In this document: positions 1-40,754 of the stretch, piece by piece
Layout: the number at the start of each line of letters is the position of its first letter
Position numbering within the stretch: the stretch's first letter is position 1
The notes under the pieces: generated by a model
The model's database searches: none
What the model saw: the letters and a program-made list of their open reading frames with translations, nothing else
What the model was told of the DNA's origin: nothing
Origin: a virus
Length of the DNA stretch: 40,754 nucleotides
Virus record (IMG/VR): IMGVR_UViG_3300028837_001857
Location: 1-40,754 of that record
Strand: one strand, 5' to 3'
Translations under genes and position numbers: made by a program

Positions 1-2
1 GA

Positions 3-75
3 TGCGGGGAGGTTAGGTAACCAGTCGGGGCTCATATCCCCGGTCTTTCGGGTTCAATTCCCGGCCCCGCTTCCA
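3..75 (+). tRNA. tRNA with CAU anticodon, initiator-like, short D arm
   Basis: The sequence folds as a tRNA. The anticodon stem CGGGG/CCCCG (26-30 with 38-42) closes loop CTCATAT with anticodon CAT at 33-35. The T stem TCGGG/CCCGG (48-52 with 60-64) closes loop TTCAATT. The acceptor stem GCGGGG/CCCCGC pairs 4-9 with 65-70, and an encoded CCA lies at 73-75. The first acceptor position (T3 against T71) is unpaired, as the 1-72 pair is in bacterial initiator tRNAs, and the G:C-rich anticodon stem also fits an initiator. The D arm is odd: only 16 nt lie between acceptor and anticodon stems, allowing GTT/AAC around a 4-nt loop that contains GG. It could be a phage-borne tRNA-Met-like gene, a decayed gene, or captured host tRNA sequence. 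Confidence 0.65.
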
Positions 76-86
76 ACTATAAATTT

Positions 87-1805
87 ATGAGTGATGATCA
101 AAATAATAATTCCGGGAATGGCGAGGACAAAAAAGGCCCGGGTGTCGGGGGCGTTGAAGATGGCCATGGCGCCGGGAGCGGTGAGGGTCAAAAAGATCAG
201 GCCGGTGGCGGTGATCGGGATTCGATGCTGGAGAAGGTGGAAGCTCGGAAAAAAGAGCTGGATCGGAAACTGGATGAGCAGAAAGAACCCGGGAGACCGG
301 AAATCACTTCGCGGTTTGTGCAGGATTGCTTATATGCCAATGAACTGGGTGACGGGATGTTAGCGGCGGCGCTGTTTAAGGACAGGTTTTTGTATGTGAA
401 ATCCTGGGAGGAATGGTTGTCCTGGGAGGGTCACCACTGGGAGCGGGATATAATGGCAAAATCCAAGGCTTCGGTTGAAGAGGTGGCCCAGGAATATCTA
501 TCCGAGTCGACGCGGATAGTGGGGAAAATCGGCACGGCCATTAAAAATAAAGATAAAGAGCTTTTAAATACCCTCCAGGATACACAAAAAAGTATTTATA
601 AGCGTGTGGGGCGGCTGCGATCAGAGCGGGGCCGGGCTAATACTTTAAAGTTTGCCCATACTAATATATCAAATCAGATTGCTATTAAAGGTGATGAGTT
701 GGACACAAATCCATGGCTGCTGGCTTGTAACAACGGGGTCATCGATTTACGGACCGGGGAGCTTCGCCCCGGGCGTCCTGATGATCTAATTTCAAAGGCC
801 AGCCCGTTTGATTATTCCGGGATAGATACGCCGGCACCCACCTGGGAGCTGTTTTTAAAACAGACCCTGGCAACAAAAACATTTCCTTCGGAAAAATCAT
901 CGCCATTATTTCAGGAGCATCCGCCCCTTGTGGATTATATTGGCCGTTTATTTGGTTATGGGCTCACCGGATTAACCATCGAGCATTTTTTACCGATCTT
1001 TTGGGGCCAGGGTTGGAACGGCAAGGGCACAGTGATTGAGACTGTCTCATCAATCCTGGGAAATTATATGGCTCCTATACAATCCGAGATGCTTTTAGAC
1101 CAGGGCCGGGTTAAAAATTCGGCGGGTCCGTCACCGGACATTATGGCTCTGCGCGGCCTTCGTATCGCGTTTGCGTCAGAGACCGACCAGGGCCGGCGGT
1201 TTTCCACTTCCCGGGTTAAATGGCTCACCGGCGGCGATACCCTAAAAGGCAGGCATCCTCATGATAAACATGAAATTGAATTTGATCCCACACACACATT
1301 ATTATTAATGACCAATTCCAAACCCGACGTGGCGGATGATGATTTCGCGTTCTGGGAGCGGGTCCACCTGGTGCCGTTTGAATTGTCGTTTGTGTTGAGG
1401 GAACCGGAGAAAGAAAACGAGCGGCCGGCGGATAAATATTTAAAACAGAAATTATTAAACGAGGGACCCGGGATCCTGGCCTGGCTGGTTCGCGGATGCC
1501 TGGAGTGGCAGCGGATCGGGCTGGAACCGCCGGCGGTTGTTATCGATGCCACGAAAGAATACCGGCGAAACGAAGATCTGCTTGGTCATTTTTTAAAAGA
1601 TTGCTGTTATGAGGGACAGGATGTAACCACCACGGCAGCCGAGCTCTATGATCGCTTCCGGAAATGGTGGGAAATTAACGTTTCCAGGAAGATATTGAGC
1701 CAGAAAAAGTTTGGCGGTATGATGGTTAAAAAATTTAAACGAAGCAAATCAGGCACATATCGGTATTTTGGCATCGGTTTATTGGCCGACTGGGATGAAG
1801 AATAA
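87..1805 (+). CDS. P4/D5-type primase-helicase (SF3 ATPase)
   Basis: Replication protein of the phage/plasmid primase P4 (D5) family, expected to unwind DNA at the phage origin as a ring-shaped SF3 helicase. Residues 1-65 are a Gly/Asp/Lys-rich disordered leader. A D5_N-like segment lies near residues 205-240 (NNGVIDLRTG). The ATPase follows: Walker A GQGWNGKGT near residue 309, an acidic SETDQGRRF segment near 362, and the sensor-1-like LLLMTNSKP near 408. The C-terminal part resembles the winged-helix tail of P4-like primases. No separate catalytic primase domain is evident in this polypeptide; the CHC2/TOPRIM protein at 2307 may supply priming. It starts 11 nt after the tRNA and has no strong Shine-Dalgarno sequence. 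An AT-rich region with inverted repeats follows. Confidence 0.9.
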   Translation: MSDDQNNNSGNGEDKKGPGVGGVEDGHGAGSGEGQKDQAGGGDRDSMLEKVEARKKELDRKLDEQKEPGRPEITSRFVQDCLYANELGDGMLAAALFKDRFLYVKSWEEWLSWEGHHWERDIMAKSKASVEEVAQEYLSESTRIVGKIGTAIKNKDKELLNTLQDTQKSIYKRVGRLRSERGRANTLKFAHTNISNQIAIKGDELDTNPWLLACNNGVIDLRTGELRPGRPDDLISKASPFDYSGIDTPAPTWELFLKQTLATKTFPSEKSSPLFQEHPPLVDYIGRLFGYGLTGLTIEHFLPIFWGQGWNGKGTVIETVSSILGNYMAPIQSEMLLDQGRVKNSAGPSPDIMALRGLRIAFASETDQGRRFSTSRVKWLTGGDTLKGRHPHDKHEIEFDPTHTLLLMTNSKPDVADDDFAFWERVHLVPFELSFVLREPEKENERPADKYLKQKLLNEGPGILAWLVRGCLEWQRIGLEPPAVVIDATKEYRRNEDLLGHFLKDCCYEGQDVTTTAAELYDRFRKWWEINVSRKILSQKKFGGMMVKKFKRSKSGTYRYFGIGLLADWDEE

Positions 1806-2043
1806 TGGTTTTTAATCGTCCAGAGGTAAATATAATAGTTTTATTGGTATGTTATACCATACTGTGTTCCCTGTTTCGGACTATCAGGGGGCTAATGTAC
1901 CTAAAGTCAAAAAACGATATATAGAAACTGTTTTTTATTTTTTATACCCATTAACCCCTCTATAGTCCAAATATAAGAAATAGGATGATGTAAGTATATA
2001 ATATAATAATAAAAAAAGAAGTTGGACCATTGAAAGGAGAAAA
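1806..2043. other. AT-rich intergenic region with inverted repeats, candidate origin or operator
   Basis: This is the longest gap in the replication operon and holds no convincing gene. It contains a perfect 6-bp inverted repeat TGGTAT-GTT-ATACCA (1845-1859). A longer imperfect inverted repeat pairs 1878-1897 with 1949-1968 (16 of 20 positions) around a 51-nt AT-rich loop. Positions 1970-2030 are nearly all A/T with a TATAAT at 2002-2007. An AT-rich stretch with inverted repeats beside a P4-type helicase gene suits a replication origin, but an operator or attenuator would look similar. Confidence 0.4.
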
Positions 2044-2310
2044 ATGGGTAAAAAAAGTAATAAAAAAAAATCTAATACGCCGCCGTTGCCTGTGCCGCTG
2101 TTTCAGATCCGGATTAATGTGATGAATAACGGCGCTATTAATGTGCAGGGATTTCCGAAAAATCTGGATATGGCATTAAAGACCATGGATGAGGGTAAAA
2201 ACGCGGTTGTGAAATGGTTCATCCAACAGGCTAAGGAAAACCGGCTTAACGATCATAATATTGTGGATGGTGGGAATATTATCGTGCCGAAAAAAGGGCT
2301 TTTAATGTGA
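2044..2310 (+). CDS. Small hypothetical phage protein in replication operon
   Basis: An 88-residue protein with a strongly basic N-terminus (six Lys in the first ten residues, Asn and Ser between) and a body of alternating hydrophobic residues. A good Shine-Dalgarno AAAGGAG lies 5 nt before the ATG. The 3' end overlaps the next gene by four bases. I recognise no family. Its place between two primase-related genes suggests a replication accessory role, but that rests only on position. Confidence 0.6.
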   Translation: MGKKSNKKKSNTPPLPVPLFQIRINVMNNGAINVQGFPKNLDMALKTMDEGKNAVVKWFIQQAKENRLNDHNIVDGGNIIVPKKGLLM

Positions 2311-3764
2311 ATGTGTTGGAATTAGTGAGAGCGAAAGGGATCGATTTAAAAAAAGCGGGGTCCACCCATGGGGGGGAGTGGTGTTCTCCGTGTCCGGGGT
2401 GTGGTGGAGACGATCGGTTCCGGATATGGCCTGAGCAGAATTCCGGGACAGGATCATTCTGGTGTCGGGGGTGTGGTAAGGCCGGAGATCGGGTTACGTT
2501 TTTGATGGAATTTGACGGCAAATCTTATCTGGAGGCCTGTAGGGCGCTGGATATTGAGATGAAAAATGAGGATTACAGGACGCCCAGGCCGCCGGGGAAA
2601 GGAAGGGATGAATATCGAACATCGAATATTCAACATCGAATGATGAATGAAAAGAAAAAAACGTCGGAATTGCCGGCGGATTTGTGGGTTGAAAAGGCGG
2701 GCGCCCTGGTGGAGTGGGCGCACGGGAAGTTGTTAGAGAATGAGGAGCAGTTGGCCTGGTTGGCGGACCGGGGGATCGATCGGGATGCGGTGGAGAAATT
2801 TCGGCTGGGGTGGAATCCGGGATGGGTGGAAAAAAATAAGGACGGGCGGGATATTTGGCGGCCCCGGGAGAGTTGGGGGCTGCCAACTGTGATGAAGGAA
2901 AATAAAAACGGGAAGATGGTTAAGAAAAAACTCTGGGTCTCGAGAGGGTTGGTGATACCGTTTTTAAAGGATGAACATCGAACATCGAACGTCCAACATC
3001 GAACATCGAATGATAAGGTGAGCCGGATCCGGATCCGTCGCCTCGATGGTGAGCCGAGGTATTATGTTTTACCGGGTTCGAATATGGATATGATGGTTTT
3101 GGGTGATGATAATCGGGCGTTTTTGGTGGTTGAATCGGAACTTGACGCGATAATGTGCCACGCGCAGTCCGGAGATTTGAGCTCGGTGATCGCTTTGGGG
3201 TCGTCGTTGGCCAAACCGGATAAAAAATTAATGGAAAATCTGCGGAATTCGGCGGTTATTCTGCTGGCCCAGGATTATGATGCAGCCGGCGTAAAAGCTA
3301 TGGCTTGGTGGAAACGGGAATTTCAGCAGGCAAAGACCTGGCCGGTGCCTGACGGCGGGGATCCGGGGGAAGCATTTCAGGCCGGAATCGATATCCGGGC
3401 GTGGATCAGCGCCGGACTTCCTGAAGGGTGGCGGGTCGGACAATCGCTTTTGGATAGAAATAAAAAAGTGGGCGACGTGAAACCAGTGGCACAGGAAAAA
3501 AAGAAAGTGGGGAGGAAAGAAGGTGGGAAGATTGGTAATTTGGCGCTTGAAGAGCTTGCCGGGTTGTTGCGGGAACATCCCGTGGTTATCCACAACACTC
3601 CGGAGCGCACGTTTATAGCCGCGTCGATGAAGTGGCAGCAGCAGAACTGGAATGTTTATAAGCGGATTTCTGCGCTGGTGTTTTTAAATGCCGATGTTTT
3701 CCATTATATTTCCGCGCATCCGGCGGATAAGATTACCGGGGAAAATATTAACTATAAGAGGTGA
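2307..3764 (+). CDS. DNA primase with CHC2 zinc finger and TOPRIM-like domain
   Basis: The N-terminal zinc finger has C26, C29, C32 and then C53/C56, with flanking GGDDRF and GDRVTF segments typical of CHC2 primases. A TOPRIM-like core follows: FLVVESELDAI near residue 271 holds the catalytic Glu, and LLAQDYDAAG near 319 holds the Asp pair. It should make RNA primers at the phage fork with the P4-type helicase. The start is GTG at 2307, overlapping the previous gene. Two in-frame stretches, near residues 101-115 and 222-236, read EYRTSNIQHRMMN and EHRTSNVQHRTSN. Both are encoded by dispersed repeat family C and look like insertions between the zinc finger and TOPRIM domain. The last 130 residues are basic and unassigned. 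Confidence 0.85.
   Translation: MNVLELVRAKGIDLKKAGSTHGGEWCSPCPGCGGDDRFRIWPEQNSGTGSFWCRGCGKAGDRVTFLMEFDGKSYLEACRALDIEMKNEDYRTPRPPGKGRDEYRTSNIQHRMMNEKKKTSELPADLWVEKAGALVEWAHGKLLENEEQLAWLADRGIDRDAVEKFRLGWNPGWVEKNKDGRDIWRPRESWGLPTVMKENKNGKMVKKKLWVSRGLVIPFLKDEHRTSNVQHRTSNDKVSRIRIRRLDGEPRYYVLPGSNMDMMVLGDDNRAFLVVESELDAIMCHAQSGDLSSVIALGSSLAKPDKKLMENLRNSAVILLAQDYDAAGVKAMAWWKREFQQAKTWPVPDGGDPGEAFQAGIDIRAWISAGLPEGWRVGQSLLDRNKKVGDVKPVAQEKKKVGRKEGGKIGNLALEELAGLLREHPVVIHNTPERTFIAASMKWQQQNWNVYKRISALVFLNADVFHYISAHPADKITGENINYKR
2608..2650 (+). repeat. Dispersed repeat family C, copy 1 (in-frame, coding)
   Basis: Iterations of ATCGAA/ACATCGAA lie inside the primase gene and are read in frame as Arg-Thr-Ser-Asn-Ile-Gln-His-Arg. 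The unit recurs at 2970, 8272, 9373, 16783 and 35843. Confidence 0.8.
2970..3014 (+). repeat. Dispersed repeat family C, copy 2 (in-frame, coding)
   Basis: A second ATCGAA-rich copy in the same primase gene, again in frame. Its core GAACGTCCAACATCGAA is shared with the intergenic copies at 9373 and 16783, so the insertion is recognisable at DNA level and not only in protein. Confidence 0.85.
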
Positions 3765-3768
3765 ATAA

Positions 3769-3969
3769 ATGGTTTTTGATTTAGATGGATTGTGTTTTGG
3801 TGAACGTCTTTATGCGCAGGGTAGATGGTGGTTACGTATAAAAAGAATAACAAAAGATTGGTATTTTGTTTGTGATAAGGAGACGATTTTACCCGCGCCG
3901 GCGTTATTAATACATCAATCGGAAGCAGATAGGAAATATCAAAATATTTTATTTAGAAAAATCGGGTGA
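3769..3969 (+). CDS. Small hypothetical protein
   Basis: A 66-residue protein rich in aromatic residues (GRWWLRIKRI, WYFVCDKE). It sits between primase and helicase with gaps of only 4 nt on each side, so it is part of the operon. The codons are AT-rich, as in the start of the helicase gene that follows. No family is recognised. Confidence 0.5.
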   Translation: MVFDLDGLCFGERLYAQGRWWLRIKRITKDWYFVCDKETILPAPALLIHQSEADRKYQNILFRKIG

Positions 3970-3973
3970 AAAT

Positions 3974-5614
3974 ATGATATCTATTAATAATAACACTAAT
4001 ACAATCGATATATGTTTTAATTCTTGGGGTTTAAAATCCTATGGGGTGTTTCTCCAGTCTAAAAATCTCCCAGAATATAATTTAACATATGATTGGAAAA
4101 CCGATTCTTATCAATTAAAAGCTCCGGCGCGGTTTGCTCATATTTTTGGTTTGGATGATGTTGTGGTGGATCGCGGCTGGCTTGCATTATCTAATTATCT
4201 ATTCGATTATCAGAAATTTATCTTAGAGACCGCCCTGGCAGCCAAACGATATGCGGTATGGGCGGATACGGGTCTGGGGAAAACCGCTATAGGGTTGGAG
4301 TTCGCCCGCCAGGTGGCGCATCGAACCGGAGGGCGGTTTTTAATGATCGCACCGCTCAATATTATTCCACAAACCATTGACGAGGCGGCCCGGTTTTATG
4401 GTGATGAATATAAAATAAAAATATTAGAAAATCGGGAGGAATTAAAAGCTTGGGCCACAGGTGTTGGGGTTAAATCGCAATTTGCGATTACCAATCCTGC
4501 TAAATTTATCCCGCGAAACAATGAGCCGGAAATTATATCCGAGATACAGCATCTCGCGGGCGTGTGGTTGGATGAATCGTCAATTTTAAAAACCGGCGGC
4601 GGAACCATTAAGTGGGCGTTGATTAAATCCTGTAGAGGGTTGGAATATAAACTGTCCACCACGGCAACCCCGGCGCCGAATGATACTATGGAATATGCCA
4701 GCCAGGGCAGTTTTCTTGAAAAATTGCGATCCGAGGGGGAAATCTTATGGACGTTTTTTATCCGGGATAAACAGGGTAATTGGAAGGTGAAGGACCATGC
4801 TAAAGACGCGTTTTACCGGTTTATGTCCGGATGGAGTGTGTATTTAAAAAACCCGAAAAATTACGGATTTGAAGATAATTTAAAAAACCTGCCTAAGCCC
4901 ACGATCAAAGAATATAAAATCCATCCCACGGAAGAACAGCGGGATTTGATTAGAAAAATGCCGGATGCCGCGGGCCAGCTGTCTTTGTTTGGCAAGGGCG
5001 ATACCGTGAAGTTGGGAATTTCCGAACGCTCTAAATATTCCCAGCTTGCAAAAGGATTTATGTATGCCGGCGAAAAACGCAAAGCCGTGCGATATCCCAG
5101 TTTAAAGCCCGGTTTTGTGGTGGATTTGATTTTGAAAGATTTGGATGACGGCTCGCAGATATTGGTGTGGACGGTGTTTGATGAGGAAAGTGATATTATT
5201 TCCGAGATCTTGGATGTGCATTCATGGGGCTTCACATATGCCACACTGTCCGGCAAAACACCAAAAGCCAAGCGACCCGCCATTGTTGAAGATTTTAGAA
5301 AAGGTAAAATCGATGTGTTGATTTCCAAGGCGTCTTTGTTGGGGTTTGGTTTAAATTTTCAAAACTGCGGGGCCATGATCTTTTCGGGATTTAATGATTC
5401 GTTCGAGCAGTTTTATCAGGCCGTGCGCCGTGCATACCGGTACGGCCAGACCGAATCCGTTAAAATATATATCCCTTATATTCCTGAGTTGGAGGGTATT
5501 GTCTGGGATAATGTGATGAGAAAACAGGATCAATTTATTTATGACACCAATATTCAGGAACGAAACTATCTAAAGGCGATCAAAGGGGTTTTAAATGGAA
5601 TCTTCAAAAATTAA
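3974..5614 (+). CDS. SNF2-type DEAD/DEAH helicase
   Basis: Superfamily 2 DNA helicase or translocase, of a kind often found beside a DNA methyltransferase in phages. Motif I is ADTGLGKTA near residue 97. Motif II is LDES near 197. Motif III is STTATPAPND near 226-235. The second RecA-like lobe has an ILVWTVFDEE segment, VLISKASLLGFGLNFQ, and motif VI QAVRRAYRYGQ near 484. The gene overlaps the methyltransferase by 20 bp, which suggests coupled translation. Expected roles are replication restart, remodelling at the fork, or helping the methyltransferase. Confidence 0.85.
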   Translation: MISINNNTNTIDICFNSWGLKSYGVFLQSKNLPEYNLTYDWKTDSYQLKAPARFAHIFGLDDVVVDRGWLALSNYLFDYQKFILETALAAKRYAVWADTGLGKTAIGLEFARQVAHRTGGRFLMIAPLNIIPQTIDEAARFYGDEYKIKILENREELKAWATGVGVKSQFAITNPAKFIPRNNEPEIISEIQHLAGVWLDESSILKTGGGTIKWALIKSCRGLEYKLSTTATPAPNDTMEYASQGSFLEKLRSEGEILWTFFIRDKQGNWKVKDHAKDAFYRFMSGWSVYLKNPKNYGFEDNLKNLPKPTIKEYKIHPTEEQRDLIRKMPDAAGQLSLFGKGDTVKLGISERSKYSQLAKGFMYAGEKRKAVRYPSLKPGFVVDLILKDLDDGSQILVWTVFDEESDIISEILDVHSWGFTYATLSGKTPKAKRPAIVEDFRKGKIDVLISKASLLGFGLNFQNCGAMIFSGFNDSFEQFYQAVRRAYRYGQTESVKIYIPYIPELEGIVWDNVMRKQDQFIYDTNIQERNYLKAIKGVLNGIFKN

Positions 5615-6503
5615 TATTCACTTCGGGGATTGTGTCCCGGGTATGGTCGAACACTGCCCGGATGAGAGTTGTGATTGCTTGATTACTTCCATCCCGTTCG
5701 GCGCCCTGTTCTCGTATTCCCACAAAACCGAGGATATGGGCAACAACCAGGATGGTATTGAATTGCACGAGGGCCAGTTTGCGGTTCATCTCAGGTTTGG
5801 AATCGAGCAGTTTTATCGCGTGTTAAAGCCCGGCTCCGTGGCGTGCATCCATATCCAGCAGCTTCTCATGTATAAGGTTCAGCACGGGCACATGGGTATG
5901 CGGGATTTCCGGGGCGCGGTCATAACCATGTTTAAAAATCACGGTTTTCAGGCCCACGGGGAAGTAGCCATACCAAAAAATCCTCAAGCCGTAGCTACCA
6001 GGCTTAAACTTCATTCCCTGATGTTTATTACCGGGAAGAAAGATTCCAGGAGATTAGCGCCGGCCATGAATGATTATATATTGTTTTTCAAAAAGCCAGG
6101 AGGCGGCATTCCGGTGCGCGGGATTTATGATGAAGAAATCAATCCGGACGGATGGTTTACCACCGAAGACTGGATCAGGTGGGCCAACGGGTGTTGGAGC
6201 GACATTCTGGAAATCGATACCCTCGAAGGCTGGCGGTGCGCAAAAGAAAGTCAAGAAGAAAAGCACGTGTGCCCGCTTCAGTTGGAGCCGGTGCGCCGGT
6301 GTATTAAGATATACACAAACCCCGGAGATATTGTTTTGGAACCATTTTGCGGCATCGGAACCGTGCCTTATGTATGCGTGGAACAGGGCCGGCGGTGTGT
6401 GGCGTTTGAATTGAAGGAATCCTATTATCGAATGAGCATGGCTAATATAAAAAAAGCCTGCCGGTTAGATCCACAGATGAGCTTGTTTAATAATGATGAC
6501 TGA
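5595..6503 (+). CDS. Phage DNA methyltransferase (beta-class N6/N4 type), variant catalytic motif
   Basis: SAM-dependent DNA methylase of the N6-adenine/N4-cytosine family. The motif order is beta class: motif IV near residues 31-36, motif I (VLEPFCGIGTV) near 248-258. The catalytic tetrad, normally D/S/N-P-P-Y/F, reads S-I-P-F. The second proline and the aromatic residue are kept, but the first proline is Ile. The central region (RLKLHSLMFITGKK) and the Trp-rich segment before motif I resemble phage orphan methylases. No restriction endonuclease is encoded nearby, so self-protection or regulation by methylation is likely. The substitution leaves activity uncertain. The gene overlaps the helicase upstream and the small terminase gene downstream. 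Confidence 0.8.
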   Translation: MESSKINIHFGDCVPGMVEHCPDESCDCLITSIPFGALFSYSHKTEDMGNNQDGIELHEGQFAVHLRFGIEQFYRVLKPGSVACIHIQQLLMYKVQHGHMGMRDFRGAVITMFKNHGFQAHGEVAIPKNPQAVATRLKLHSLMFITGKKDSRRLAPAMNDYILFFKKPGGGIPVRGIYDEEINPDGWFTTEDWIRWANGCWSDILEIDTLEGWRCAKESQEEKHVCPLQLEPVRRCIKIYTNPGDIVLEPFCGIGTVPYVCVEQGRRCVAFELKESYYRMSMANIKKACRLDPQMSLFNNDD

Positions 6504-7164
6504 CACTGATCTTGGAATATTAAAGACGGCCAAGGAGACGGCTAAAAAGAATGTGGAAAAGGATCCGTCAAAGGCGAATCTGGATGCGTTTGATAAGGCG
6601 TCGCGGATGTTGGCGGATTATTTGGCCGGGGATAAAGAGCCGGGTTTTGATAATCGGCTGGAGGCGCATGGGTATTTGAAGCGGCTGGGTTATAAGGTCG
6701 GGAAGTCCAAGTTTTATCAGGACTGCAAGGCGGGGATGCTGCGGATGCAGTCTGACGGGTCGGTGTTGGAGAGCGATGTCAAGGCGTATGTGGCCAGGGC
6801 CGGGCTGGTGAAGCCGGACCAGGCGGCATATGATATCGAGTCCAGCGATCTGATGAGAAAGAAGCAAAAGCGGGAGGTGGAAAAACTGACGGCCCAGGTG
6901 GAGGAGATGACCATCAAGTTGGATGTTTTAAAGCACAATCTGCTTGACCGGAACCAGGTGGAGACCGAGCAGGCCATTAAGGCCGGGGCGCTTATGGCAG
7001 GGATAAGCCATGTGTTCCGCAACTTTGCCAGGGACGCCATACAATTGGTGGAAGGAAATTTAAAGCATACCCAGGCGCTGGTGAATTTCTGGACGGCCAA
7101 GGTGGAGAGTTTGTTTGATGAGTTTGCGCGGATGGACGAGATTGAAGTGCAAATAAAAAATTAA
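6493..7164 (+). CDS. Terminase small subunit (Nu1-like)
   Basis: A 223-residue protein expected to recognise the packaging site and recruit TerL. Residues around 50-95 (LKRLGYKVGKSKFYQDCKAG ... ESDVKAYVA) form a winged-helix/excisionase-like DNA-binding pattern, as in lambda Nu1. A charged coiled coil follows near 115-155 (KKQKREVEKLTAQVEEMTIK), then a helical C-terminus likely to contact TerL. The gene overlaps the methyltransferase by 11 bp, with ATGATG at 6493. Only a palindromic repeat separates it from TerL, which supports the identification. Confidence 0.75.
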   Translation: MMTDTDLGILKTAKETAKKNVEKDPSKANLDAFDKASRMLADYLAGDKEPGFDNRLEAHGYLKRLGYKVGKSKFYQDCKAGMLRMQSDGSVLESDVKAYVARAGLVKPDQAAYDIESSDLMRKKQKREVEKLTAQVEEMTIKLDVLKHNLLDRNQVETEQAIKAGALMAGISHVFRNFARDAIQLVEGNLKHTQALVNFWTAKVESLFDEFARMDEIEVQIKN

Positions 7165-7200
7165 CCGCGAATGGACGCGAATAAACACAAATAAAAAAGT

Positions 7201-7272
7201 AGCCACAAAGACACAAAGACACCAAGGAAATTTTTATAAAAAAACGCTTCGTGCCTTTGTGTCTTTGTGGCG
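7201..7272 (+). repeat. Palindromic repeat family A, copy 1
   Basis: A long imperfect inverted repeat: a left arm beginning GCCACAAAGACACAAAGACA, an A/T-rich loop, and a right arm ending CTTTGTGGCG. It lies between the two terminase genes, and the TerL GTG start falls inside the right arm. Confidence 0.9.
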
Positions 7273-9327
7273 AAAATTAAAAAAACCTTATACAACCTTA
7301 TGCAATTATTTGAGCAGCCCATAACGATCGAACATAAATGGATACCTGCCGTCCTTCCGGACATGGACAAGTACAAGTCCAACTACACCCTGAAATTAAA
7401 GGCCGGGGAAAAGAAAATATTCCGGAAGAAAAAGCCCATGCGGTGCAGTGTGTGGGCGGAACGGCATCGGGTGGTTACGCGGTCGTCCATACGGGGGCCG
7501 TGGCGGAACAGCAACTCGCCCTATTTAGCCGGGATTATGGATGCGAGCTTTTTTGAATCGGTCGAGACCGTCATTGTTTGCGCTGCGACCCAGGTGGGGA
7601 AAACCGAAGTGGTGAATAACTGTATCGGTTACTGCATGGATCGGAGGCCCGGGTCGGTGCTCTATATATACCCTGACGAGAACACCGCCCGGACAAACTC
7701 AAAGGACCGGATCGCGGAAATGATCCAGACCAGCCCGAAACTGAGCGAATATCTCACCGGCACGGATGACGATGTCTCTTTTGACCGGATAAACCTTATT
7801 CACATGGAGATTTATACCGGCTGGGCCAGGTCAGCGGCCCGCCTGGCCAACAAACCCTTGCCCTATGTGGTTTTCGACGAGGTGGACAAATACCCGGAGA
7901 CCGCCGGCAAAAAAGAGGCCGCGCCCATGGCCCTGGGGGAAAAGCGGACCCGCACCTTTTCTTCCATGCGCAAGATCTGGAAAATCTCGACACCCACCAC
8001 CGAAGAAGGCCCGATCTGGACGGCGCTCAATACAGAAGCGTCCGTTATTTTCGACTACTGGGTCGAGTGTCCGGCCTGCGGCGGGATGCAGGTCATGGTG
8101 TTCGACGAGGATCATTTCAAGTTTCCCGAGGACGAGCGGGATCCGGAGAAGGTCATCGCTAAAAAACTTGCCTGGTACGAGTGCGATTCATGTGGCTCAA
8201 GGTGGGACGAGGGGGCCAGGGACGAGGCGGTGAGGAATGGAGAATGGAGGGGTAGGGAGAAGGGTAAAGGGCGAATATCGAATGATGAATATCGAATGAT
8301 GAATGATGAAGGGAAGGATGGGCTGGAGTTGATGGAATATTTGCAGGCCCACAGGCCTCTGAAGATCGGGTTTCACCTGCCGGCGTGGCTGTCTCATTTT
8401 GTTACGCTCTCCGAGGTTGCCGGCCGTTTTATGAAGGGGCTTAAAGATAAGACTGCGCTTAAGGATTTTATGAACTCCGACTGCGCGGAGCCCTGGAAGG
8501 TGTATGAAATAGAGCGGCAGGAAGATCAGATCCTGGCGCTGCGGGACGACCGGCCCAGGGGCGTGGTGCCGGGCGGCGGGATCGTGGCGTGTCTGACGGC
8601 TGCGGTGGATACCCAGGACGACGGGTTTTATTACGAGATCCGAGCCTGGGGCTACGGCATGGAAAAAGAGTCCTGGTGTATCAGGGAGGGGTTTGTCACC
8701 GAATTTGACGCCCTGGTCCAGGTATTATGGCAGGATCGGTACGAGGACGGCGATGGCAATCCTTACATTGTCCGCCTGGTTCTCCATGATGCCATGGGCC
8801 ATCGGACGTCCGAGGTGTACGATTTCTGCCGGATCCACAGGGGGAAGATCCTGCCCATCAAGGGCGAACAGAGGATGAACCAGCCCTTTGCCTACACTAA
8901 TCTGGAATATTATCCCGGAAAAAGCCAGAACAAACCAATTCCCGGCGGGCTCAAGCTCGTTCGCGTCAACACGAATTATTACAAAAATGATCTGTCCAAT
9001 ATTTTAGAAGTCCCGGCGGCGGATCCCGGCGCCTGGCATTATCACAGCGAAACAACCGAGGACTGGGCCCGCCAGATGACCGCCGAATATATCGACGAAA
9101 AGGGCCTGTGGCAGCTCATGGCGTCCAGGGCCAACCACGCCTGGGACGTTTCCGTGTATAACCTTTGCGCCCACGATGTCCTGGGGGTGAAGTTCTGGCC
9201 CAAAGGGGAGGGTTCAGGGTTCAAGGTTCAGGGTTCAGAGGCTGGACGCAAGGTGCGGAGCAAGGGCATTGGCCGTGAAGGGTGGATCAGAAATTATGAA
9301 AGGCCGGGGTGGCTGAAAGATAGATGA
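7267..9327 (+). CDS. Terminase large subunit (GpA family)
   Basis: DNA-packaging motor and nuclease of the lambda GpA type. The ATPase has Walker A ATQVGKTE near residues 107-114 and Walker B YVVFDEVD near 200-207, followed by a coupling segment KISTPTTEEGP. A zinc-ribbon-like pair CPAC (near 269) and CDSC (near 306) is typical of GpA. The C-terminal nuclease begins LTAAVDTQDDGFYYEI near 440, with acidic residues at the usual places. Residues near 333-352 (GRISNDEYRMMNDEG) are encoded by repeat family C. The C-terminal GSGFKVQGSE is encoded by repeat family B. The start is uncertain: GTG at 7267 lies in repeat A, and ATG at 7300 is an alternative. Confidence 0.92.
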   Translation: MAKIKKTLYNLMQLFEQPITIEHKWIPAVLPDMDKYKSNYTLKLKAGEKKIFRKKKPMRCSVWAERHRVVTRSSIRGPWRNSNSPYLAGIMDASFFESVETVIVCAATQVGKTEVVNNCIGYCMDRRPGSVLYIYPDENTARTNSKDRIAEMIQTSPKLSEYLTGTDDDVSFDRINLIHMEIYTGWARSAARLANKPLPYVVFDEVDKYPETAGKKEAAPMALGEKRTRTFSSMRKIWKISTPTTEEGPIWTALNTEASVIFDYWVECPACGGMQVMVFDEDHFKFPEDERDPEKVIAKKLAWYECDSCGSRWDEGARDEAVRNGEWRGREKGKGRISNDEYRMMNDEGKDGLELMEYLQAHRPLKIGFHLPAWLSHFVTLSEVAGRFMKGLKDKTALKDFMNSDCAEPWKVYEIERQEDQILALRDDRPRGVVPGGGIVACLTAAVDTQDDGFYYEIRAWGYGMEKESWCIREGFVTEFDALVQVLWQDRYEDGDGNPYIVRLVLHDAMGHRTSEVYDFCRIHRGKILPIKGEQRMNQPFAYTNLEYYPGKSQNKPIPGGLKLVRVNTNYYKNDLSNILEVPAADPGAWHYHSETTEDWARQMTAEYIDEKGLWQLMASRANHAWDVSVYNLCAHDVLGVKFWPKGEGSGFKVQGSEAGRKVRSKGIGREGWIRNYERPGWLKDR
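8272..8311 (+). repeat. Dispersed repeat family C, copy 3 (in-frame, coding)
   Basis: ATCGAATGATGAAT iterations are read in frame within TerL, between the zinc-ribbon region and the nuclease domain, where an insertion is likely to be tolerated. Confidence 0.75.
9211..9240 (+). repeat. Dispersed repeat family B, copy 1 (partial, coding)
   Basis: A GGTTCA-GGGTTCA-AGGTTCA series forms part of the TerL C-terminal coding sequence. Only the GGTTCA half of the element is present; the TGAACC half is missing. Confidence 0.75.
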
Positions 9328-9333
9328 ACATCG

Positions 9334-9368
9334 CCCCAGTGAAACAGAAAAAGAAAGGTTTCACGGGG
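9334..9368 (+). other. Stem-loop after terminase
   Basis: CCCC-a-GTGAAAC (9334-9345) pairs with GTTTCAC-GGGG (9358-9368) around a 12-nt A-rich loop, giving 11 pairs with one bulge. It begins 6 nt after the TerL stop. No T run follows, so it is more likely an RNA processing or stability element than an intrinsic terminator. Confidence 0.6.
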
Positions 9369-9372
9369 TAAA

Positions 9373-9403
9373 AACATCGAACGTCCAACATCGAATGGTG
9401 AAT
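9373..9403 (+). repeat. Dispersed repeat family C, copy 4
   Basis: ACATCGAACGTCCAACATCG, intergenic. It ends at the start codon of the repetitive gene at 9402. Confidence 0.75.
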
Positions 9404-9929
9404 GAAAAAAATAAAGAAAAAGAAAAGGGCTGAATATCAAGCTAAATATCGCAAGGCCAATAAAGAGAAAAAAGCTGAATATGACGCTGAATATCGTATG
9501 GCCAATAAAGAGAAAATAGTTGAACATAACGCTAAATATCGCCAGGCCAATAAAGAGAAAAAAGCTGAATATGACGCTGAATATCGCCAGGCCAATAAAG
9601 AGAAAATAGCTGAATATCGCCTGACCAATAAAGAAAAAATAGCTGAACGAAAAACTGAATATCGTATGGCCAATAAAGAGAAAATAGTTGAATATAACGC
9701 TAAATATCGCCAGGCCAATAAAGAGAAAACAGTTAAATATAACGCTGAATATAGTGCTAAAAGAGTAGAGAAAATGCCCGAAGCATATATTAAGCAGTTA
9801 TTGGGAAAACAATATAATATTTCTGTGGCAGATGTGACGATTGAAATGATTGAATTTAAAAGAGAACTTTTAACATTTAAAAGATTAGAAAGGGGGTTGA
9901 AAGATGGGATTAATAGCGCAAGAGATTAA
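9402..9929 (+). CDS. Repetitive basic protein with YRxANKEK repeats
   Basis: A 175-residue protein whose first 120 residues are seven or eight near-identical units of about 15 residues with the consensus AEYxAxYRxANKEK (one unit is shorter, 11 residues). The rest (YIKQLLGKQY ... ITIEMIEFKRELLTFKR-like) resembles the C-terminal helix seen in small phage proteins linked to HNH/endonuclease VII families. No nuclease residues are visible. The repeats predict a long, charged, possibly single alpha-helix or coiled coil. They are also tandem at DNA level (about 9430-9760). The next gene overlaps it by 26 bp. Function is unknown; binding to nucleic acid is possible from the charge. Confidence 0.65.
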   Translation: MKKIKKKKRAEYQAKYRKANKEKKAEYDAEYRMANKEKIVEHNAKYRQANKEKKAEYDAEYRQANKEKIAEYRLTNKEKIAERKTEYRMANKEKIVEYNAKYRQANKEKTVKYNAEYSAKRVEKMPEAYIKQLLGKQYNISVADVTIEMIEFKRELLTFKRLERGLKDGINSARD

Positions 9930-10290
9930 AGAGTTAAGGCGGATGGTCAGGCTGCTTGATAATGGTAAAATTACAACGGAGCAGGTTGAAATTAAACTTA
10001 AAGTTTACAAAGAGACTCACAAAAGAGCCAGCCTTGTTTTGAATGCGTATATTGCCTGTAATAGTCCGCATTTAGTCGAAAAAAGATTACATGCTTTAAA
10101 CTTATTAAGCAAAGGGGAGTACTTGCAGCTTCCGGGTGATATTGAAATGGAAATGGTGGTTTGTCCTGATCAAGGGAAAGCAATTACAAGGGCGGAGTGC
10201 CTCTCTTTTTCTGGCGATGCATCAAATATGGAAAAGTGTCAAAGTTGCGAGCATTTTAAAACAACAAGGAAACTTCTTTTGCAAGAATGA
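9904..10290 (+). CDS. Small phage protein with C-terminal cysteine cluster
   Basis: A 128-residue protein: an N-terminal helical region (IKELRRMVRLLDNGKIT), then a putative metal site with four Cys in CPDQGKAITRAEC ... CQSC followed by His. A Shine-Dalgarno-like AGGGGG lies about 9 nt before the ATG. It overlaps both neighbours (26 bp upstream, ATGA downstream), so it is translated as part of this operon. I recognise the layout from other phages as a small zinc-binding hypothetical, with no known role. Confidence 0.65.
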   Translation: MGLIAQEIKELRRMVRLLDNGKITTEQVEIKLKVYKETHKRASLVLNAYIACNSPHLVEKRLHALNLLSKGEYLQLPGDIEMEMVVCPDQGKAITRAECLSFSGDASNMEKCQSCEHFKTTRKLLLQE

Positions 10291-10523
10291 AAAACACCCC
10301 GACTAAAATCGAGTGCCTGAAAGGGGCGGAGCAGATCTGTGGGTTTGTGAAGGAAGATCCGAAGCAGATTTTGTATTTGATCGAGCATGAGGCGCTGCCG
10401 GCGTGGAAGCGGAACGGGGAGAGGACCTGGCGGGCGCTGAATGTGGATTTGTATAACTGGATGGCGTATCAGCGGAATAAATATTTGAAAAATACACCTA
10501 AGTACATTAAGGAAGGTTCATAG
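10287..10523 (+). CDS. Small helix-turn-helix protein
   Basis: A 78-residue protein reading KGAEQICGFVKEDPKQILYLIEHEALPAWKRNG ... W. This pattern matches small winged-helix (excisionase/AlpA/MerR-like) DNA-binding domains, which start with an 'a-e-i' helix and end in a wing with the Trp-containing 'P-a-w-k' segment. Its start overlaps the previous stop as ATGA. Placed after terminase and before the head module, it may be a late regulator or a second packaging-related DNA-binding protein. Confidence 0.65.
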   Translation: MKNTPTKIECLKGAEQICGFVKEDPKQILYLIEHEALPAWKRNGERTWRALNVDLYNWMAYQRNKYLKNTPKYIKEGS

Positions 10524-10583
10524 GTTCAGGGTTCAAGGTTAAAAGGTTAAATCCTTCAACCGTGAACCGTGAACCGTGAACCT
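10515..10583 (+). repeat. Dispersed repeat family B, copy 2
   Basis: GGTTCA units on the left and CCGTGAACCGTGAACC units on the right form an imperfect inverted repeat. It begins within the last codons of the previous gene. Its right 31 nt are identical to the copy at 15154-15239. Confidence 0.9.
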
Positions 10584-10599
10584 CAAAAACCCTTGTCAA

Positions 10600-10641
10600 C
10601 ATCTTTTTAACCCCTTTTTTCATCTTTTTAAGCCCTTTTTT
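10600..10641 (+). repeat. Tandem 21-nt T-rich duplication
   Basis: Two adjacent 21-nt units, CATCTTTTTAA(C/G)CCC plus six T, differ at one base. They lie between repeat B and the hairpin that precedes the head operon. Confidence 0.8.
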
Positions 10642-10662
10642 CGTCGGATAACGATTTTATAA

Positions 10663-10723
10663 AAAACCCCATGATATGGTGATTGCAAAACAAGCAACCA
10701 CTATGCATAGGGGTTTTCTTTTT
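10663..10723 (+). terminator. Hairpin with T run ahead of the head operon
   Basis: AAAACCCC (10663-10670) pairs with AGGGGTTTT (10709-10717), and imperfect pairing extends inward (ATGATATGGTGATTGC against GCAACCACTATGCAT) around loop AAAACAA. A TTTTCTTTTT tail follows and the head-gene ATG comes at once at 10724. This is a good intrinsic terminator or attenuator. The only purine-rich ribosome-binding sequence (AGGGG) lies within the 3' arm, so the fold would also hide the start site. Confidence 0.7.
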
Positions 10724-10954
10724 ATGGCATATGATTCCAGAGCAACTTTGGTTACAAGGCTTATCGCGATCCGTGCGGCAATCGACAAGGCGCGCACGGC
10801 CATTTCTTACGGCACAGCAGCCGGCAACACCCTTTCCCGCCCGACATTGGATTCACTTTTAAAAGAAGAGGCGTCCGTATTGAAACAGATCGAGCAGATC
10901 GATGCGGCCACCGGCGGTATTTGGGTCAAGGCAAAATTTAAGGCGGTGTCGTGA
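10724..10954 (+). CDS. gpW-like head-tail joining protein
   Basis: A 76-residue, mostly helical protein directly before the portal gene, the usual place of gpW-type head-completion proteins in lambda-like phages. The order is an N-terminal helix (TLVTRLIAIRAAIDKARTA), a Gly/Thr turn, then a helix (SLLKEEASVLKQIEQID) and a short basic tail. I chose ATG 10724 over an upstream in-frame start at 10676, which lies inside the hairpin. The stop overlaps the portal start. Identification rests mainly on size, fold pattern and position. Confidence 0.6.
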   Translation: MAYDSRATLVTRLIAIRAAIDKARTAISYGTAAGNTLSRPTLDSLLKEEASVLKQIEQIDAATGGIWVKAKFKAVS

Positions 10955-12492
10955 TGGAGCGGAAACCATTATATCAGGGAATGGATTTAAAGCTCAATTG
11001 GATTGACAGGGCCATTTCTTATGTCGCACCGGGCATGGGCAAGCGCAGGATGGAATCCAGAATATGGCAGGCGATGTCGAGGCAGTTCAAGGGTGCGGAG
11101 ATGGACAGGACTAATGCCAATTGGCTGTTAGGAATGGACACGGCAACCCCTGACACATGGGAACTGGAAACATTAAGGGACAGATCAAGAGACTTAAACA
11201 GAAACGATCCGGTTGCATCAGGGGCGACGGAAACCATGTCGCAGAATATTGTCGGCAGGGGTTTGCGGCTTCAGTCCAGCATGAGCGCAGCAAGCCTTGG
11301 GGTCACAGAGGACAGGGCAAAGGAGTTGCGGAAACAGGCAGAGGGTTTCTGGCAGACATGGCAGAAAACGGCAGACTCAGGCAACCGCTTGACATGGGAC
11401 GAAATACAGTTTGTCGCGTTGCGCAAGATCGTTGAGGACGGTGAAATATTGGCTTTGCCTGTCATGGCAAGTGAGCAATGGAGGCCGATAAAAAGATGTA
11501 TTGAATTAATAGAGGCGCACCGGCTCATGTCGGTCAATAGTGCAACAGGAATTGAGTTCGGCAAGAGGGGAGAGCCGAAAAGATACCATATCCGCAAGGC
11601 AAATTCCACAAAGACAAACCCCTATCCGGCATTTGACAGCAAGGGCAGGCCGCAAATATTGCATATATTTCCGACAAAGAGGCCGGGGCAGCAGAGGGGC
11701 TACCCATATTTTGCTCCTGTTATAAATTATTTCAAGGAATTATCAGATTACATTGAGGCCGAGGTTATGGCAGCAAGGGTCGCGGCATGTTTGGCTGTGT
11801 TTGTCACAAAGGAGGAGTCTTATAAAAGCGCATACAACATAACGACTCAAAGTGACGATGGAAAATCACGTTATCAGGAACTTGAACCGGGGCTTGTCGG
11901 ATACCTTGAACCGGGCGAGGCTGTTTCAGTTGTAGATCCGAAAAGGCCGGGAGGAGGATTTCAGGGATTTATTGAAACAATATTGCGGCAGATAGGCATA
12001 TCACTTGGCCTGCCCTATGAGATTTTGGTCAAGGATTTCAGCAAGACAAACTACTCGAGCGCAAGGGCAGCCTTACTGGAAGCAAGGAAAATGTTTCAGA
12101 CATGGCGCACATGGTTTGGGGCAAAATTCAATCAGCCTGTTTATGAGTTGGTTATGGAGGAGGGATTTTTACGGGGCATGTTAGACATGCCTGAGTTTTA
12201 TAAATATAAAAACGAATATTGCCGGGCAGAGTGGATCGGCGGCGGTTGGGGTTGGGTCGATCCCGTTAAGGAGGTTGAGGCAAGCAGAAAGGCGATCGAT
12301 TACGGGCTATCAACTCTTGCAGAGGAAGTGGGGGGACAGGGCAGGGACTGGGAGGAAGTCCTTGAACAAATAAAGAGAGAGCAGGACAAGGCGGCTGAGC
12401 TTGGGGTTATAATAGCCAGTTCAAGCAAGGATTCAAAGCCGGAGGCTGAGGAAAAGGAGGATGAGGAAGATGCCGAAACCAAAGAAAAATGA
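10951..12492 (+). CDS. Portal protein (lambda family)
   Basis: A 513-residue protein forming the dodecameric ring at the capsid vertex through which DNA enters. The segment RDLNRNDPVASGATETMSQN (around residues 92-111) followed by VGRGLRLQ is characteristic of lambda-type portals. The middle contains HIFPTKRPGQQRGYPYFAPV and the GLPYEILVKDFSKTNYSSAR segment, also conserved. The last 40 residues are acidic. The start is GTG 10951 or ATG 10954. Arginine is mostly AGG here, unlike the CGG-rich terminase gene, pointing to a different evolutionary source for the head module. The protease gene starts within its 3' end. Confidence 0.92.
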   Translation: MMERKPLYQGMDLKLNWIDRAISYVAPGMGKRRMESRIWQAMSRQFKGAEMDRTNANWLLGMDTATPDTWELETLRDRSRDLNRNDPVASGATETMSQNIVGRGLRLQSSMSAASLGVTEDRAKELRKQAEGFWQTWQKTADSGNRLTWDEIQFVALRKIVEDGEILALPVMASEQWRPIKRCIELIEAHRLMSVNSATGIEFGKRGEPKRYHIRKANSTKTNPYPAFDSKGRPQILHIFPTKRPGQQRGYPYFAPVINYFKELSDYIEAEVMAARVAACLAVFVTKEESYKSAYNITTQSDDGKSRYQELEPGLVGYLEPGEAVSVVDPKRPGGGFQGFIETILRQIGISLGLPYEILVKDFSKTNYSSARAALLEARKMFQTWRTWFGAKFNQPVYELVMEEGFLRGMLDMPEFYKYKNEYCRAEWIGGGWGWVDPVKEVEASRKAIDYGLSTLAEEVGGQGRDWEEVLEQIKREQDKAAELGVIIASSSKDSKPEAEEKEDEEDAETKEK

Positions 12493-13438
12493 GAGCAAAC
12501 AGGACTACCTGAAACGATGCACAGCATATGAGGTCGAGCAGGGCAGCACAGCAAAGAAAGCATATGCGAAATGTAATATAATTTGGGATGAGGAAAAAAT
12601 GAGCCTGTCAGGCTTGAGTTTAAGCAGCAGGCCGGGAATGAACCTCAACATAGCTCCCGAACTGTTGGAAAAAAAGGGCAAGGCAAAACCGGAGTTTTTT
12701 ATCACGGCCTATACCGGGGCCATTATCGATTCATGGTGGAGGCAGATCGTTCTTGATATTAAGGGAATCGAAACTAAGGAAAAGATACCTGTTCTCAGGG
12801 AGCACATGAGGGACCGGGTCGTGGGTTTCGGGGATGCATGGAAAGAAAAGCATTTTTATATATCCGGGGAATTCTCTGAAAGCACAGACGATGCAAAGGA
12901 AGTCCTTGCATTGGCGAAAGAAGGTTATCCGTGGCAGGCATCAGTCGGCGTGTGGGCTGAAGAGGTTGAGGTTTTAAAAGACGAAAAAACAAAGGCAAAG
13001 GTCAATGGTAAGGAAGTCACAGGGCCGATGGAAATATGGAGGAAATCAAAAGTCGGTGAAGTGTCTTTCGTGTCATTAGGTGCCGACGACAACACGGCAG
13101 CTATTACAATGTCAGACAAGAGGAATGATGTTCATTTGTTGCCGATGTTGCCGACAGATAAAGCATTGACCTCGGAAAATTCCAATATGATTAATTTTGG
13201 CAGCACCGAGAAAAAAACTACAAAGGAGGAACCAATGGAAATTACGAAAGAACTACTCATGTCCGATTATCCGGATTTGCTTGCAGAAATTGAGCTTGCA
13301 GCCGAGAAAAAGGGCAGAGAGGAAGGGATCGCACAGGAGAGGGTCAGGGTCGTTGAGATCCTTAATTCCGAGGGCGATTTAAAGATTATCACGACATGCA
13401 GCATATGGTGGGAATACAATATCGTTTATTGCAGGTGA
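12470..13438 (+). CDS. Prohead protease, probably with truncated scaffold tail
   Basis: Caudovirus head-maturation serine protease. The N-terminal 45 residues form a small Cys-containing domain (DYLKRCTAYEVEQG). The protease has the catalytic His in LREHM (near residue 112) and the catalytic Ser in WQASVGVW (near 157), followed by KVGEVSFVSLGADD. A scaffold-like helical region starts around MEITKELLMSDYPDLLAEIE and ends abruptly after ILNSEGD with a Cys/Trp-rich tail (TTCSIWWEYN) unlike a scaffold. It may therefore be frameshifted or deleted at its end. AAGGAGG touches ATG 12461 and lies 9 nt before ATG 12470, so I prefer 12470. Confidence 0.8.
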   Translation: MPKPKKNESKQDYLKRCTAYEVEQGSTAKKAYAKCNIIWDEEKMSLSGLSLSSRPGMNLNIAPELLEKKGKAKPEFFITAYTGAIIDSWWRQIVLDIKGIETKEKIPVLREHMRDRVVGFGDAWKEKHFYISGEFSESTDDAKEVLALAKEGYPWQASVGVWAEEVEVLKDEKTKAKVNGKEVTGPMEIWRKSKVGEVSFVSLGADDNTAAITMSDKRNDVHLLPMLPTDKALTSENSNMINFGSTEKKTTKEEPMEITKELLMSDYPDLLAEIELAAEKKGREEGIAQERVRVVEILNSEGDLKIITTCSIWWEYNIVYCR

Positions 13439-13451
13439 GGACCTTTCTGCA

Positions 13452-13787
13452 ATGCAGTATAAATTTGTGATGCAGTCAGACGACAACACCGTTATGATGC
13501 ATGACGACGGTACGGAGGTTTCAGTCGGCATCCTGCAAAATGCGCCTGTATTAGGCGAAATCGCAGTTGTTCAGATTGACGGAATCTCAAAACTTGTGAT
13601 GAACGCAGCCGTTGCCGTTAAGGTGTTGGTCAAGGCAGAATATGTCGGGGCATCCGACAACGGCAAGGGAGATGCGGCAGACACGGAGGGCGATATCGTT
13701 CGTGGTCTTTGTGTGGGTGCATCAGGGGCAGAGGACGACATCGGGGCAGTTCTAATTTGTCTCCATGAGATGAGCGTTCCGGCATAA
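13452..13787 (+). CDS. Head decoration (capsid cement) protein, N-terminus unclear
   Basis: About 111 residues, beta-rich and Gly/Ala-rich (GDIVRGLCVGASGAEDDIGAVLICLHEMS), matching DUF2190/gpD-like cement proteins that sit on the capsid between protease and major capsid genes. The annotated ATG 13452 is inside a longer open frame. Upstream codons in the same frame read AYGGNTISFIAGEDLSA, which looks like the true N-terminus but has no ATG/GTG/TTG start. That part overlaps the protease 3' end in the +1 frame. The gene probably lost its original start through a small rearrangement or an assembly error. Confidence 0.7.
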   Translation: MQYKFVMQSDDNTVMMHDDGTEVSVGILQNAPVLGEIAVVQIDGISKLVMNAAVAVKVLVKAEYVGASDNGKGDAADTEGDIVRGLCVGASGAEDDIGAVLICLHEMSVPA

Positions 13788-13827
13788 GCAAACAATGTTT
13801 AAAAAAATAAAAAGGAGGGCATAAAAT

Positions 13828-14835
13828 ATGCTACCGACACCAAAAAGTGCGCACAAAGATGCCGCACTTTCAAACATAGCAATCATGCACCGGAACCTGA
13901 ATTACATTGCTGACAGGGTATTTCCTAACGTCCCGGTCAACAAGCAGAGCGATTATTTTTATAAGTTCAAAAAGGGCGCATGGTTCAGGAACGAGGCCAA
14001 AGTCAGAGGGCCGGGAGCAAGGGCAGCCAGAGGCGGCTATCCGTTGGACAGCGATACATATATGTGCGCTGAGATGGCTTTCGGGCATCCGGTACCAATC
14101 GAACTGATCAACAATGCCGACCAGGTATTAAACCCCATGGCAACAGGCACGAGGTTTGCTACCGATAAAATCCTTTTGTCAAAGGAGGTCGCAGTTTCCA
14201 CATTATGCATGACGGCAGCCAACTGGACAACCTCGGACGACGTTGCAGCGGGATGGGTCAAGGATGCGGACGGTTCCACCAACACTTTCATTGCCGACAT
14301 TCTGGTACAGAAAGAGGTAATCCGTCAGCTGATAGGGGTTTACCCCAACGTCCTGATTATGGACGCAAAGACATTCAAGGAACAAAAACAGACCTTTGCA
14401 GTACTTGAAAGGATCAAGTACACCGGGACCTCAGGCAAGCCTGCTGATGTTTCTACCTCGACACTGGCTCAACTGTTTGAGCTGGACGAGGTGATTGTCG
14501 GGACGGCCATTTATTCCGATGCCGAGGAAGCCGATGGCGGGGATGATTTCAATGCCGTGGATCTTTGGGAAACCAACGCCACAAAAGGGGCAGCCCTGTT
14601 GTATTACAGGCCGCCTGCCGCTGCTATTGACATTCCGGCCTCCGGTTATGTTTTCAACTGGAAAGGCAATCAGACCGGGGATGCCAATATCTTAAGTTCG
14701 GATGTTTTCCGAAGTGTCCGGAGATACTGGGAGGCAGCGGAAAAGCAATGGGTTATTGAGGCTTCAGAGTGTTACGAAGCCAAGATCACCTGCAAGGATG
14801 CAGGGTGCCTGTTCTATGACACCCTGGTAACATAA
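13828..14835 (+). CDS. Major capsid protein
   Basis: A 335-residue protein with the features of lambda gpE-like/HK97-fold capsid proteins: an N-terminal region about finding (NYIADRVFPNVPVNKQSDYF), a basic loop (RGPGARAARGGYP), a long helix region near ATDKILLSKEVAV, and C-terminal ALLYYRPPAAAID and FRSVRRYWEAAEKQWVIE segments common in this family. A strong AAGGAGG lies 12 nt before the ATG. The first half uses AGG for Arg as the portal does, and the second half uses more CCG/CGG-type codons. A recombination join may lie within or near this gene. Confidence 0.88.
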   Translation: MLPTPKSAHKDAALSNIAIMHRNLNYIADRVFPNVPVNKQSDYFYKFKKGAWFRNEAKVRGPGARAARGGYPLDSDTYMCAEMAFGHPVPIELINNADQVLNPMATGTRFATDKILLSKEVAVSTLCMTAANWTTSDDVAAGWVKDADGSTNTFIADILVQKEVIRQLIGVYPNVLIMDAKTFKEQKQTFAVLERIKYTGTSGKPADVSTSTLAQLFELDEVIVGTAIYSDAEEADGGDDFNAVDLWETNATKGAALLYYRPPAAAIDIPASGYVFNWKGNQTGDANILSSDVFRSVRRYWEAAEKQWVIEASECYEAKITCKDAGCLFYDTLVT

Positions 14836-14838
14836 AAA

Positions 14839-15153
14839 ATGGCATTGAGCGATGACATATTGGCGGATCTGGGCGAACACCATTTCAATACGGATGAGTT
14901 CGCCCGGACCGTCACTTACAACGCGGCTGATATTGAAGCCGATGTGATCGGATCCGGGACGGAAGAGGATGCAACTTCCGTGTTCGATTATTTGGAGATC
15001 ATGGTTTTGAATTCCGACGTTGCCGCGGTCACCTACCGGACCGATACCCTGGTTTATGGCGGCCTGACATGGCGGTATCCGAAGGTGATAGGCTTGGATG
15101 CAAACACCATAAAGATCCGGTTTATTAGAAACCAGCGCCCAAAGGCGCGGTAA
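14839..15153 (+). CDS. Head-tail connector/stopper protein
   Basis: A 104-residue protein with an N-terminal acidic helix (DDILADLGEHHFNTDEFA) followed by a beta-rich body (VLNSDVAAVTYRTDTLVY, YPKVIGLDANTIKIRFI). This matches small head-tail joining proteins that follow the capsid gene (gpFII-like position). It begins 3 nt after the capsid stop and is followed by repeat B. Assigned by position and general pattern. Confidence 0.6.
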   Translation: MALSDDILADLGEHHFNTDEFARTVTYNAADIEADVIGSGTEEDATSVFDYLEIMVLNSDVAAVTYRTDTLVYGGLTWRYPKVIGLDANTIKIRFIRNQRPKAR

Positions 15154-15239
15154 GGTTCAGAGGTTCAACGTTCAGAGGTTCAAGGGTTAAAAAAACCTAA
15201 TCCTTCAACCGTGAACCGTGAACCGTGAACCCGGAACCT
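15154..15239 (+). repeat. Dispersed repeat family B, copy 3
   Basis: Four GGTTCA-type units, a short A-rich loop, then TCAACC and three GTGAACC units. It has the same orientation as the copy at 10515, and the two share an exact 31-nt block. Together they bracket the head module. Confidence 0.9.
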
Positions 15240-15245
15240 ATAACG

Positions 15246-15716
15246 ATGAATATTTATACTTTGATAAACGACCTGGTCACTGCGGTGGCGCAGGATGCGG
15301 AACTGTCCGCCTGGACACAGGCTAATTACGGGCAGAAGCATAACGTCTATCTGGACCAGGATGAGCGGGATCCGCCCGGGGAGTCGGACGCGCCGAACGT
15401 GCAGTTTCATTCGCCGTCGAAATCGGCGGACGAGGAGAACCGGATCGTGGAATACGGCGCGGGGCTTTATATCGTGATCTATGACGCTGCCACCGAGACC
15501 CGGGCCGAGGACAACGTTGAGGAATTCACGGCCACGGGCAAGCTCACCGAGTTCATCAATCGAATTATCACCGTGATCCGGGCTGCCAAGCCGTCCGATT
15601 TCGTGATGGGGTTTGATTGGATGACAGACACACTCACCAGCTTTCCCAACTTTGAGGCGGACGTGGCCGTGGGGTTCCGGGAACGGATGCTCATAGGTGA
15701 TGATCCGCTGGCTTAA
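15246..15716 (+). CDS. Tail terminator/minor tail protein
   Basis: A 156-residue protein between connector and tail tube, the usual position of the tail terminator or completion protein (lambda gpU/Z position). It has an N-terminal helix (YTLINDLVTAVAQDAELSAW), a beta-rich centre (AGLYIVIYDAATETRAEDN) and a helix TGKLTEFINRIITVIRAA. ATG 15246 is preferred to GTG 15225, which lies inside repeat B. No clear Shine-Dalgarno is visible because the repeat occupies the leader. Confidence 0.6.
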   Translation: MNIYTLINDLVTAVAQDAELSAWTQANYGQKHNVYLDQDERDPPGESDAPNVQFHSPSKSADEENRIVEYGAGLYIVIYDAATETRAEDNVEEFTATGKLTEFINRIITVIRAAKPSDFVMGFDWMTDTLTSFPNFEADVAVGFRERMLIGDDPLA

Positions 15717-15730
15717 AAAAAAGAGAAATA

Positions 15731-15797
15731 GCCACGAAGGCACAAAGACACCAAGGTTTTTTATTAAAATTTCTTAGTGCCTTAGTGCCTTGGTGGC
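15731..15797 (+). repeat. Palindromic repeat family A, copy 2
   Basis: The left arm starts GCCACGAAGGCACAAAGACA, the loop is T/A-rich, and the right arm ends CTTGGTGGC. It ends 22 nt before the tail-tube start codon. Confidence 0.95.
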
Positions 15798-15819
15798 AAT
15801 AAAAAAGCGAGGAAATAAA

Positions 15820-16779
15820 ATGACACAACAACGCGGAGTAAATACCCAAATATTGTTAGGGTATGAAAACGTGGCTTTTGGCACGGTTTCCACCACGGGA
15901 TTTGTTCTGCCCATGAACACCTGCGGCATTACCGGAGTCAAAGCCCGGAACTCGCCGGCCACCCTCACCGGAACCCGGAACACAGTGGCGCCGTTTGCCG
16001 GCAATCAGGACGTGAACGGGCCTATTGTAATCCCGCTGGACTCTGGCGCCATGCCCTACTGGCTCACCGCCATGTTCGGAGATCCGACCAGCACCGGCGC
16101 GGATCCTTTTGTCCATGAATTCAAAGTGGCATCTGTCATGCCGAGTTTCAGCCTGGAAGAAGCTTTCACGGATTTGGCTGTAAATGTCTATCAGCGGTTC
16201 GTAGGCTGTAAGATTGGATCACTGGGCATGACTTTTGGCGGAGACGGCGAGCTGACCGGTGAGCTGGCGGTTTTGGGAGCAAAGATGAGCCATGAGGCCA
16301 GCGCATTCGACGCGGCTCCGACCACGGTGTCCCTGGCCCGGGTTGAGAACTTCGATGCTGCCATTCTTGAAGGGGGCGGGGCTCTATCCAATGCCACGGA
16401 GCTTTCCATCAATCTTGATTTCGGGCTGGACCCGAATTCGTTTGTGATCGGCGGCGGCGGGATCCGGGGGGACATTCCCGAAGGGTTCGTGGCCGTGACC
16501 GGGAATCTCAAAACTTTGTTCGAGGATAAATCCCTGCTGGACAAGGCCACCGGCGACACCGAAACGTCTCTCAAGATCACCGTTACCGCTTCGGCCAGCT
16601 CCATTTTGGAGTTCGAGATCCAGGAACTGCTCTATTCGGTGAACGGCGTGCCCGTGGAGGGTCCCCAAGGGCTGATAGTGAGTCTCGATTTTGTGGGATA
16701 TTATGACGATGGCGGCGAGGCCAGTAATATCGTTGCAAGGGTGACCAACAGCGTGGCGAGTTATGATCTGATCACTTAA
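15820..16779 (+). CDS. Tail tube protein
   Basis: A 319-residue major tail protein of the Phage_tube type. The N-terminal QILLGYENVAFGTV and the repeated barrel-like halves are typical, and it precedes the tail chaperone genes. It forms the hollow tube of the non-contractile tail. ATG 15820, with GAGG 7 nt upstream, is chosen over a TTG at 15790 within repeat A. A Gly-rich turn (VIGGGGIRGDIP) lies near residue 205. Confidence 0.85.
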   Translation: MTQQRGVNTQILLGYENVAFGTVSTTGFVLPMNTCGITGVKARNSPATLTGTRNTVAPFAGNQDVNGPIVIPLDSGAMPYWLTAMFGDPTSTGADPFVHEFKVASVMPSFSLEEAFTDLAVNVYQRFVGCKIGSLGMTFGGDGELTGELAVLGAKMSHEASAFDAAPTTVSLARVENFDAAILEGGGALSNATELSINLDFGLDPNSFVIGGGGIRGDIPEGFVAVTGNLKTLFEDKSLLDKATGDTETSLKITVTASASSILEFEIQELLYSVNGVPVEGPQGLIVSLDFVGYYDDGGEASNIVARVTNSVASYDLIT

Positions 16780-16782
16780 AAA

Positions 16783-16825
16783 GATGAACATCGAACATCG
16801 AACGTCCAACATCGAACATCGAATG
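16783..16825 (+). repeat. Dispersed repeat family C, copy 5
   Basis: GAACATCGAACATCGAACGT and following CCAACATCGAACATCGAAT, intergenic. It shares its core with the coding copy at 2970. Confidence 0.85.
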
Positions 16826-16856
16826 GAAAAGATTAACTAAAAAATAGGAGATGCAC

Positions 16857-17165
16857 ATGAGAACCGTGCATGGCGTGAAAGTCCGGGCTTTGACCCGGAA
16901 AGAAGTCAAAAGCCTGAAACAAAATGGATTTTATCTGAGTTTCTATTCGCCGCCCATCATGGATCCCGAGCTGGTGGATGAGGGAATCGAGAAAGTGTTG
17001 GAATTGTGCGTGCTGGACCGGGACGCTTTTGCGGCCCTGGAAGAGTCCGACCACATTAAAACCATGGAGGTTTTTTCCGGGATCACGAAAGAGACTTACG
17101 GGGCAAGGGATGAGGAAAAAAACTTGCCGGCGTCTGGGAATGGCTCTCAGACAGAAAGCGATTAG
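16857..17165 (+). CDS. Tail assembly chaperone, short product (G-like)
   Basis: A 102-residue product of the zero frame. Its position between tail tube and tape measure, the helix-rich sequence (VDEGIEKVLELCVLDRDAFAAL) and the slippery site near its end match lambda gpG. It would coat and solubilise the tape measure during tail assembly. AGGAG touches ATG 16851, so ATG 16857 with proper spacing is the likelier start. Confidence 0.78.
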   Translation: MRTVHGVKVRALTRKEVKSLKQNGFYLSFYSPPIMDPELVDEGIEKVLELCVLDRDAFAALEESDHIKTMEVFSGITKETYGARDEEKNLPASGNGSQTESD

Positions 17166-17455
17166 ATTACTGCAAGGTTTGCCGCAAGTCCAAAAAGGAA
17201 CCGCCATGCGGTTCATGCGACTACGGACCTCACACCATGCCGGAGCTTATGCCTGAAAACGTCGATGTTCTGGAATTGTGGGGTGACGTGAACACTCAAT
17301 GGCGGGCCGGCGGCATGGGGCTGATCGGGCTGGATTACAGGGAGGTCCGGGAAAGAGCCAGGGAATTGGACATCGACCTTTCTCCCTGTGTGTGGCGGAA
17401 AATTAAAATGCTGGAAAACAAAGTGTTGGAAAAGCAATATAAAAAAGAGGAATAA
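16857..17455 (+). CDS. Tail assembly chaperone, -1 frameshift fusion (G-T-like)
   Basis: A -1 shift at AAAAAAC (17117-17123) continues without a stop for 38 codons into the frame of the ORF beginning ATG 17237, giving about 199 residues. The extension contains paired cysteines (CKVC ... CGSC), a likely zinc site. Next comes a DUF1799-like segment, MPENVDVLELWGDVNTQWRA followed by GGMGLIGLDY, the usual content of the T part of gpGT. The arrangement mirrors lambda, where the fusion bridges G-coated tape measure and tube subunits. An unshifted separate gene from 17237 is possible but less likely. Confidence 0.82.
17117..17152 (+). promoter_or_regulatory. Programmed -1 ribosomal frameshift signal
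   Basis: The heptamer A AAA AAC (17117-17123) is in the right register for the zero frame (GAA AAA AAC). After an 8-nt spacer, GTCTGGGA (17132-17139) pairs with TCTCAGAC (17145-17152) as an 8-bp stem with one G-U pair and a 5-nt loop. Heptamer, spacer and stem fit the classic bacterial and phage -1 signal. Confidence 0.88.
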
Positions 17456-17457
17456 AT

Positions 17458-17526
17458 GCCACAAAGGCACGAAGACACCAAGGTTTTTTTTAATAAAATC
17501 TTTTAGTGCCTTAGTGCCTTTGTGGC
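17458..17526 (+). repeat. Palindromic repeat family A, copy 3
   Basis: GCCACAAAGGCACGAAGACA on the left and CCTTAGTGCCTTTGTGGC on the right. It starts directly after the stop of the chaperone fusion and ends 9 nt before the next ATG. Confidence 0.95.
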
Positions 17527-17535
17527 AATAAAAAA

Positions 17536-18120
17536 ATGCTGAAGATAGCCACCAAAGGATTCACCGGGCTTGAGCGGACGCTGAAGACCGAATCGAAGCG
17601 TCAGGAAAAAGCCCTTAACACCGCCATCAAGGTCGAGGGCTTTCGTCTTATGAGGCTTTTGAAAAAAGAGATCAGGGACGGAGCCCCTGGAGGGAATAAA
17701 TTCGATTCCCTGACTTTTCTTTCAAGGGCCTTCGGAGGCAAACGGCTCCGGCCTGACAAGCCGCTGCGGAGGCTGGCCATCGCGGTCCGGTATTTTGTCA
17801 AGGATCAATCACCTTTTGATATGCGGATTGGCTGGGTGGGTCCGCGAACGTCCAAATCGTGGAAGCGGATCGCAGAGCTGCAGCAGGAGGGATTTACCCG
17901 GCCTGTTTCAAAAGCCCGGCGAGAATTTTTCAGATCCCGTGGCCGGGGCATGTCCAAAGGATCCTCGGCCCAGAAATATATGTTTTTGCGAAAATCCACA
18001 ACCAGGTTCAGAACCCCGCCGCGACCCATCATGGACCCCTTCTGGAGAGCCCACGGCGGCAAGGCGTGGAGGAATATTCAAAGGAATTACAGGCTGAAGA
18101 TGCAGGGGAAGAGAATTTAA
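17536..18120 (+). CDS. Putative virion morphogenesis/tail completion protein
   Basis: A 194-residue, very basic protein with an N-terminal amphipathic helix (GLERTLKTESKRQEKALNTA), a helix VEGFRLMRLLKKEIRDGAPG, and a later segment EGFTRPVSKARREFFRSRG. The pattern recalls HK97 gp10-like or gpS-like tail completion proteins. Such genes usually lie before the tail tube; here it lies between the tail chaperone and the tape measure. There is no visible Shine-Dalgarno because repeat A ends 9 nt before the ATG. Confidence 0.6.
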   Translation: MLKIATKGFTGLERTLKTESKRQEKALNTAIKVEGFRLMRLLKKEIRDGAPGGNKFDSLTFLSRAFGGKRLRPDKPLRRLAIAVRYFVKDQSPFDMRIGWVGPRTSKSWKRIAELQQEGFTRPVSKARREFFRSRGRGMSKGSSAQKYMFLRKSTTRFRTPPRPIMDPFWRAHGGKAWRNIQRNYRLKMQGKRI

Positions 18121-18127
18121 AAATGAT

Positions 18128-18195
18128 GCCACAAAGGCACAAAGACACCAAGGTTTTTTTAATAAAATCTTTTAGTGCCTTAGTGCCTTAGTGGC
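18128..18195 (+). repeat. Palindromic repeat family A, copy 4
   Basis: The left arm is GCCACAAAGGCACAAAGACA and the right arm ends CCTTAGTGGC. It ends 9 nt before the tape-measure ATG. The bases around its end (GGCGGAAA) are the only purine-rich ribosome-binding candidate for that gene. Confidence 0.95.
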
Positions 18196-18204
18196 GGAAA
18201 TAAT

Positions 18205-20253
18205 ATGGATCACAAACTTCAAATAGTATTAGCGGCCAGGGATGCCACAAAATCGGCATTCATGTCCGCCCAGGGGCAGGTCAAGGCGTTTACCAAGTCT
18301 GTTTTCAGCCTGCGTGGCGCCATGGTGGCCACCGCCGGCGCGGCGGCCATGGGCGCCATGATAAAAAAGTCCCTGGAGACCGCCGACGCCATCGGCAAGG
18401 CCGCCGATGCCATCGGCATATCCACGGACACACTCCAGGAATACCGTCACGCCGCCAGGATATCGGGGGTGGAAACAGCGTCCCTGGATAAAAGTATCGG
18501 CCAGTTTGCAAAGCGGGTGGGCGAGGCCCGGGCCGGTACCGGCGCCATGATCACCTATCTCAAAAAGTTTGACGAGCAGCTTCTGTCCAACATCCAAAAA
18601 TCGAAGTCCACCGACGAGGCCCTTGATCTTGTCTTTAAGCGCCTGGGCCAAACCGCATCCGCCACGGACAAAGCGGCCCTGGCAAATGCCGCCTTCGGCC
18701 GGTCCGGCCTGACTATGGTCAACATGGTCAAGGAAGGTGCCGAGGGGCTGGCCCGTCTCCGCCAGGAGGCCCGGGATTTAGGCATCGTCATGGACGAGCA
18801 GCTCATCCGCCAGAGCGAAAAGGCCAATGACGAGATCGAAAAGCTGACCAGGGTTTTAAAGGTCCAGTTCATGTCCGCCGCCGTTGGCCTGGCCCCGGAG
18901 ATCGCCAGGCTGGCTGAAAATACCACCAACTGGTGGAAGGCCAACCAGGATCTTGTAAAAACCGATGTGGCCGCCTTTGCCGATAAAATAAAAGGGACAG
19001 TTATCGAGATCAAAGCTGTTTACGATGCCCTGCCCGACGGTGTGATCGGCCCTGCAGGCGCCGGGTTGATCGGCACCATTCTTTTGGGTCCCGTGGGCGG
19101 CGTCACCGTGGGGCTGATCGCCGCCGCAACCCAAGAGACTTTAAAGGTTAAAAAAGAGCTCCAGGATATTTACGGCAGCGTCAAGCGATACCTCACCGAC
19201 GATCGACTCTTTCGCGGCGCCGGCGCCACTGGTTCCTGGGGAGAGCCGGAAACGCCCGCGCCCACGTCCACACCGCCGCCGGTCGTGGACACGGGCGGAG
19301 CCGACAGGGGTAAAGAACTCAGCACCGAATTACAGCAATACTATGGATGGTGGTCGGCGTACGGCGATTCGATGGAGGAATTTTATACGACCAATTCAAA
19401 AGTGTATCTGGATACAACAAAATCAGACATCGAAAAATCCAAAGAAGCATTCCAGGAGATGTACTCGGATCTTAAATTTCAATCCGAAGATTACTACCAA
19501 TACCGCCTGGAACAGCTTCAGCAGCAGGCCGCCGATTACGAAAAATACACCGGGGATACGGTCCTGGCCCACCAATGGCTCGCGGAGCAGATCAAGGCCC
19601 TGGACCAGGAGCGTCTGGACGCGGCAGGCCAAACCAACCAATGGCTCGTCGATATGTCGGAAAGAACATCAGATGCCATTGAAGAAAATTTCTCCAAGTT
19701 CTTTAGGGATTTTTTCGGCGGGGAGCTGGACTCGGCCGAAGAATATTTCCGGGCGTTCTGCAACTCCCTGTCAGACAGTTTTTCGGACATGATGGGCCAG
19801 ATGATGAAGGAAATGATGTTTGGCGGCGGAAGTGGCGGCGGAAGTGGCGGCGGCGGATTTTTCAGCTCGCTTATATCCGGGATCGGCGGGCTGTTCGGAG
19901 GAGGAGGAGGCGGCGGCGGTGGCGGCGGATATAATGCAGCGGACTGGGCTACTACCCTCTGGCATAAGGGCGGCACGGTCGGGCAAGATACCGCACCCAC
20001 GCGAACCGTGCCCGCGTCCCTGTTCGCCCACGCGCCCCGCCTGCATGGTGGATTAGCCCCGGATGAGTTCCCGGCTATCCTACAACAAGGTGAGACCGTG
20101 ATTCCCAGGGGACAATCCGCCACCCAGGTAAAAAACCTGACCATCAGCGTGCCGGTAACCATAGAGGGCCAGGGGGACGACCGTCTGGCGTCGATTCTTT
20201 CACAAGAAATGGAAGAGACCGCCAAGCGGGTGATGAGAGAGGAAATGAGATAA
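18205..20253 (+). CDS. Tape measure protein
   Basis: A 682-residue protein that sets tail length, roughly 100 nm at the usual 0.15 nm per residue. Residues 1-60 are the typical start (LQIVLAARDATKSAFMSAQG) and a hydrophobic Ala-rich helix. Helical regions follow, then a hydrophobic segment near 275-310 (GPAGAGLIGTILLGPVGG) that may enter the host membrane. Residues near 510-580 are glycine-rich (GGSGGGSGGGG, then an eleven-Gly run). The C-terminus has the usual HKGGTVG ... GGLAPDEFPAILQQGETVIP ending. Confidence 0.92.
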   Translation: MDHKLQIVLAARDATKSAFMSAQGQVKAFTKSVFSLRGAMVATAGAAAMGAMIKKSLETADAIGKAADAIGISTDTLQEYRHAARISGVETASLDKSIGQFAKRVGEARAGTGAMITYLKKFDEQLLSNIQKSKSTDEALDLVFKRLGQTASATDKAALANAAFGRSGLTMVNMVKEGAEGLARLRQEARDLGIVMDEQLIRQSEKANDEIEKLTRVLKVQFMSAAVGLAPEIARLAENTTNWWKANQDLVKTDVAAFADKIKGTVIEIKAVYDALPDGVIGPAGAGLIGTILLGPVGGVTVGLIAAATQETLKVKKELQDIYGSVKRYLTDDRLFRGAGATGSWGEPETPAPTSTPPPVVDTGGADRGKELSTELQQYYGWWSAYGDSMEEFYTTNSKVYLDTTKSDIEKSKEAFQEMYSDLKFQSEDYYQYRLEQLQQQAADYEKYTGDTVLAHQWLAEQIKALDQERLDAAGQTNQWLVDMSERTSDAIEENFSKFFRDFFGGELDSAEEYFRAFCNSLSDSFSDMMGQMMKEMMFGGGSGGGSGGGGFFSSLISGIGGLFGGGGGGGGGGGYNAADWATTLWHKGGTVGQDTAPTRTVPASLFAHAPRLHGGLAPDEFPAILQQGETVIPRGQSATQVKNLTISVPVTIEGQGDDRLASILSQEMEETAKRVMREEMR

Positions 20254-20258
20254 AAAAA

Positions 20259-20330
20259 GGTTCAAGGTTCAAAGGTTCAGAGGTTCATAGGTTAAAAATC
20301 CTTCAACCCTGAACTCTGAACCAGGAACCT
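20259..20330 (+). repeat. Dispersed repeat family B, copy 4
   Basis: GGTTCAAGGTTCAAAGGTTCA on the left half and CTTCAACCCTGAACTCTGAA on the right. It fills the gap between the tape measure and the next gene. Confidence 0.9.
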
Positions 20331-20352
20331 TATAAAACCAAAGGTTTTTACT

Positions 20353-20715
20353 ATGGCCATGCAATTAGGCGCATATACTTTCACGCAGAACCCGTGCGAA
20401 CCCATGCCGGTGATTACCGAGGAGCGCCGGTCAGAGTCAATTAAAACCCTGGGCGGTGTGGCGTTCTTTTCCTGGGGCACGTTCATCGAAGGTCAGCAGG
20501 TGCCGCTTCAATGGACATCCATGCCCACGGCCCAATATACGCAACTGTTATCCCTGTTCAATGCCGATGACGGGCTGGTCTGGGACCCTGAGAACGGATC
20601 CACTTATAACGTGGAGATAATAAGCTTGACCGGTGATTACCATCTGTCCACCGGAGCCGGCGCGGCCTACCGTAAAAATGTCAATATGGTATTGCTGATT
20701 ATGTCTGAAGTGTAA
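20353..20715 (+). CDS. Minor tail protein (tail tip)
   Basis: A 120-residue protein just after the tape measure, in the place of lambda gpM/distal-tail proteins. The sequence is beta-rich (GGVAFFSWGTFIEGQQVPLQ, YTQLLSLFNADDGLVWDP), like distal tail proteins that connect tube and hub. AAAGG lies about 10 nt before the ATG. The assignment is from position and general character. Confidence 0.65.
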   Translation: MAMQLGAYTFTQNPCEPMPVITEERRSESIKTLGGVAFFSWGTFIEGQQVPLQWTSMPTAQYTQLLSLFNADDGLVWDPENGSTYNVEIISLTGDYHLSTGAGAAYRKNVNMVLLIMSEV

Positions 20716-20726
20716 AAAAAGAAATA

Positions 20727-20795
20727 GCCACGAAGGCACAAAGGCACCAAGGATTTTTAGAAAAAAACCTCTTAGTGTCTTGGTGTCTTGGTGGC
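20727..20795 (+). repeat. Palindromic repeat family A, copy 5
   Basis: GCCACGAAGGCACAAAGGCA on the left and GTCTTGGTGTCTTGGTGGC on the right. It ends 18 nt before the hub start codon. Confidence 0.95.
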
Positions 20796-20813
20796 GATAA
20801 AAGGTTTTTTTCT

Positions 20814-23800
20814 ATGTCCATCACATTAGACGCCACATTAAAAACCGCCCAGGACGGTGACAGCCACCGTCCCATCGTTGATTTAGTTACCTCCCCGATG
20901 GAAGCGGCAATCCCGTTTCGGGGCAGCAATTTCAACACCGGAGACATTACGGAATCTAACAGGGACCTGATTGTCACATCCTCGGGCCGGCTGGCCAATG
21001 TATATTTGCTGGATGGCGATCTTTATTATTACTACAGCAACACGGATACCAACCAGTGGCAAACCCCGGTGTATATCGGTACAGGATTGGGAGATATCTT
21101 GTCCGCATCCGTCTGTGAATTAACCAATGGCCACCTGGGTGTGATCCTGGTTAAAGCTAATTATGACCTGGGTTATATGATTATTTCCCAGACCGGCTCC
21201 ATCGAAACAGCATACGCGGCCATATCAACCGGCAATTCCTGGGTTGGCGGGGTGTCCGTAATCACGCTGGCCAATAATACATATTTGCTGATCTGTGCGG
21301 ACGGTGATGCCGAGCCACCCGGTGATTCGGACAACTACTACCTGCAAAAACGAACTTCTTCCAATTTTACGTCATGGAGCGCCGCGAGCGATATATCACT
21401 CCCGGGGCTAAGCGTTCCGCATTACAAAAACAATCCTCATCTGCTCCAAATTACCAGCGGGCGCATATATTTGCATTTCGATTATTTGACCAGTCTGACC
21501 AATGATATTGAGGTGCGAAATGTCTATTACGTGATCTCGGATGATAACGGATCGTCATGGTCTGTGCCGGCGGCGGTTACATCTCATGGTGAAATCGGGA
21601 AAATGGCCACTAATCCGGTGGCGGGGGAAAAAGAAGACGGGAATATCATTGTAGTTTATCAGGAAGAAAATAACACATTACATTATCATAACATGGACGG
21701 AACCGGCGATCTGGATTGGGTTGGAAATGCGCTTGCTTACGATCCGGCCCAACAGTTAATAATTGCTACAAATCATGATGAGTGGTTTACGACGCCGTGT
21801 GTAATGGCAATCGATACAGGGACCAATCAGTTTATAAAATATTGGGATGATAGTACGAGCCCATTGTTTACCGGCGATTTTAAAACCATGTTTAATCAAA
21901 ATGGAGGATGTAAGTATCCGTTTTATTTGTTTTCACATTCTGAGAACGACAACCACGGAGATAGCAGGCATGCAATCGAGGTATTGAATTACGTTGAAGA
22001 CTCAATAACCAAATATCAAACCGGAATTAATTTTAACATTGGTCGCATAGGATCTTATGGTCATGATTGGTGGGATGGCATAACGCCTTTTGTGCGTCTT
22101 GTCAGTGATACCGACAGACGGCTTTATATCGGATACAAGAGAACAGATTATGCTATTCATGGCCCTCCCGCATTTTTGTTGGGGTATATCGATTTGGATG
22201 AAGTTGCCGACCCAATATCAGGCATGTATACGTGGCACGAAGTGGCGTATATTTCATATGGCCCGTCTGACAGTTGGGGCATTAATTCGCTGTGGTGGGA
22301 AGAATCGATCCAACGGTTTGTTTTGTTGCATAATAGCCAAGATCGAGATACGGGCAACCCTACTGATTACGGAGGCGTTTGGTTTATAGATGATGACGGT
22401 GTTCTTACAGATGTATGGAGCCACGGAGACAATGCTGGATTACCAAAAGGCGGCGCTTATCGAGGTGTTTGGAGGCAGGGAAACGAAATAAAAGGAAATA
22501 TCTGGTTTACGTTTGAATATTTAGCAGGTTATCCCGACAGGCGTGGTTTGTGCCGGTTAAATTTAGATACTAATGCATTTACATATCACGAACCCACCTG
22601 GTTCACATGCACCGGGGATTGCGGGCTCAATGATCTGGAGGCCATCGATGGTGACAGGATATTGATGACGTGCAATGCCGGGGATTGTGACAAATCAGGG
22701 GTTGTAATTCTTGACACCGGAACGATGGAGTGGACAATTTATAACAATAATACAATCCCCGGCATGTTCTGGCGATCTCCGACAAATTGCTCGCGCTGGA
22801 GGAGCGATAGGGTTGTGGTGCAATATGATGTCTCCACAAAAACAATTTATGCGGCATATGGCGGGCACCAAAACCATGCGTATGATCAATATATGGGCAT
22901 CATATATTTTTCTGAATATGGTTCTTATTCAATTTTGAAATACCTTACGGTAACGATACCGGATGGCGCTCCAGTATATGGCGAGGAGGCGTCACTAAGC
23001 TATTACAGTTTTGAATATAATCCTGCACTCACAATAGATGCTGATGGATATGCATGGTTTACATGGGACCATATGGATTCCACTGTGGAAAACTCATTGG
23101 TATGGGCAAATACAATGAGCGATAAACAGGTGGAGGATTATTTGGTTGACGGCTCAATTTTGCAGATTGAATGGGAAGTGGATAAACCTAATAAGCTCAC
23201 TTTTTCCATGTCAAACGGGCACCTGTTCGATCCGCTGAATTATTTGTCAATATGGTCGATCTATTTTAGAGCGGGCAGAGTTTTAACGCTGAAGTTGGGC
23301 GAGAGGGTCGGGGAAGCGGATTATTTGCAGGCCCAGGGCAAATATATCGTAAAGGAAACATCCCTGTCATACACCAAGAGTTATCCGATAATCAGAGTTG
23401 TGGCCGAAGATTCGCGGTCTTTGTGGGATGATACTCATATTATTGCCAGCGAATATTTTAGCGATGTTTCTCCTAAAACGGTAACAGAGAGCCTCCTGGT
23501 TGATCACGGAGGGTTAACGGGTTCTGATTATGATATTCCGGCGTACGAAGAGTCGCACAATTTATATCATCAATTTGTTGATATGAATTTGGCTGACGCT
23601 CTCCGTCTCATTCTGGACCATTTCGGGTATTTTGGATTCATGAATGTAGATGGAAAATATCAGCCGCGCAGGGTACGGGTTGCCGGGTCTCCGGATCATA
23701 TTTATACGGGCGCGGAAATAATAGAATTTACGCCGGACAGTAAATATGCAACGTGGCTCAATCGAATTATAGTGACCGGAATGTCCAATATATTCTCCGA

Positions 23801-24572
23801 GGTGTTATATGAGCTGGAGTCCGTAAAAACTGTAACCGGTTCCGTGGGTTTTTGGAGCGGGGACGAAGATTTAACCGTTTATTATGCCGACGACAAGCAG
23901 CGCACGTGCCGTGATCCCAGGCTGGATATTACCACATCGGTGTCCGAATTTGAGATATGGGGCATGAAAGGGGGCGGATCGGAAGAGATCAGCAGTGTAG
24001 ATGCGGATGAACATTATGTGGTTATAACCATCGAGATTCCGGATTTGACCGGGATGTTAATTGCGTCGGTGGCCGCGCTGGTGGGTGTAGGCACGGCATG
24101 CACTTTTTGTGACGGGTACGTGACCGGATGGTGCGGGTACTGTATGCTTGCGATAACAACATTGCTTAATCTGGTTTTGATGATCCTTGGAGCAGTGGCT
24201 TCTTATGCCTATGACATCTGGGCGCGTCCGGTCGGTCATGAGCGGGCTACTTTTCAGGCCCTGGCGGATGATGAAGAATTTCAACAGCAACTTAACGGAA
24301 AAATTATTGCCGAGACCATAGATGATCCTTTTTGTTATATGATTTCCCGGTGTCAATTGGTGGCCGATTTTGAACTTTCTGTTGTAGAAGCCCAGCGCCG
24401 GCGCCTGGCTTTCAAAAAAACAGGTCATTTGCAGGATGAAATCGGAGATATTCTGCGAATAAGCCATCCATATTCCGGTGAAGATATAGAATTGCTGGTT
24501 ACCGGGTTAAAGCGATCCGTAAAAATCGGCGGAGAAATTGCCGACACTATCGAAGGGTGGCGGCTGTCATGA
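20814..24572 (+). CDS. Giant tail hub/tip protein with sialidase-like insertion and hydrophobic segment
   Basis: A 1252-residue protein. Residues 1-40 and about 780-1252 look like one tail-hub protein; the C-terminal part has ILQIEWEVDKPNKLTFSMSN, VVAEDSRSLWDD and LADALRLILDHFGYFGF. About 700 residues of beta-propeller-like sequence lie between, with a clear Asp-box SDDNGSSWS near residue 241 and WF-containing blades. This suggests surface-glycan binding or cleavage. Residues near 1080-1137 contain two very hydrophobic stretches (MLIASVAALVGVGTA and MLAITTLLNLVLMILGAVAS) around a CTFC ... CGYC loop, unusual for a virion protein. ATG 20814 is chosen; the upstream start at 20775 lies in repeat A. 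The stop overlaps the next gene as ATGA. Confidence 0.75.
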   Translation: MSITLDATLKTAQDGDSHRPIVDLVTSPMEAAIPFRGSNFNTGDITESNRDLIVTSSGRLANVYLLDGDLYYYYSNTDTNQWQTPVYIGTGLGDILSASVCELTNGHLGVILVKANYDLGYMIISQTGSIETAYAAISTGNSWVGGVSVITLANNTYLLICADGDAEPPGDSDNYYLQKRTSSNFTSWSAASDISLPGLSVPHYKNNPHLLQITSGRIYLHFDYLTSLTNDIEVRNVYYVISDDNGSSWSVPAAVTSHGEIGKMATNPVAGEKEDGNIIVVYQEENNTLHYHNMDGTGDLDWVGNALAYDPAQQLIIATNHDEWFTTPCVMAIDTGTNQFIKYWDDSTSPLFTGDFKTMFNQNGGCKYPFYLFSHSENDNHGDSRHAIEVLNYVEDSITKYQTGINFNIGRIGSYGHDWWDGITPFVRLVSDTDRRLYIGYKRTDYAIHGPPAFLLGYIDLDEVADPISGMYTWHEVAYISYGPSDSWGINSLWWEESIQRFVLLHNSQDRDTGNPTDYGGVWFIDDDGVLTDVWSHGDNAGLPKGGAYRGVWRQGNEIKGNIWFTFEYLAGYPDRRGLCRLNLDTNAFTYHEPTWFTCTGDCGLNDLEAIDGDRILMTCNAGDCDKSGVVILDTGTMEWTIYNNNTIPGMFWRSPTNCSRWRSDRVVVQYDVSTKTIYAAYGGHQNHAYDQYMGIIYFSEYGSYSILKYLTVTIPDGAPVYGEEASLSYYSFEYNPALTIDADGYAWFTWDHMDSTVENSLVWANTMSDKQVEDYLVDGSILQIEWEVDKPNKLTFSMSNGHLFDPLNYLSIWSIYFRAGRVLTLKLGERVGEADYLQAQGKYIVKETSLSYTKSYPIIRVVAEDSRSLWDDTHIIASEYFSDVSPKTVTESLLVDHGGLTGSDYDIPAYEESHNLYHQFVDMNLADALRLILDHFGYFGFMNVDGKYQPRRVRVAGSPDHIYTGAEIIEFTPDSKYATWLNRIIVTGMSNIFSEVLYELESVKTVTGSVGFWSGDEDLTVYYADDKQRTCRDPRLDITTSVSEFEIWGMKGGGSEEISSVDADEHYVVITIEIPDLTGMLIASVAALVGVGTACTFCDGYVTGWCGYCMLAITTLLNLVLMILGAVASYAYDIWARPVGHERATFQALADDEEFQQQLNGKIIAETIDDPFCYMISRCQLVADFELSVVEAQRRRLAFKKTGHLQDEIGDILRISHPYSGEDIELLVTGLKRSVKIGGEIADTIEGWRLS

Positions 24573-26116
24573 GGATGTACGATCAAAAATTTGCAAAGCG
24601 GTGGTTTGACAAGGGGTCGAGTGTTAGAACCGAATCCAGGGACGCCGTGTTGTGGACAATCGATTGGGCTAACCGTATTTGCAATGTGAAAATTCAGGGT
24701 TCCAATGAGTTGGTCACCGCCCATTTTCCGCAAAACGAGGCCACCCTTATGGGATTTATGCGGGCAGGAAATGCAGTGCGGGTTGTGCATCGCGGCGGCG
24801 TTCGAGGCTATCTTGAAGTTGTGGGGCACGGCATGGCTATCCCGACTCCCGTGTCGGGGGGGTCCCACCCTGAAATTTCAGGCCTGCCGGATGAGATTGT
24901 TTCCGGAGGCCAGATCATTCCCACCGAGCCTGCTTCCATGAGCGTAACCATATTAGACGGTACCTACCGGATTAACGGCGTAGTGTACAGCCTGTCCGGC
25001 GGGGCATTCGGAGAGCCGGAGACTGCCGAAGATTCCACTATTTTAACCGATGAAACCTACCCGCCCATGTACACGGATGATCCTTATGAGTATGAAACGA
25101 CCGCCGAGGATTCCACTATTTTAACCAACGAGATTTTTCCTCCCATGTACACGGATGATCCCATCGGCGACTATGAACTCGATCCGGCGCCCACCGGGAA
25201 TAAATTCAGGTATGACGGTTTTTATGTGGGCACGGACGGCATCATAACATATCTTAAAGGATCCGAAGCATCGAGCAGCCCGGTAAAGCCGTCAATCCCA
25301 AGCGATACGGTGCTGATCGGAGAATATATTTTATTGTGGACAGGGGTTACCGAAATTACCGGCCAGCATATCGGGATGTTGTGGGAAGAGCCCTGCGCAT
25401 CCGATGTTTCTATTACTGCAATTGATGAGTTTGCATGGGACGGCGGAGACAGTACCCCTGAAACTGATGTAACACTCACGGTGTTAAATCAGTATGGATG
25501 GGCGATTTCCGGCGCGTATTTATTAGTTTTAAACATGATGATGGGTTCCGGGCAGATATATTCCGCACAAACGGGGTGGCATGCATCCCAGGCCAGCCAG
25601 GAAATTGACGGAACTTCTTACGCCTTTGTGTACCAACGTAACCAGGCCGTTGTTGAGACATCGCCCTATTTTATGGCTACCGCTTACAGTGATGACGGCA
25701 AACAGACCCATGCGAATTTTCATCGCATGATTTTGCTTTCCGAAGGCGGCACGGAAATAGAAGGAGATCAAGGCCATGCGATCACGGCTCCAAATACAAG
25801 CCAAACACTAACACCGGCGTCAAACGTGGAAGTGGATTGGTATGATGGTCACAAGGCAGAGATTGAAATGGATCGGGACATTACTTTTACTTTTGTTAAT
25901 GCTTTAAATCAAGACAGGCTAATCCTGGCAATCGAGCAGGACAGCACGGGGGGATGGACGCCCACGTTGCCTTCATCTGTAAAGTACGGGGCAGAAATTA
26001 CAAGCGTGACTATAGATACGACAGCGAACAAAAGATCTTGTCTCGGTTTTATTTATCATGCAGCATCCGGGAATTACGACCTGGTGGCTAATGTCTCCGG
26101 CTATCCGGCATCATAA
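24569..26116 (+). CDS. Tail tip/baseplate-spike protein
   Basis: A 515-residue protein coupled to the hub gene by an ATGA overlap. Residues 20-100 have a beta-barrel look ([39 protein letters not shown]), like OB-fold spike or hub-associated proteins. A directly repeated 26-residue unit ([12 protein letters not shown] ... PPMYTDDP) follows near 152-203. The C-terminal part has an Ig-like segment ([19 protein letters not shown]) and a final [15 protein letters not shown] ... region typical of phage fibre appendages. It probably links the hub to the fibres. Confidence 0.65.
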
Positions 26117-26127
26117 GAGGAGAAATT

Positions 26128-26562
26128 ATGGCAACAGAACACAACTGGTCAGCTTATGACACAATAGCGGATGCTATTACTGGATCAAGCCTGAATTCTT
26201 TAGCAGATGGCGGAACAGCGCTGGGGAGCGTAATTGACAACACTTCCGACAAGGAGCTGTATATTCAGTTTGAGGTTAATTTAGCATCAGTGGACCTCTC
26301 CGGGCAAAATCAATGTGCGGTTAATTTATATATTGTTCAAAGTCTGGACGGGACGAACTATGCGGACACAAACGTGTTAGATTACAAGCGTTTATGCTCG
26401 GTTGGAGTAAACAATACAAACGCCGCCCACAAAGAAGTTTCGCACCCGTGCGTAATTCCGCCCGGAAAATTCAAAATTAACATCGAAAATAAAACAGGGG
26501 CCGCATTTGCTTCATCCGGGAACACGATTAAATATAGAACATTCAGCATGGAATCAGCGTAA
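26128..26562 (+). CDS. Tail fibre-region virion protein
   Basis: A 144-residue beta-rich protein ([37 protein letters not shown]) resembling small accessory proteins found in phage fibre loci that carry jelly-roll-like domains. A strong AGAGGAG precedes the ATG. The stop and the next start overlap (TAATG). Specific function unknown. Confidence 0.6.
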
Positions 26563-27431
26563 TGCTTGTTGGAATACCAAATTTTAACAGACCAAAGGAA
26601 AAGCCGCAAAATATTATAGCCGGCCGATCAAGGGAAGACATCTGTTACTCCGTGCGGCATTGGAGTGAAAACGTATTAGGTGCGCCAGCGCCCGTGATAG
26701 CCATGCCATTTGCAGAAGGTGCCGGTGAAACGTGTTATAACTACGGTGCTGTGAGAAAACAACCATCTCCTGTCGGTCCGGCATATCAAAAGTGGTCGGG
26801 CAATCATTACTCGTTTGGGGATACGGGATATGATGAAAATTATATTAGCTTTGGAAATGAATCAGGATTAGTGCCGACGTCCGAATTAACGGCATTTGGG
26901 GTTTATTATCATACTGGATTGTCGTCGAGCCCATATGCACCTGTCATTCGTAAAAACAGTGTTTTTGCGATGGACCTTTTAAACAGAGTTACTTTAAGAG
27001 CTTTGATTAAAACAACAGGAGGTACTGACGCGTGGACAGGGGCTAATGATCAGACGATAACTTTCGATTATAACCCTCACTCTGTTGCAATCGCATGGGA
27101 CGGGGATGGAATCGATATGTATCAAGACGGCTCACTAAAAGGTGTAAAGCCGTGTTCTGGAGCCGTTGTCTCCAACTCAAGTATCGTAACGGTAGGAGGG
27201 AACGATTATAGCTCTTGTTATAACATAAAGGGCCCCGGTGGCTCTGGTGGATTATATAATTTTCTTTTTTGGCATTATGGTCTGGCTCAGAGCCAAATAG
27301 AATTTTTAGAAGAACATCCTTATGGGATGTATGTGCCGATAAAAAGACCTCTTTATTTTTTTATTGGTGTGTACGCTGAAGCACCGCCGGAATATGATCC
27401 AAGAACAAGTTCTTTCTTCTTGGTTATGTAA
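26562..27431 (+). CDS. LamG/concanavalin-like tail fibre protein
   Basis: A 289-residue protein. The middle (LNRVTLRALIKTT ... VAIAWDGDGIDMYQDGSLKG) and the C-terminal YNFLFWHYGLAQSQIEFLEE, ending in an EHPYGMYVP-like strand, match LamG-type jelly-roll domains. Those domains in phages usually end with a helix (S-Q-I-x-x-L) and 'P-Y-x-M-F/Y-x-P'. It likely binds host surface sugar. Its start overlaps the previous stop. Confidence 0.75.
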   Translation: MLVGIPNFNRPKEKPQNIIAGRSREDICYSVRHWSENVLGAPAPVIAMPFAEGAGETCYNYGAVRKQPSPVGPAYQKWSGNHYSFGDTGYDENYISFGNESGLVPTSELTAFGVYYHTGLSSSPYAPVIRKNSVFAMDLLNRVTLRALIKTTGGTDAWTGANDQTITFDYNPHSVAIAWDGDGIDMYQDGSLKGVKPCSGAVVSNSSIVTVGGNDYSSCYNIKGPGGSGGLYNFLFWHYGLAQSQIEFLEEHPYGMYVPIKRPLYFFIGVYAEAPPEYDPRTSSFFLVM

Positions 27432-27441
27432 GGGAGGTTAC

Positions 27442-27663
27442 ATGGAACAAATATTGAAGGACATACTTAAAGAGTTGAAGTACCAGACCAAGCTAATGGA
27501 AGATATGTTCCATAATAGGGACGCAAAAAACGTTGGCGCCCGGCAGATACAAGATCACATGACCTCATTAATGGCCAATGTGAAAATGATGCCGGGGATG
27601 AAACAACCGCAAGTACAGAAAGTGCTGGATGATTTAATGAACATAATTCCGGGAGGTAAATAA
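27442..27663 (+). CDS. Small helical phage protein
   Basis: 73 residues, helical and amphipathic (MEQILKDILKELKYQTKLME), with a Met-rich C-terminal half. AGGGAGG lies 4-10 nt before ATG 27442. An upstream in-frame start at 27364 would overlap the fibre gene and is less likely. The stop overlaps the next start (TAATG). No family recognised; translational coupling implies a virion or assembly role. Confidence 0.65.
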   Translation: MEQILKDILKELKYQTKLMEDMFHNRDAKNVGARQIQDHMTSLMANVKMMPGMKQPQVQKVLDDLMNIIPGGK

Positions 27664-27932
27664 TGAGCACAAATTACCACACACCGTATCCGGCGGCTAT
27701 GGCATACAAGACAAGTCTGCTAAACGTCCCGCCCGGCGAGCTGGACGCACAGATTACGATCAACGCGGCGGATATAGCCGCTCTGGAAGCAGACATCAAC
27801 CAAGCAGGATTATCAGCCGGAGCCGGAAAGATTGTGCTGGTCAATGCCGGCGGCACGGCATTGGAGTTTGTGGATGTCATATTTCATGACGATGATTTCA
27901 TCGTGCATGACGATGATTTTATATATCATTAG
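27663..27932 (+). CDS. Small tail-fibre-like protein
   Basis: 89 residues: an Ala-rich start, an ITINAADIAALEADINQAGL segment with a coiled-coil-like pattern, then GAGKIVLVNAGGTALEFVDV, as seen in trimeric fibre proteins, and an acidic repeat tail (FHDDDFIVHDDDFIYH). It fits a small fibre or fibre-tip segment. Confidence 0.6.
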   Translation: MSTNYHTPYPAAMAYKTSLLNVPPGELDAQITINAADIAALEADINQAGLSAGAGKIVLVNAGGTALEFVDVIFHDDDFIVHDDDFIYH

Positions 27933-27940
27933 AAATGATA

Positions 27941-28008
27941 GCCACAAAGGCACAAAGACACCAAAGTTTTTTTATTAAAGTTTCTTAGTGTCTTAGTGCC
28001 TTGGTGGC
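27941..28008 (+). repeat. Palindromic repeat family A, copy 6
   Basis: GCCACAAAGGCACAAAGACA on the left and AGTGCCTTGGTGGC on the right. It ends 21 nt before the next ATG, which has its own AAAAGGAG. Confidence 0.95.
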
Positions 28009-28029
28009 GAATAAAAAGGAGAAAATCCC

Positions 28030-28422
28030 ATGTCTAAAAAATTGTTTGATTATGCATTAACGAAACTCACGGCAGCGCCGGTAACTCTGGATTTGTCCGG
28101 GACCGGGCAAACCACGATTTACACCGTGCCCGCCGGAAAAATCATGATCCCGGTGGGGATCGGCCTGGTGGCCGGTGCGGATTGCGGGGCGTCGATTATC
28201 ACAGCCGGGCGAGTGGGCGCGCTAACTGATTTCCTGGGGTCCCAGACCTTGAGCAATATTGACGCGTCCGGAGACATGGCCTGGCTCCAGCCTGTGCCCA
28301 ATGCCACGCCGGTTTTGCTCAAAACCTATGCCGCCGCCGTCGTTTTTCAGATCGACGTGACCACGGCCCTGGGCGGCGCCACCAATTATGTGGATCTGTT
28401 CGGGTGGTTAAAGGATGCATAA
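28030..28422 (+). CDS. Hypothetical virion protein
   Basis: A 130-residue protein with beta-sheet character (TTIYTVPAGKIMIPVGIGLV, PVLLKTYAAAVVFQIDVTTA), low charge and many Ala/Gly, typical of small phage structural proteins. AAAAGGAG precedes the ATG. It is bracketed by two family A repeats and has no recognised family. Confidence 0.65.
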   Translation: MSKKLFDYALTKLTAAPVTLDLSGTGQTTIYTVPAGKIMIPVGIGLVAGADCGASIITAGRVGALTDFLGSQTLSNIDASGDMAWLQPVPNATPVLLKTYAAAVVFQIDVTTALGGATNYVDLFGWLKDA

Positions 28423-28432
28423 CTGAAAGATC

Positions 28433-28504
28433 GCCACGAAGACACAAAGACACCAAGAAAGTTTTTTAAAAAAGAAAATCTTAGTGCCTTGGTGCCTTAG
28501 TGGC
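28433..28504 (+). repeat. Palindromic repeat family A, copy 7
   Basis: The left arm is GCCACGAAGACACAAAGACA and the right arm ends GGTGCCTTAGTGGC. It follows the previous stop by 10 nt and lies 53 nt before the next ATG. Confidence 0.95.
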
Positions 28505-28557
28505 AATAATAAAAGTTTGAATTGAAATATAAACCAGTAACAAGCAACGAGTAAAAA

Positions 28558-30255
28558 ATGGCTCTGACATGTCAAACAGATAGCAGGATCGCCGATGCCA
28601 GCAGGAATTGGCAGCAGGCGTGTAATGTTGATGTAACCGGTTGGGATGTAGCCAATGAGTTCATCGTGGCCACCTACGCCCTGGCGGATTCGGTCAACCC
28701 GGATTCGGATTTTAAGCTCCAGTGGCGCCGGGCCGGGGGCTCGTTCGCGGATGTTGCTGCTGATACTGAGATCTGTTGGGGCACGGGCACGGTCCTGGTG
28801 GACGGAAATCCCGTGGGTGCGGCGGCGGGTTGTCTTGCCACGGTTGATGATGACGTTGAAAACGAGGGCGACAACCTGGCCCACGTCGATAATATCAAAA
28901 ACGGCGATTACTGCGAAATCCAGTGGGCGCTTGGCTTCGGCTCCGGAGCCCAGAACAGCCAGGAATACGAGCTGCAGTTGGTCTCCATCGACTGGAGCAA
29001 TTCGGCGGTGTTGCAGGTATCGATTACCACCGCCGCCGGCGGAGATTTGATCCAGTTCGCAACCTCGATATCCGGCGGGTCCAACACAAGCGATGCCGGT
29101 GTCAATGTTTCCAGGAAGCTAAGCTCCGCTATCAACGCCCAGGCAGCAACCGCCGACATTGCGCTCCTGGTCGAGAGGCAATTAGCCTCTTCGATCGACG
29201 CCGTATCGGATGTGACTGCCATTAATCTTGACGCTGGCATATCATTTGCGAGCTCGATGAATGCCGGCACGCTTGCCTCGGTCGCGGCCCTGCAAATAGC
29301 CCGCGTCCTGTCAAGCTCCCTAACAGCGGGCACGCTCACCTCGGATGTGGTGTTGGCGGTCAAACGCGAGATTGCCTCGGCCATAGCCGCCTCTTCCGGC
29401 GCCGCCGATATCGTACTGGCAATTTCCAGGCCGTTAAGCTCGACCATCGCTGCGGGCACCCTGTTATCGGATATCGAGCTTAATGTCGGTGATTTGATCC
29501 AGTTCGCCACCGCGATCGCGGCCCTGTCAGGCACCGGCAATATATCCCTGGCAGTTAAGAGGCCGCTGGGATCTGCTATAGCTGCCCAGACCCAGTCCGA
29601 CAGTATATCCCTTGCCATTTTAAGATCACTAAATACTTCCATTGCGGCGTTATCAAACACTTCCGATATGCCACTGGCCGTTAAGAGATCCCTGGGATCT
29701 GCCATCGACGCACAGACTTCAACCTCGGATATCGAGCTTTCAATATCCGGCCTCGTTCAGTTTGCGTCGTTAATTTCAGCCACATCCGACGTGGCCGATA
29801 TATCCCTGGCGGTCAACCGGGCACTCGGCTCATCCCTGGGAGCTCAAACAAGCACTTCCGATGCGGCGATAAATGTGTTCAGGGGACTCGCCTCGACGTT
29901 CGGCGCCCAGACTAACACGACAAGCATATCCCTGGATATTTTGATTCGATTTTTATCCGACATGGCAAGCGCCGTCACAACGGCGGATATTTCCCTTGCG
30001 GTAGATCGCGCCTTAAATTCGGCCATCCATGCCCAGACGGCAATGGCGGACATTAATCTTTTGAATCTTTTATATATTGCATCGCAAATCAACGCCTCGA
30101 CGGAAACAAGCGATATAGATCTATTGGTCGGGACTCTTGGAATTATTATCGATCCGTCAATAACGTCGATCACGCTGGTGCGCACCCTGGAATCCAGGAC
30201 ACCGGTGCGTGAAATCGAGTCAAAAACAATAATAAGAACAATACTGCCAAAATAA
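28558..30255 (+). CDS. Repetitive tail fibre protein
   Basis: A 565-residue protein. Residues 1-155 form a non-repetitive head (beta-rich, ISRxxDASRNWQQACNVDVT-like). The next ~370 residues are some 15 imperfect repeats of about 23-24 residues with a core of the form Leu-x-Ser-Ala-Ile-x-Ala-Gln-Thr-x-x-x-Asp-Ile-x-Leu-x-Val-x-Arg. Such a regular hydrophobic/small-residue pattern fits a beta-solenoid or trimeric fibre shaft. The C-terminus (RTLESRTPVREIESKTIIRT) is a distinct conserved-looking cap. It is likely a long side fibre or fibre shaft. Confidence 0.7.
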   Translation: MALTCQTDSRIADASRNWQQACNVDVTGWDVANEFIVATYALADSVNPDSDFKLQWRRAGGSFADVAADTEICWGTGTVLVDGNPVGAAAGCLATVDDDVENEGDNLAHVDNIKNGDYCEIQWALGFGSGAQNSQEYELQLVSIDWSNSAVLQVSITTAAGGDLIQFATSISGGSNTSDAGVNVSRKLSSAINAQAATADIALLVERQLASSIDAVSDVTAINLDAGISFASSMNAGTLASVAALQIARVLSSSLTAGTLTSDVVLAVKREIASAIAASSGAADIVLAISRPLSSTIAAGTLLSDIELNVGDLIQFATAIAALSGTGNISLAVKRPLGSAIAAQTQSDSISLAILRSLNTSIAALSNTSDMPLAVKRSLGSAIDAQTSTSDIELSISGLVQFASLISATSDVADISLAVNRALGSSLGAQTSTSDAAINVFRGLASTFGAQTNTTSISLDILIRFLSDMASAVTTADISLAVDRALNSAIHAQTAMADINLLNLLYIASQINASTETSDIDLLVGTLGIIIDPSITSITLVRTLESRTPVREIESKTIIRTILPK

Positions 30256-30267
30256 AGGAGATGAATC

Positions 30268-31044
30268 ATGGGAAGCATATCGGATTATTTAGAGCTCGAA
30301 CTTTTGGATCATGTTTTTGGCACGGCGTATTCGGTGCCGGCCGATATTTATATCGCCCTGTCCACCGCCGATCCGCTGGATACCGGTGCCGGGATAGCCG
30401 AGCCCAGCGGCAACGGCTATGCCCGGAAAGTTCATAATAGCTGGGACGCCGCGGCTGGGCGGCTCACCGAAAATACCGGAGTGATCACCTTTGCTCAGGC
30501 CACTGGAGCCTGGGGAACCATCACTCATTATGCCATTTTTGACGCTATAACCGGAGGGAATTTTTTGGGCCACGGGAGTTTGGCGGTCAGCAAGGCAGTT
30601 GTGAACGGCAATACGCCCTCCATTGCGGATGGAGAAATAGAAGTTTCGTTCAATTCCGGTGCCATATCCAACTATCTCGCGCACAAATTATTGGATCATG
30701 TGTTTAAGGTTGCGTCCTATTCCCAGCCGACAATCCATGTGGCATTAAGCACGGCAAATCCGGGCGATGATGCTTCCGGTTTAGCTGAACCTGGTTCTGG
30801 TAATTATGCCCGTAAGGCTCACTCGGCCTGGGATGTCGCAGCGGCAGGCGCCACGGAAAATACGGGTGCCATTACCTTTAACACCCCGTCCGGGTCATGG
30901 GGCCTGATCACCTATTGCGCCATTATGGATGCGCTCACATCCGGGAATATGCTCTGGTACGGCACGGCAACGCCAAATCAGACTCCGGACGATGGCGACA
31001 CAGTGGAATATGCGGACGGCGAGCTGGATGTGAGCTTGAGTTAG
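30268..31044 (+). CDS. Tail fibre protein, tandem two-domain
   Basis: A 258-residue protein made of two copies of one domain of about 128 residues. Both begin I-S-(D/N)-Y-L-x-(L/H)-(E/K)-L-L-D-H-V-F. Both contain an (A/S)LSTA(D/N)P segment, a YARK-(V/A)-H-(N/S)-(S/A)-WD motif, ENTGxITF, WGxITxxAIxDAxT and a final GTATPNQ/GSLAVSK-like strand. This resembles a common small phage virion protein family, usually present as one domain. AAAGGAG precedes the ATG. Confidence 0.75.
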   Translation: MGSISDYLELELLDHVFGTAYSVPADIYIALSTADPLDTGAGIAEPSGNGYARKVHNSWDAAAGRLTENTGVITFAQATGAWGTITHYAIFDAITGGNFLGHGSLAVSKAVVNGNTPSIADGEIEVSFNSGAISNYLAHKLLDHVFKVASYSQPTIHVALSTANPGDDASGLAEPGSGNYARKAHSAWDVAAAGATENTGAITFNTPSGSWGLITYCAIMDALTSGNMLWYGTATPNQTPDDGDTVEYADGELDVSLS

Positions 31045-31054
31045 GAGGCCCATT

Positions 31055-31618
31055 ATGACAACCGAAATTATTTGGTTAGGCCACGGCAACACCATCGATT
31101 TGTTGCTCAAAGCCGACGGCGTTGCGACAGGGGCTACCTGGACGAACGGGAGCGCGACCGTTGATGATATAGTCGGCATCGTTCTGGCCGGGAATTATCA
31201 TCTAAATGAATATATTATCGGCCCGGACAGTCAGAGATATCAGATAATTGCTTGCCCCATATCCGGCAATCCGGACGCTTTTACCCTTGACAGGAACTAT
31301 GAGGGCGGCACTGTATCCGGGTCCGACGGTGCGTTTCGCATAGACGTTAAAGCACCGGTAGATCTTTCAGCCGTGACCAAGATCACGGCCAGCTTCGGAA
31401 GCAAGCTGATCAGCTCATCGGACAAAGCCGTCGGGCTCATCACTTGGGATCAGGCCGGATACGAGATCGGCGAGATCCGCATGGACATCGGCGGCGAAAC
31501 CATTGCGCCCGGAGGCTACGACGTGCCGATCATCACCTATGACCCGTCCAATGCGGCCGGGGTCGTGTGGGGAGAGGTTTCCGTACTGGTCCGGGTCGAA
31601 GTGGAAGCCTCCCCATGA
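31055..31618 (+). CDS. Virion-associated hypothetical protein
   Basis: A 187-residue beta-rich protein (IDLLLKADGVATGATWTNGS, AVTKITASFGSKLISS, GYDVPIITYDPSNAAGVVWG). The 60-130 region resembles small phage structural proteins that pair with fibre proteins. A strong AGGAGG precedes the ATG. The stop overlaps the next gene's ATG, so it ends the tail operon where the lysis genes begin. Confidence 0.65.
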   Translation: MTTEIIWLGHGNTIDLLLKADGVATGATWTNGSATVDDIVGIVLAGNYHLNEYIIGPDSQRYQIIACPISGNPDAFTLDRNYEGGTVSGSDGAFRIDVKAPVDLSAVTKITASFGSKLISSSDKAVGLITWDQAGYEIGEIRMDIGGETIAPGGYDVPIITYDPSNAAGVVWGEVSVLVRVEVEASP

Positions 31619-31998
31619 CCGGATGCCCGAATCAGGAATGTCAAAAAAATCTGGATGGCGCCCGAAAAACGCTATACGGAAATGACGGTACGGGGGGCCT
31701 GGTGCGCTGCGTGACGGAAAAACTGTCCAAGAAAATAGCTATCGCATTCATGGTCTTTTTTATTTCCACCGGCAGCGGATTTGTGCTCTACGGCATGGAT
31801 AAAAACGGCAAGCAGCATAAAGAGATAAATCAAAATGCCCAGCAGATCGAGGTCATAAAAACCGAAATGAAGCATATCAAGAATTCGGTTGATAAATTGA
31901 AAAAGGGCCAGGACGAAATCCGCGAAAACCAAATCCGCATCGAGCAGATCAAATCGGCGGTCAAGGATGCGCTTAAAGAATCCCGGGAGGAAAACTGA
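31615..31998 (+). CDS. Membrane-anchored coiled-coil protein, possible holin/lysis accessory
   Basis: 127 residues. A short N-terminal segment with three Cys (CPNQEC, later VRCV) is followed by one membrane segment, KIAIAFMVFFISTGSGFVLY. Then comes a long charged coiled coil (QIEVIKTEMKHIKNSVDKLK ... IRIEQIKSAVKDALKE). The layout recalls XhlA-like haemolysin or holin-accessory proteins. It overlaps its neighbours on both sides (ATGA each), and the endolysin follows directly. ATG 31615 is preferred over 31567, which lies within the previous gene. Confidence 0.65.
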   Translation: MTGCPNQECQKNLDGARKTLYGNDGTGGLVRCVTEKLSKKIAIAFMVFFISTGSGFVLYGMDKNGKQHKEINQNAQQIEVIKTEMKHIKNSVDKLKKGQDEIRENQIRIEQIKSAVKDALKESREEN

Positions 31999-32411
31999 TG
32001 CCTAATTTCAACGACAGGTCCCGGGCCAAACTCAACACCTGTGACGAAATGCTTCAAAAGGTTTTCAATGAGGTGATCCGGCATTTCGACTGCACGATCC
32101 TATGCGGATACAGGGACGAGGCTGCCCAGAACGATGCCTTTTTCGGGGGGCGGAGCAAGGTGCAGTTCCCGAATTCCATGCATAACAAGGTCCCTGCCCT
32201 GGCCGTGGATGCGGCGCCCTGGCCCATCAACTGGACCGATTACAACCGCTGGTATTATTTCGCCGGCTTTGTGATGGGGATTGCATCAAAGATGGGATAT
32301 CCCATCCGCTGGGGCGGTGACTGGGATAGGGATACCCAGACAAGCGACAACATCTTCAACGATCTGTGCCATTTTGAGTTAATAATCATCGATAAAAAAG
32401 GAGATATTTAA
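31998..32411 (+). CDS. Endolysin, M15/LAS-type peptidase
   Basis: A 137-residue cell-wall peptidase of the L-alanyl-D-glutamate/D-Ala-D-Ala carboxypeptidase M15 type, as in phage T5 endolysin. The zinc ligands appear as SMHN (His), AVDAAPW (Asp) and DLCHFEL (His), in the standard H-x(6-7)-D ... H arrangement. There is no signal peptide, so it needs the holin for export. GGGAGG lies 8 nt before the ATG, which overlaps the previous stop. Confidence 0.88.
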   Translation: MPNFNDRSRAKLNTCDEMLQKVFNEVIRHFDCTILCGYRDEAAQNDAFFGGRSKVQFPNSMHNKVPALAVDAAPWPINWTDYNRWYYFAGFVMGIASKMGYPIRWGGDWDRDTQTSDNIFNDLCHFELIIIDKKGDI

Positions 32412-32413
32412 GA

Positions 32414-32623
32414 ATGCTTTTTGGTTGTCCTAAATGCAGGCATGTAAAAACCTGCAGGGCGCACCTTGATCTTGATCGTTTATTAATGAACCATTCAGAT
32501 CATATTCAAGACGAGCGTTGCTGGATGGTCTATGAGGCGTTAGGTGTTGTATGCAATAATTATATGGTGGAAAAAAGATCAAAAAATAATGAATCTAAAC
32601 AAACAGGAAAGGAGAAGATATGA
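32414..32623 (+). CDS. Small Cys-rich protein in lysis cluster
   Basis: 69 residues with CPKCRHVKTC, HLDLD and two further Cys, a probable zinc-binding site, and a lysine-rich end. AAAGGAG lies 12 nt before the ATG. It overlaps the exported protein gene. Unknown family. Confidence 0.5.
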   Translation: MLFGCPKCRHVKTCRAHLDLDRLLMNHSDHIQDERCWMVYEALGVVCNNYMVEKRSKNNESKQTGKEKI

Positions 32624-32952
32624 AAAAATTATTAACCACTATTTTGGCTGTATTGTTCTTTGCGTTTACCGGCACGGCATGGGCGTCACCTTTTCTGGTT
32701 TGTACGCCCGTAACCGATGCGGAATCCTATCTTTTGAAAATCGACGGATCCGTGGATCCCGTGGAAATTCCCGGATATCAAACCCAGGACGGCAAAATCA
32801 TGATCCATTATGACCTGGCCGGATTTTCCAACGGAAATCACCACCTGGAAGTGGCGGCAAAAAATGTATGGGCGCAGAGCGAATATGTCCCTTTCGACTT
32901 TACAAAACAGGTTCCTTCAAATCCCCTCGGTATCGGATTAAACCCCGAGTAG
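32620..32952 (+). CDS. Exported fibronectin-like protein
   Basis: 110 residues with a clear Sec signal peptide: MKK, hydrophobic core LLTTILAVLFFAFTG, cleavage near TAWA-SP. The mature part is about 85 residues of beta-rich, fibronectin-type-III-like sequence (YLLKIDGSVDPVEIPGY, NHHLEVAAKNVWAQSEYVPF). A good AAAGGAG precedes it. It should act in the periplasm or outer envelope. It has no lipobox cysteine, so it is not an obvious spanin. It may modify the envelope during lysis or be a lysogeny factor. Confidence 0.7.
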   Translation: MKKLLTTILAVLFFAFTGTAWASPFLVCTPVTDAESYLLKIDGSVDPVEIPGYQTQDGKIMIHYDLAGFSNGNHHLEVAAKNVWAQSEYVPFDFTKQVPSNPLGIGLNPE

Positions 32953-32967
32953 AAGATTTTACCTGTT

Positions 32968-32993
32968 TTGATATCAACGCTTTGATATATCAA
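32968..32993. promoter_or_regulatory. Paired short palindromes before holin
   Basis: TTGATATCAA (32968-32977) and TTGATATATCAA (32982-32993) are both perfect palindromes 4 nt apart, in the only clear spacer of the lysis cluster. They may bind a regulator or form RNA structure. Confidence 0.35.
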
Positions 32994-33005
32994 TAGGAGA
33001 GAATC

Positions 33006-33419
33006 ATGGCATCATTAGATCCAATTACCGGGGTATTGAACTTGGGCAAGACTTTCCTGGACAAGTTCGTGGCGGACAAGGACCAGAAAATCAAACTGGC
33101 CCACGATTTCGAATTGTTCGCCCTGCAGGAAACCACCAAACAGGACGGTATTTTCCGGGATTTCGTTTTACAGTACGAAGGTGCGGCAAAGGACGTGCCA
33201 AAAATCGTGGTATTGTTCCGGTCCATGATCCGGCCCGTGTTCACGTGTGCGGTGGGATATTTCGATTATATATTTTTTACGGGGAATACCACATCCTGGG
33301 CGCCCGAAGCCATCGGGCTGCTCAAAGCCGTGAACGTAATCGTGTTAGCCTTCTGGTTCGGGGAACGGGCAGTTAAGAATTCCGGGATCATCGAAATGCT
33401 TTTGGCAAAAAAGAAATAA
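33006..33419 (+). CDS. Holin, GTA-type 3-TM family
   Basis: A 137-residue membrane protein. An N-terminal charged helix (LGKTFLDKFVADKDQKIKLA) is followed by segments SMIRPVFTCAVGYFDYIFF and IGLLKAVNVIVLAFWFGERA, plus a third hydrophobic part. This matches the GTA_holin_3TM family, which ends with WFGERAV ... K. It would make membrane lesions that release the endolysin at 31998. TAGGAGAG precedes the ATG. The C-terminus is basic (LLAKKK). Confidence 0.85.
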   Translation: MASLDPITGVLNLGKTFLDKFVADKDQKIKLAHDFELFALQETTKQDGIFRDFVLQYEGAAKDVPKIVVLFRSMIRPVFTCAVGYFDYIFFTGNTTSWAPEAIGLLKAVNVIVLAFWFGERAVKNSGIIEMLLAKKK

Positions 33420-33468
33420 GGTTCAAGGTTTTCAACCGTGAACCTCTGAACCCTGAACCCGGAACCTC
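33420..33468 (+). repeat. Dispersed repeat family B, copy 5
   Basis: GGTTCAAGGTT then TTCAACCGTGAACCTCTGAA and CCCTGAACC. It fills the gap between holin and the convergent minus-strand gene, where a bidirectional transcription end would be expected. Confidence 0.85.
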
Positions 33469-33755
33469 TAAAGCCCCATAGCCATGCCGCAACCCTTGCA
33501 TACCTGATCTGCCGGCTGGTTTTCGGTCTTGCAAAAGGGGCAGGTCTTTGGATTGTTGATTGATGATTGTCGATTGGTGATTGATGCCTGCCCTTTCCGC
33601 CCGCCCAGGAGCTCAATAATCGTGGCCATCTTTTTATCCATGTTCAGGCACCGGTTTCGTATTTGATACACATATACCGGCATTAAAAGCGCCATGATCG
33701 CCAGAATTATCCCCAGGATCCAAACAATAACTACCGCCGCTCCATATCCTTCCAT
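33468..33755 (-). CDS. Membrane zinc-ribbon protein, co-transcribed with repressor
   Basis: A 95-residue protein. One N-terminal membrane helix (AAVVIVWILGIILAIMALLM) is followed by a cytoplasmic part (IRNRCLNMDKKMATIIELLG) and a C-terminal zinc ribbon CPFC ... CKGC. GGGAGGAA lies 7 nt before the ATG. It starts 43 nt after the repressor stop on the same strand, with no terminator between. A short stretch (SITNRQSSINNP) is encoded by repeat D. Expression in the lysogen is likely, so superinfection exclusion or sensing is possible, but not shown by sequence. Confidence 0.7.
   Translation of the reverse strand: MEGYGAAVVIVWILGIILAIMALLMPVYVYQIRNRCLNMDKKMATIIELLGGRKGQASITNRQSSINNPKTCPFCKTENQPADQVCKGCGMAMGL
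33550..33587 (-). repeat. Dispersed repeat family D, copy 1 (coding)
   Basis: GATTGATG/ATTGTCGATTGG iterations read in frame on the minus strand as SITNRQSSINN. A second copy in the opposite orientation is at 37062. Confidence 0.75.
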
Positions 33756-33798
33756 TATTTATTCCTCCCGATTATGATTAAAATTCCATCATATATTA

Positions 33799-34359
33799 TT
33801 ATACCTTCTCCGGGTCTATCTCTGGCTCCGGTTCCGGTTCCGGCTCCAATTTTTTTTCAATCTCGAACAGCCTTTTTTCCAACTCCTGAATACGCCCAAG
33901 ACATTCTGAATGCTTTTTTTCTACCTCCAGGGCATTGTAGAACGCCTCAATGTTTGCCATCAATGCGTTGCTGTAAACGGTTTTAGATTCTAAAATATCA
34001 ATAGCTTTTTTAATCTCAATAGATACTTTAATCTCGCCTGGTCTATACCCTCCATTTTTTGAATATGTAGCATTTTGGGCCTTTACTATTGGATGTTTTT
34101 TTTGATCTTCTTTTTTTATGTATTCTTTTAATTTTTTGGGCTCTTTCCCCTTTTTGAGATAGTCTGACGAATACCCGGTCTTTTCTGATATTTTAAAGAA
34201 CCATCCCGGCGGTATATGATTTTTTTGTCTTGCTATATAAACATTTCCTTTTCCAATCTCAAGTTTTTCGGCCAATGCAGTATCTGTCGTTACCTTAGCA
34301 GCTTCTTTAAGCCTTTTAATAATATTCTCAAGCTCTATTTTGTCTTGATTCATAAACAT
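33799..34359 (-). CDS. CI-like phage repressor without autocleavage domain
   Basis: A 186-residue protein. The N-terminal ~70 residues match the bacteriophage CI repressor helix-turn-helix family (TDTALAEKLEIGKGNVYIAR, then NHIPPGWFFKISEKTGYSSD). The second half is a charged coiled coil and ends in a Glu-Pro run (EPEPEPEPE). There is no S24 peptidase domain, so SOS cleavage of the usual kind is not expected; induction may need an antirepressor. ATG 34359 is chosen, with ATG 34353 as alternative. The promoter would give a leader of only a few nt, as for lambda cI. Confidence 0.85.
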   Translation of the reverse strand: MFMNQDKIELENIIKRLKEAAKVTTDTALAEKLEIGKGNVYIARQKNHIPPGWFFKISEKTGYSSDYLKKGKEPKKLKEYIKKEDQKKHPIVKAQNATYSKNGGYRPGEIKVSIEIKKAIDILESKTVYSNALMANIEAFYNALEVEKKHSECLGRIQELEKRLFEIEKKLEPEPEPEPEIDPEKV

Positions 34360-34373
34360 GGGTAAATTTTTTT

Positions 34374-34401
34374 TATATATTTGTAAAATAATACTTGACA
34401 A
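34374..34401 (-). promoter_or_regulatory. Repressor promoter (minus)
   Basis: On the minus strand, TTGTCA (complement of 34396-34401) and TATATA (34374-34379) are separated by 16 nt. Transcription would begin about 8 nt before the repressor ATG, leaving no room for a Shine-Dalgarno. A GGGTAAAT direct repeat (34360-34367 and 34404-34411) lies on each side and may be the operator. Confidence 0.6.
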
Positions 34402-34423
34402 CAGGGTAAATATAATTTATCTA
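34395..34423 (+). promoter_or_regulatory. Early rightward promoter
   Basis: TTGACA (34395-34400), 17-nt spacer, TATCTA (34418-34423). The -35 boxes of the two divergent promoters overlap, so binding at the shared site could shut off one while allowing the other. Confidence 0.6.
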
Positions 34424-34480
34424 AGTATAAAAATATTAATTTATTATCCAAATCTTAAAACAAATTAAAAGGATCGGGCC

Positions 34481-34819
34481 ATGACAGAAAAAGAATTCAA
34501 AGCGTTTGTTAATGAAAATTACGATTTTTATGAAGCTGGCGGTTTTACGCTTGGCCAGGTTGCCAGAGACATTGAGCGCCGAATCCGGCATGCCGAACAT
34601 AAATGCCTGAAGCCCATGTCATTTCGGCATGACGTGTCTGCACATGTTAGCCCAGGCAACGAAAGCCGTCTGTATGCAACAGTAGGCGAGGAATTCGTCG
34701 ATATCCAACTCCACTTTAACAACTGTAGTGCCCCCGCGTCTGAGTTGTTCCATTCCATCCTCAGCCTTTTTGAGGAAGGAGGCATACGTTTTGGGAAGGT
34801 TGGCGCCGTCTTCATATAG
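34481..34819 (+). CDS. Possible early rightward protein, antisense overlap
   Basis: 112 residues with an AAGGAT about 8 nt before ATG. The first ~40 residues (EFKAFVNENYDFYEAGGFTL) look like a real protein and sit right after the early promoter, the place of cro/cII-like genes. From 34619 on it is antisense to a well-supported minus-strand gene. The true gene may be shorter or broken, or one of the two may be spurious. Confidence 0.4.
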   Translation: MTEKEFKAFVNENYDFYEAGGFTLGQVARDIERRIRHAEHKCLKPMSFRHDVSAHVSPGNESRLYATVGEEFVDIQLHFNNCSAPASELFHSILSLFEEGGIRFGKVGAVFI

Positions 34820-34882
34820 CTCAATAAATTTATCGTACTGGTCTTCTTTGTACCAGGCGAAACCGGTGACCGGGGGCATCAT
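34619..34882 (-). CDS. Small conserved-type hypothetical protein
   Basis: 87 residues with the look of a small widespread hypothetical family that begins P-V-x-G-F-A-W-Y and has an L-x-x-T-Y-x-x-(F/W)-L-x-x-A-E segment, then a VVKVELDIDEFLAYC part. The sequence here shows all of these (GFAWYKEDQYDKFIELYEDG, PKTYASFLKKAEDGMEQL, VELDIDEFLAYC). The strong AAGGAGG 7 nt before the ATG supports it. The last 15 residues are less like the family. Minus strand, opposite its neighbours. Confidence 0.6.
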   Translation of the reverse strand: MMPPVTGFAWYKEDQYDKFIELYEDGANLPKTYASFLKKAEDGMEQLRRGGTTVVKVELDIDEFLAYCCIQTAFVAWANMCRHVMPK

Positions 34883-34920
34883 GGAAAGCCTCCTTGTTTT
34901 ATGATTTAAGGAATTTATGA

Positions 34921-35211
34921 ATGTTTTCTAAAATATTTCAATCTATCAAACTGAATAAAAGTTTTCAAGGAAAAACTAAAAGTCGCAATTATGCGGCCCT
35001 GTACGGACTTAAAAACCTTGGCTTTCCACTGCATAAAATTCGCAAATCCCTGGTCGTTTTAAACAATATGAAATATTCCGAAATCGCCGGCACCGAAACC
35101 TCCGTGGCCAGCATATCCAATACCATTAACGGCAACCGTGAAGGCAAAACAGCAAAAATATTAATCGCTGAAAAACTTGGCATCGAACAAAACGACCTTT
35201 GGATCCCATAA
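34921..35211 (+). CDS. Ner/Nlp-like helix-turn-helix regulator
   Basis: A 96-residue protein. The C-terminal part (LNNMKYSEIAGTETSVASIS, then INGNREGKTAKILIAEKLG) is a classic small helix-turn-helix, like those of Ner/Nlp and Cro-type regulators. AAGGAA lies about 10 nt before the ATG. As the first clear early gene after the divergent promoters, it is a candidate Cro-like repressor of the lysogenic promoter. Confidence 0.7.
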   Translation: MFSKIFQSIKLNKSFQGKTKSRNYAALYGLKNLGFPLHKIRKSLVVLNNMKYSEIAGTETSVASISNTINGNREGKTAKILIAEKLGIEQNDLWIP

Positions 35212-35225
35212 TTTTTGGAGGTTTC

Positions 35226-35486
35226 ATGGCTCTCAAGCAGAACTTTACCGGCGGTACCCATCACCATAATTACAACCTCACCCAAGCCGAGCTTGATCTT
35301 CAAACCAAAAGCGAAATGATTTCCGTTCGCTTCTATCCGAAAGAAATCGAGATCCTGAAAAAGCATGCCGAGAAAAACGGCCATGGAAAACTGAGCAATC
35401 ATATTCGTAAAATAGTTATTCGATATCTTAAAGCCGAGCCCGGAATGGCAACGCTTCATCGGGCATTAGATGATATTTTCGGATAA
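35226..35486 (+). CDS. Ribbon-helix-helix-like DNA-binding protein
   Basis: 86 residues. The core MISVRFYPKEIEILKKHAEK followed by NHIRKIVIRYLKAE fits a ribbon-helix-helix (CopG/Arc-like) fold: a beta strand then two helices. An N-terminal THHHN stretch precedes it. TTGGAGG lies 5 nt before ATG 35226, so this start is preferred over 35199, which overlaps the previous gene. The palindromic sites just downstream are candidate operators for it. Confidence 0.65.
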   Translation: MALKQNFTGGTHHHNYNLTQAELDLQTKSEMISVRFYPKEIEILKKHAEKNGHGKLSNHIRKIVIRYLKAEPGMATLHRALDDIFG

Positions 35487-35510
35487 AATTTTTTAACTTG
35501 CAAGGTAAAC

Positions 35511-35594
35511 AGCGTAAACATTTTGTAATTCTGGGATGACAAAAAATAGCCAATGTAATCATTTTGTAATCTTAGGATGACAAAGCGTAAACAT
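35511..35594. promoter_or_regulatory. Paired palindromic sites flanked by direct repeats
   Basis: Two 22-nt sites, TTTGTAAT(TCTGGG or CTTAGG)ATGACAAA, lie at 35522-35543 and 35563-35584, 41 bp apart. Each has near-inverted arms TTTGTAAT/ATGACAAA. The 11-nt AGCGTAAACAT occurs just before the first (35511-35521) and just after the second (35584-35594). Together they form a symmetric array, good for an operator or iteron cluster. Confidence 0.7.
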
Positions 35595-35606
35595 CAATAA
35601 AATTAA

Positions 35607-35654
35607 ACCCTTGAACCTTTGAACCTTGAACCTTGAACCTTGAACCCTGAACCC
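35607..35654 (+). repeat. Dispersed repeat family B, copy 6
   Basis: A series of TTGAACC/TTGAACCT units (only the TGAACC half), next to the operator array and just before the next gene. Confidence 0.85.
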
Positions 35655-35660
35655 ATAAAT

Positions 35661-35855
35661 ATGGACCTCAACTTCAACATCGCCGATCTGTTCAACGCCC
35701 TGCAGGAGTTCGCCAGGATCGTAAAGGAGCTGCATGAGAAAATGGGACAGGACGAGCATGAGCAAAAGCGGCTCCAGGTGACCATGGCCATCGCAAAAAA
35801 AGACATCGAGGAACTGTTTGACCAGATTAAAAGCGAACCGCAGAATATCGAATGA
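35661..35855 (+). CDS. Small helical protein
   Basis: 64 residues, nearly all helix (IADLFNALQEFARIVKELHE, IAKKDIEELFDQI), a likely coiled coil. ATG 35661 follows repeat B and has no clear Shine-Dalgarno. The last codons run into repeat C. No family known. Confidence 0.55.
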   Translation: MDLNFNIADLFNALQEFARIVKELHEKMGQDEHEQKRLQVTMAIAKKDIEELFDQIKSEPQNIE

Positions 35856-35875
35856 TGAATGTCGAATATCGAACG
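35843..35875 (+). repeat. Dispersed repeat family C, copy 6
   Basis: GAATATCGAATGATGAATGT followed by CGAATATCGAA. It includes the stop of the previous gene. Confidence 0.75.
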
Positions 35876-35889
35876 GGAGGAGAACAATC

Positions 35890-36030
35890 ATGAGTGACCG
35901 GCGGAAGATAGACAGGCGAATTGATAGCAGGCATCGGCCTTTTTTAGAACGCCGTCAAAATGACAGACGGATTATGCACCGGCGCAAATGGGGTGATAGG
36001 CGGTCCGGTACTCCCAGGAGAACAATATGA
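35890..36030 (+). CDS. Short Arg-rich protein
   Basis: 46 residues, more than a third Arg, with repeated DRR/RR units (DRRKIDRRIDSRHRPFLERR). GGGAGGAG lies 9 nt before ATG 35890, better than the upstream start at 35818. It may bind nucleic acid or act as a small adaptor. The stop overlaps the next ATG (ATGA). Confidence 0.6.
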   Translation: MSDRRKIDRRIDSRHRPFLERRQNDRRIMHRRKWGDRRSGTPRRTI

Positions 36031-36188
36031 AAATGCCATATGGCGCATTCAAGGGAAAAGAGATGCACCAAATCCCGTCCGGCTATCTTCACTGGGTGGC
36101 CGAAAATTTTGACAATGAGAAAATCTGCGTGGCTGCCGATAAAGAATGGCGGCACCGTGAAAAATACGGGGAGCATTGGGAAGAATGA
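36027..36188 (+). CDS. DUF3820 family protein
   Basis: 53 residues. MKMPYGAFKGKEMHQIPSGY followed by LHWVAENF matches DUF3820 (typical MPFGKHKGK ... IPxxYLxWL). It lies between two genes and overlaps both as ATGA. Function in phages is not established. AGGAG lies before the ATG. Confidence 0.75.
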   Translation: MKMPYGAFKGKEMHQIPSGYLHWVAENFDNEKICVAADKEWRHREKYGEHWEE

Positions 36189-36382
36189 AAATCATGATTG
36201 AAAATACAATTATGGGGATCCTGTTCGCCGCCGGCATTATCCTGGCCGGATCAGATGGCGGGTGGTTTCCCTGGATCAACCTGGCCGGCGTTCTAATGCT
36301 GGGCCTGGTCACAGTTTTCGCAAATATCGCACACCGCCGTGCCCGTGGCGGAAATGACGGGCCGTACAGACCTCCTTCATGA
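36185..36382 (+). CDS. Small membrane protein
   Basis: 65 residues with two membrane helices (TIMGILFAAGIILAG and WINLAGVLMLGLVTVFANIA) and a basic C-terminus. ATG 36185 overlaps the previous stop. Membrane location is clear; role unknown. Confidence 0.6.
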   Translation: MKIMIENTIMGILFAAGIILAGSDGGWFPWINLAGVLMLGLVTVFANIAHRRARGGNDGPYRPPS

Positions 36383-36409
36383 CCCGGCCACCCCGGACGG
36401 GTAAAGTAA

Positions 36410-36432
36410 AGGCTCCGTTTCTGCCGGAGCCT
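36410..36432 (+). other. Perfect 8-bp stem-loop
   Basis: AGGCTCCG-TTTCTGC-CGGAGCCT: an 8-bp perfect stem with a 7-nt loop, in the gap between two membrane-protein genes. No T run follows, so it is not a plain intrinsic terminator. Confidence 0.65.
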
Positions 36433-36461
36433 CTGAACCGGGGCACTATTTTAGAAGGTTT

Positions 36462-36659
36462 ATGATGCAAAGTAGAATTTTAGCTATTTTTTTTCAGTTA
36501 GTTGGATATGTGATTTTGTTTTATTTTGATTGGCATATCGCTCTTGGTGTTTTTCTTTTGCATTGGGCGATCAATATCGAATGTAAGCCAGAAAGCATGT
36601 TCAGTAAGTTTTATAAACATCATATGCCCGACATCGAGGACGTGCAGGCGGAAAAATGA
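36462..36659 (+). CDS. Small membrane protein
   Basis: 65 residues with two hydrophobic segments (ILAIFFQLVGYVILFYF and ALGVFLLHWAIN) and a short charged tail. AGAAGG lies 5 nt before the ATG. ATGA overlap with the next gene. Unknown role. Confidence 0.6.
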   Translation: MMQSRILAIFFQLVGYVILFYFDWHIALGVFLLHWAINIECKPESMFSKFYKHHMPDIEDVQAEK

Positions 36660-36856
36660 AAACCGCAATCCGCATATCCCGGGTGATAGAAATCACGGAC
36701 AAGCGGGTCAAGGTGATCATGGCGGACACGGGGGACGAACTGTGGCTGCCCTTAAAAGAGGCCGAGCGATTCGGGGACCGGGTTTTTATCCCGGATTGGT
36801 TGGCTAAACGATATAAGAGGCTTTATGAACGCCCCGTTGAAAAATCCCTGCCGTGA
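36656..36856 (+). CDS. Small hypothetical protein
   Basis: 66 residues, mixed beta and helix (AIRISRVIEITDKRVKVIMA, then DTGDELWLPLKEAERFGDRV). The pattern could be a small SH3-like domain. It overlaps both neighbours (4 bp and 32 bp). Unknown. Confidence 0.6.
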   Translation: MKTAIRISRVIEITDKRVKVIMADTGDELWLPLKEAERFGDRVFIPDWLAKRYKRLYERPVEKSLP

Positions 36857-37586
36857 GTGTAATCACCATCTTGCAGGCGGAAACAAAAACGTATGCGAGT
36901 GCACCAATTGCGAAGACCGCATCGCCTACGTGAACGCCATCGGCACCAACCCCAGTGAATCCACCTGTGCCACTTTGGAAGGCGGCGACGGGCATGATCG
37001 CAAACAAAGCGTTGATGACAATCTAAAAACATTAAACGAGCTTGAACAAATGGAAGATCATAAATCAATCGACAATCAACAATCATCGATCATCAATCCA
37101 ATCGAGGATCATATCAAGACCATGTGCCAAGACGCCGGCATGACCATCGAGCAGATCCGCGCCAATGCAAAAGAAATTAATGATAAACAGGCGCTACAGC
37201 TATTTCATGAAACCCGGGACCGGATCATTAAAAGCCTGGCCTCCGGAGATTTTGGAAAACTGAATCAGACGCAAATCGGTAAATATTTGAACATTTCAAA
37301 TCATTCGGTCAGCGTCCGGATGAAGATCGCCGGAATTCAGCCAATGTACCCGTCGGGAGCTCAGACAAGACGGAAAAAACCCAAAACCCCCGCCCCGGCA
37401 AAACCCGAGGAAGTCAAAAAAACACCTGACCCGGCACAATTGGCATTACGGCTGGACTTTACCGATTTGCCCGAAATTTACGACGACCTCCAGGCCCTGG
37501 CCGCCCAGGAGATCCGTACCATCGAAAACCAGGCCCTTTATATTTTCAAACAGCTCCACGAACGCGGCCTAAACATGGAACTGTAA
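36825..37586 (+). CDS. Zinc-finger and helix-turn-helix regulator
   Basis: A 253-residue protein. The N-terminus has a Cys cluster (CRECNHH, then CECTNC) likely to bind zinc. The middle has DFGKLNQTQIGKYLNISNHS, a helix-turn-helix-like stretch, then a Pro/Lys linker (KPKTPAPAKPEEVKKTPDPA) and a helical end. A repeat D copy encodes SIDNQQSSIINP near residues 80-92. AAGAGG precedes the ATG within the previous gene. A phage regulator of unknown target. Confidence 0.6.
   Translation: MNAPLKNPCRECNHHLAGGNKNVCECTNCEDRIAYVNAIGTNPSESTCATLEGGDGHDRKQSVDDNLKTLNELEQMEDHKSIDNQQSSIINPIEDHIKTMCQDAGMTIEQIRANAKEINDKQALQLFHETRDRIIKSLASGDFGKLNQTQIGKYLNISNHSVSVRMKIAGIQPMYPSGAQTRRKKPKTPAPAKPEEVKKTPDPAQLALRLDFTDLPEIYDDLQALAAQEIRTIENQALYIFKQLHERGLNMEL
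37062..37101 (+). repeat. Dispersed repeat family D, copy 2 (coding)
   Basis: AATCAATCGACAATCAACAA followed by TCATCGATCATCAATCC, in frame within the regulator and in inverse orientation to the copy at 33550. Confidence 0.75.
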
Positions 37587-37593
37587 AAACCAA

Positions 37594-38388
37594 ATGCCGA
37601 CAAAAATTGAGTGGTGTGACGAAACTATTAACCCGATAGTGGGATGTTCAAAGATCAGCGAGGGGTGTCAAAATTGCTATGCTGAGAAAATGGCATGGCG
37701 GTTAAAATGTATGGGCATTCCAAAGTATCAAGACGTTGTGGATCGCAATGGTTGGACCGGGAAAATAGCCGGTGATCTGGAACAGTTTCATTCACTCCCT
37801 AAAAAACCAAAAAAAGTCTTTGTGGTATCAATGGGCGATTTGTTCCACGAAAATGTGCGAAATGGATCAATCGCCATGGTTTTTTATGCCATGCGGGATT
37901 ACCCACAACATACCTATATGATTTTGACAAAACGGCCTGATTGTATGGCATATTTTTTAAAACGCAGAATTAGCCCAAATTGTATCAAAGGAATACCAAA
38001 TCTATGGCTTGGCGTAACAGCCGAAAACCAAAAACGATGGGATGAACGGTGTTTCTTTTTAGATATTCCAGCATCAAAGCATTTTGTATCGTTTGAACCG
38101 TTATTAGAGGCGATTGAAATAGAATCTTATCCATGCCCTCAATGCAACAGTTTAAATCCTCAAATTGTTTGGCCTTGCCCTTATTGTAATGGCAGGCGTT
38201 TTAAGTGGCCTGATTGGGTCATCGCTGGTCCCGAAACCGGTCCTGGCAAAAGAGAATGTAAGCCTGAATTGATTGAATCACTATACGACCAATGCTATGA
38301 AGCAGGGATACCGTTTTTCGATAAAACAAAAAACAACTGGATAGCAAGGGAGTTTCCCGAAAATACCGGTCAAAACATGCACATATAA
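37594..38388 (+). CDS. Phage Gp37/Gp68 (DUF5131) three-Cys-motif protein
   Basis: A 264-residue protein of the DUF5131/Gp37-Gp68 type. The start TKIEWCDETINPIVGCSKIS is followed by EGCQNCYAE, giving a Cx6Cx2C three-cysteine motif that may hold an iron-sulfur cluster, as in radical SAM-like enzymes. Later conserved parts are VFVVSMGDLFH, ILTKRP, NLWLGVTAENQ and WVIAGPETGPGKREC. An inserted CPQC ... CPYC zinc-knuckle near residues 180-200 is extra. The family is common in phages and its reaction is unknown; nucleic-acid modification is a possible role. Confidence 0.82.
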   Translation: MPTKIEWCDETINPIVGCSKISEGCQNCYAEKMAWRLKCMGIPKYQDVVDRNGWTGKIAGDLEQFHSLPKKPKKVFVVSMGDLFHENVRNGSIAMVFYAMRDYPQHTYMILTKRPDCMAYFLKRRISPNCIKGIPNLWLGVTAENQKRWDERCFFLDIPASKHFVSFEPLLEAIEIESYPCPQCNSLNPQIVWPCPYCNGRRFKWPDWVIAGPETGPGKRECKPELIESLYDQCYEAGIPFFDKTKNNWIAREFPENTGQNMHI

Positions 38389-38442
38389 CCATTGACCAAG
38401 ATGAGATCGTCCAACATGCGGCCTTTGAGAGAGTCGGTTTTT

Positions 38443-38667
38443 ATGAGTGATACCGGATATATACGATTAAACAAACTATCGAAGGATATCGGCGTGTGTG
38501 AGCGCACGGTCCGGGACTGGATCAAGCAGGGATTGATCTGTTATCGGCCATCCAGGCGCCTGGTGCTAATCAAACAAAAGGATCTGGACGCTTTTTTGTC
38601 CAAATTCCGGGACGACAAGAGCCAGGTCGATAATTTGGTTGATTCAATAACAAAGGATATGGCATAG
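38443..38667 (+). CDS. xis: Excisionase-like MerR/HTH_17 protein
   Basis: 74 residues (from ATG 38443). YIRLNKLSKDIGVCERTVRD followed by WIKQGLICYRP and a LVLIKQKDLDAFL end match the small winged-helix excisionase/HTH_17 type. It lies directly before the integrase, as usual for Xis. Alternative starts at 38392 (TTG), 38401 and 38416 would add N-terminal residues with no clear Shine-Dalgarno. The gene symbol is a functional guess based on position and fold. Confidence 0.7.
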   Translation: MSDTGYIRLNKLSKDIGVCERTVRDWIKQGLICYRPSRRLVLIKQKDLDAFLSKFRDDKSQVDNLVDSITKDMA

Positions 38668-38705
38668 TGACACCCAAATTAAACCCACAGCAAAGGAGGT
38701 ATCGT

Positions 38706-39845
38706 ATGGGTGTCATTGTTAAAGAGAAAGTAAAGGACTCCGGAGAATGGTGGATATATGTCCACCATAACGGCCGGAAGAAAACTAAAAAGATCGGAGG
38801 TCAAGATCTGGCCCAAGCCGTGGCCAAAAAAATCCGTGCGCGTTTGGCATTGCAAGATTTTGGATTCATGGCCCAAAAAAAAGACCCGGTCCCCACATTC
38901 AAGGAAGCCGCCCGCCTCTGGTTGGCCGAGCCACAGAACTGGCGGGAATCCACCAGGGAGACGTATGTCTTCAACCTGGAAAAGCACATTTTTCCCAAGC
39001 TCGGCAAAACGCCGATCAACATCCTTGCCCGTAAAAAAATAAAGGCATTTTTCAACGACCTGATCAAAGGCGGCATGTCCCCTAACACCGTGGCGTTGAT
39101 CCGTGCCCCGATCCAGGGCGTGTTATGTCTGGCTCTGGATGAAGAATGGATCGAATTTAACCCGCTGCATAACTTGATCATTAAGAACCGAAAATCACAA
39201 AGCACGGTTCAGCCTCTGACCGATCACCAGGCGGATCAGCTCATGAACCAGGCCAAGGTCTTTATGGATGGGTATTATTACCCGCACTTGCTTTGCTCAA
39301 TACGCACCGGGATCCGTATTGGAGAGCTGCAGGCCATAACTTGGAATGATTTCGATACTGGCGCACGAATCCTGGATATTAACCAGAGTTATCGCAAGGG
39401 TCGGATCACCACTCCCAAAAACCACAGGACCCGCCGCGTGGACATCACCCCTCACCTGGCCAGGACGTTAAAGACCCATCAAACCACACAGAAAAAAGCT
39501 GCCCTCAAAGGCGGTTATCAATTCCCAGAATATATCTTCGCTAATCGCAAAGGTAATATTCTGGACCGTGAAACATACAAGAATGCGTTGAATCGATGCC
39601 TGTATGGTGCAGGCCTGCCGCGAATACGGATCCATGACTTACGGCATACATACGCCACGATCCGGCTATTGCGCGGCCATAATATTGGAGATGTGAGTTA
39701 TCAACTGGGTCATAGTTCTATTAAGATTACATACGATATCTATGGCCACTGGATGCCAGGAAAGTTTAAAAACGAGGTTGACGAGCTTGATAATTTACCA
39801 GGCGATATTTCATTAGAGGAGACCGAAGATGGGCGTTGTAGTTAA
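38706..39845 (+). CDS. int: Tyrosine integrase
   Basis: A 379-residue site-specific recombinase that integrates and excises the phage. The N-terminal ~55 residues form an arm-binding-like domain (MGVIVKEKVKDSGEWWIYVH). A SAM-like core-binding domain follows (WRESTRETYVFNLEKHIFPK), then the catalytic domain: Arg in TGIRIGEL near residue 203, HDLRHTYAT near 309-317, His in LGHSS near 335, and the Tyr nucleophile in DIYGH near 345. AAGGAGG lies 7 nt before ATG 38706, better than the GTG at 38667. The next gene overlaps by 17 bp. Confidence 0.93.
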   Translation: MGVIVKEKVKDSGEWWIYVHHNGRKKTKKIGGQDLAQAVAKKIRARLALQDFGFMAQKKDPVPTFKEAARLWLAEPQNWRESTRETYVFNLEKHIFPKLGKTPINILARKKIKAFFNDLIKGGMSPNTVALIRAPIQGVLCLALDEEWIEFNPLHNLIIKNRKSQSTVQPLTDHQADQLMNQAKVFMDGYYYPHLLCSIRTGIRIGELQAITWNDFDTGARILDINQSYRKGRITTPKNHRTRRVDITPHLARTLKTHQTTQKKAALKGGYQFPEYIFANRKGNILDRETYKNALNRCLYGAGLPRIRIHDLRHTYATIRLLRGHNIGDVSYQLGHSSIKITYDIYGHWMPGKFKNEVDELDNLPGDISLEETEDGRCS

Positions 39846-40314
39846 AGAAAAGGAGAAAGGCTCTGGTGAATGGTGGGTGTTTATTTTTTGCAATGGACTA
39901 AAAAAAACAAAGAAAATAGGCAAAGATAAGAAGCTGGCATTTGAGATAGCAAAAGGCATCGAAGAGAGATTTGTTTCAATTGGAAAGTTTAAACAACCAG
40001 TGCCATATAGGTCTGTTAAGAATAGAAAAAGGGAAGGGCGCATATATATTATGTCTAATTCAGGTCATAATTATTTAAAAATCGGTGTTTCTCAAAATTC
40101 TATTAAAAAAAGAAAACAAGATCTTTCTACAGGTTCGCCAACGCCATTTAAAATAGAATATTCTAAAAAAGTTAAAGATTGTTTTATGGCCGAGAAAATG
40201 GTCCATAAATTATTAAATTATAGTAGGGTTGAGGAGAGTAGGGAATTTTTTGATTCATCTTTGGATGTTGCGAAAAATATTATTAAAAGGGTTGTAAAAA
40301 TTGTGGACGGATAA
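39829..40314 (+). CDS. Integrase N-terminal domain fused to T5orf172 (GIY-YIG-like) domain
   Basis: 161 residues. Residues 1-50 (MGVVVKEKEKGSGEWWVFIF, then NGLKKTKKIG) copy the integrase N-terminus; 22 of the first 31 residues are identical. Residues 70-158 match the T5orf172/MUG113 domain of the GIY-YIG nuclease superfamily: IYIMSN, YLKIGVSQNSIKKRKQDLST, EYSKKV, FMAEKMVHKLL and REFFDSSL. GAGGAG precedes the ATG and it overlaps int by 17 bp. The DNA is much more AT-rich than int, so it is not a recent duplication. A nuclease or regulator that binds attP arm sites is the natural hypothesis; no such family is known to me. Confidence 0.85.
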   Translation: MGVVVKEKEKGSGEWWVFIFCNGLKKTKKIGKDKKLAFEIAKGIEERFVSIGKFKQPVPYRSVKNRKREGRIYIMSNSGHNYLKIGVSQNSIKKRKQDLSTGSPTPFKIEYSKKVKDCFMAEKMVHKLLNYSRVEESREFFDSSLDVAKNIIKRVVKIVDG

Positions 40315-40322
40315 GATCTTAA

Positions 40323-40501
40323 ACTGCCCCTATGCGACTCCAGGAATCGAGTAGAATCAAAATCTATAATGATTTCAGTAGCCTTTTATGTATTCCGTCA
40401 AATCCGCCGTTTGATGGGCAGTTCTAAGCACTTGAAATCATTAAACCTCGTATAGTAATAGGGGTAGTTTTTCAGTATTACGACTGCCCCTATACTGCCC
40501 C
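40323..40501. other. attP: Candidate attP: core plus arm-type sites
   Basis: Core candidate: CCGTCAAA (40395-40402) and TTTGATGG (40410-40417) are inverted copies (7 of 8) around a 7-nt spacer, the geometry of tyrosine recombinase crossover sites. Arm-like sites ACTGCCCCTAT occur at 40323-40333 and 40483-40493, a shorter ACTGCCCC at 40494-40501, and an inverted copy ATAGGGGTAGT at 40458-40468. A perfect 10-bp inverted repeat (AATGATTTCA at 40368, TGAAATCATT at 40433) brackets the core. It lies just after the integrase operon. Confidence 0.7.
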
Positions 40502-40678
40502 AGCCTCCAAAACTTTCCATGGAATGAATCCGGAACAACTTTAAACAAATCGGTGAATATGAACGATCGGACTGTGCAATCATATTTATTTTTTTTTGTC
40601 TCATTTTCCTACAACATCCACACCCTGCAACCCAAAATGTATTTAAATCAATCCAAAGTCCAACACCAACCATATCAT
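40502..40678. other. Non-coding right end, nothing recognised
   Basis: 177 bases between the attP candidate and the adapter. There is no supported gene. An eleven-T run within TATTTATTTTTTTTTTG lies near 40588. On a circular genome it would join to the tRNA at position 1. Confidence 0.5.
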
Positions 40679-40754
40679 CTGTCTCTTATACACATCTCCG
40701 AGCCCACGAGACTAGGCATGATCTCGTATGCCGTCTTCTGCTTGAAAAAAAAAA
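40679..40754 (+). other. Illumina Nextera adapter and poly-A (artefact)
   Basis: CTGTCTCTTATACACATCT (40679-40697) is the transposase mosaic end. CCGAGCCCACGAGAC (40698-40712), an 8-nt index TAGGCATG (40713-40720), the ATCTCGTATGCC ... CTTG P7 end (40721-40744) and ten A follow. It is read-through sequence left in the assembly and not phage DNA. Confidence 0.98.

Follow-up and report, generated by a model that had tools for sequence, protein, structure and literature searches.

The seven hairpin-forming repeats that lie between structural genes in the late region of this phage of sediment bacteria are probably host-shared, imperfect palindromes that spread horizontally and settle in intercistronic slots, rather than a fixed control signal of the phage. 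This reading draws on copies of the same family in bacterial chromosomes, on other families in the corresponding gaps of related phages and on a hairpin that is imperfect in a regular manner. The window analyzed here is an IMG/VR virus record of 40,754 bases. A tRNA-Met lies at the left end and an integrase near the right one; its genes include those for terminase, portal, head protease, scaffold, major head, tail and tape measure proteins.

Repeat families of the window

The copies of the family (F1; R1 to R7 in Table 1) are imperfect palindromes of 67-72 bp on the + strand. Each arm consists of three 8-nt units of the form CAC-N-AAG-R, closed by GCCAC/GTGGC, and the two arms are inverse copies of each other around a loop that varies in sequence and is AT-rich in the phage. 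With up to two mismatches, the two-unit pattern CACAAAGRCACVAAGR matches the window 26 times compared to 0.26 expected matches, and inverted repeats comparable to F1 were seen in 0 of 3 block shuffles; thus, the family is not a product of chance. An assembly artefact, which the first-pass annotation had proposed to recognize by the loss of the repeats from closely related reads, is disfavored, because contig L012 from another sample is 100% identical to the window and retains the first copy.

The same annotation had placed all copies in gene gaps in a single orientation, which is confirmed for seven of seven (the + orientation scores 12-25 bits above the opposite one), and its seven sites are correct except that the first copy begins at 7202 instead of 7201. 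Arm pairing, given there as about 22 of 25 positions, in fact amounts to 18-23 matched positions over arms of 21-26 nt; R5 falls slightly below the arm threshold of 80% used for calling inverted repeats. The anticipated strong RNA hairpins are borne out by predicted energies of -22 to -36 kcal/mol. A distance of 9-22 nt between repeat end and start codon applies to five of the seven copies, whereas it is 28 nt for the first and 53 nt for the seventh. A terminase start inside R1 (GTG 7267) is possible, ATG 7300 being the likelier one. Rfam, searched at the gathering score, yielded no match in the window.

Further short-unit families are F2 (GAACATC units), F3 (GGTTCA, palindromic), F4 (GATTGTT) and F5 (CGCGAATGGA). 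Between 7165 and 28557, 12 of the 13 gaps of at least 40 nt are filled by F1, F2, F3 or F5, mostly as hairpins, and the remaining junctions are gene overlaps or at most 13 nt long. Copies of F2, F3 and F4 also reside in ORFs, which they leave unbroken, and no F1 copy of the window lies inside a gene. The general expectation that phages mostly lack repeat families of this sort thus fails for the present clade.

Table 1. Repeat elements of the window, by position and neighboring genes
Element	Positions	Strand	Context
F1 copy R1	7202..7271	+	upstream of terminase large subunit (ATG 7300); present in L012 too
F1 copy R2, slot A	15731..15797	+	before tail protein gene 15820-16779 (phrog_290)
F1 copy R3, slot C	17458..17526	+	before gene 17536-18120 (phrog_222)
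F1 copy R4, slot D	18128..18195	+	before tape measure gene 18205-20253
F1 copy R5, slot F	20727..20794	+	before gene 20814-24572
F1 copy R6	27941..28008	+	between genes 27663-27932 and 28030-28422
F1 copy R7	28433..28504	+	between genes 28030-28422 and 28558-30255
F5 repeat (CGCGAATGGA units)	7165..7195	+	adjoins R1 on its 5' side
F2 repeat	9373..9404	+	after terminase gene
F2 repeat (GAACATC units), slot B	16784..16825	+	
F2 repeat	2618..2649	+	within ORF 2307-3764, frame intact
F2 repeat	2971..3012	+	within ORF 2307-3764, frame intact
F3 palindrome (GGTTCA units)	10515..10585	+	
F3 palindrome, slot A0	15154..15239	+	
F3 palindrome, slot E	20257..20334	+	after tape measure gene
F3 half-element	9207..9241	+	within terminase ORF 3' end
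F4 repeat (GATTGTT units)	33548..33585	.	
F4 repeat	37064..37101	.	within ORF 36825-37586

The same junctions in related phages

Related viral contigs with the gene order of the window were found via the tail protein downstream of slot A (74-89% identity) and the major head protein. Their capsid and tail proteins are 74-92% identical to those of the window, and the same junctions hold unrelated palindromic short-unit families or are empty. In L207 and L209/L210, an AAGGTNA family takes up slots A, B and D or F, and slot C contains a CAAATAAC family; L212 has F3 in three slots; L217 has TTTTAGG in slots A, B and E and a GTAGGGCAGGC palindrome in C and D; L225 and L014 carry GGTTTACGG; L208 has F4 in slot A and F1 in slot A0, and L211 has F1 in slots A, B and C. 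Several slots are empty in L214, L237, L223 and L230. An individual family is present repeatedly within one relative's genome, and the k-mer similarity is 0.191 between different slots of the same genome, but 0.056 between the same slot of different genomes (0 of 2000 permutations). The family in a slot is set by the genome and not by the slot, which points to horizontal replacement and to copying between slots. R2, for instance, is 88% identical to the F1 copy at a different slot of L208, with 77% identity for the flanking tail protein gene. Distant prophages of the same class (TerL 35-58% identical) are mostly devoid of such gap fillers, so that the phenomenon is limited to a portion of this lineage or of its hosts. 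Five F1 copies occupy gaps in an unrelated phage (G022/G023, 100% identical over 17 kb in two samples), whose phage genes include those for terminase, portal and tape measure proteins. Among cultured phages, no DNA similar to the window was found.

These data bear on whether the repeats are intercistronic RNA hairpins selected by the phage, which would protect or define mRNA 3' ends or separate the translation of late genes, with free sequence and exchangeable families. The hairpins sit a few nucleotides past the stop codon and ahead of the Shine-Dalgarno sequence, the start region remains open, the window copies share one orientation and nearly all of the longer gaps in the structural block are filled. 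Unrelated families in the same slots fold strongly, too, the z values lying between -3 and -12 for the majority of occupied slots. However, some fillers fold weakly (z -1.1 for F2 in slot B and -1.5 for slot B of L208), the four relatives named above dispense with several of them, and host copies also lie between convergent genes. Moreover, the repeat-free junctions being so short, insertion was possible only where the hairpins are. We consider such a role rather unlikely. Two specific functions were rejected: intrinsic termination, as none of the six F1 copies located between 15000 and 29000 had a terminator match on the + strand and the sequence after all seven hairpins is A-rich, and occlusion of start sites, as the start region is not occluded. 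Since several relatives also lack an element at a given junction, the earlier proposal of co-opted control elements is left without positive evidence.

F1 and its sister families in bacterial chromosomes

A search of the unit in host genomes as well as in related phages, as the first-pass annotation had suggested, found F1 in both, and its proposed comparison at the same junctions gave the other families and empty slots described above. The left arm of F1 occurs in records of Desulfobacterales, Planctomycetes, Aminicenantes, Acidobacteria, Nitrospinae, Bacteroidota and Rhizobacter. Within the order to which the Desulfobacterales MAG CSMAG_768 belongs, F1 was matched in 85 of 389 sampled genomes, and three sister families are present there, likewise in multiple chromosomal copies (F3 in 45, TTTTAGG in 28 and AAGGTNA in 21 of 146 genomes). 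The single-contig, 8 Mb genome G138 and genome G002 each contain 35 full palindromes with exact cores; a reversed control pattern had 0 matches in the same core-exact scan. Most chromosomal copies (62/67) lie outside ORFs, many of them at most 20 nt past the upstream stop codon, and some between convergent genes. Eight of nine orientable co-directional copies point the same way in the nearest genome, G001; orientation is mixed in other genomes, for which reason a host orientation bias is not used as evidence here. The shared orientation of the seven window copies and of eight of nine in G001 would not be favored by random insertion and counts against the reading preferred here. So does the tRNA-Met of the window, which, as a guide to the phage's host, matches the order of CSMAG_768 only weakly (~80% over part of its length).

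Short, palindromic, intergenic elements in multiple copies with a patchy distribution across phyla could also be REP elements or MITEs moved by a transposase, either a RAYT/Y1 or a DDE enzyme. The REP/BIME elements associated with RAYTs measure 20-40 bp and have a conserved unpaired tetranucleotide, and CGTC repeats without a dedicated transposase have been described (PMC3733652). Like F1, they are small intergenic palindromes of high copy number, many of which are plausibly transcribed downstream of genes. Unlike them, F1 is ~70 bp long (67-72 bp), and in the flanks of 83 copies, a GTAG/CGTC tag is absent beside six of the seven from the window (GTAG at one) and not conserved in hosts. No link to RAYTs is visible either: Y1_Tnp was unmatched in four of ten F1-bearing genomes including G001, and F1 was absent from 12 Y1_Tnp loci, all in draft genomes, which are incomplete. 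By tag, length and RAYT association alike, F1 falls outside the REP elements, and membership was rejected. As for MITEs, inverted arms are present, but a consistent target duplication beside the copies was not found. Transposase-moved elements of either type are an improbable explanation. The first-pass inference of mobile REP/MITE-like elements shared with the host is upheld as to mobile, host-shared elements, given multi-copy chromosomal F1, the copies in an unrelated phage and the other families in relatives, and not as to the REP or MITE type.

A stem with a fixed core and mismatched spacers

Among 82 distinct copies, pairwise differences amount to 0.02-0.05 at core positions and 0.23-0.65 at N positions. 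Copies on re-scanned contigs mostly have 0-2 mismatches in the 38 core positions, and a decayed tail is almost absent in three of four genomes (G001, G002 and G006). Since a first sample had been retrieved by querying with one of the window's copies and could be biased, the analysis was repeated with 126 host copies picked by a core-only pattern that ignores N and R. Facing N positions match in 18% of cases (69/378) compared to 37% expected for independent arms (z -7.1), and facing R positions in 28% compared to 46% (z -6.4), these z values being upper limits because copies within a genome share descent. The deviation at N has the same direction in each of six genome groups, and G002 is the strongest single case, with 10 matches at 99 facing N positions where 31 are expected (0/4000). 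Loops differ in nearly every copy of that genome while the cores are constant, an observation for which simple copying of whole elements does not account and which counts against the preferred reading. Co-variation of the arms was rejected: a copy's own arms pair no better than those of other copies, and worse at N and R. From the mismatch excess at facing N and R it follows that the stem is a ladder of 3-bp blocks (CAC, AAG) split by single positions that are preferentially unpaired, N most and R less.

Alternatively, the repeats could be protein-binding arrays, CACNAAGR being recognized three times per arm by a protein that binds DNA or RNA, and the phage borrowing host sites. The core is nearly invariant across genomes with variable N and loops, and the 8-nt spacing is constant. 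On the other hand, very different cores take the same slots, a pure binding site requires no mismatch at facing variable positions, and we know of no protein that binds CACNAAGR, which likewise counts against such arrays. We regard them as very improbable.

Proposed settlement and exchange, and implications

Slot occupancy, the exchange of families among relatives, shared families within a genome, chromosomal copies, copies in an unrelated phage, a constant core and excess mismatches are all observed. Host-shared palindromes could spread and settle in the following manner: The junctions between structural genes of this tailed-phage lineage may act as slots in which elements settle. There, they would be replaced horizontally and copied between the slots of one genome, while the neighboring genes are inherited vertically. 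Recombination or template switching between host and phage copies might mediate the spread, and the elements would come to rest where coding sequence is absent. Mismatches may be retained because near-perfect palindromes are unstable or attacked by hairpin nucleases; perfect palindromes are lost in E. coli through SbcCD. The effect on the phage is presumably small beyond a tolerated insulation of neighboring cistrons. Neither a mobilizing enzyme nor a target duplication nor a dated insertion event was seen, which counts against this scheme.

More tentatively, and with less than even confidence, F1 and its sisters may form one unrecognized class of hairpin elements that occurs in several phyla, is carried by phages and spreads horizontally, with a paired core and actively mismatched spacers, the phage gaps serving as interchangeable docking slots. 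If so, phages may ferry hairpin elements between hosts. Most work on interspersed palindromes concerns individual chromosomes, in which the age of a copy cannot be established; replacement of families at orthologous phage junctions between close relatives allows turnover, transfer direction and cost to be measured directly. The regularity of the mismatches provides a testable clue to stem maintenance, and phage hairpins of this kind should not be mistaken for phage-specific regulatory signals.

Relation to known repeat systems

No report of such phage slots was found in the open-licence literature, and the exact unit sequences had no literature match. Palindromic elements of Rickettsia can sit in-frame within genes, as do F2, F3 and F4 in ORFs of the window; F1 is never in a gene there, and its sequence is unrelated to theirs. 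The STRR of cyanobacteria are dispersed degenerate heptamers in short tandem repeats. F1 resembles them in its dispersed short units, which vary at N and R, and differs by the 8-nt unit length and the two inverted arms; other slot families in the relatives have 7-nt units, as STRR do. To our knowledge, slots in phage genomes have not been part of the STRR picture.

TAACTGA direct repeats are intergenic in Beggiatoaceae, cyanobacteria and Bacteroidetes, most of them several nucleotides upstream of start codons, and their patchy distribution suggests horizontal spread with no evident mechanism; phages are not among the reported carriers (PMC4679880). They resemble F1 in being short-unit, intergenic and patchy, but consist of one invariant heptamer in direct repeat with neither an inverted arm nor a variable position. 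The P6b stem-loop of the Nostoc trnL intron is built of Class I TDNGATT or Class II NNTGAGT repeats and has undergone repeated replacement (PMC4476775). Here, too, the stem consists of short degenerate repeats with variable positions, and related strains carry either motif class at the same place, just as alternative repeat classes occur at the homologous slots A-F of the window and its relatives, a likeness of behavior and not membership by sequence. Whereas P6b, with its 7-nt motifs, is a single site within the group I intron of one lineage, the phage-slot elements involve many gene junctions and many families, in phage genomes and in host genomes from several phyla. In behavior, the phage elements are thus most similar to the P6b stem of Nostoc trnL, and in placement to the TAACTGA repeats.

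Variation at the hairpin junctions and elsewhere

Two related viral contigs, L208 and L212, have insertions of 1.0-4.6 kb, probably morons (added genes), at junctions that hold hairpins in the window: in L208 before both the tape measure gene (slot D) and the gene preceding it (slot C), and in L212 at slot D. The palindrome family (F1) itself occurs in other records as a head-to-tail array of seven palindromes with a period of ~107 bp in L129 (Pararhodonellum marinum), and in L091 as a palindrome with a second short-unit repeat, made of AAAATTG units, in its loop, which gives it a nested appearance. Within the window, one ORF is made up of a coding tandem repeat of 45 bp (15 aa; ~8 copies). 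Contig L012 is identical to the window except for a 351-bp segment that is missing from the window. Its absence truncates the head protease gene at the 3' end and takes away the beginning of the scaffold gene; this is either a true deletion or an assembly difference.

Coordinates of the features
Feature	Record	Position
F1 array	L129	5890-6594
F1 palindrome with loop repeat	L091	6631-6715
Tandem repeat	window	9350-9797
ORF with tandem repeat	window	9402-9929
351-bp segment	L012	13385-13735
Site lacking the segment	window	13399/13400

Mini-hairpins at Shine-Dalgarno sequences

In relatives (including L207, L209, L013, L014, L217 and L225), the Shine-Dalgarno sequence is often GGA, presented as the triloop of a perfect mini-hairpin with differing stems (AAAATCC-GGA-GGATTTT, AAATGC-GGA-GCATTT, AATTAC-GGA-GTAATT), usually 6-12 nt from the downstream ATG. 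Nearly all lie on the coding strand, and ~0.1 per contig are expected by chance; in the window, no GGA-triloop mini-hairpin was found. The relatives' mini-hairpins resemble the GGA-loop sites of CsrA-type regulators.

Follow-up and report, generated by a model that had tools for sequence, protein, structure and literature searches.

The stretch of DNA analyzed here (hereafter the window) is a linear IMG/VR phage record of 40,754 bases, the right end of which carries excision and integration genes followed by an additional, intact ORF, all on the plus strand. An excisionase-like HTH_17 gene (38392–38667; HTH_17 E 3.7e-8; PHROG excisionase/regulator E 1e-7; TIGR01764 score under that model's cut-off) is located upstream of int, which encodes a tyrosine integrase of 379 amino acid residues (38706–39845; Phage_integrase E 3e-22; PHROG integrase E 2e-66). 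As the int start we preferred ATG 38706, with AAAGGAGG upstream, over GTG 38667, since it is better placed. The additional ORF (39829–40314) encodes a 161-residue protein, referred to in the following as the fusion, and lies between int and attP. As had been claimed in the original prediction, it overlaps int (end at 39845), the overlap being 17 nt, and a good ribosome-binding sequence, GAGGAG (39816–39821), is found 7 bases 5' of the ATG. Downstream of the fusion gene come 366 bp of non-coding sequence, and the record ends in 74 bases (40681–40754) that are presumably an Illumina Nextera adapter (CTGTCTCTTATACACATCTCCGAGCCCACGAGAC, an index, flow-cell sequence and poly-A), so that this contig end looks like an assembly artefact; an ORF at 40553–40753 extends into it.

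Several other features of the record were noted. A DUF5131 gene (37594–38388; E 4e-63) lies just 5' of the excision and integration genes, and a tRNA-Met gene (3–75) opens the record and has no repeat in common with its right end. A dyad-like repeat (CCACAAAGGCACAAAGACACCAAGG...CTTAGTGCCTTAGTGCCTTAGTGGC) occurs in seven mostly intergenic copies of 76 nt each (at 7204, 15730, 17459, 18128, 20727, 27941 and 28437), two more short repeat families (ACATCGAACATCGAA.. and CAACCGTGAACCGTGAACC..) are present, and the ORF at 9402–9929 is built of 45-nt repeats (EYRxANKEKxAEY).

The C-terminal part of the fusion, which the original prediction had assigned to the T5orf172 nucleases of the GIY-YIG superfamily, does contain such a domain: residues 70–155 (40036–40293) match the T5orf172 profile (PF10544) with an E-value of 2.3e-14 and 54.1 bits, against a curated cut-off of 20. 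All of the family-invariant residues are kept (Y73, K84, G86, R95, E122, H126 and E139), including the Arg and Glu that have been described as catalytic. The AlphaFold2 model of the fusion (mean pLDDT 83) consists of two well-folded domains joined by a low-confidence linker (residues 52–69; 39982–40035), and the whole model matches models of viral T5orf172 proteins with E-values as low as 8e-9. Comparison of the model with PDB folds gave no significant match, and profile searches of PDB with each half of the fusion returned nothing useful. Residues 14–31 (EWWVFI..NG..KKIG) resemble residues 70–86 (WIYVLSN...LKIG), and MAFFT overlaid both domains; this likeness is probably due to chance. The two domain families were modelled separately. 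T5orf172 proteins are also listed in PADLOC as the defence candidate PDC-S57 (E 2e-20).

Sequence kinship and the structural model both identify residues 1–51 (39829–39981) as an arm-binding-type domain, the same type that forms the N-terminus of the integrase. The 22 identities to this N-terminus that had been counted among residues 1–31 proved exact, and residues 1–59 match int with an E-value of 6.6e-13. A domain search of both halves had been proposed as a check, and its outcome was divided: the nuclease half has the Pfam match described above, and the N-terminal domain of the fusion itself is matched by no Pfam arm-binding model (Arm-DNA-bind_2 was detected in 10 of 50 relatives, with a best E-value of 9.7e-5). 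The predicted structure has a beta-beta-beta-alpha topology, for which the best fold matches, weak throughout (E 0.29–0.69), include AP2 DNA-binding domains, which rank highest, as well as P4-like and HPI integrase arm-binding domains.

Domains of this type begin many integrases of Desulfobacterota and their relatives. The fusion domain is 52% identical to that of the neighbouring integrase and 58–59% identical to those of some other integrases of this type; the N-terminal domains of the window integrase and of an integrase from another viral contig (L004) are 77% identical. We rejected the possibility that the fusion domain is a recent duplicate of the start of the neighbouring integrase, on the basis of these values (77% versus 52%) and of the differing codons. 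A tree of the short N-terminal domain gives no clear placement; a topology that groups the fusion with the integrases of the window and of L004 is not rejected, and neither is an older origin of the domain within the lineage of the window integrase. Among the integrases compared, K25 and T27 are found only in the fusion, the window integrase and the closest relative of the latter, the L004 integrase, and K6 of the fusion is rare (4 of 45). In the beta2-beta3 hairpin, the fusion alone has F20, C21 and L24, which may alter or weaken DNA binding.

The arm sites that such domains might read were identified at the 3' ends of the int genes of relatives (L093–L157), inspection of which resolved what plain k-mer counts for a common arm motif, masked by tRNA ends and A-runs, had not. 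There, a three-unit array of GCAMCC (M = A or C), with steps of 10 and 11 nt, sits within the last int codons and encodes HPSAPYTHP or QPSATYTQP at the end of the integrase; a clear doublet or better is present at 47 of 55 relative int loci. In a comparison of 46 related loci, the identity of residue 27 in the N-terminal domain follows the arm base, Ser occurring with GCACCC in 28 of 28 cases and Ala with GCAACC in 16 of 18; no other column shows so strong a link (Fisher 1.5e-10). When mapped on a tree of the catalytic portion, the arm type switches some 11 times and residue 27 some 10 times, and the independent pairs, of which few are well supported, score 4.5 to 0 in favor of the same association (sign test p 0.06). 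Judged from these comparisons, kinship alone does not explain the covariation. Because residue 27 covaries with a base of the arm site, we conclude, on the evidence of aligned sequences, that the N-terminal domain of this integrase family reads arm sites, in agreement with the role that the original prediction had attributed to it. Thr27 and Lys25 are present in the window integrase, and the arms in the window are of another type, CTGCCCC. Since the fusion shares both residues with the window integrase, it is predicted to read the phage's own arm type and should thus recognize CTGCCCC. This amounts to a testable rule for the whole integrase family, in which Ser27 is paired with GCACCC arms, Ala27 with GCAACC and Thr27 with CTGCCCC.

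The fusion gene had also been described as lying beside attP, and comparison with relatives confirms an attP next to it, with arm-type sites on both sides of a core at 40364–40414. On the minus strand, this core corresponds to the last codons and stop of the host Mur ligase gene mpl (SNGGFDGIHKRLLKSL*), so that integration would restore the host gene. The closest genomic integrases (L126, L114 and L144) are positioned tail to tail with mpl, either within 9 nt of the mpl stop or with a 3-nt overlap. On the integrase side, the array was located by the register of the arrays of five relatives (40324–40341, plus strand), and comprises unit 2, CTGCCCC (40324–40330), and a degenerate unit 3, CGACTCC (40335–40341). 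Beyond the core lie two single arm-like sites on the minus strand, ACTGCCC (40416–40422) and CTACCCC (40461–40467), and, 96 nt from the core, a far-side doublet on the plus strand, CTGCCCC-4nt-CTGCCCC (CTGCCCCTATACTGCCCC; 40484–40501), which occurs only once in the whole record. The segment 40324–40419 gives a gap-free alignment, in one register, with each of the five relatives, with 55, 59, 58, 45 and 47 of 96 positions identical, compared to an average of 24–25 and a maximum of 43 identities in shuffled controls. An attP within a tRNA gene, the situation of many relatives, was considered and rejected, there being no tRNA match at the right end and the core being mpl.

In one genome (G304), the other end of such an element was found 15.1 kb away and shows the same arrangement, the core being followed by a doublet, CGCACCCTATACGCACCC, at 97 nt. 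No far attachment end was seen in the DNA examined around three of the four elements; the contig of the nearest viral relative (G010), the ends of which were checked for arm sites, is a fragment. The 15.1-kb element (contig 116, 22523–37613; L186:4024 to L144) lies at the mpl 3' end, has a related integrase and encodes Bro-N, primase, GemA-like and resolvase proteins as well as a second integrase, with no capsid or terminase among the scanned ORFs of at least 150 residues. It is possibly a satellite or island at the same chromosomal site.

In relatives at the mpl site, int passes directly into the arm array and core. The window, by contrast, has a different integrase tail and, between int and the array, about 520 nt that consist chiefly of the fusion gene. 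This cassette (approximately 39798–40320, plus strand), which is absent from the five relatives compared (L126, L114, L144, L131 and L129), parts int from its arms; relative to the same five, unit 1 of the array is missing, while units 2 and 3 hold their positions. The cassette therefore sits at the very array that the fusion's own domain is predicted to recognize. The fusion gene has a GC content of 32% (37% in its first part and 29% in its second), compared to 48% for both the contig and the integrase gene. Its presence is sporadic, with a single instance in the collections searched. The same two-gene arrangement, which the original prediction had proposed to look for in other phages, did not recur: no T5orf172 gene was present at 59 other int loci, and among the T5orf172 genes found in 375 Desulfobacterota genomes, none encoded an arm-type domain and none had an integrase within the flank that was inspected. 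Nor was a second fusion detected in viral scans (with the whole protein, two N-terminal domains and T5orf172 sets), in phage or plasmid records, or in the sampled genomes.

A nuclease joined by a linker to an arm-reading domain, the gene for which is located at an arm array, has a foreign base composition and occurs sporadically, looks like a site-directed nuclease. We therefore favor, at about even confidence, the view that the fusion is an arm-site-directed nuclease acting on the attachment regions of related elements that lack the cassette, in homing or in exclusion; its binding, cutting and purpose are what we infer. The N-terminal domain, derived from a tyrosine integrase, would bind the short CTGCCCC-type arm sites that flank the attP of this phage family, and the flexible linker would let the T5orf172/GIY-YIG domain nick or cut nearby DNA. 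The likely targets would be the attP, attL or attR of related elements in which the int-arm-core junction is free of the cassette. Repair of a cut at such a junction could copy the cassette into the rival (homing); alternatively, a rival using the same chromosomal site could be excluded. By displacing unit 1 of the three-unit array, the cassette could protect the phage's own DNA. In a more specific form, an arm-reading domain from the phage's own integrase lineage would have been turned into a nuclease against the attachment sites of competitors at the same address, with insertion into the array conferring self-immunity; this would be an exclusion system of a kind not described before, and we regard it as possible but on balance doubtful.

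Some findings count against the nuclease view. Since arm sites of its own type remain in the phage attP, the nuclease would need further means to avoid cutting itself, which is the main weakness of this view. The prediction that the fusion reads the phage's own arms is challenged chiefly by the hairpin residues that no other integrase compared has. In addition, the fusion is a single instance for which the searches found no relative that could show conservation or selection.

The original prediction had also proposed a role in setting the direction of recombination, and a regulator of this kind, co-transcribed with the integrase, would occupy the arm sites and lower or bias integration or excision, its nuclease being silent or only nicking. 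The translational overlap with int, the arm-reading residues common to the fusion and the window integrase, and the adjacent attP are all in keeping with such a role, for which the GIY-YIG enzyme I-TevI, which also represses where no cleavage site is in reach, provides a precedent (PMC10448857). However, an excisionase-like gene is already present upstream of int, related int loci manage without a fusion gene, the conserved nuclease residues would be superfluous in a pure competitor, and the base composition of the gene is foreign. Because its catalytic residues are intact, its composition foreign and its position cassette-like, a targeted nuclease, whether of the Odn or the homing type, fits better than a dedicated directionality factor, and we consider the regulator, the foremost of the alternatives, unlikely.

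A closer analogue of Odn, the phage nuclease described below, would have captured its domain from the integrase of a rival and would cut rival arm sites unlike the phage's own, leaving the phage safe. That precedent itself (PMC8263062; PMC10448857), the higher overall identity of the fusion to some other integrases than to its neighbour, hairpin residues 20, 21 and 24, unlike those of all integrases compared, and the 15-kb element at the same host gene in one genome would all be accommodated, but the arm-choice residues T27 and K25 match the window integrase rather than the integrases with GCAMCC arms, and a strict analogue thus strikes us as distinctly improbable. We think it quite improbable, too, that the gene is a passenger, i.e., a mobile or defence-type T5orf172 gene at the prophage edge, the arm domain of which has no role at attP. 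A single, AT-rich instance at the edge of a prophage, a place where cargo genes accumulate, and the PADLOC listing of T5orf172 proteins would suit a passenger; against it, each half is intact and is predicted to fold well, and it would be an unlikely coincidence for an arm-reading domain to have landed precisely at an arm array. Should the preferred reading, an arm-site-directed nuclease, be correct, the contest for places in the chromosome would extend to a nuclease that recognizes the arm sites of the integrase itself and directly cuts the attachment site of a rival, and the Odn principle, in which domain shuffling gives rise to targeted nucleases, would be widened from replication origins to integration sites.

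The fusion shares features with several known systems. Like the tyrosine integrase arm-binding domains (Pfam Arm-DNA-bind_1/2/4; P4-like and HPI integrases, 3rmp and 3jtz), which read repeated arm sites around attP, its N-terminal domain has a beta-beta-beta-alpha fold, but in the fusion the domain stands apart from the recombinase and is linked to a nuclease instead. AP2-HNH homing endonucleases (PMC10448857) likewise combine an AP2-like three-stranded DNA-binding fold with a nuclease; they differ in nuclease fold and domain order, and are without the integrase-specific sequence kinship. With the free-standing T5orf172 homing endonucleases, genes for which lie at exchange boundaries in phages, the fusion has in common the nuclease domain, a modular DNA-binding part, sporadic occurrence and a position at a between-gene boundary (PMC10448857). 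However, most of these homing endonucleases have zinc-finger domains (200 of the 229 surveyed; PMC10448857), whereas the fusion carries an integrase arm domain, and its homing is only proposed.

The closest parallel is Odn (Gp88) of the Vibrio phage ICP1, a T5orf172 nuclease with a DNA-binding domain like that of a satellite's replication initiator, which cuts the satellite origin (PMC8263062). Both Odn, together with its coliphage homologues (PMC8263062; PMC10448857), and the fusion have a C-terminal T5orf172 domain and an N-terminal domain resembling the DNA-binding protein of a mobile element (42% identity to PLE1 RepA_N for Odn, 52% to int for the fusion). In the fusion, however, this domain comes from an integrase rather than a replication initiator, so that there is no pairing of RepA_N with a satellite origin; the predicted target is the attachment arms and not an origin, the gene adjoins the phage's own integrase and attP, and the activity is putative. 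The original statement that no such system has been described thus holds for the domain pair, in that a limited literature search found no paper on a protein combining an arm-type domain with T5orf172, and fails for the principle, published for Odn (PMC8263062). Joining T5orf172 to a DNA-binding domain from another element's protein is therefore already known, and it is the target class, attachment arms, that is new.
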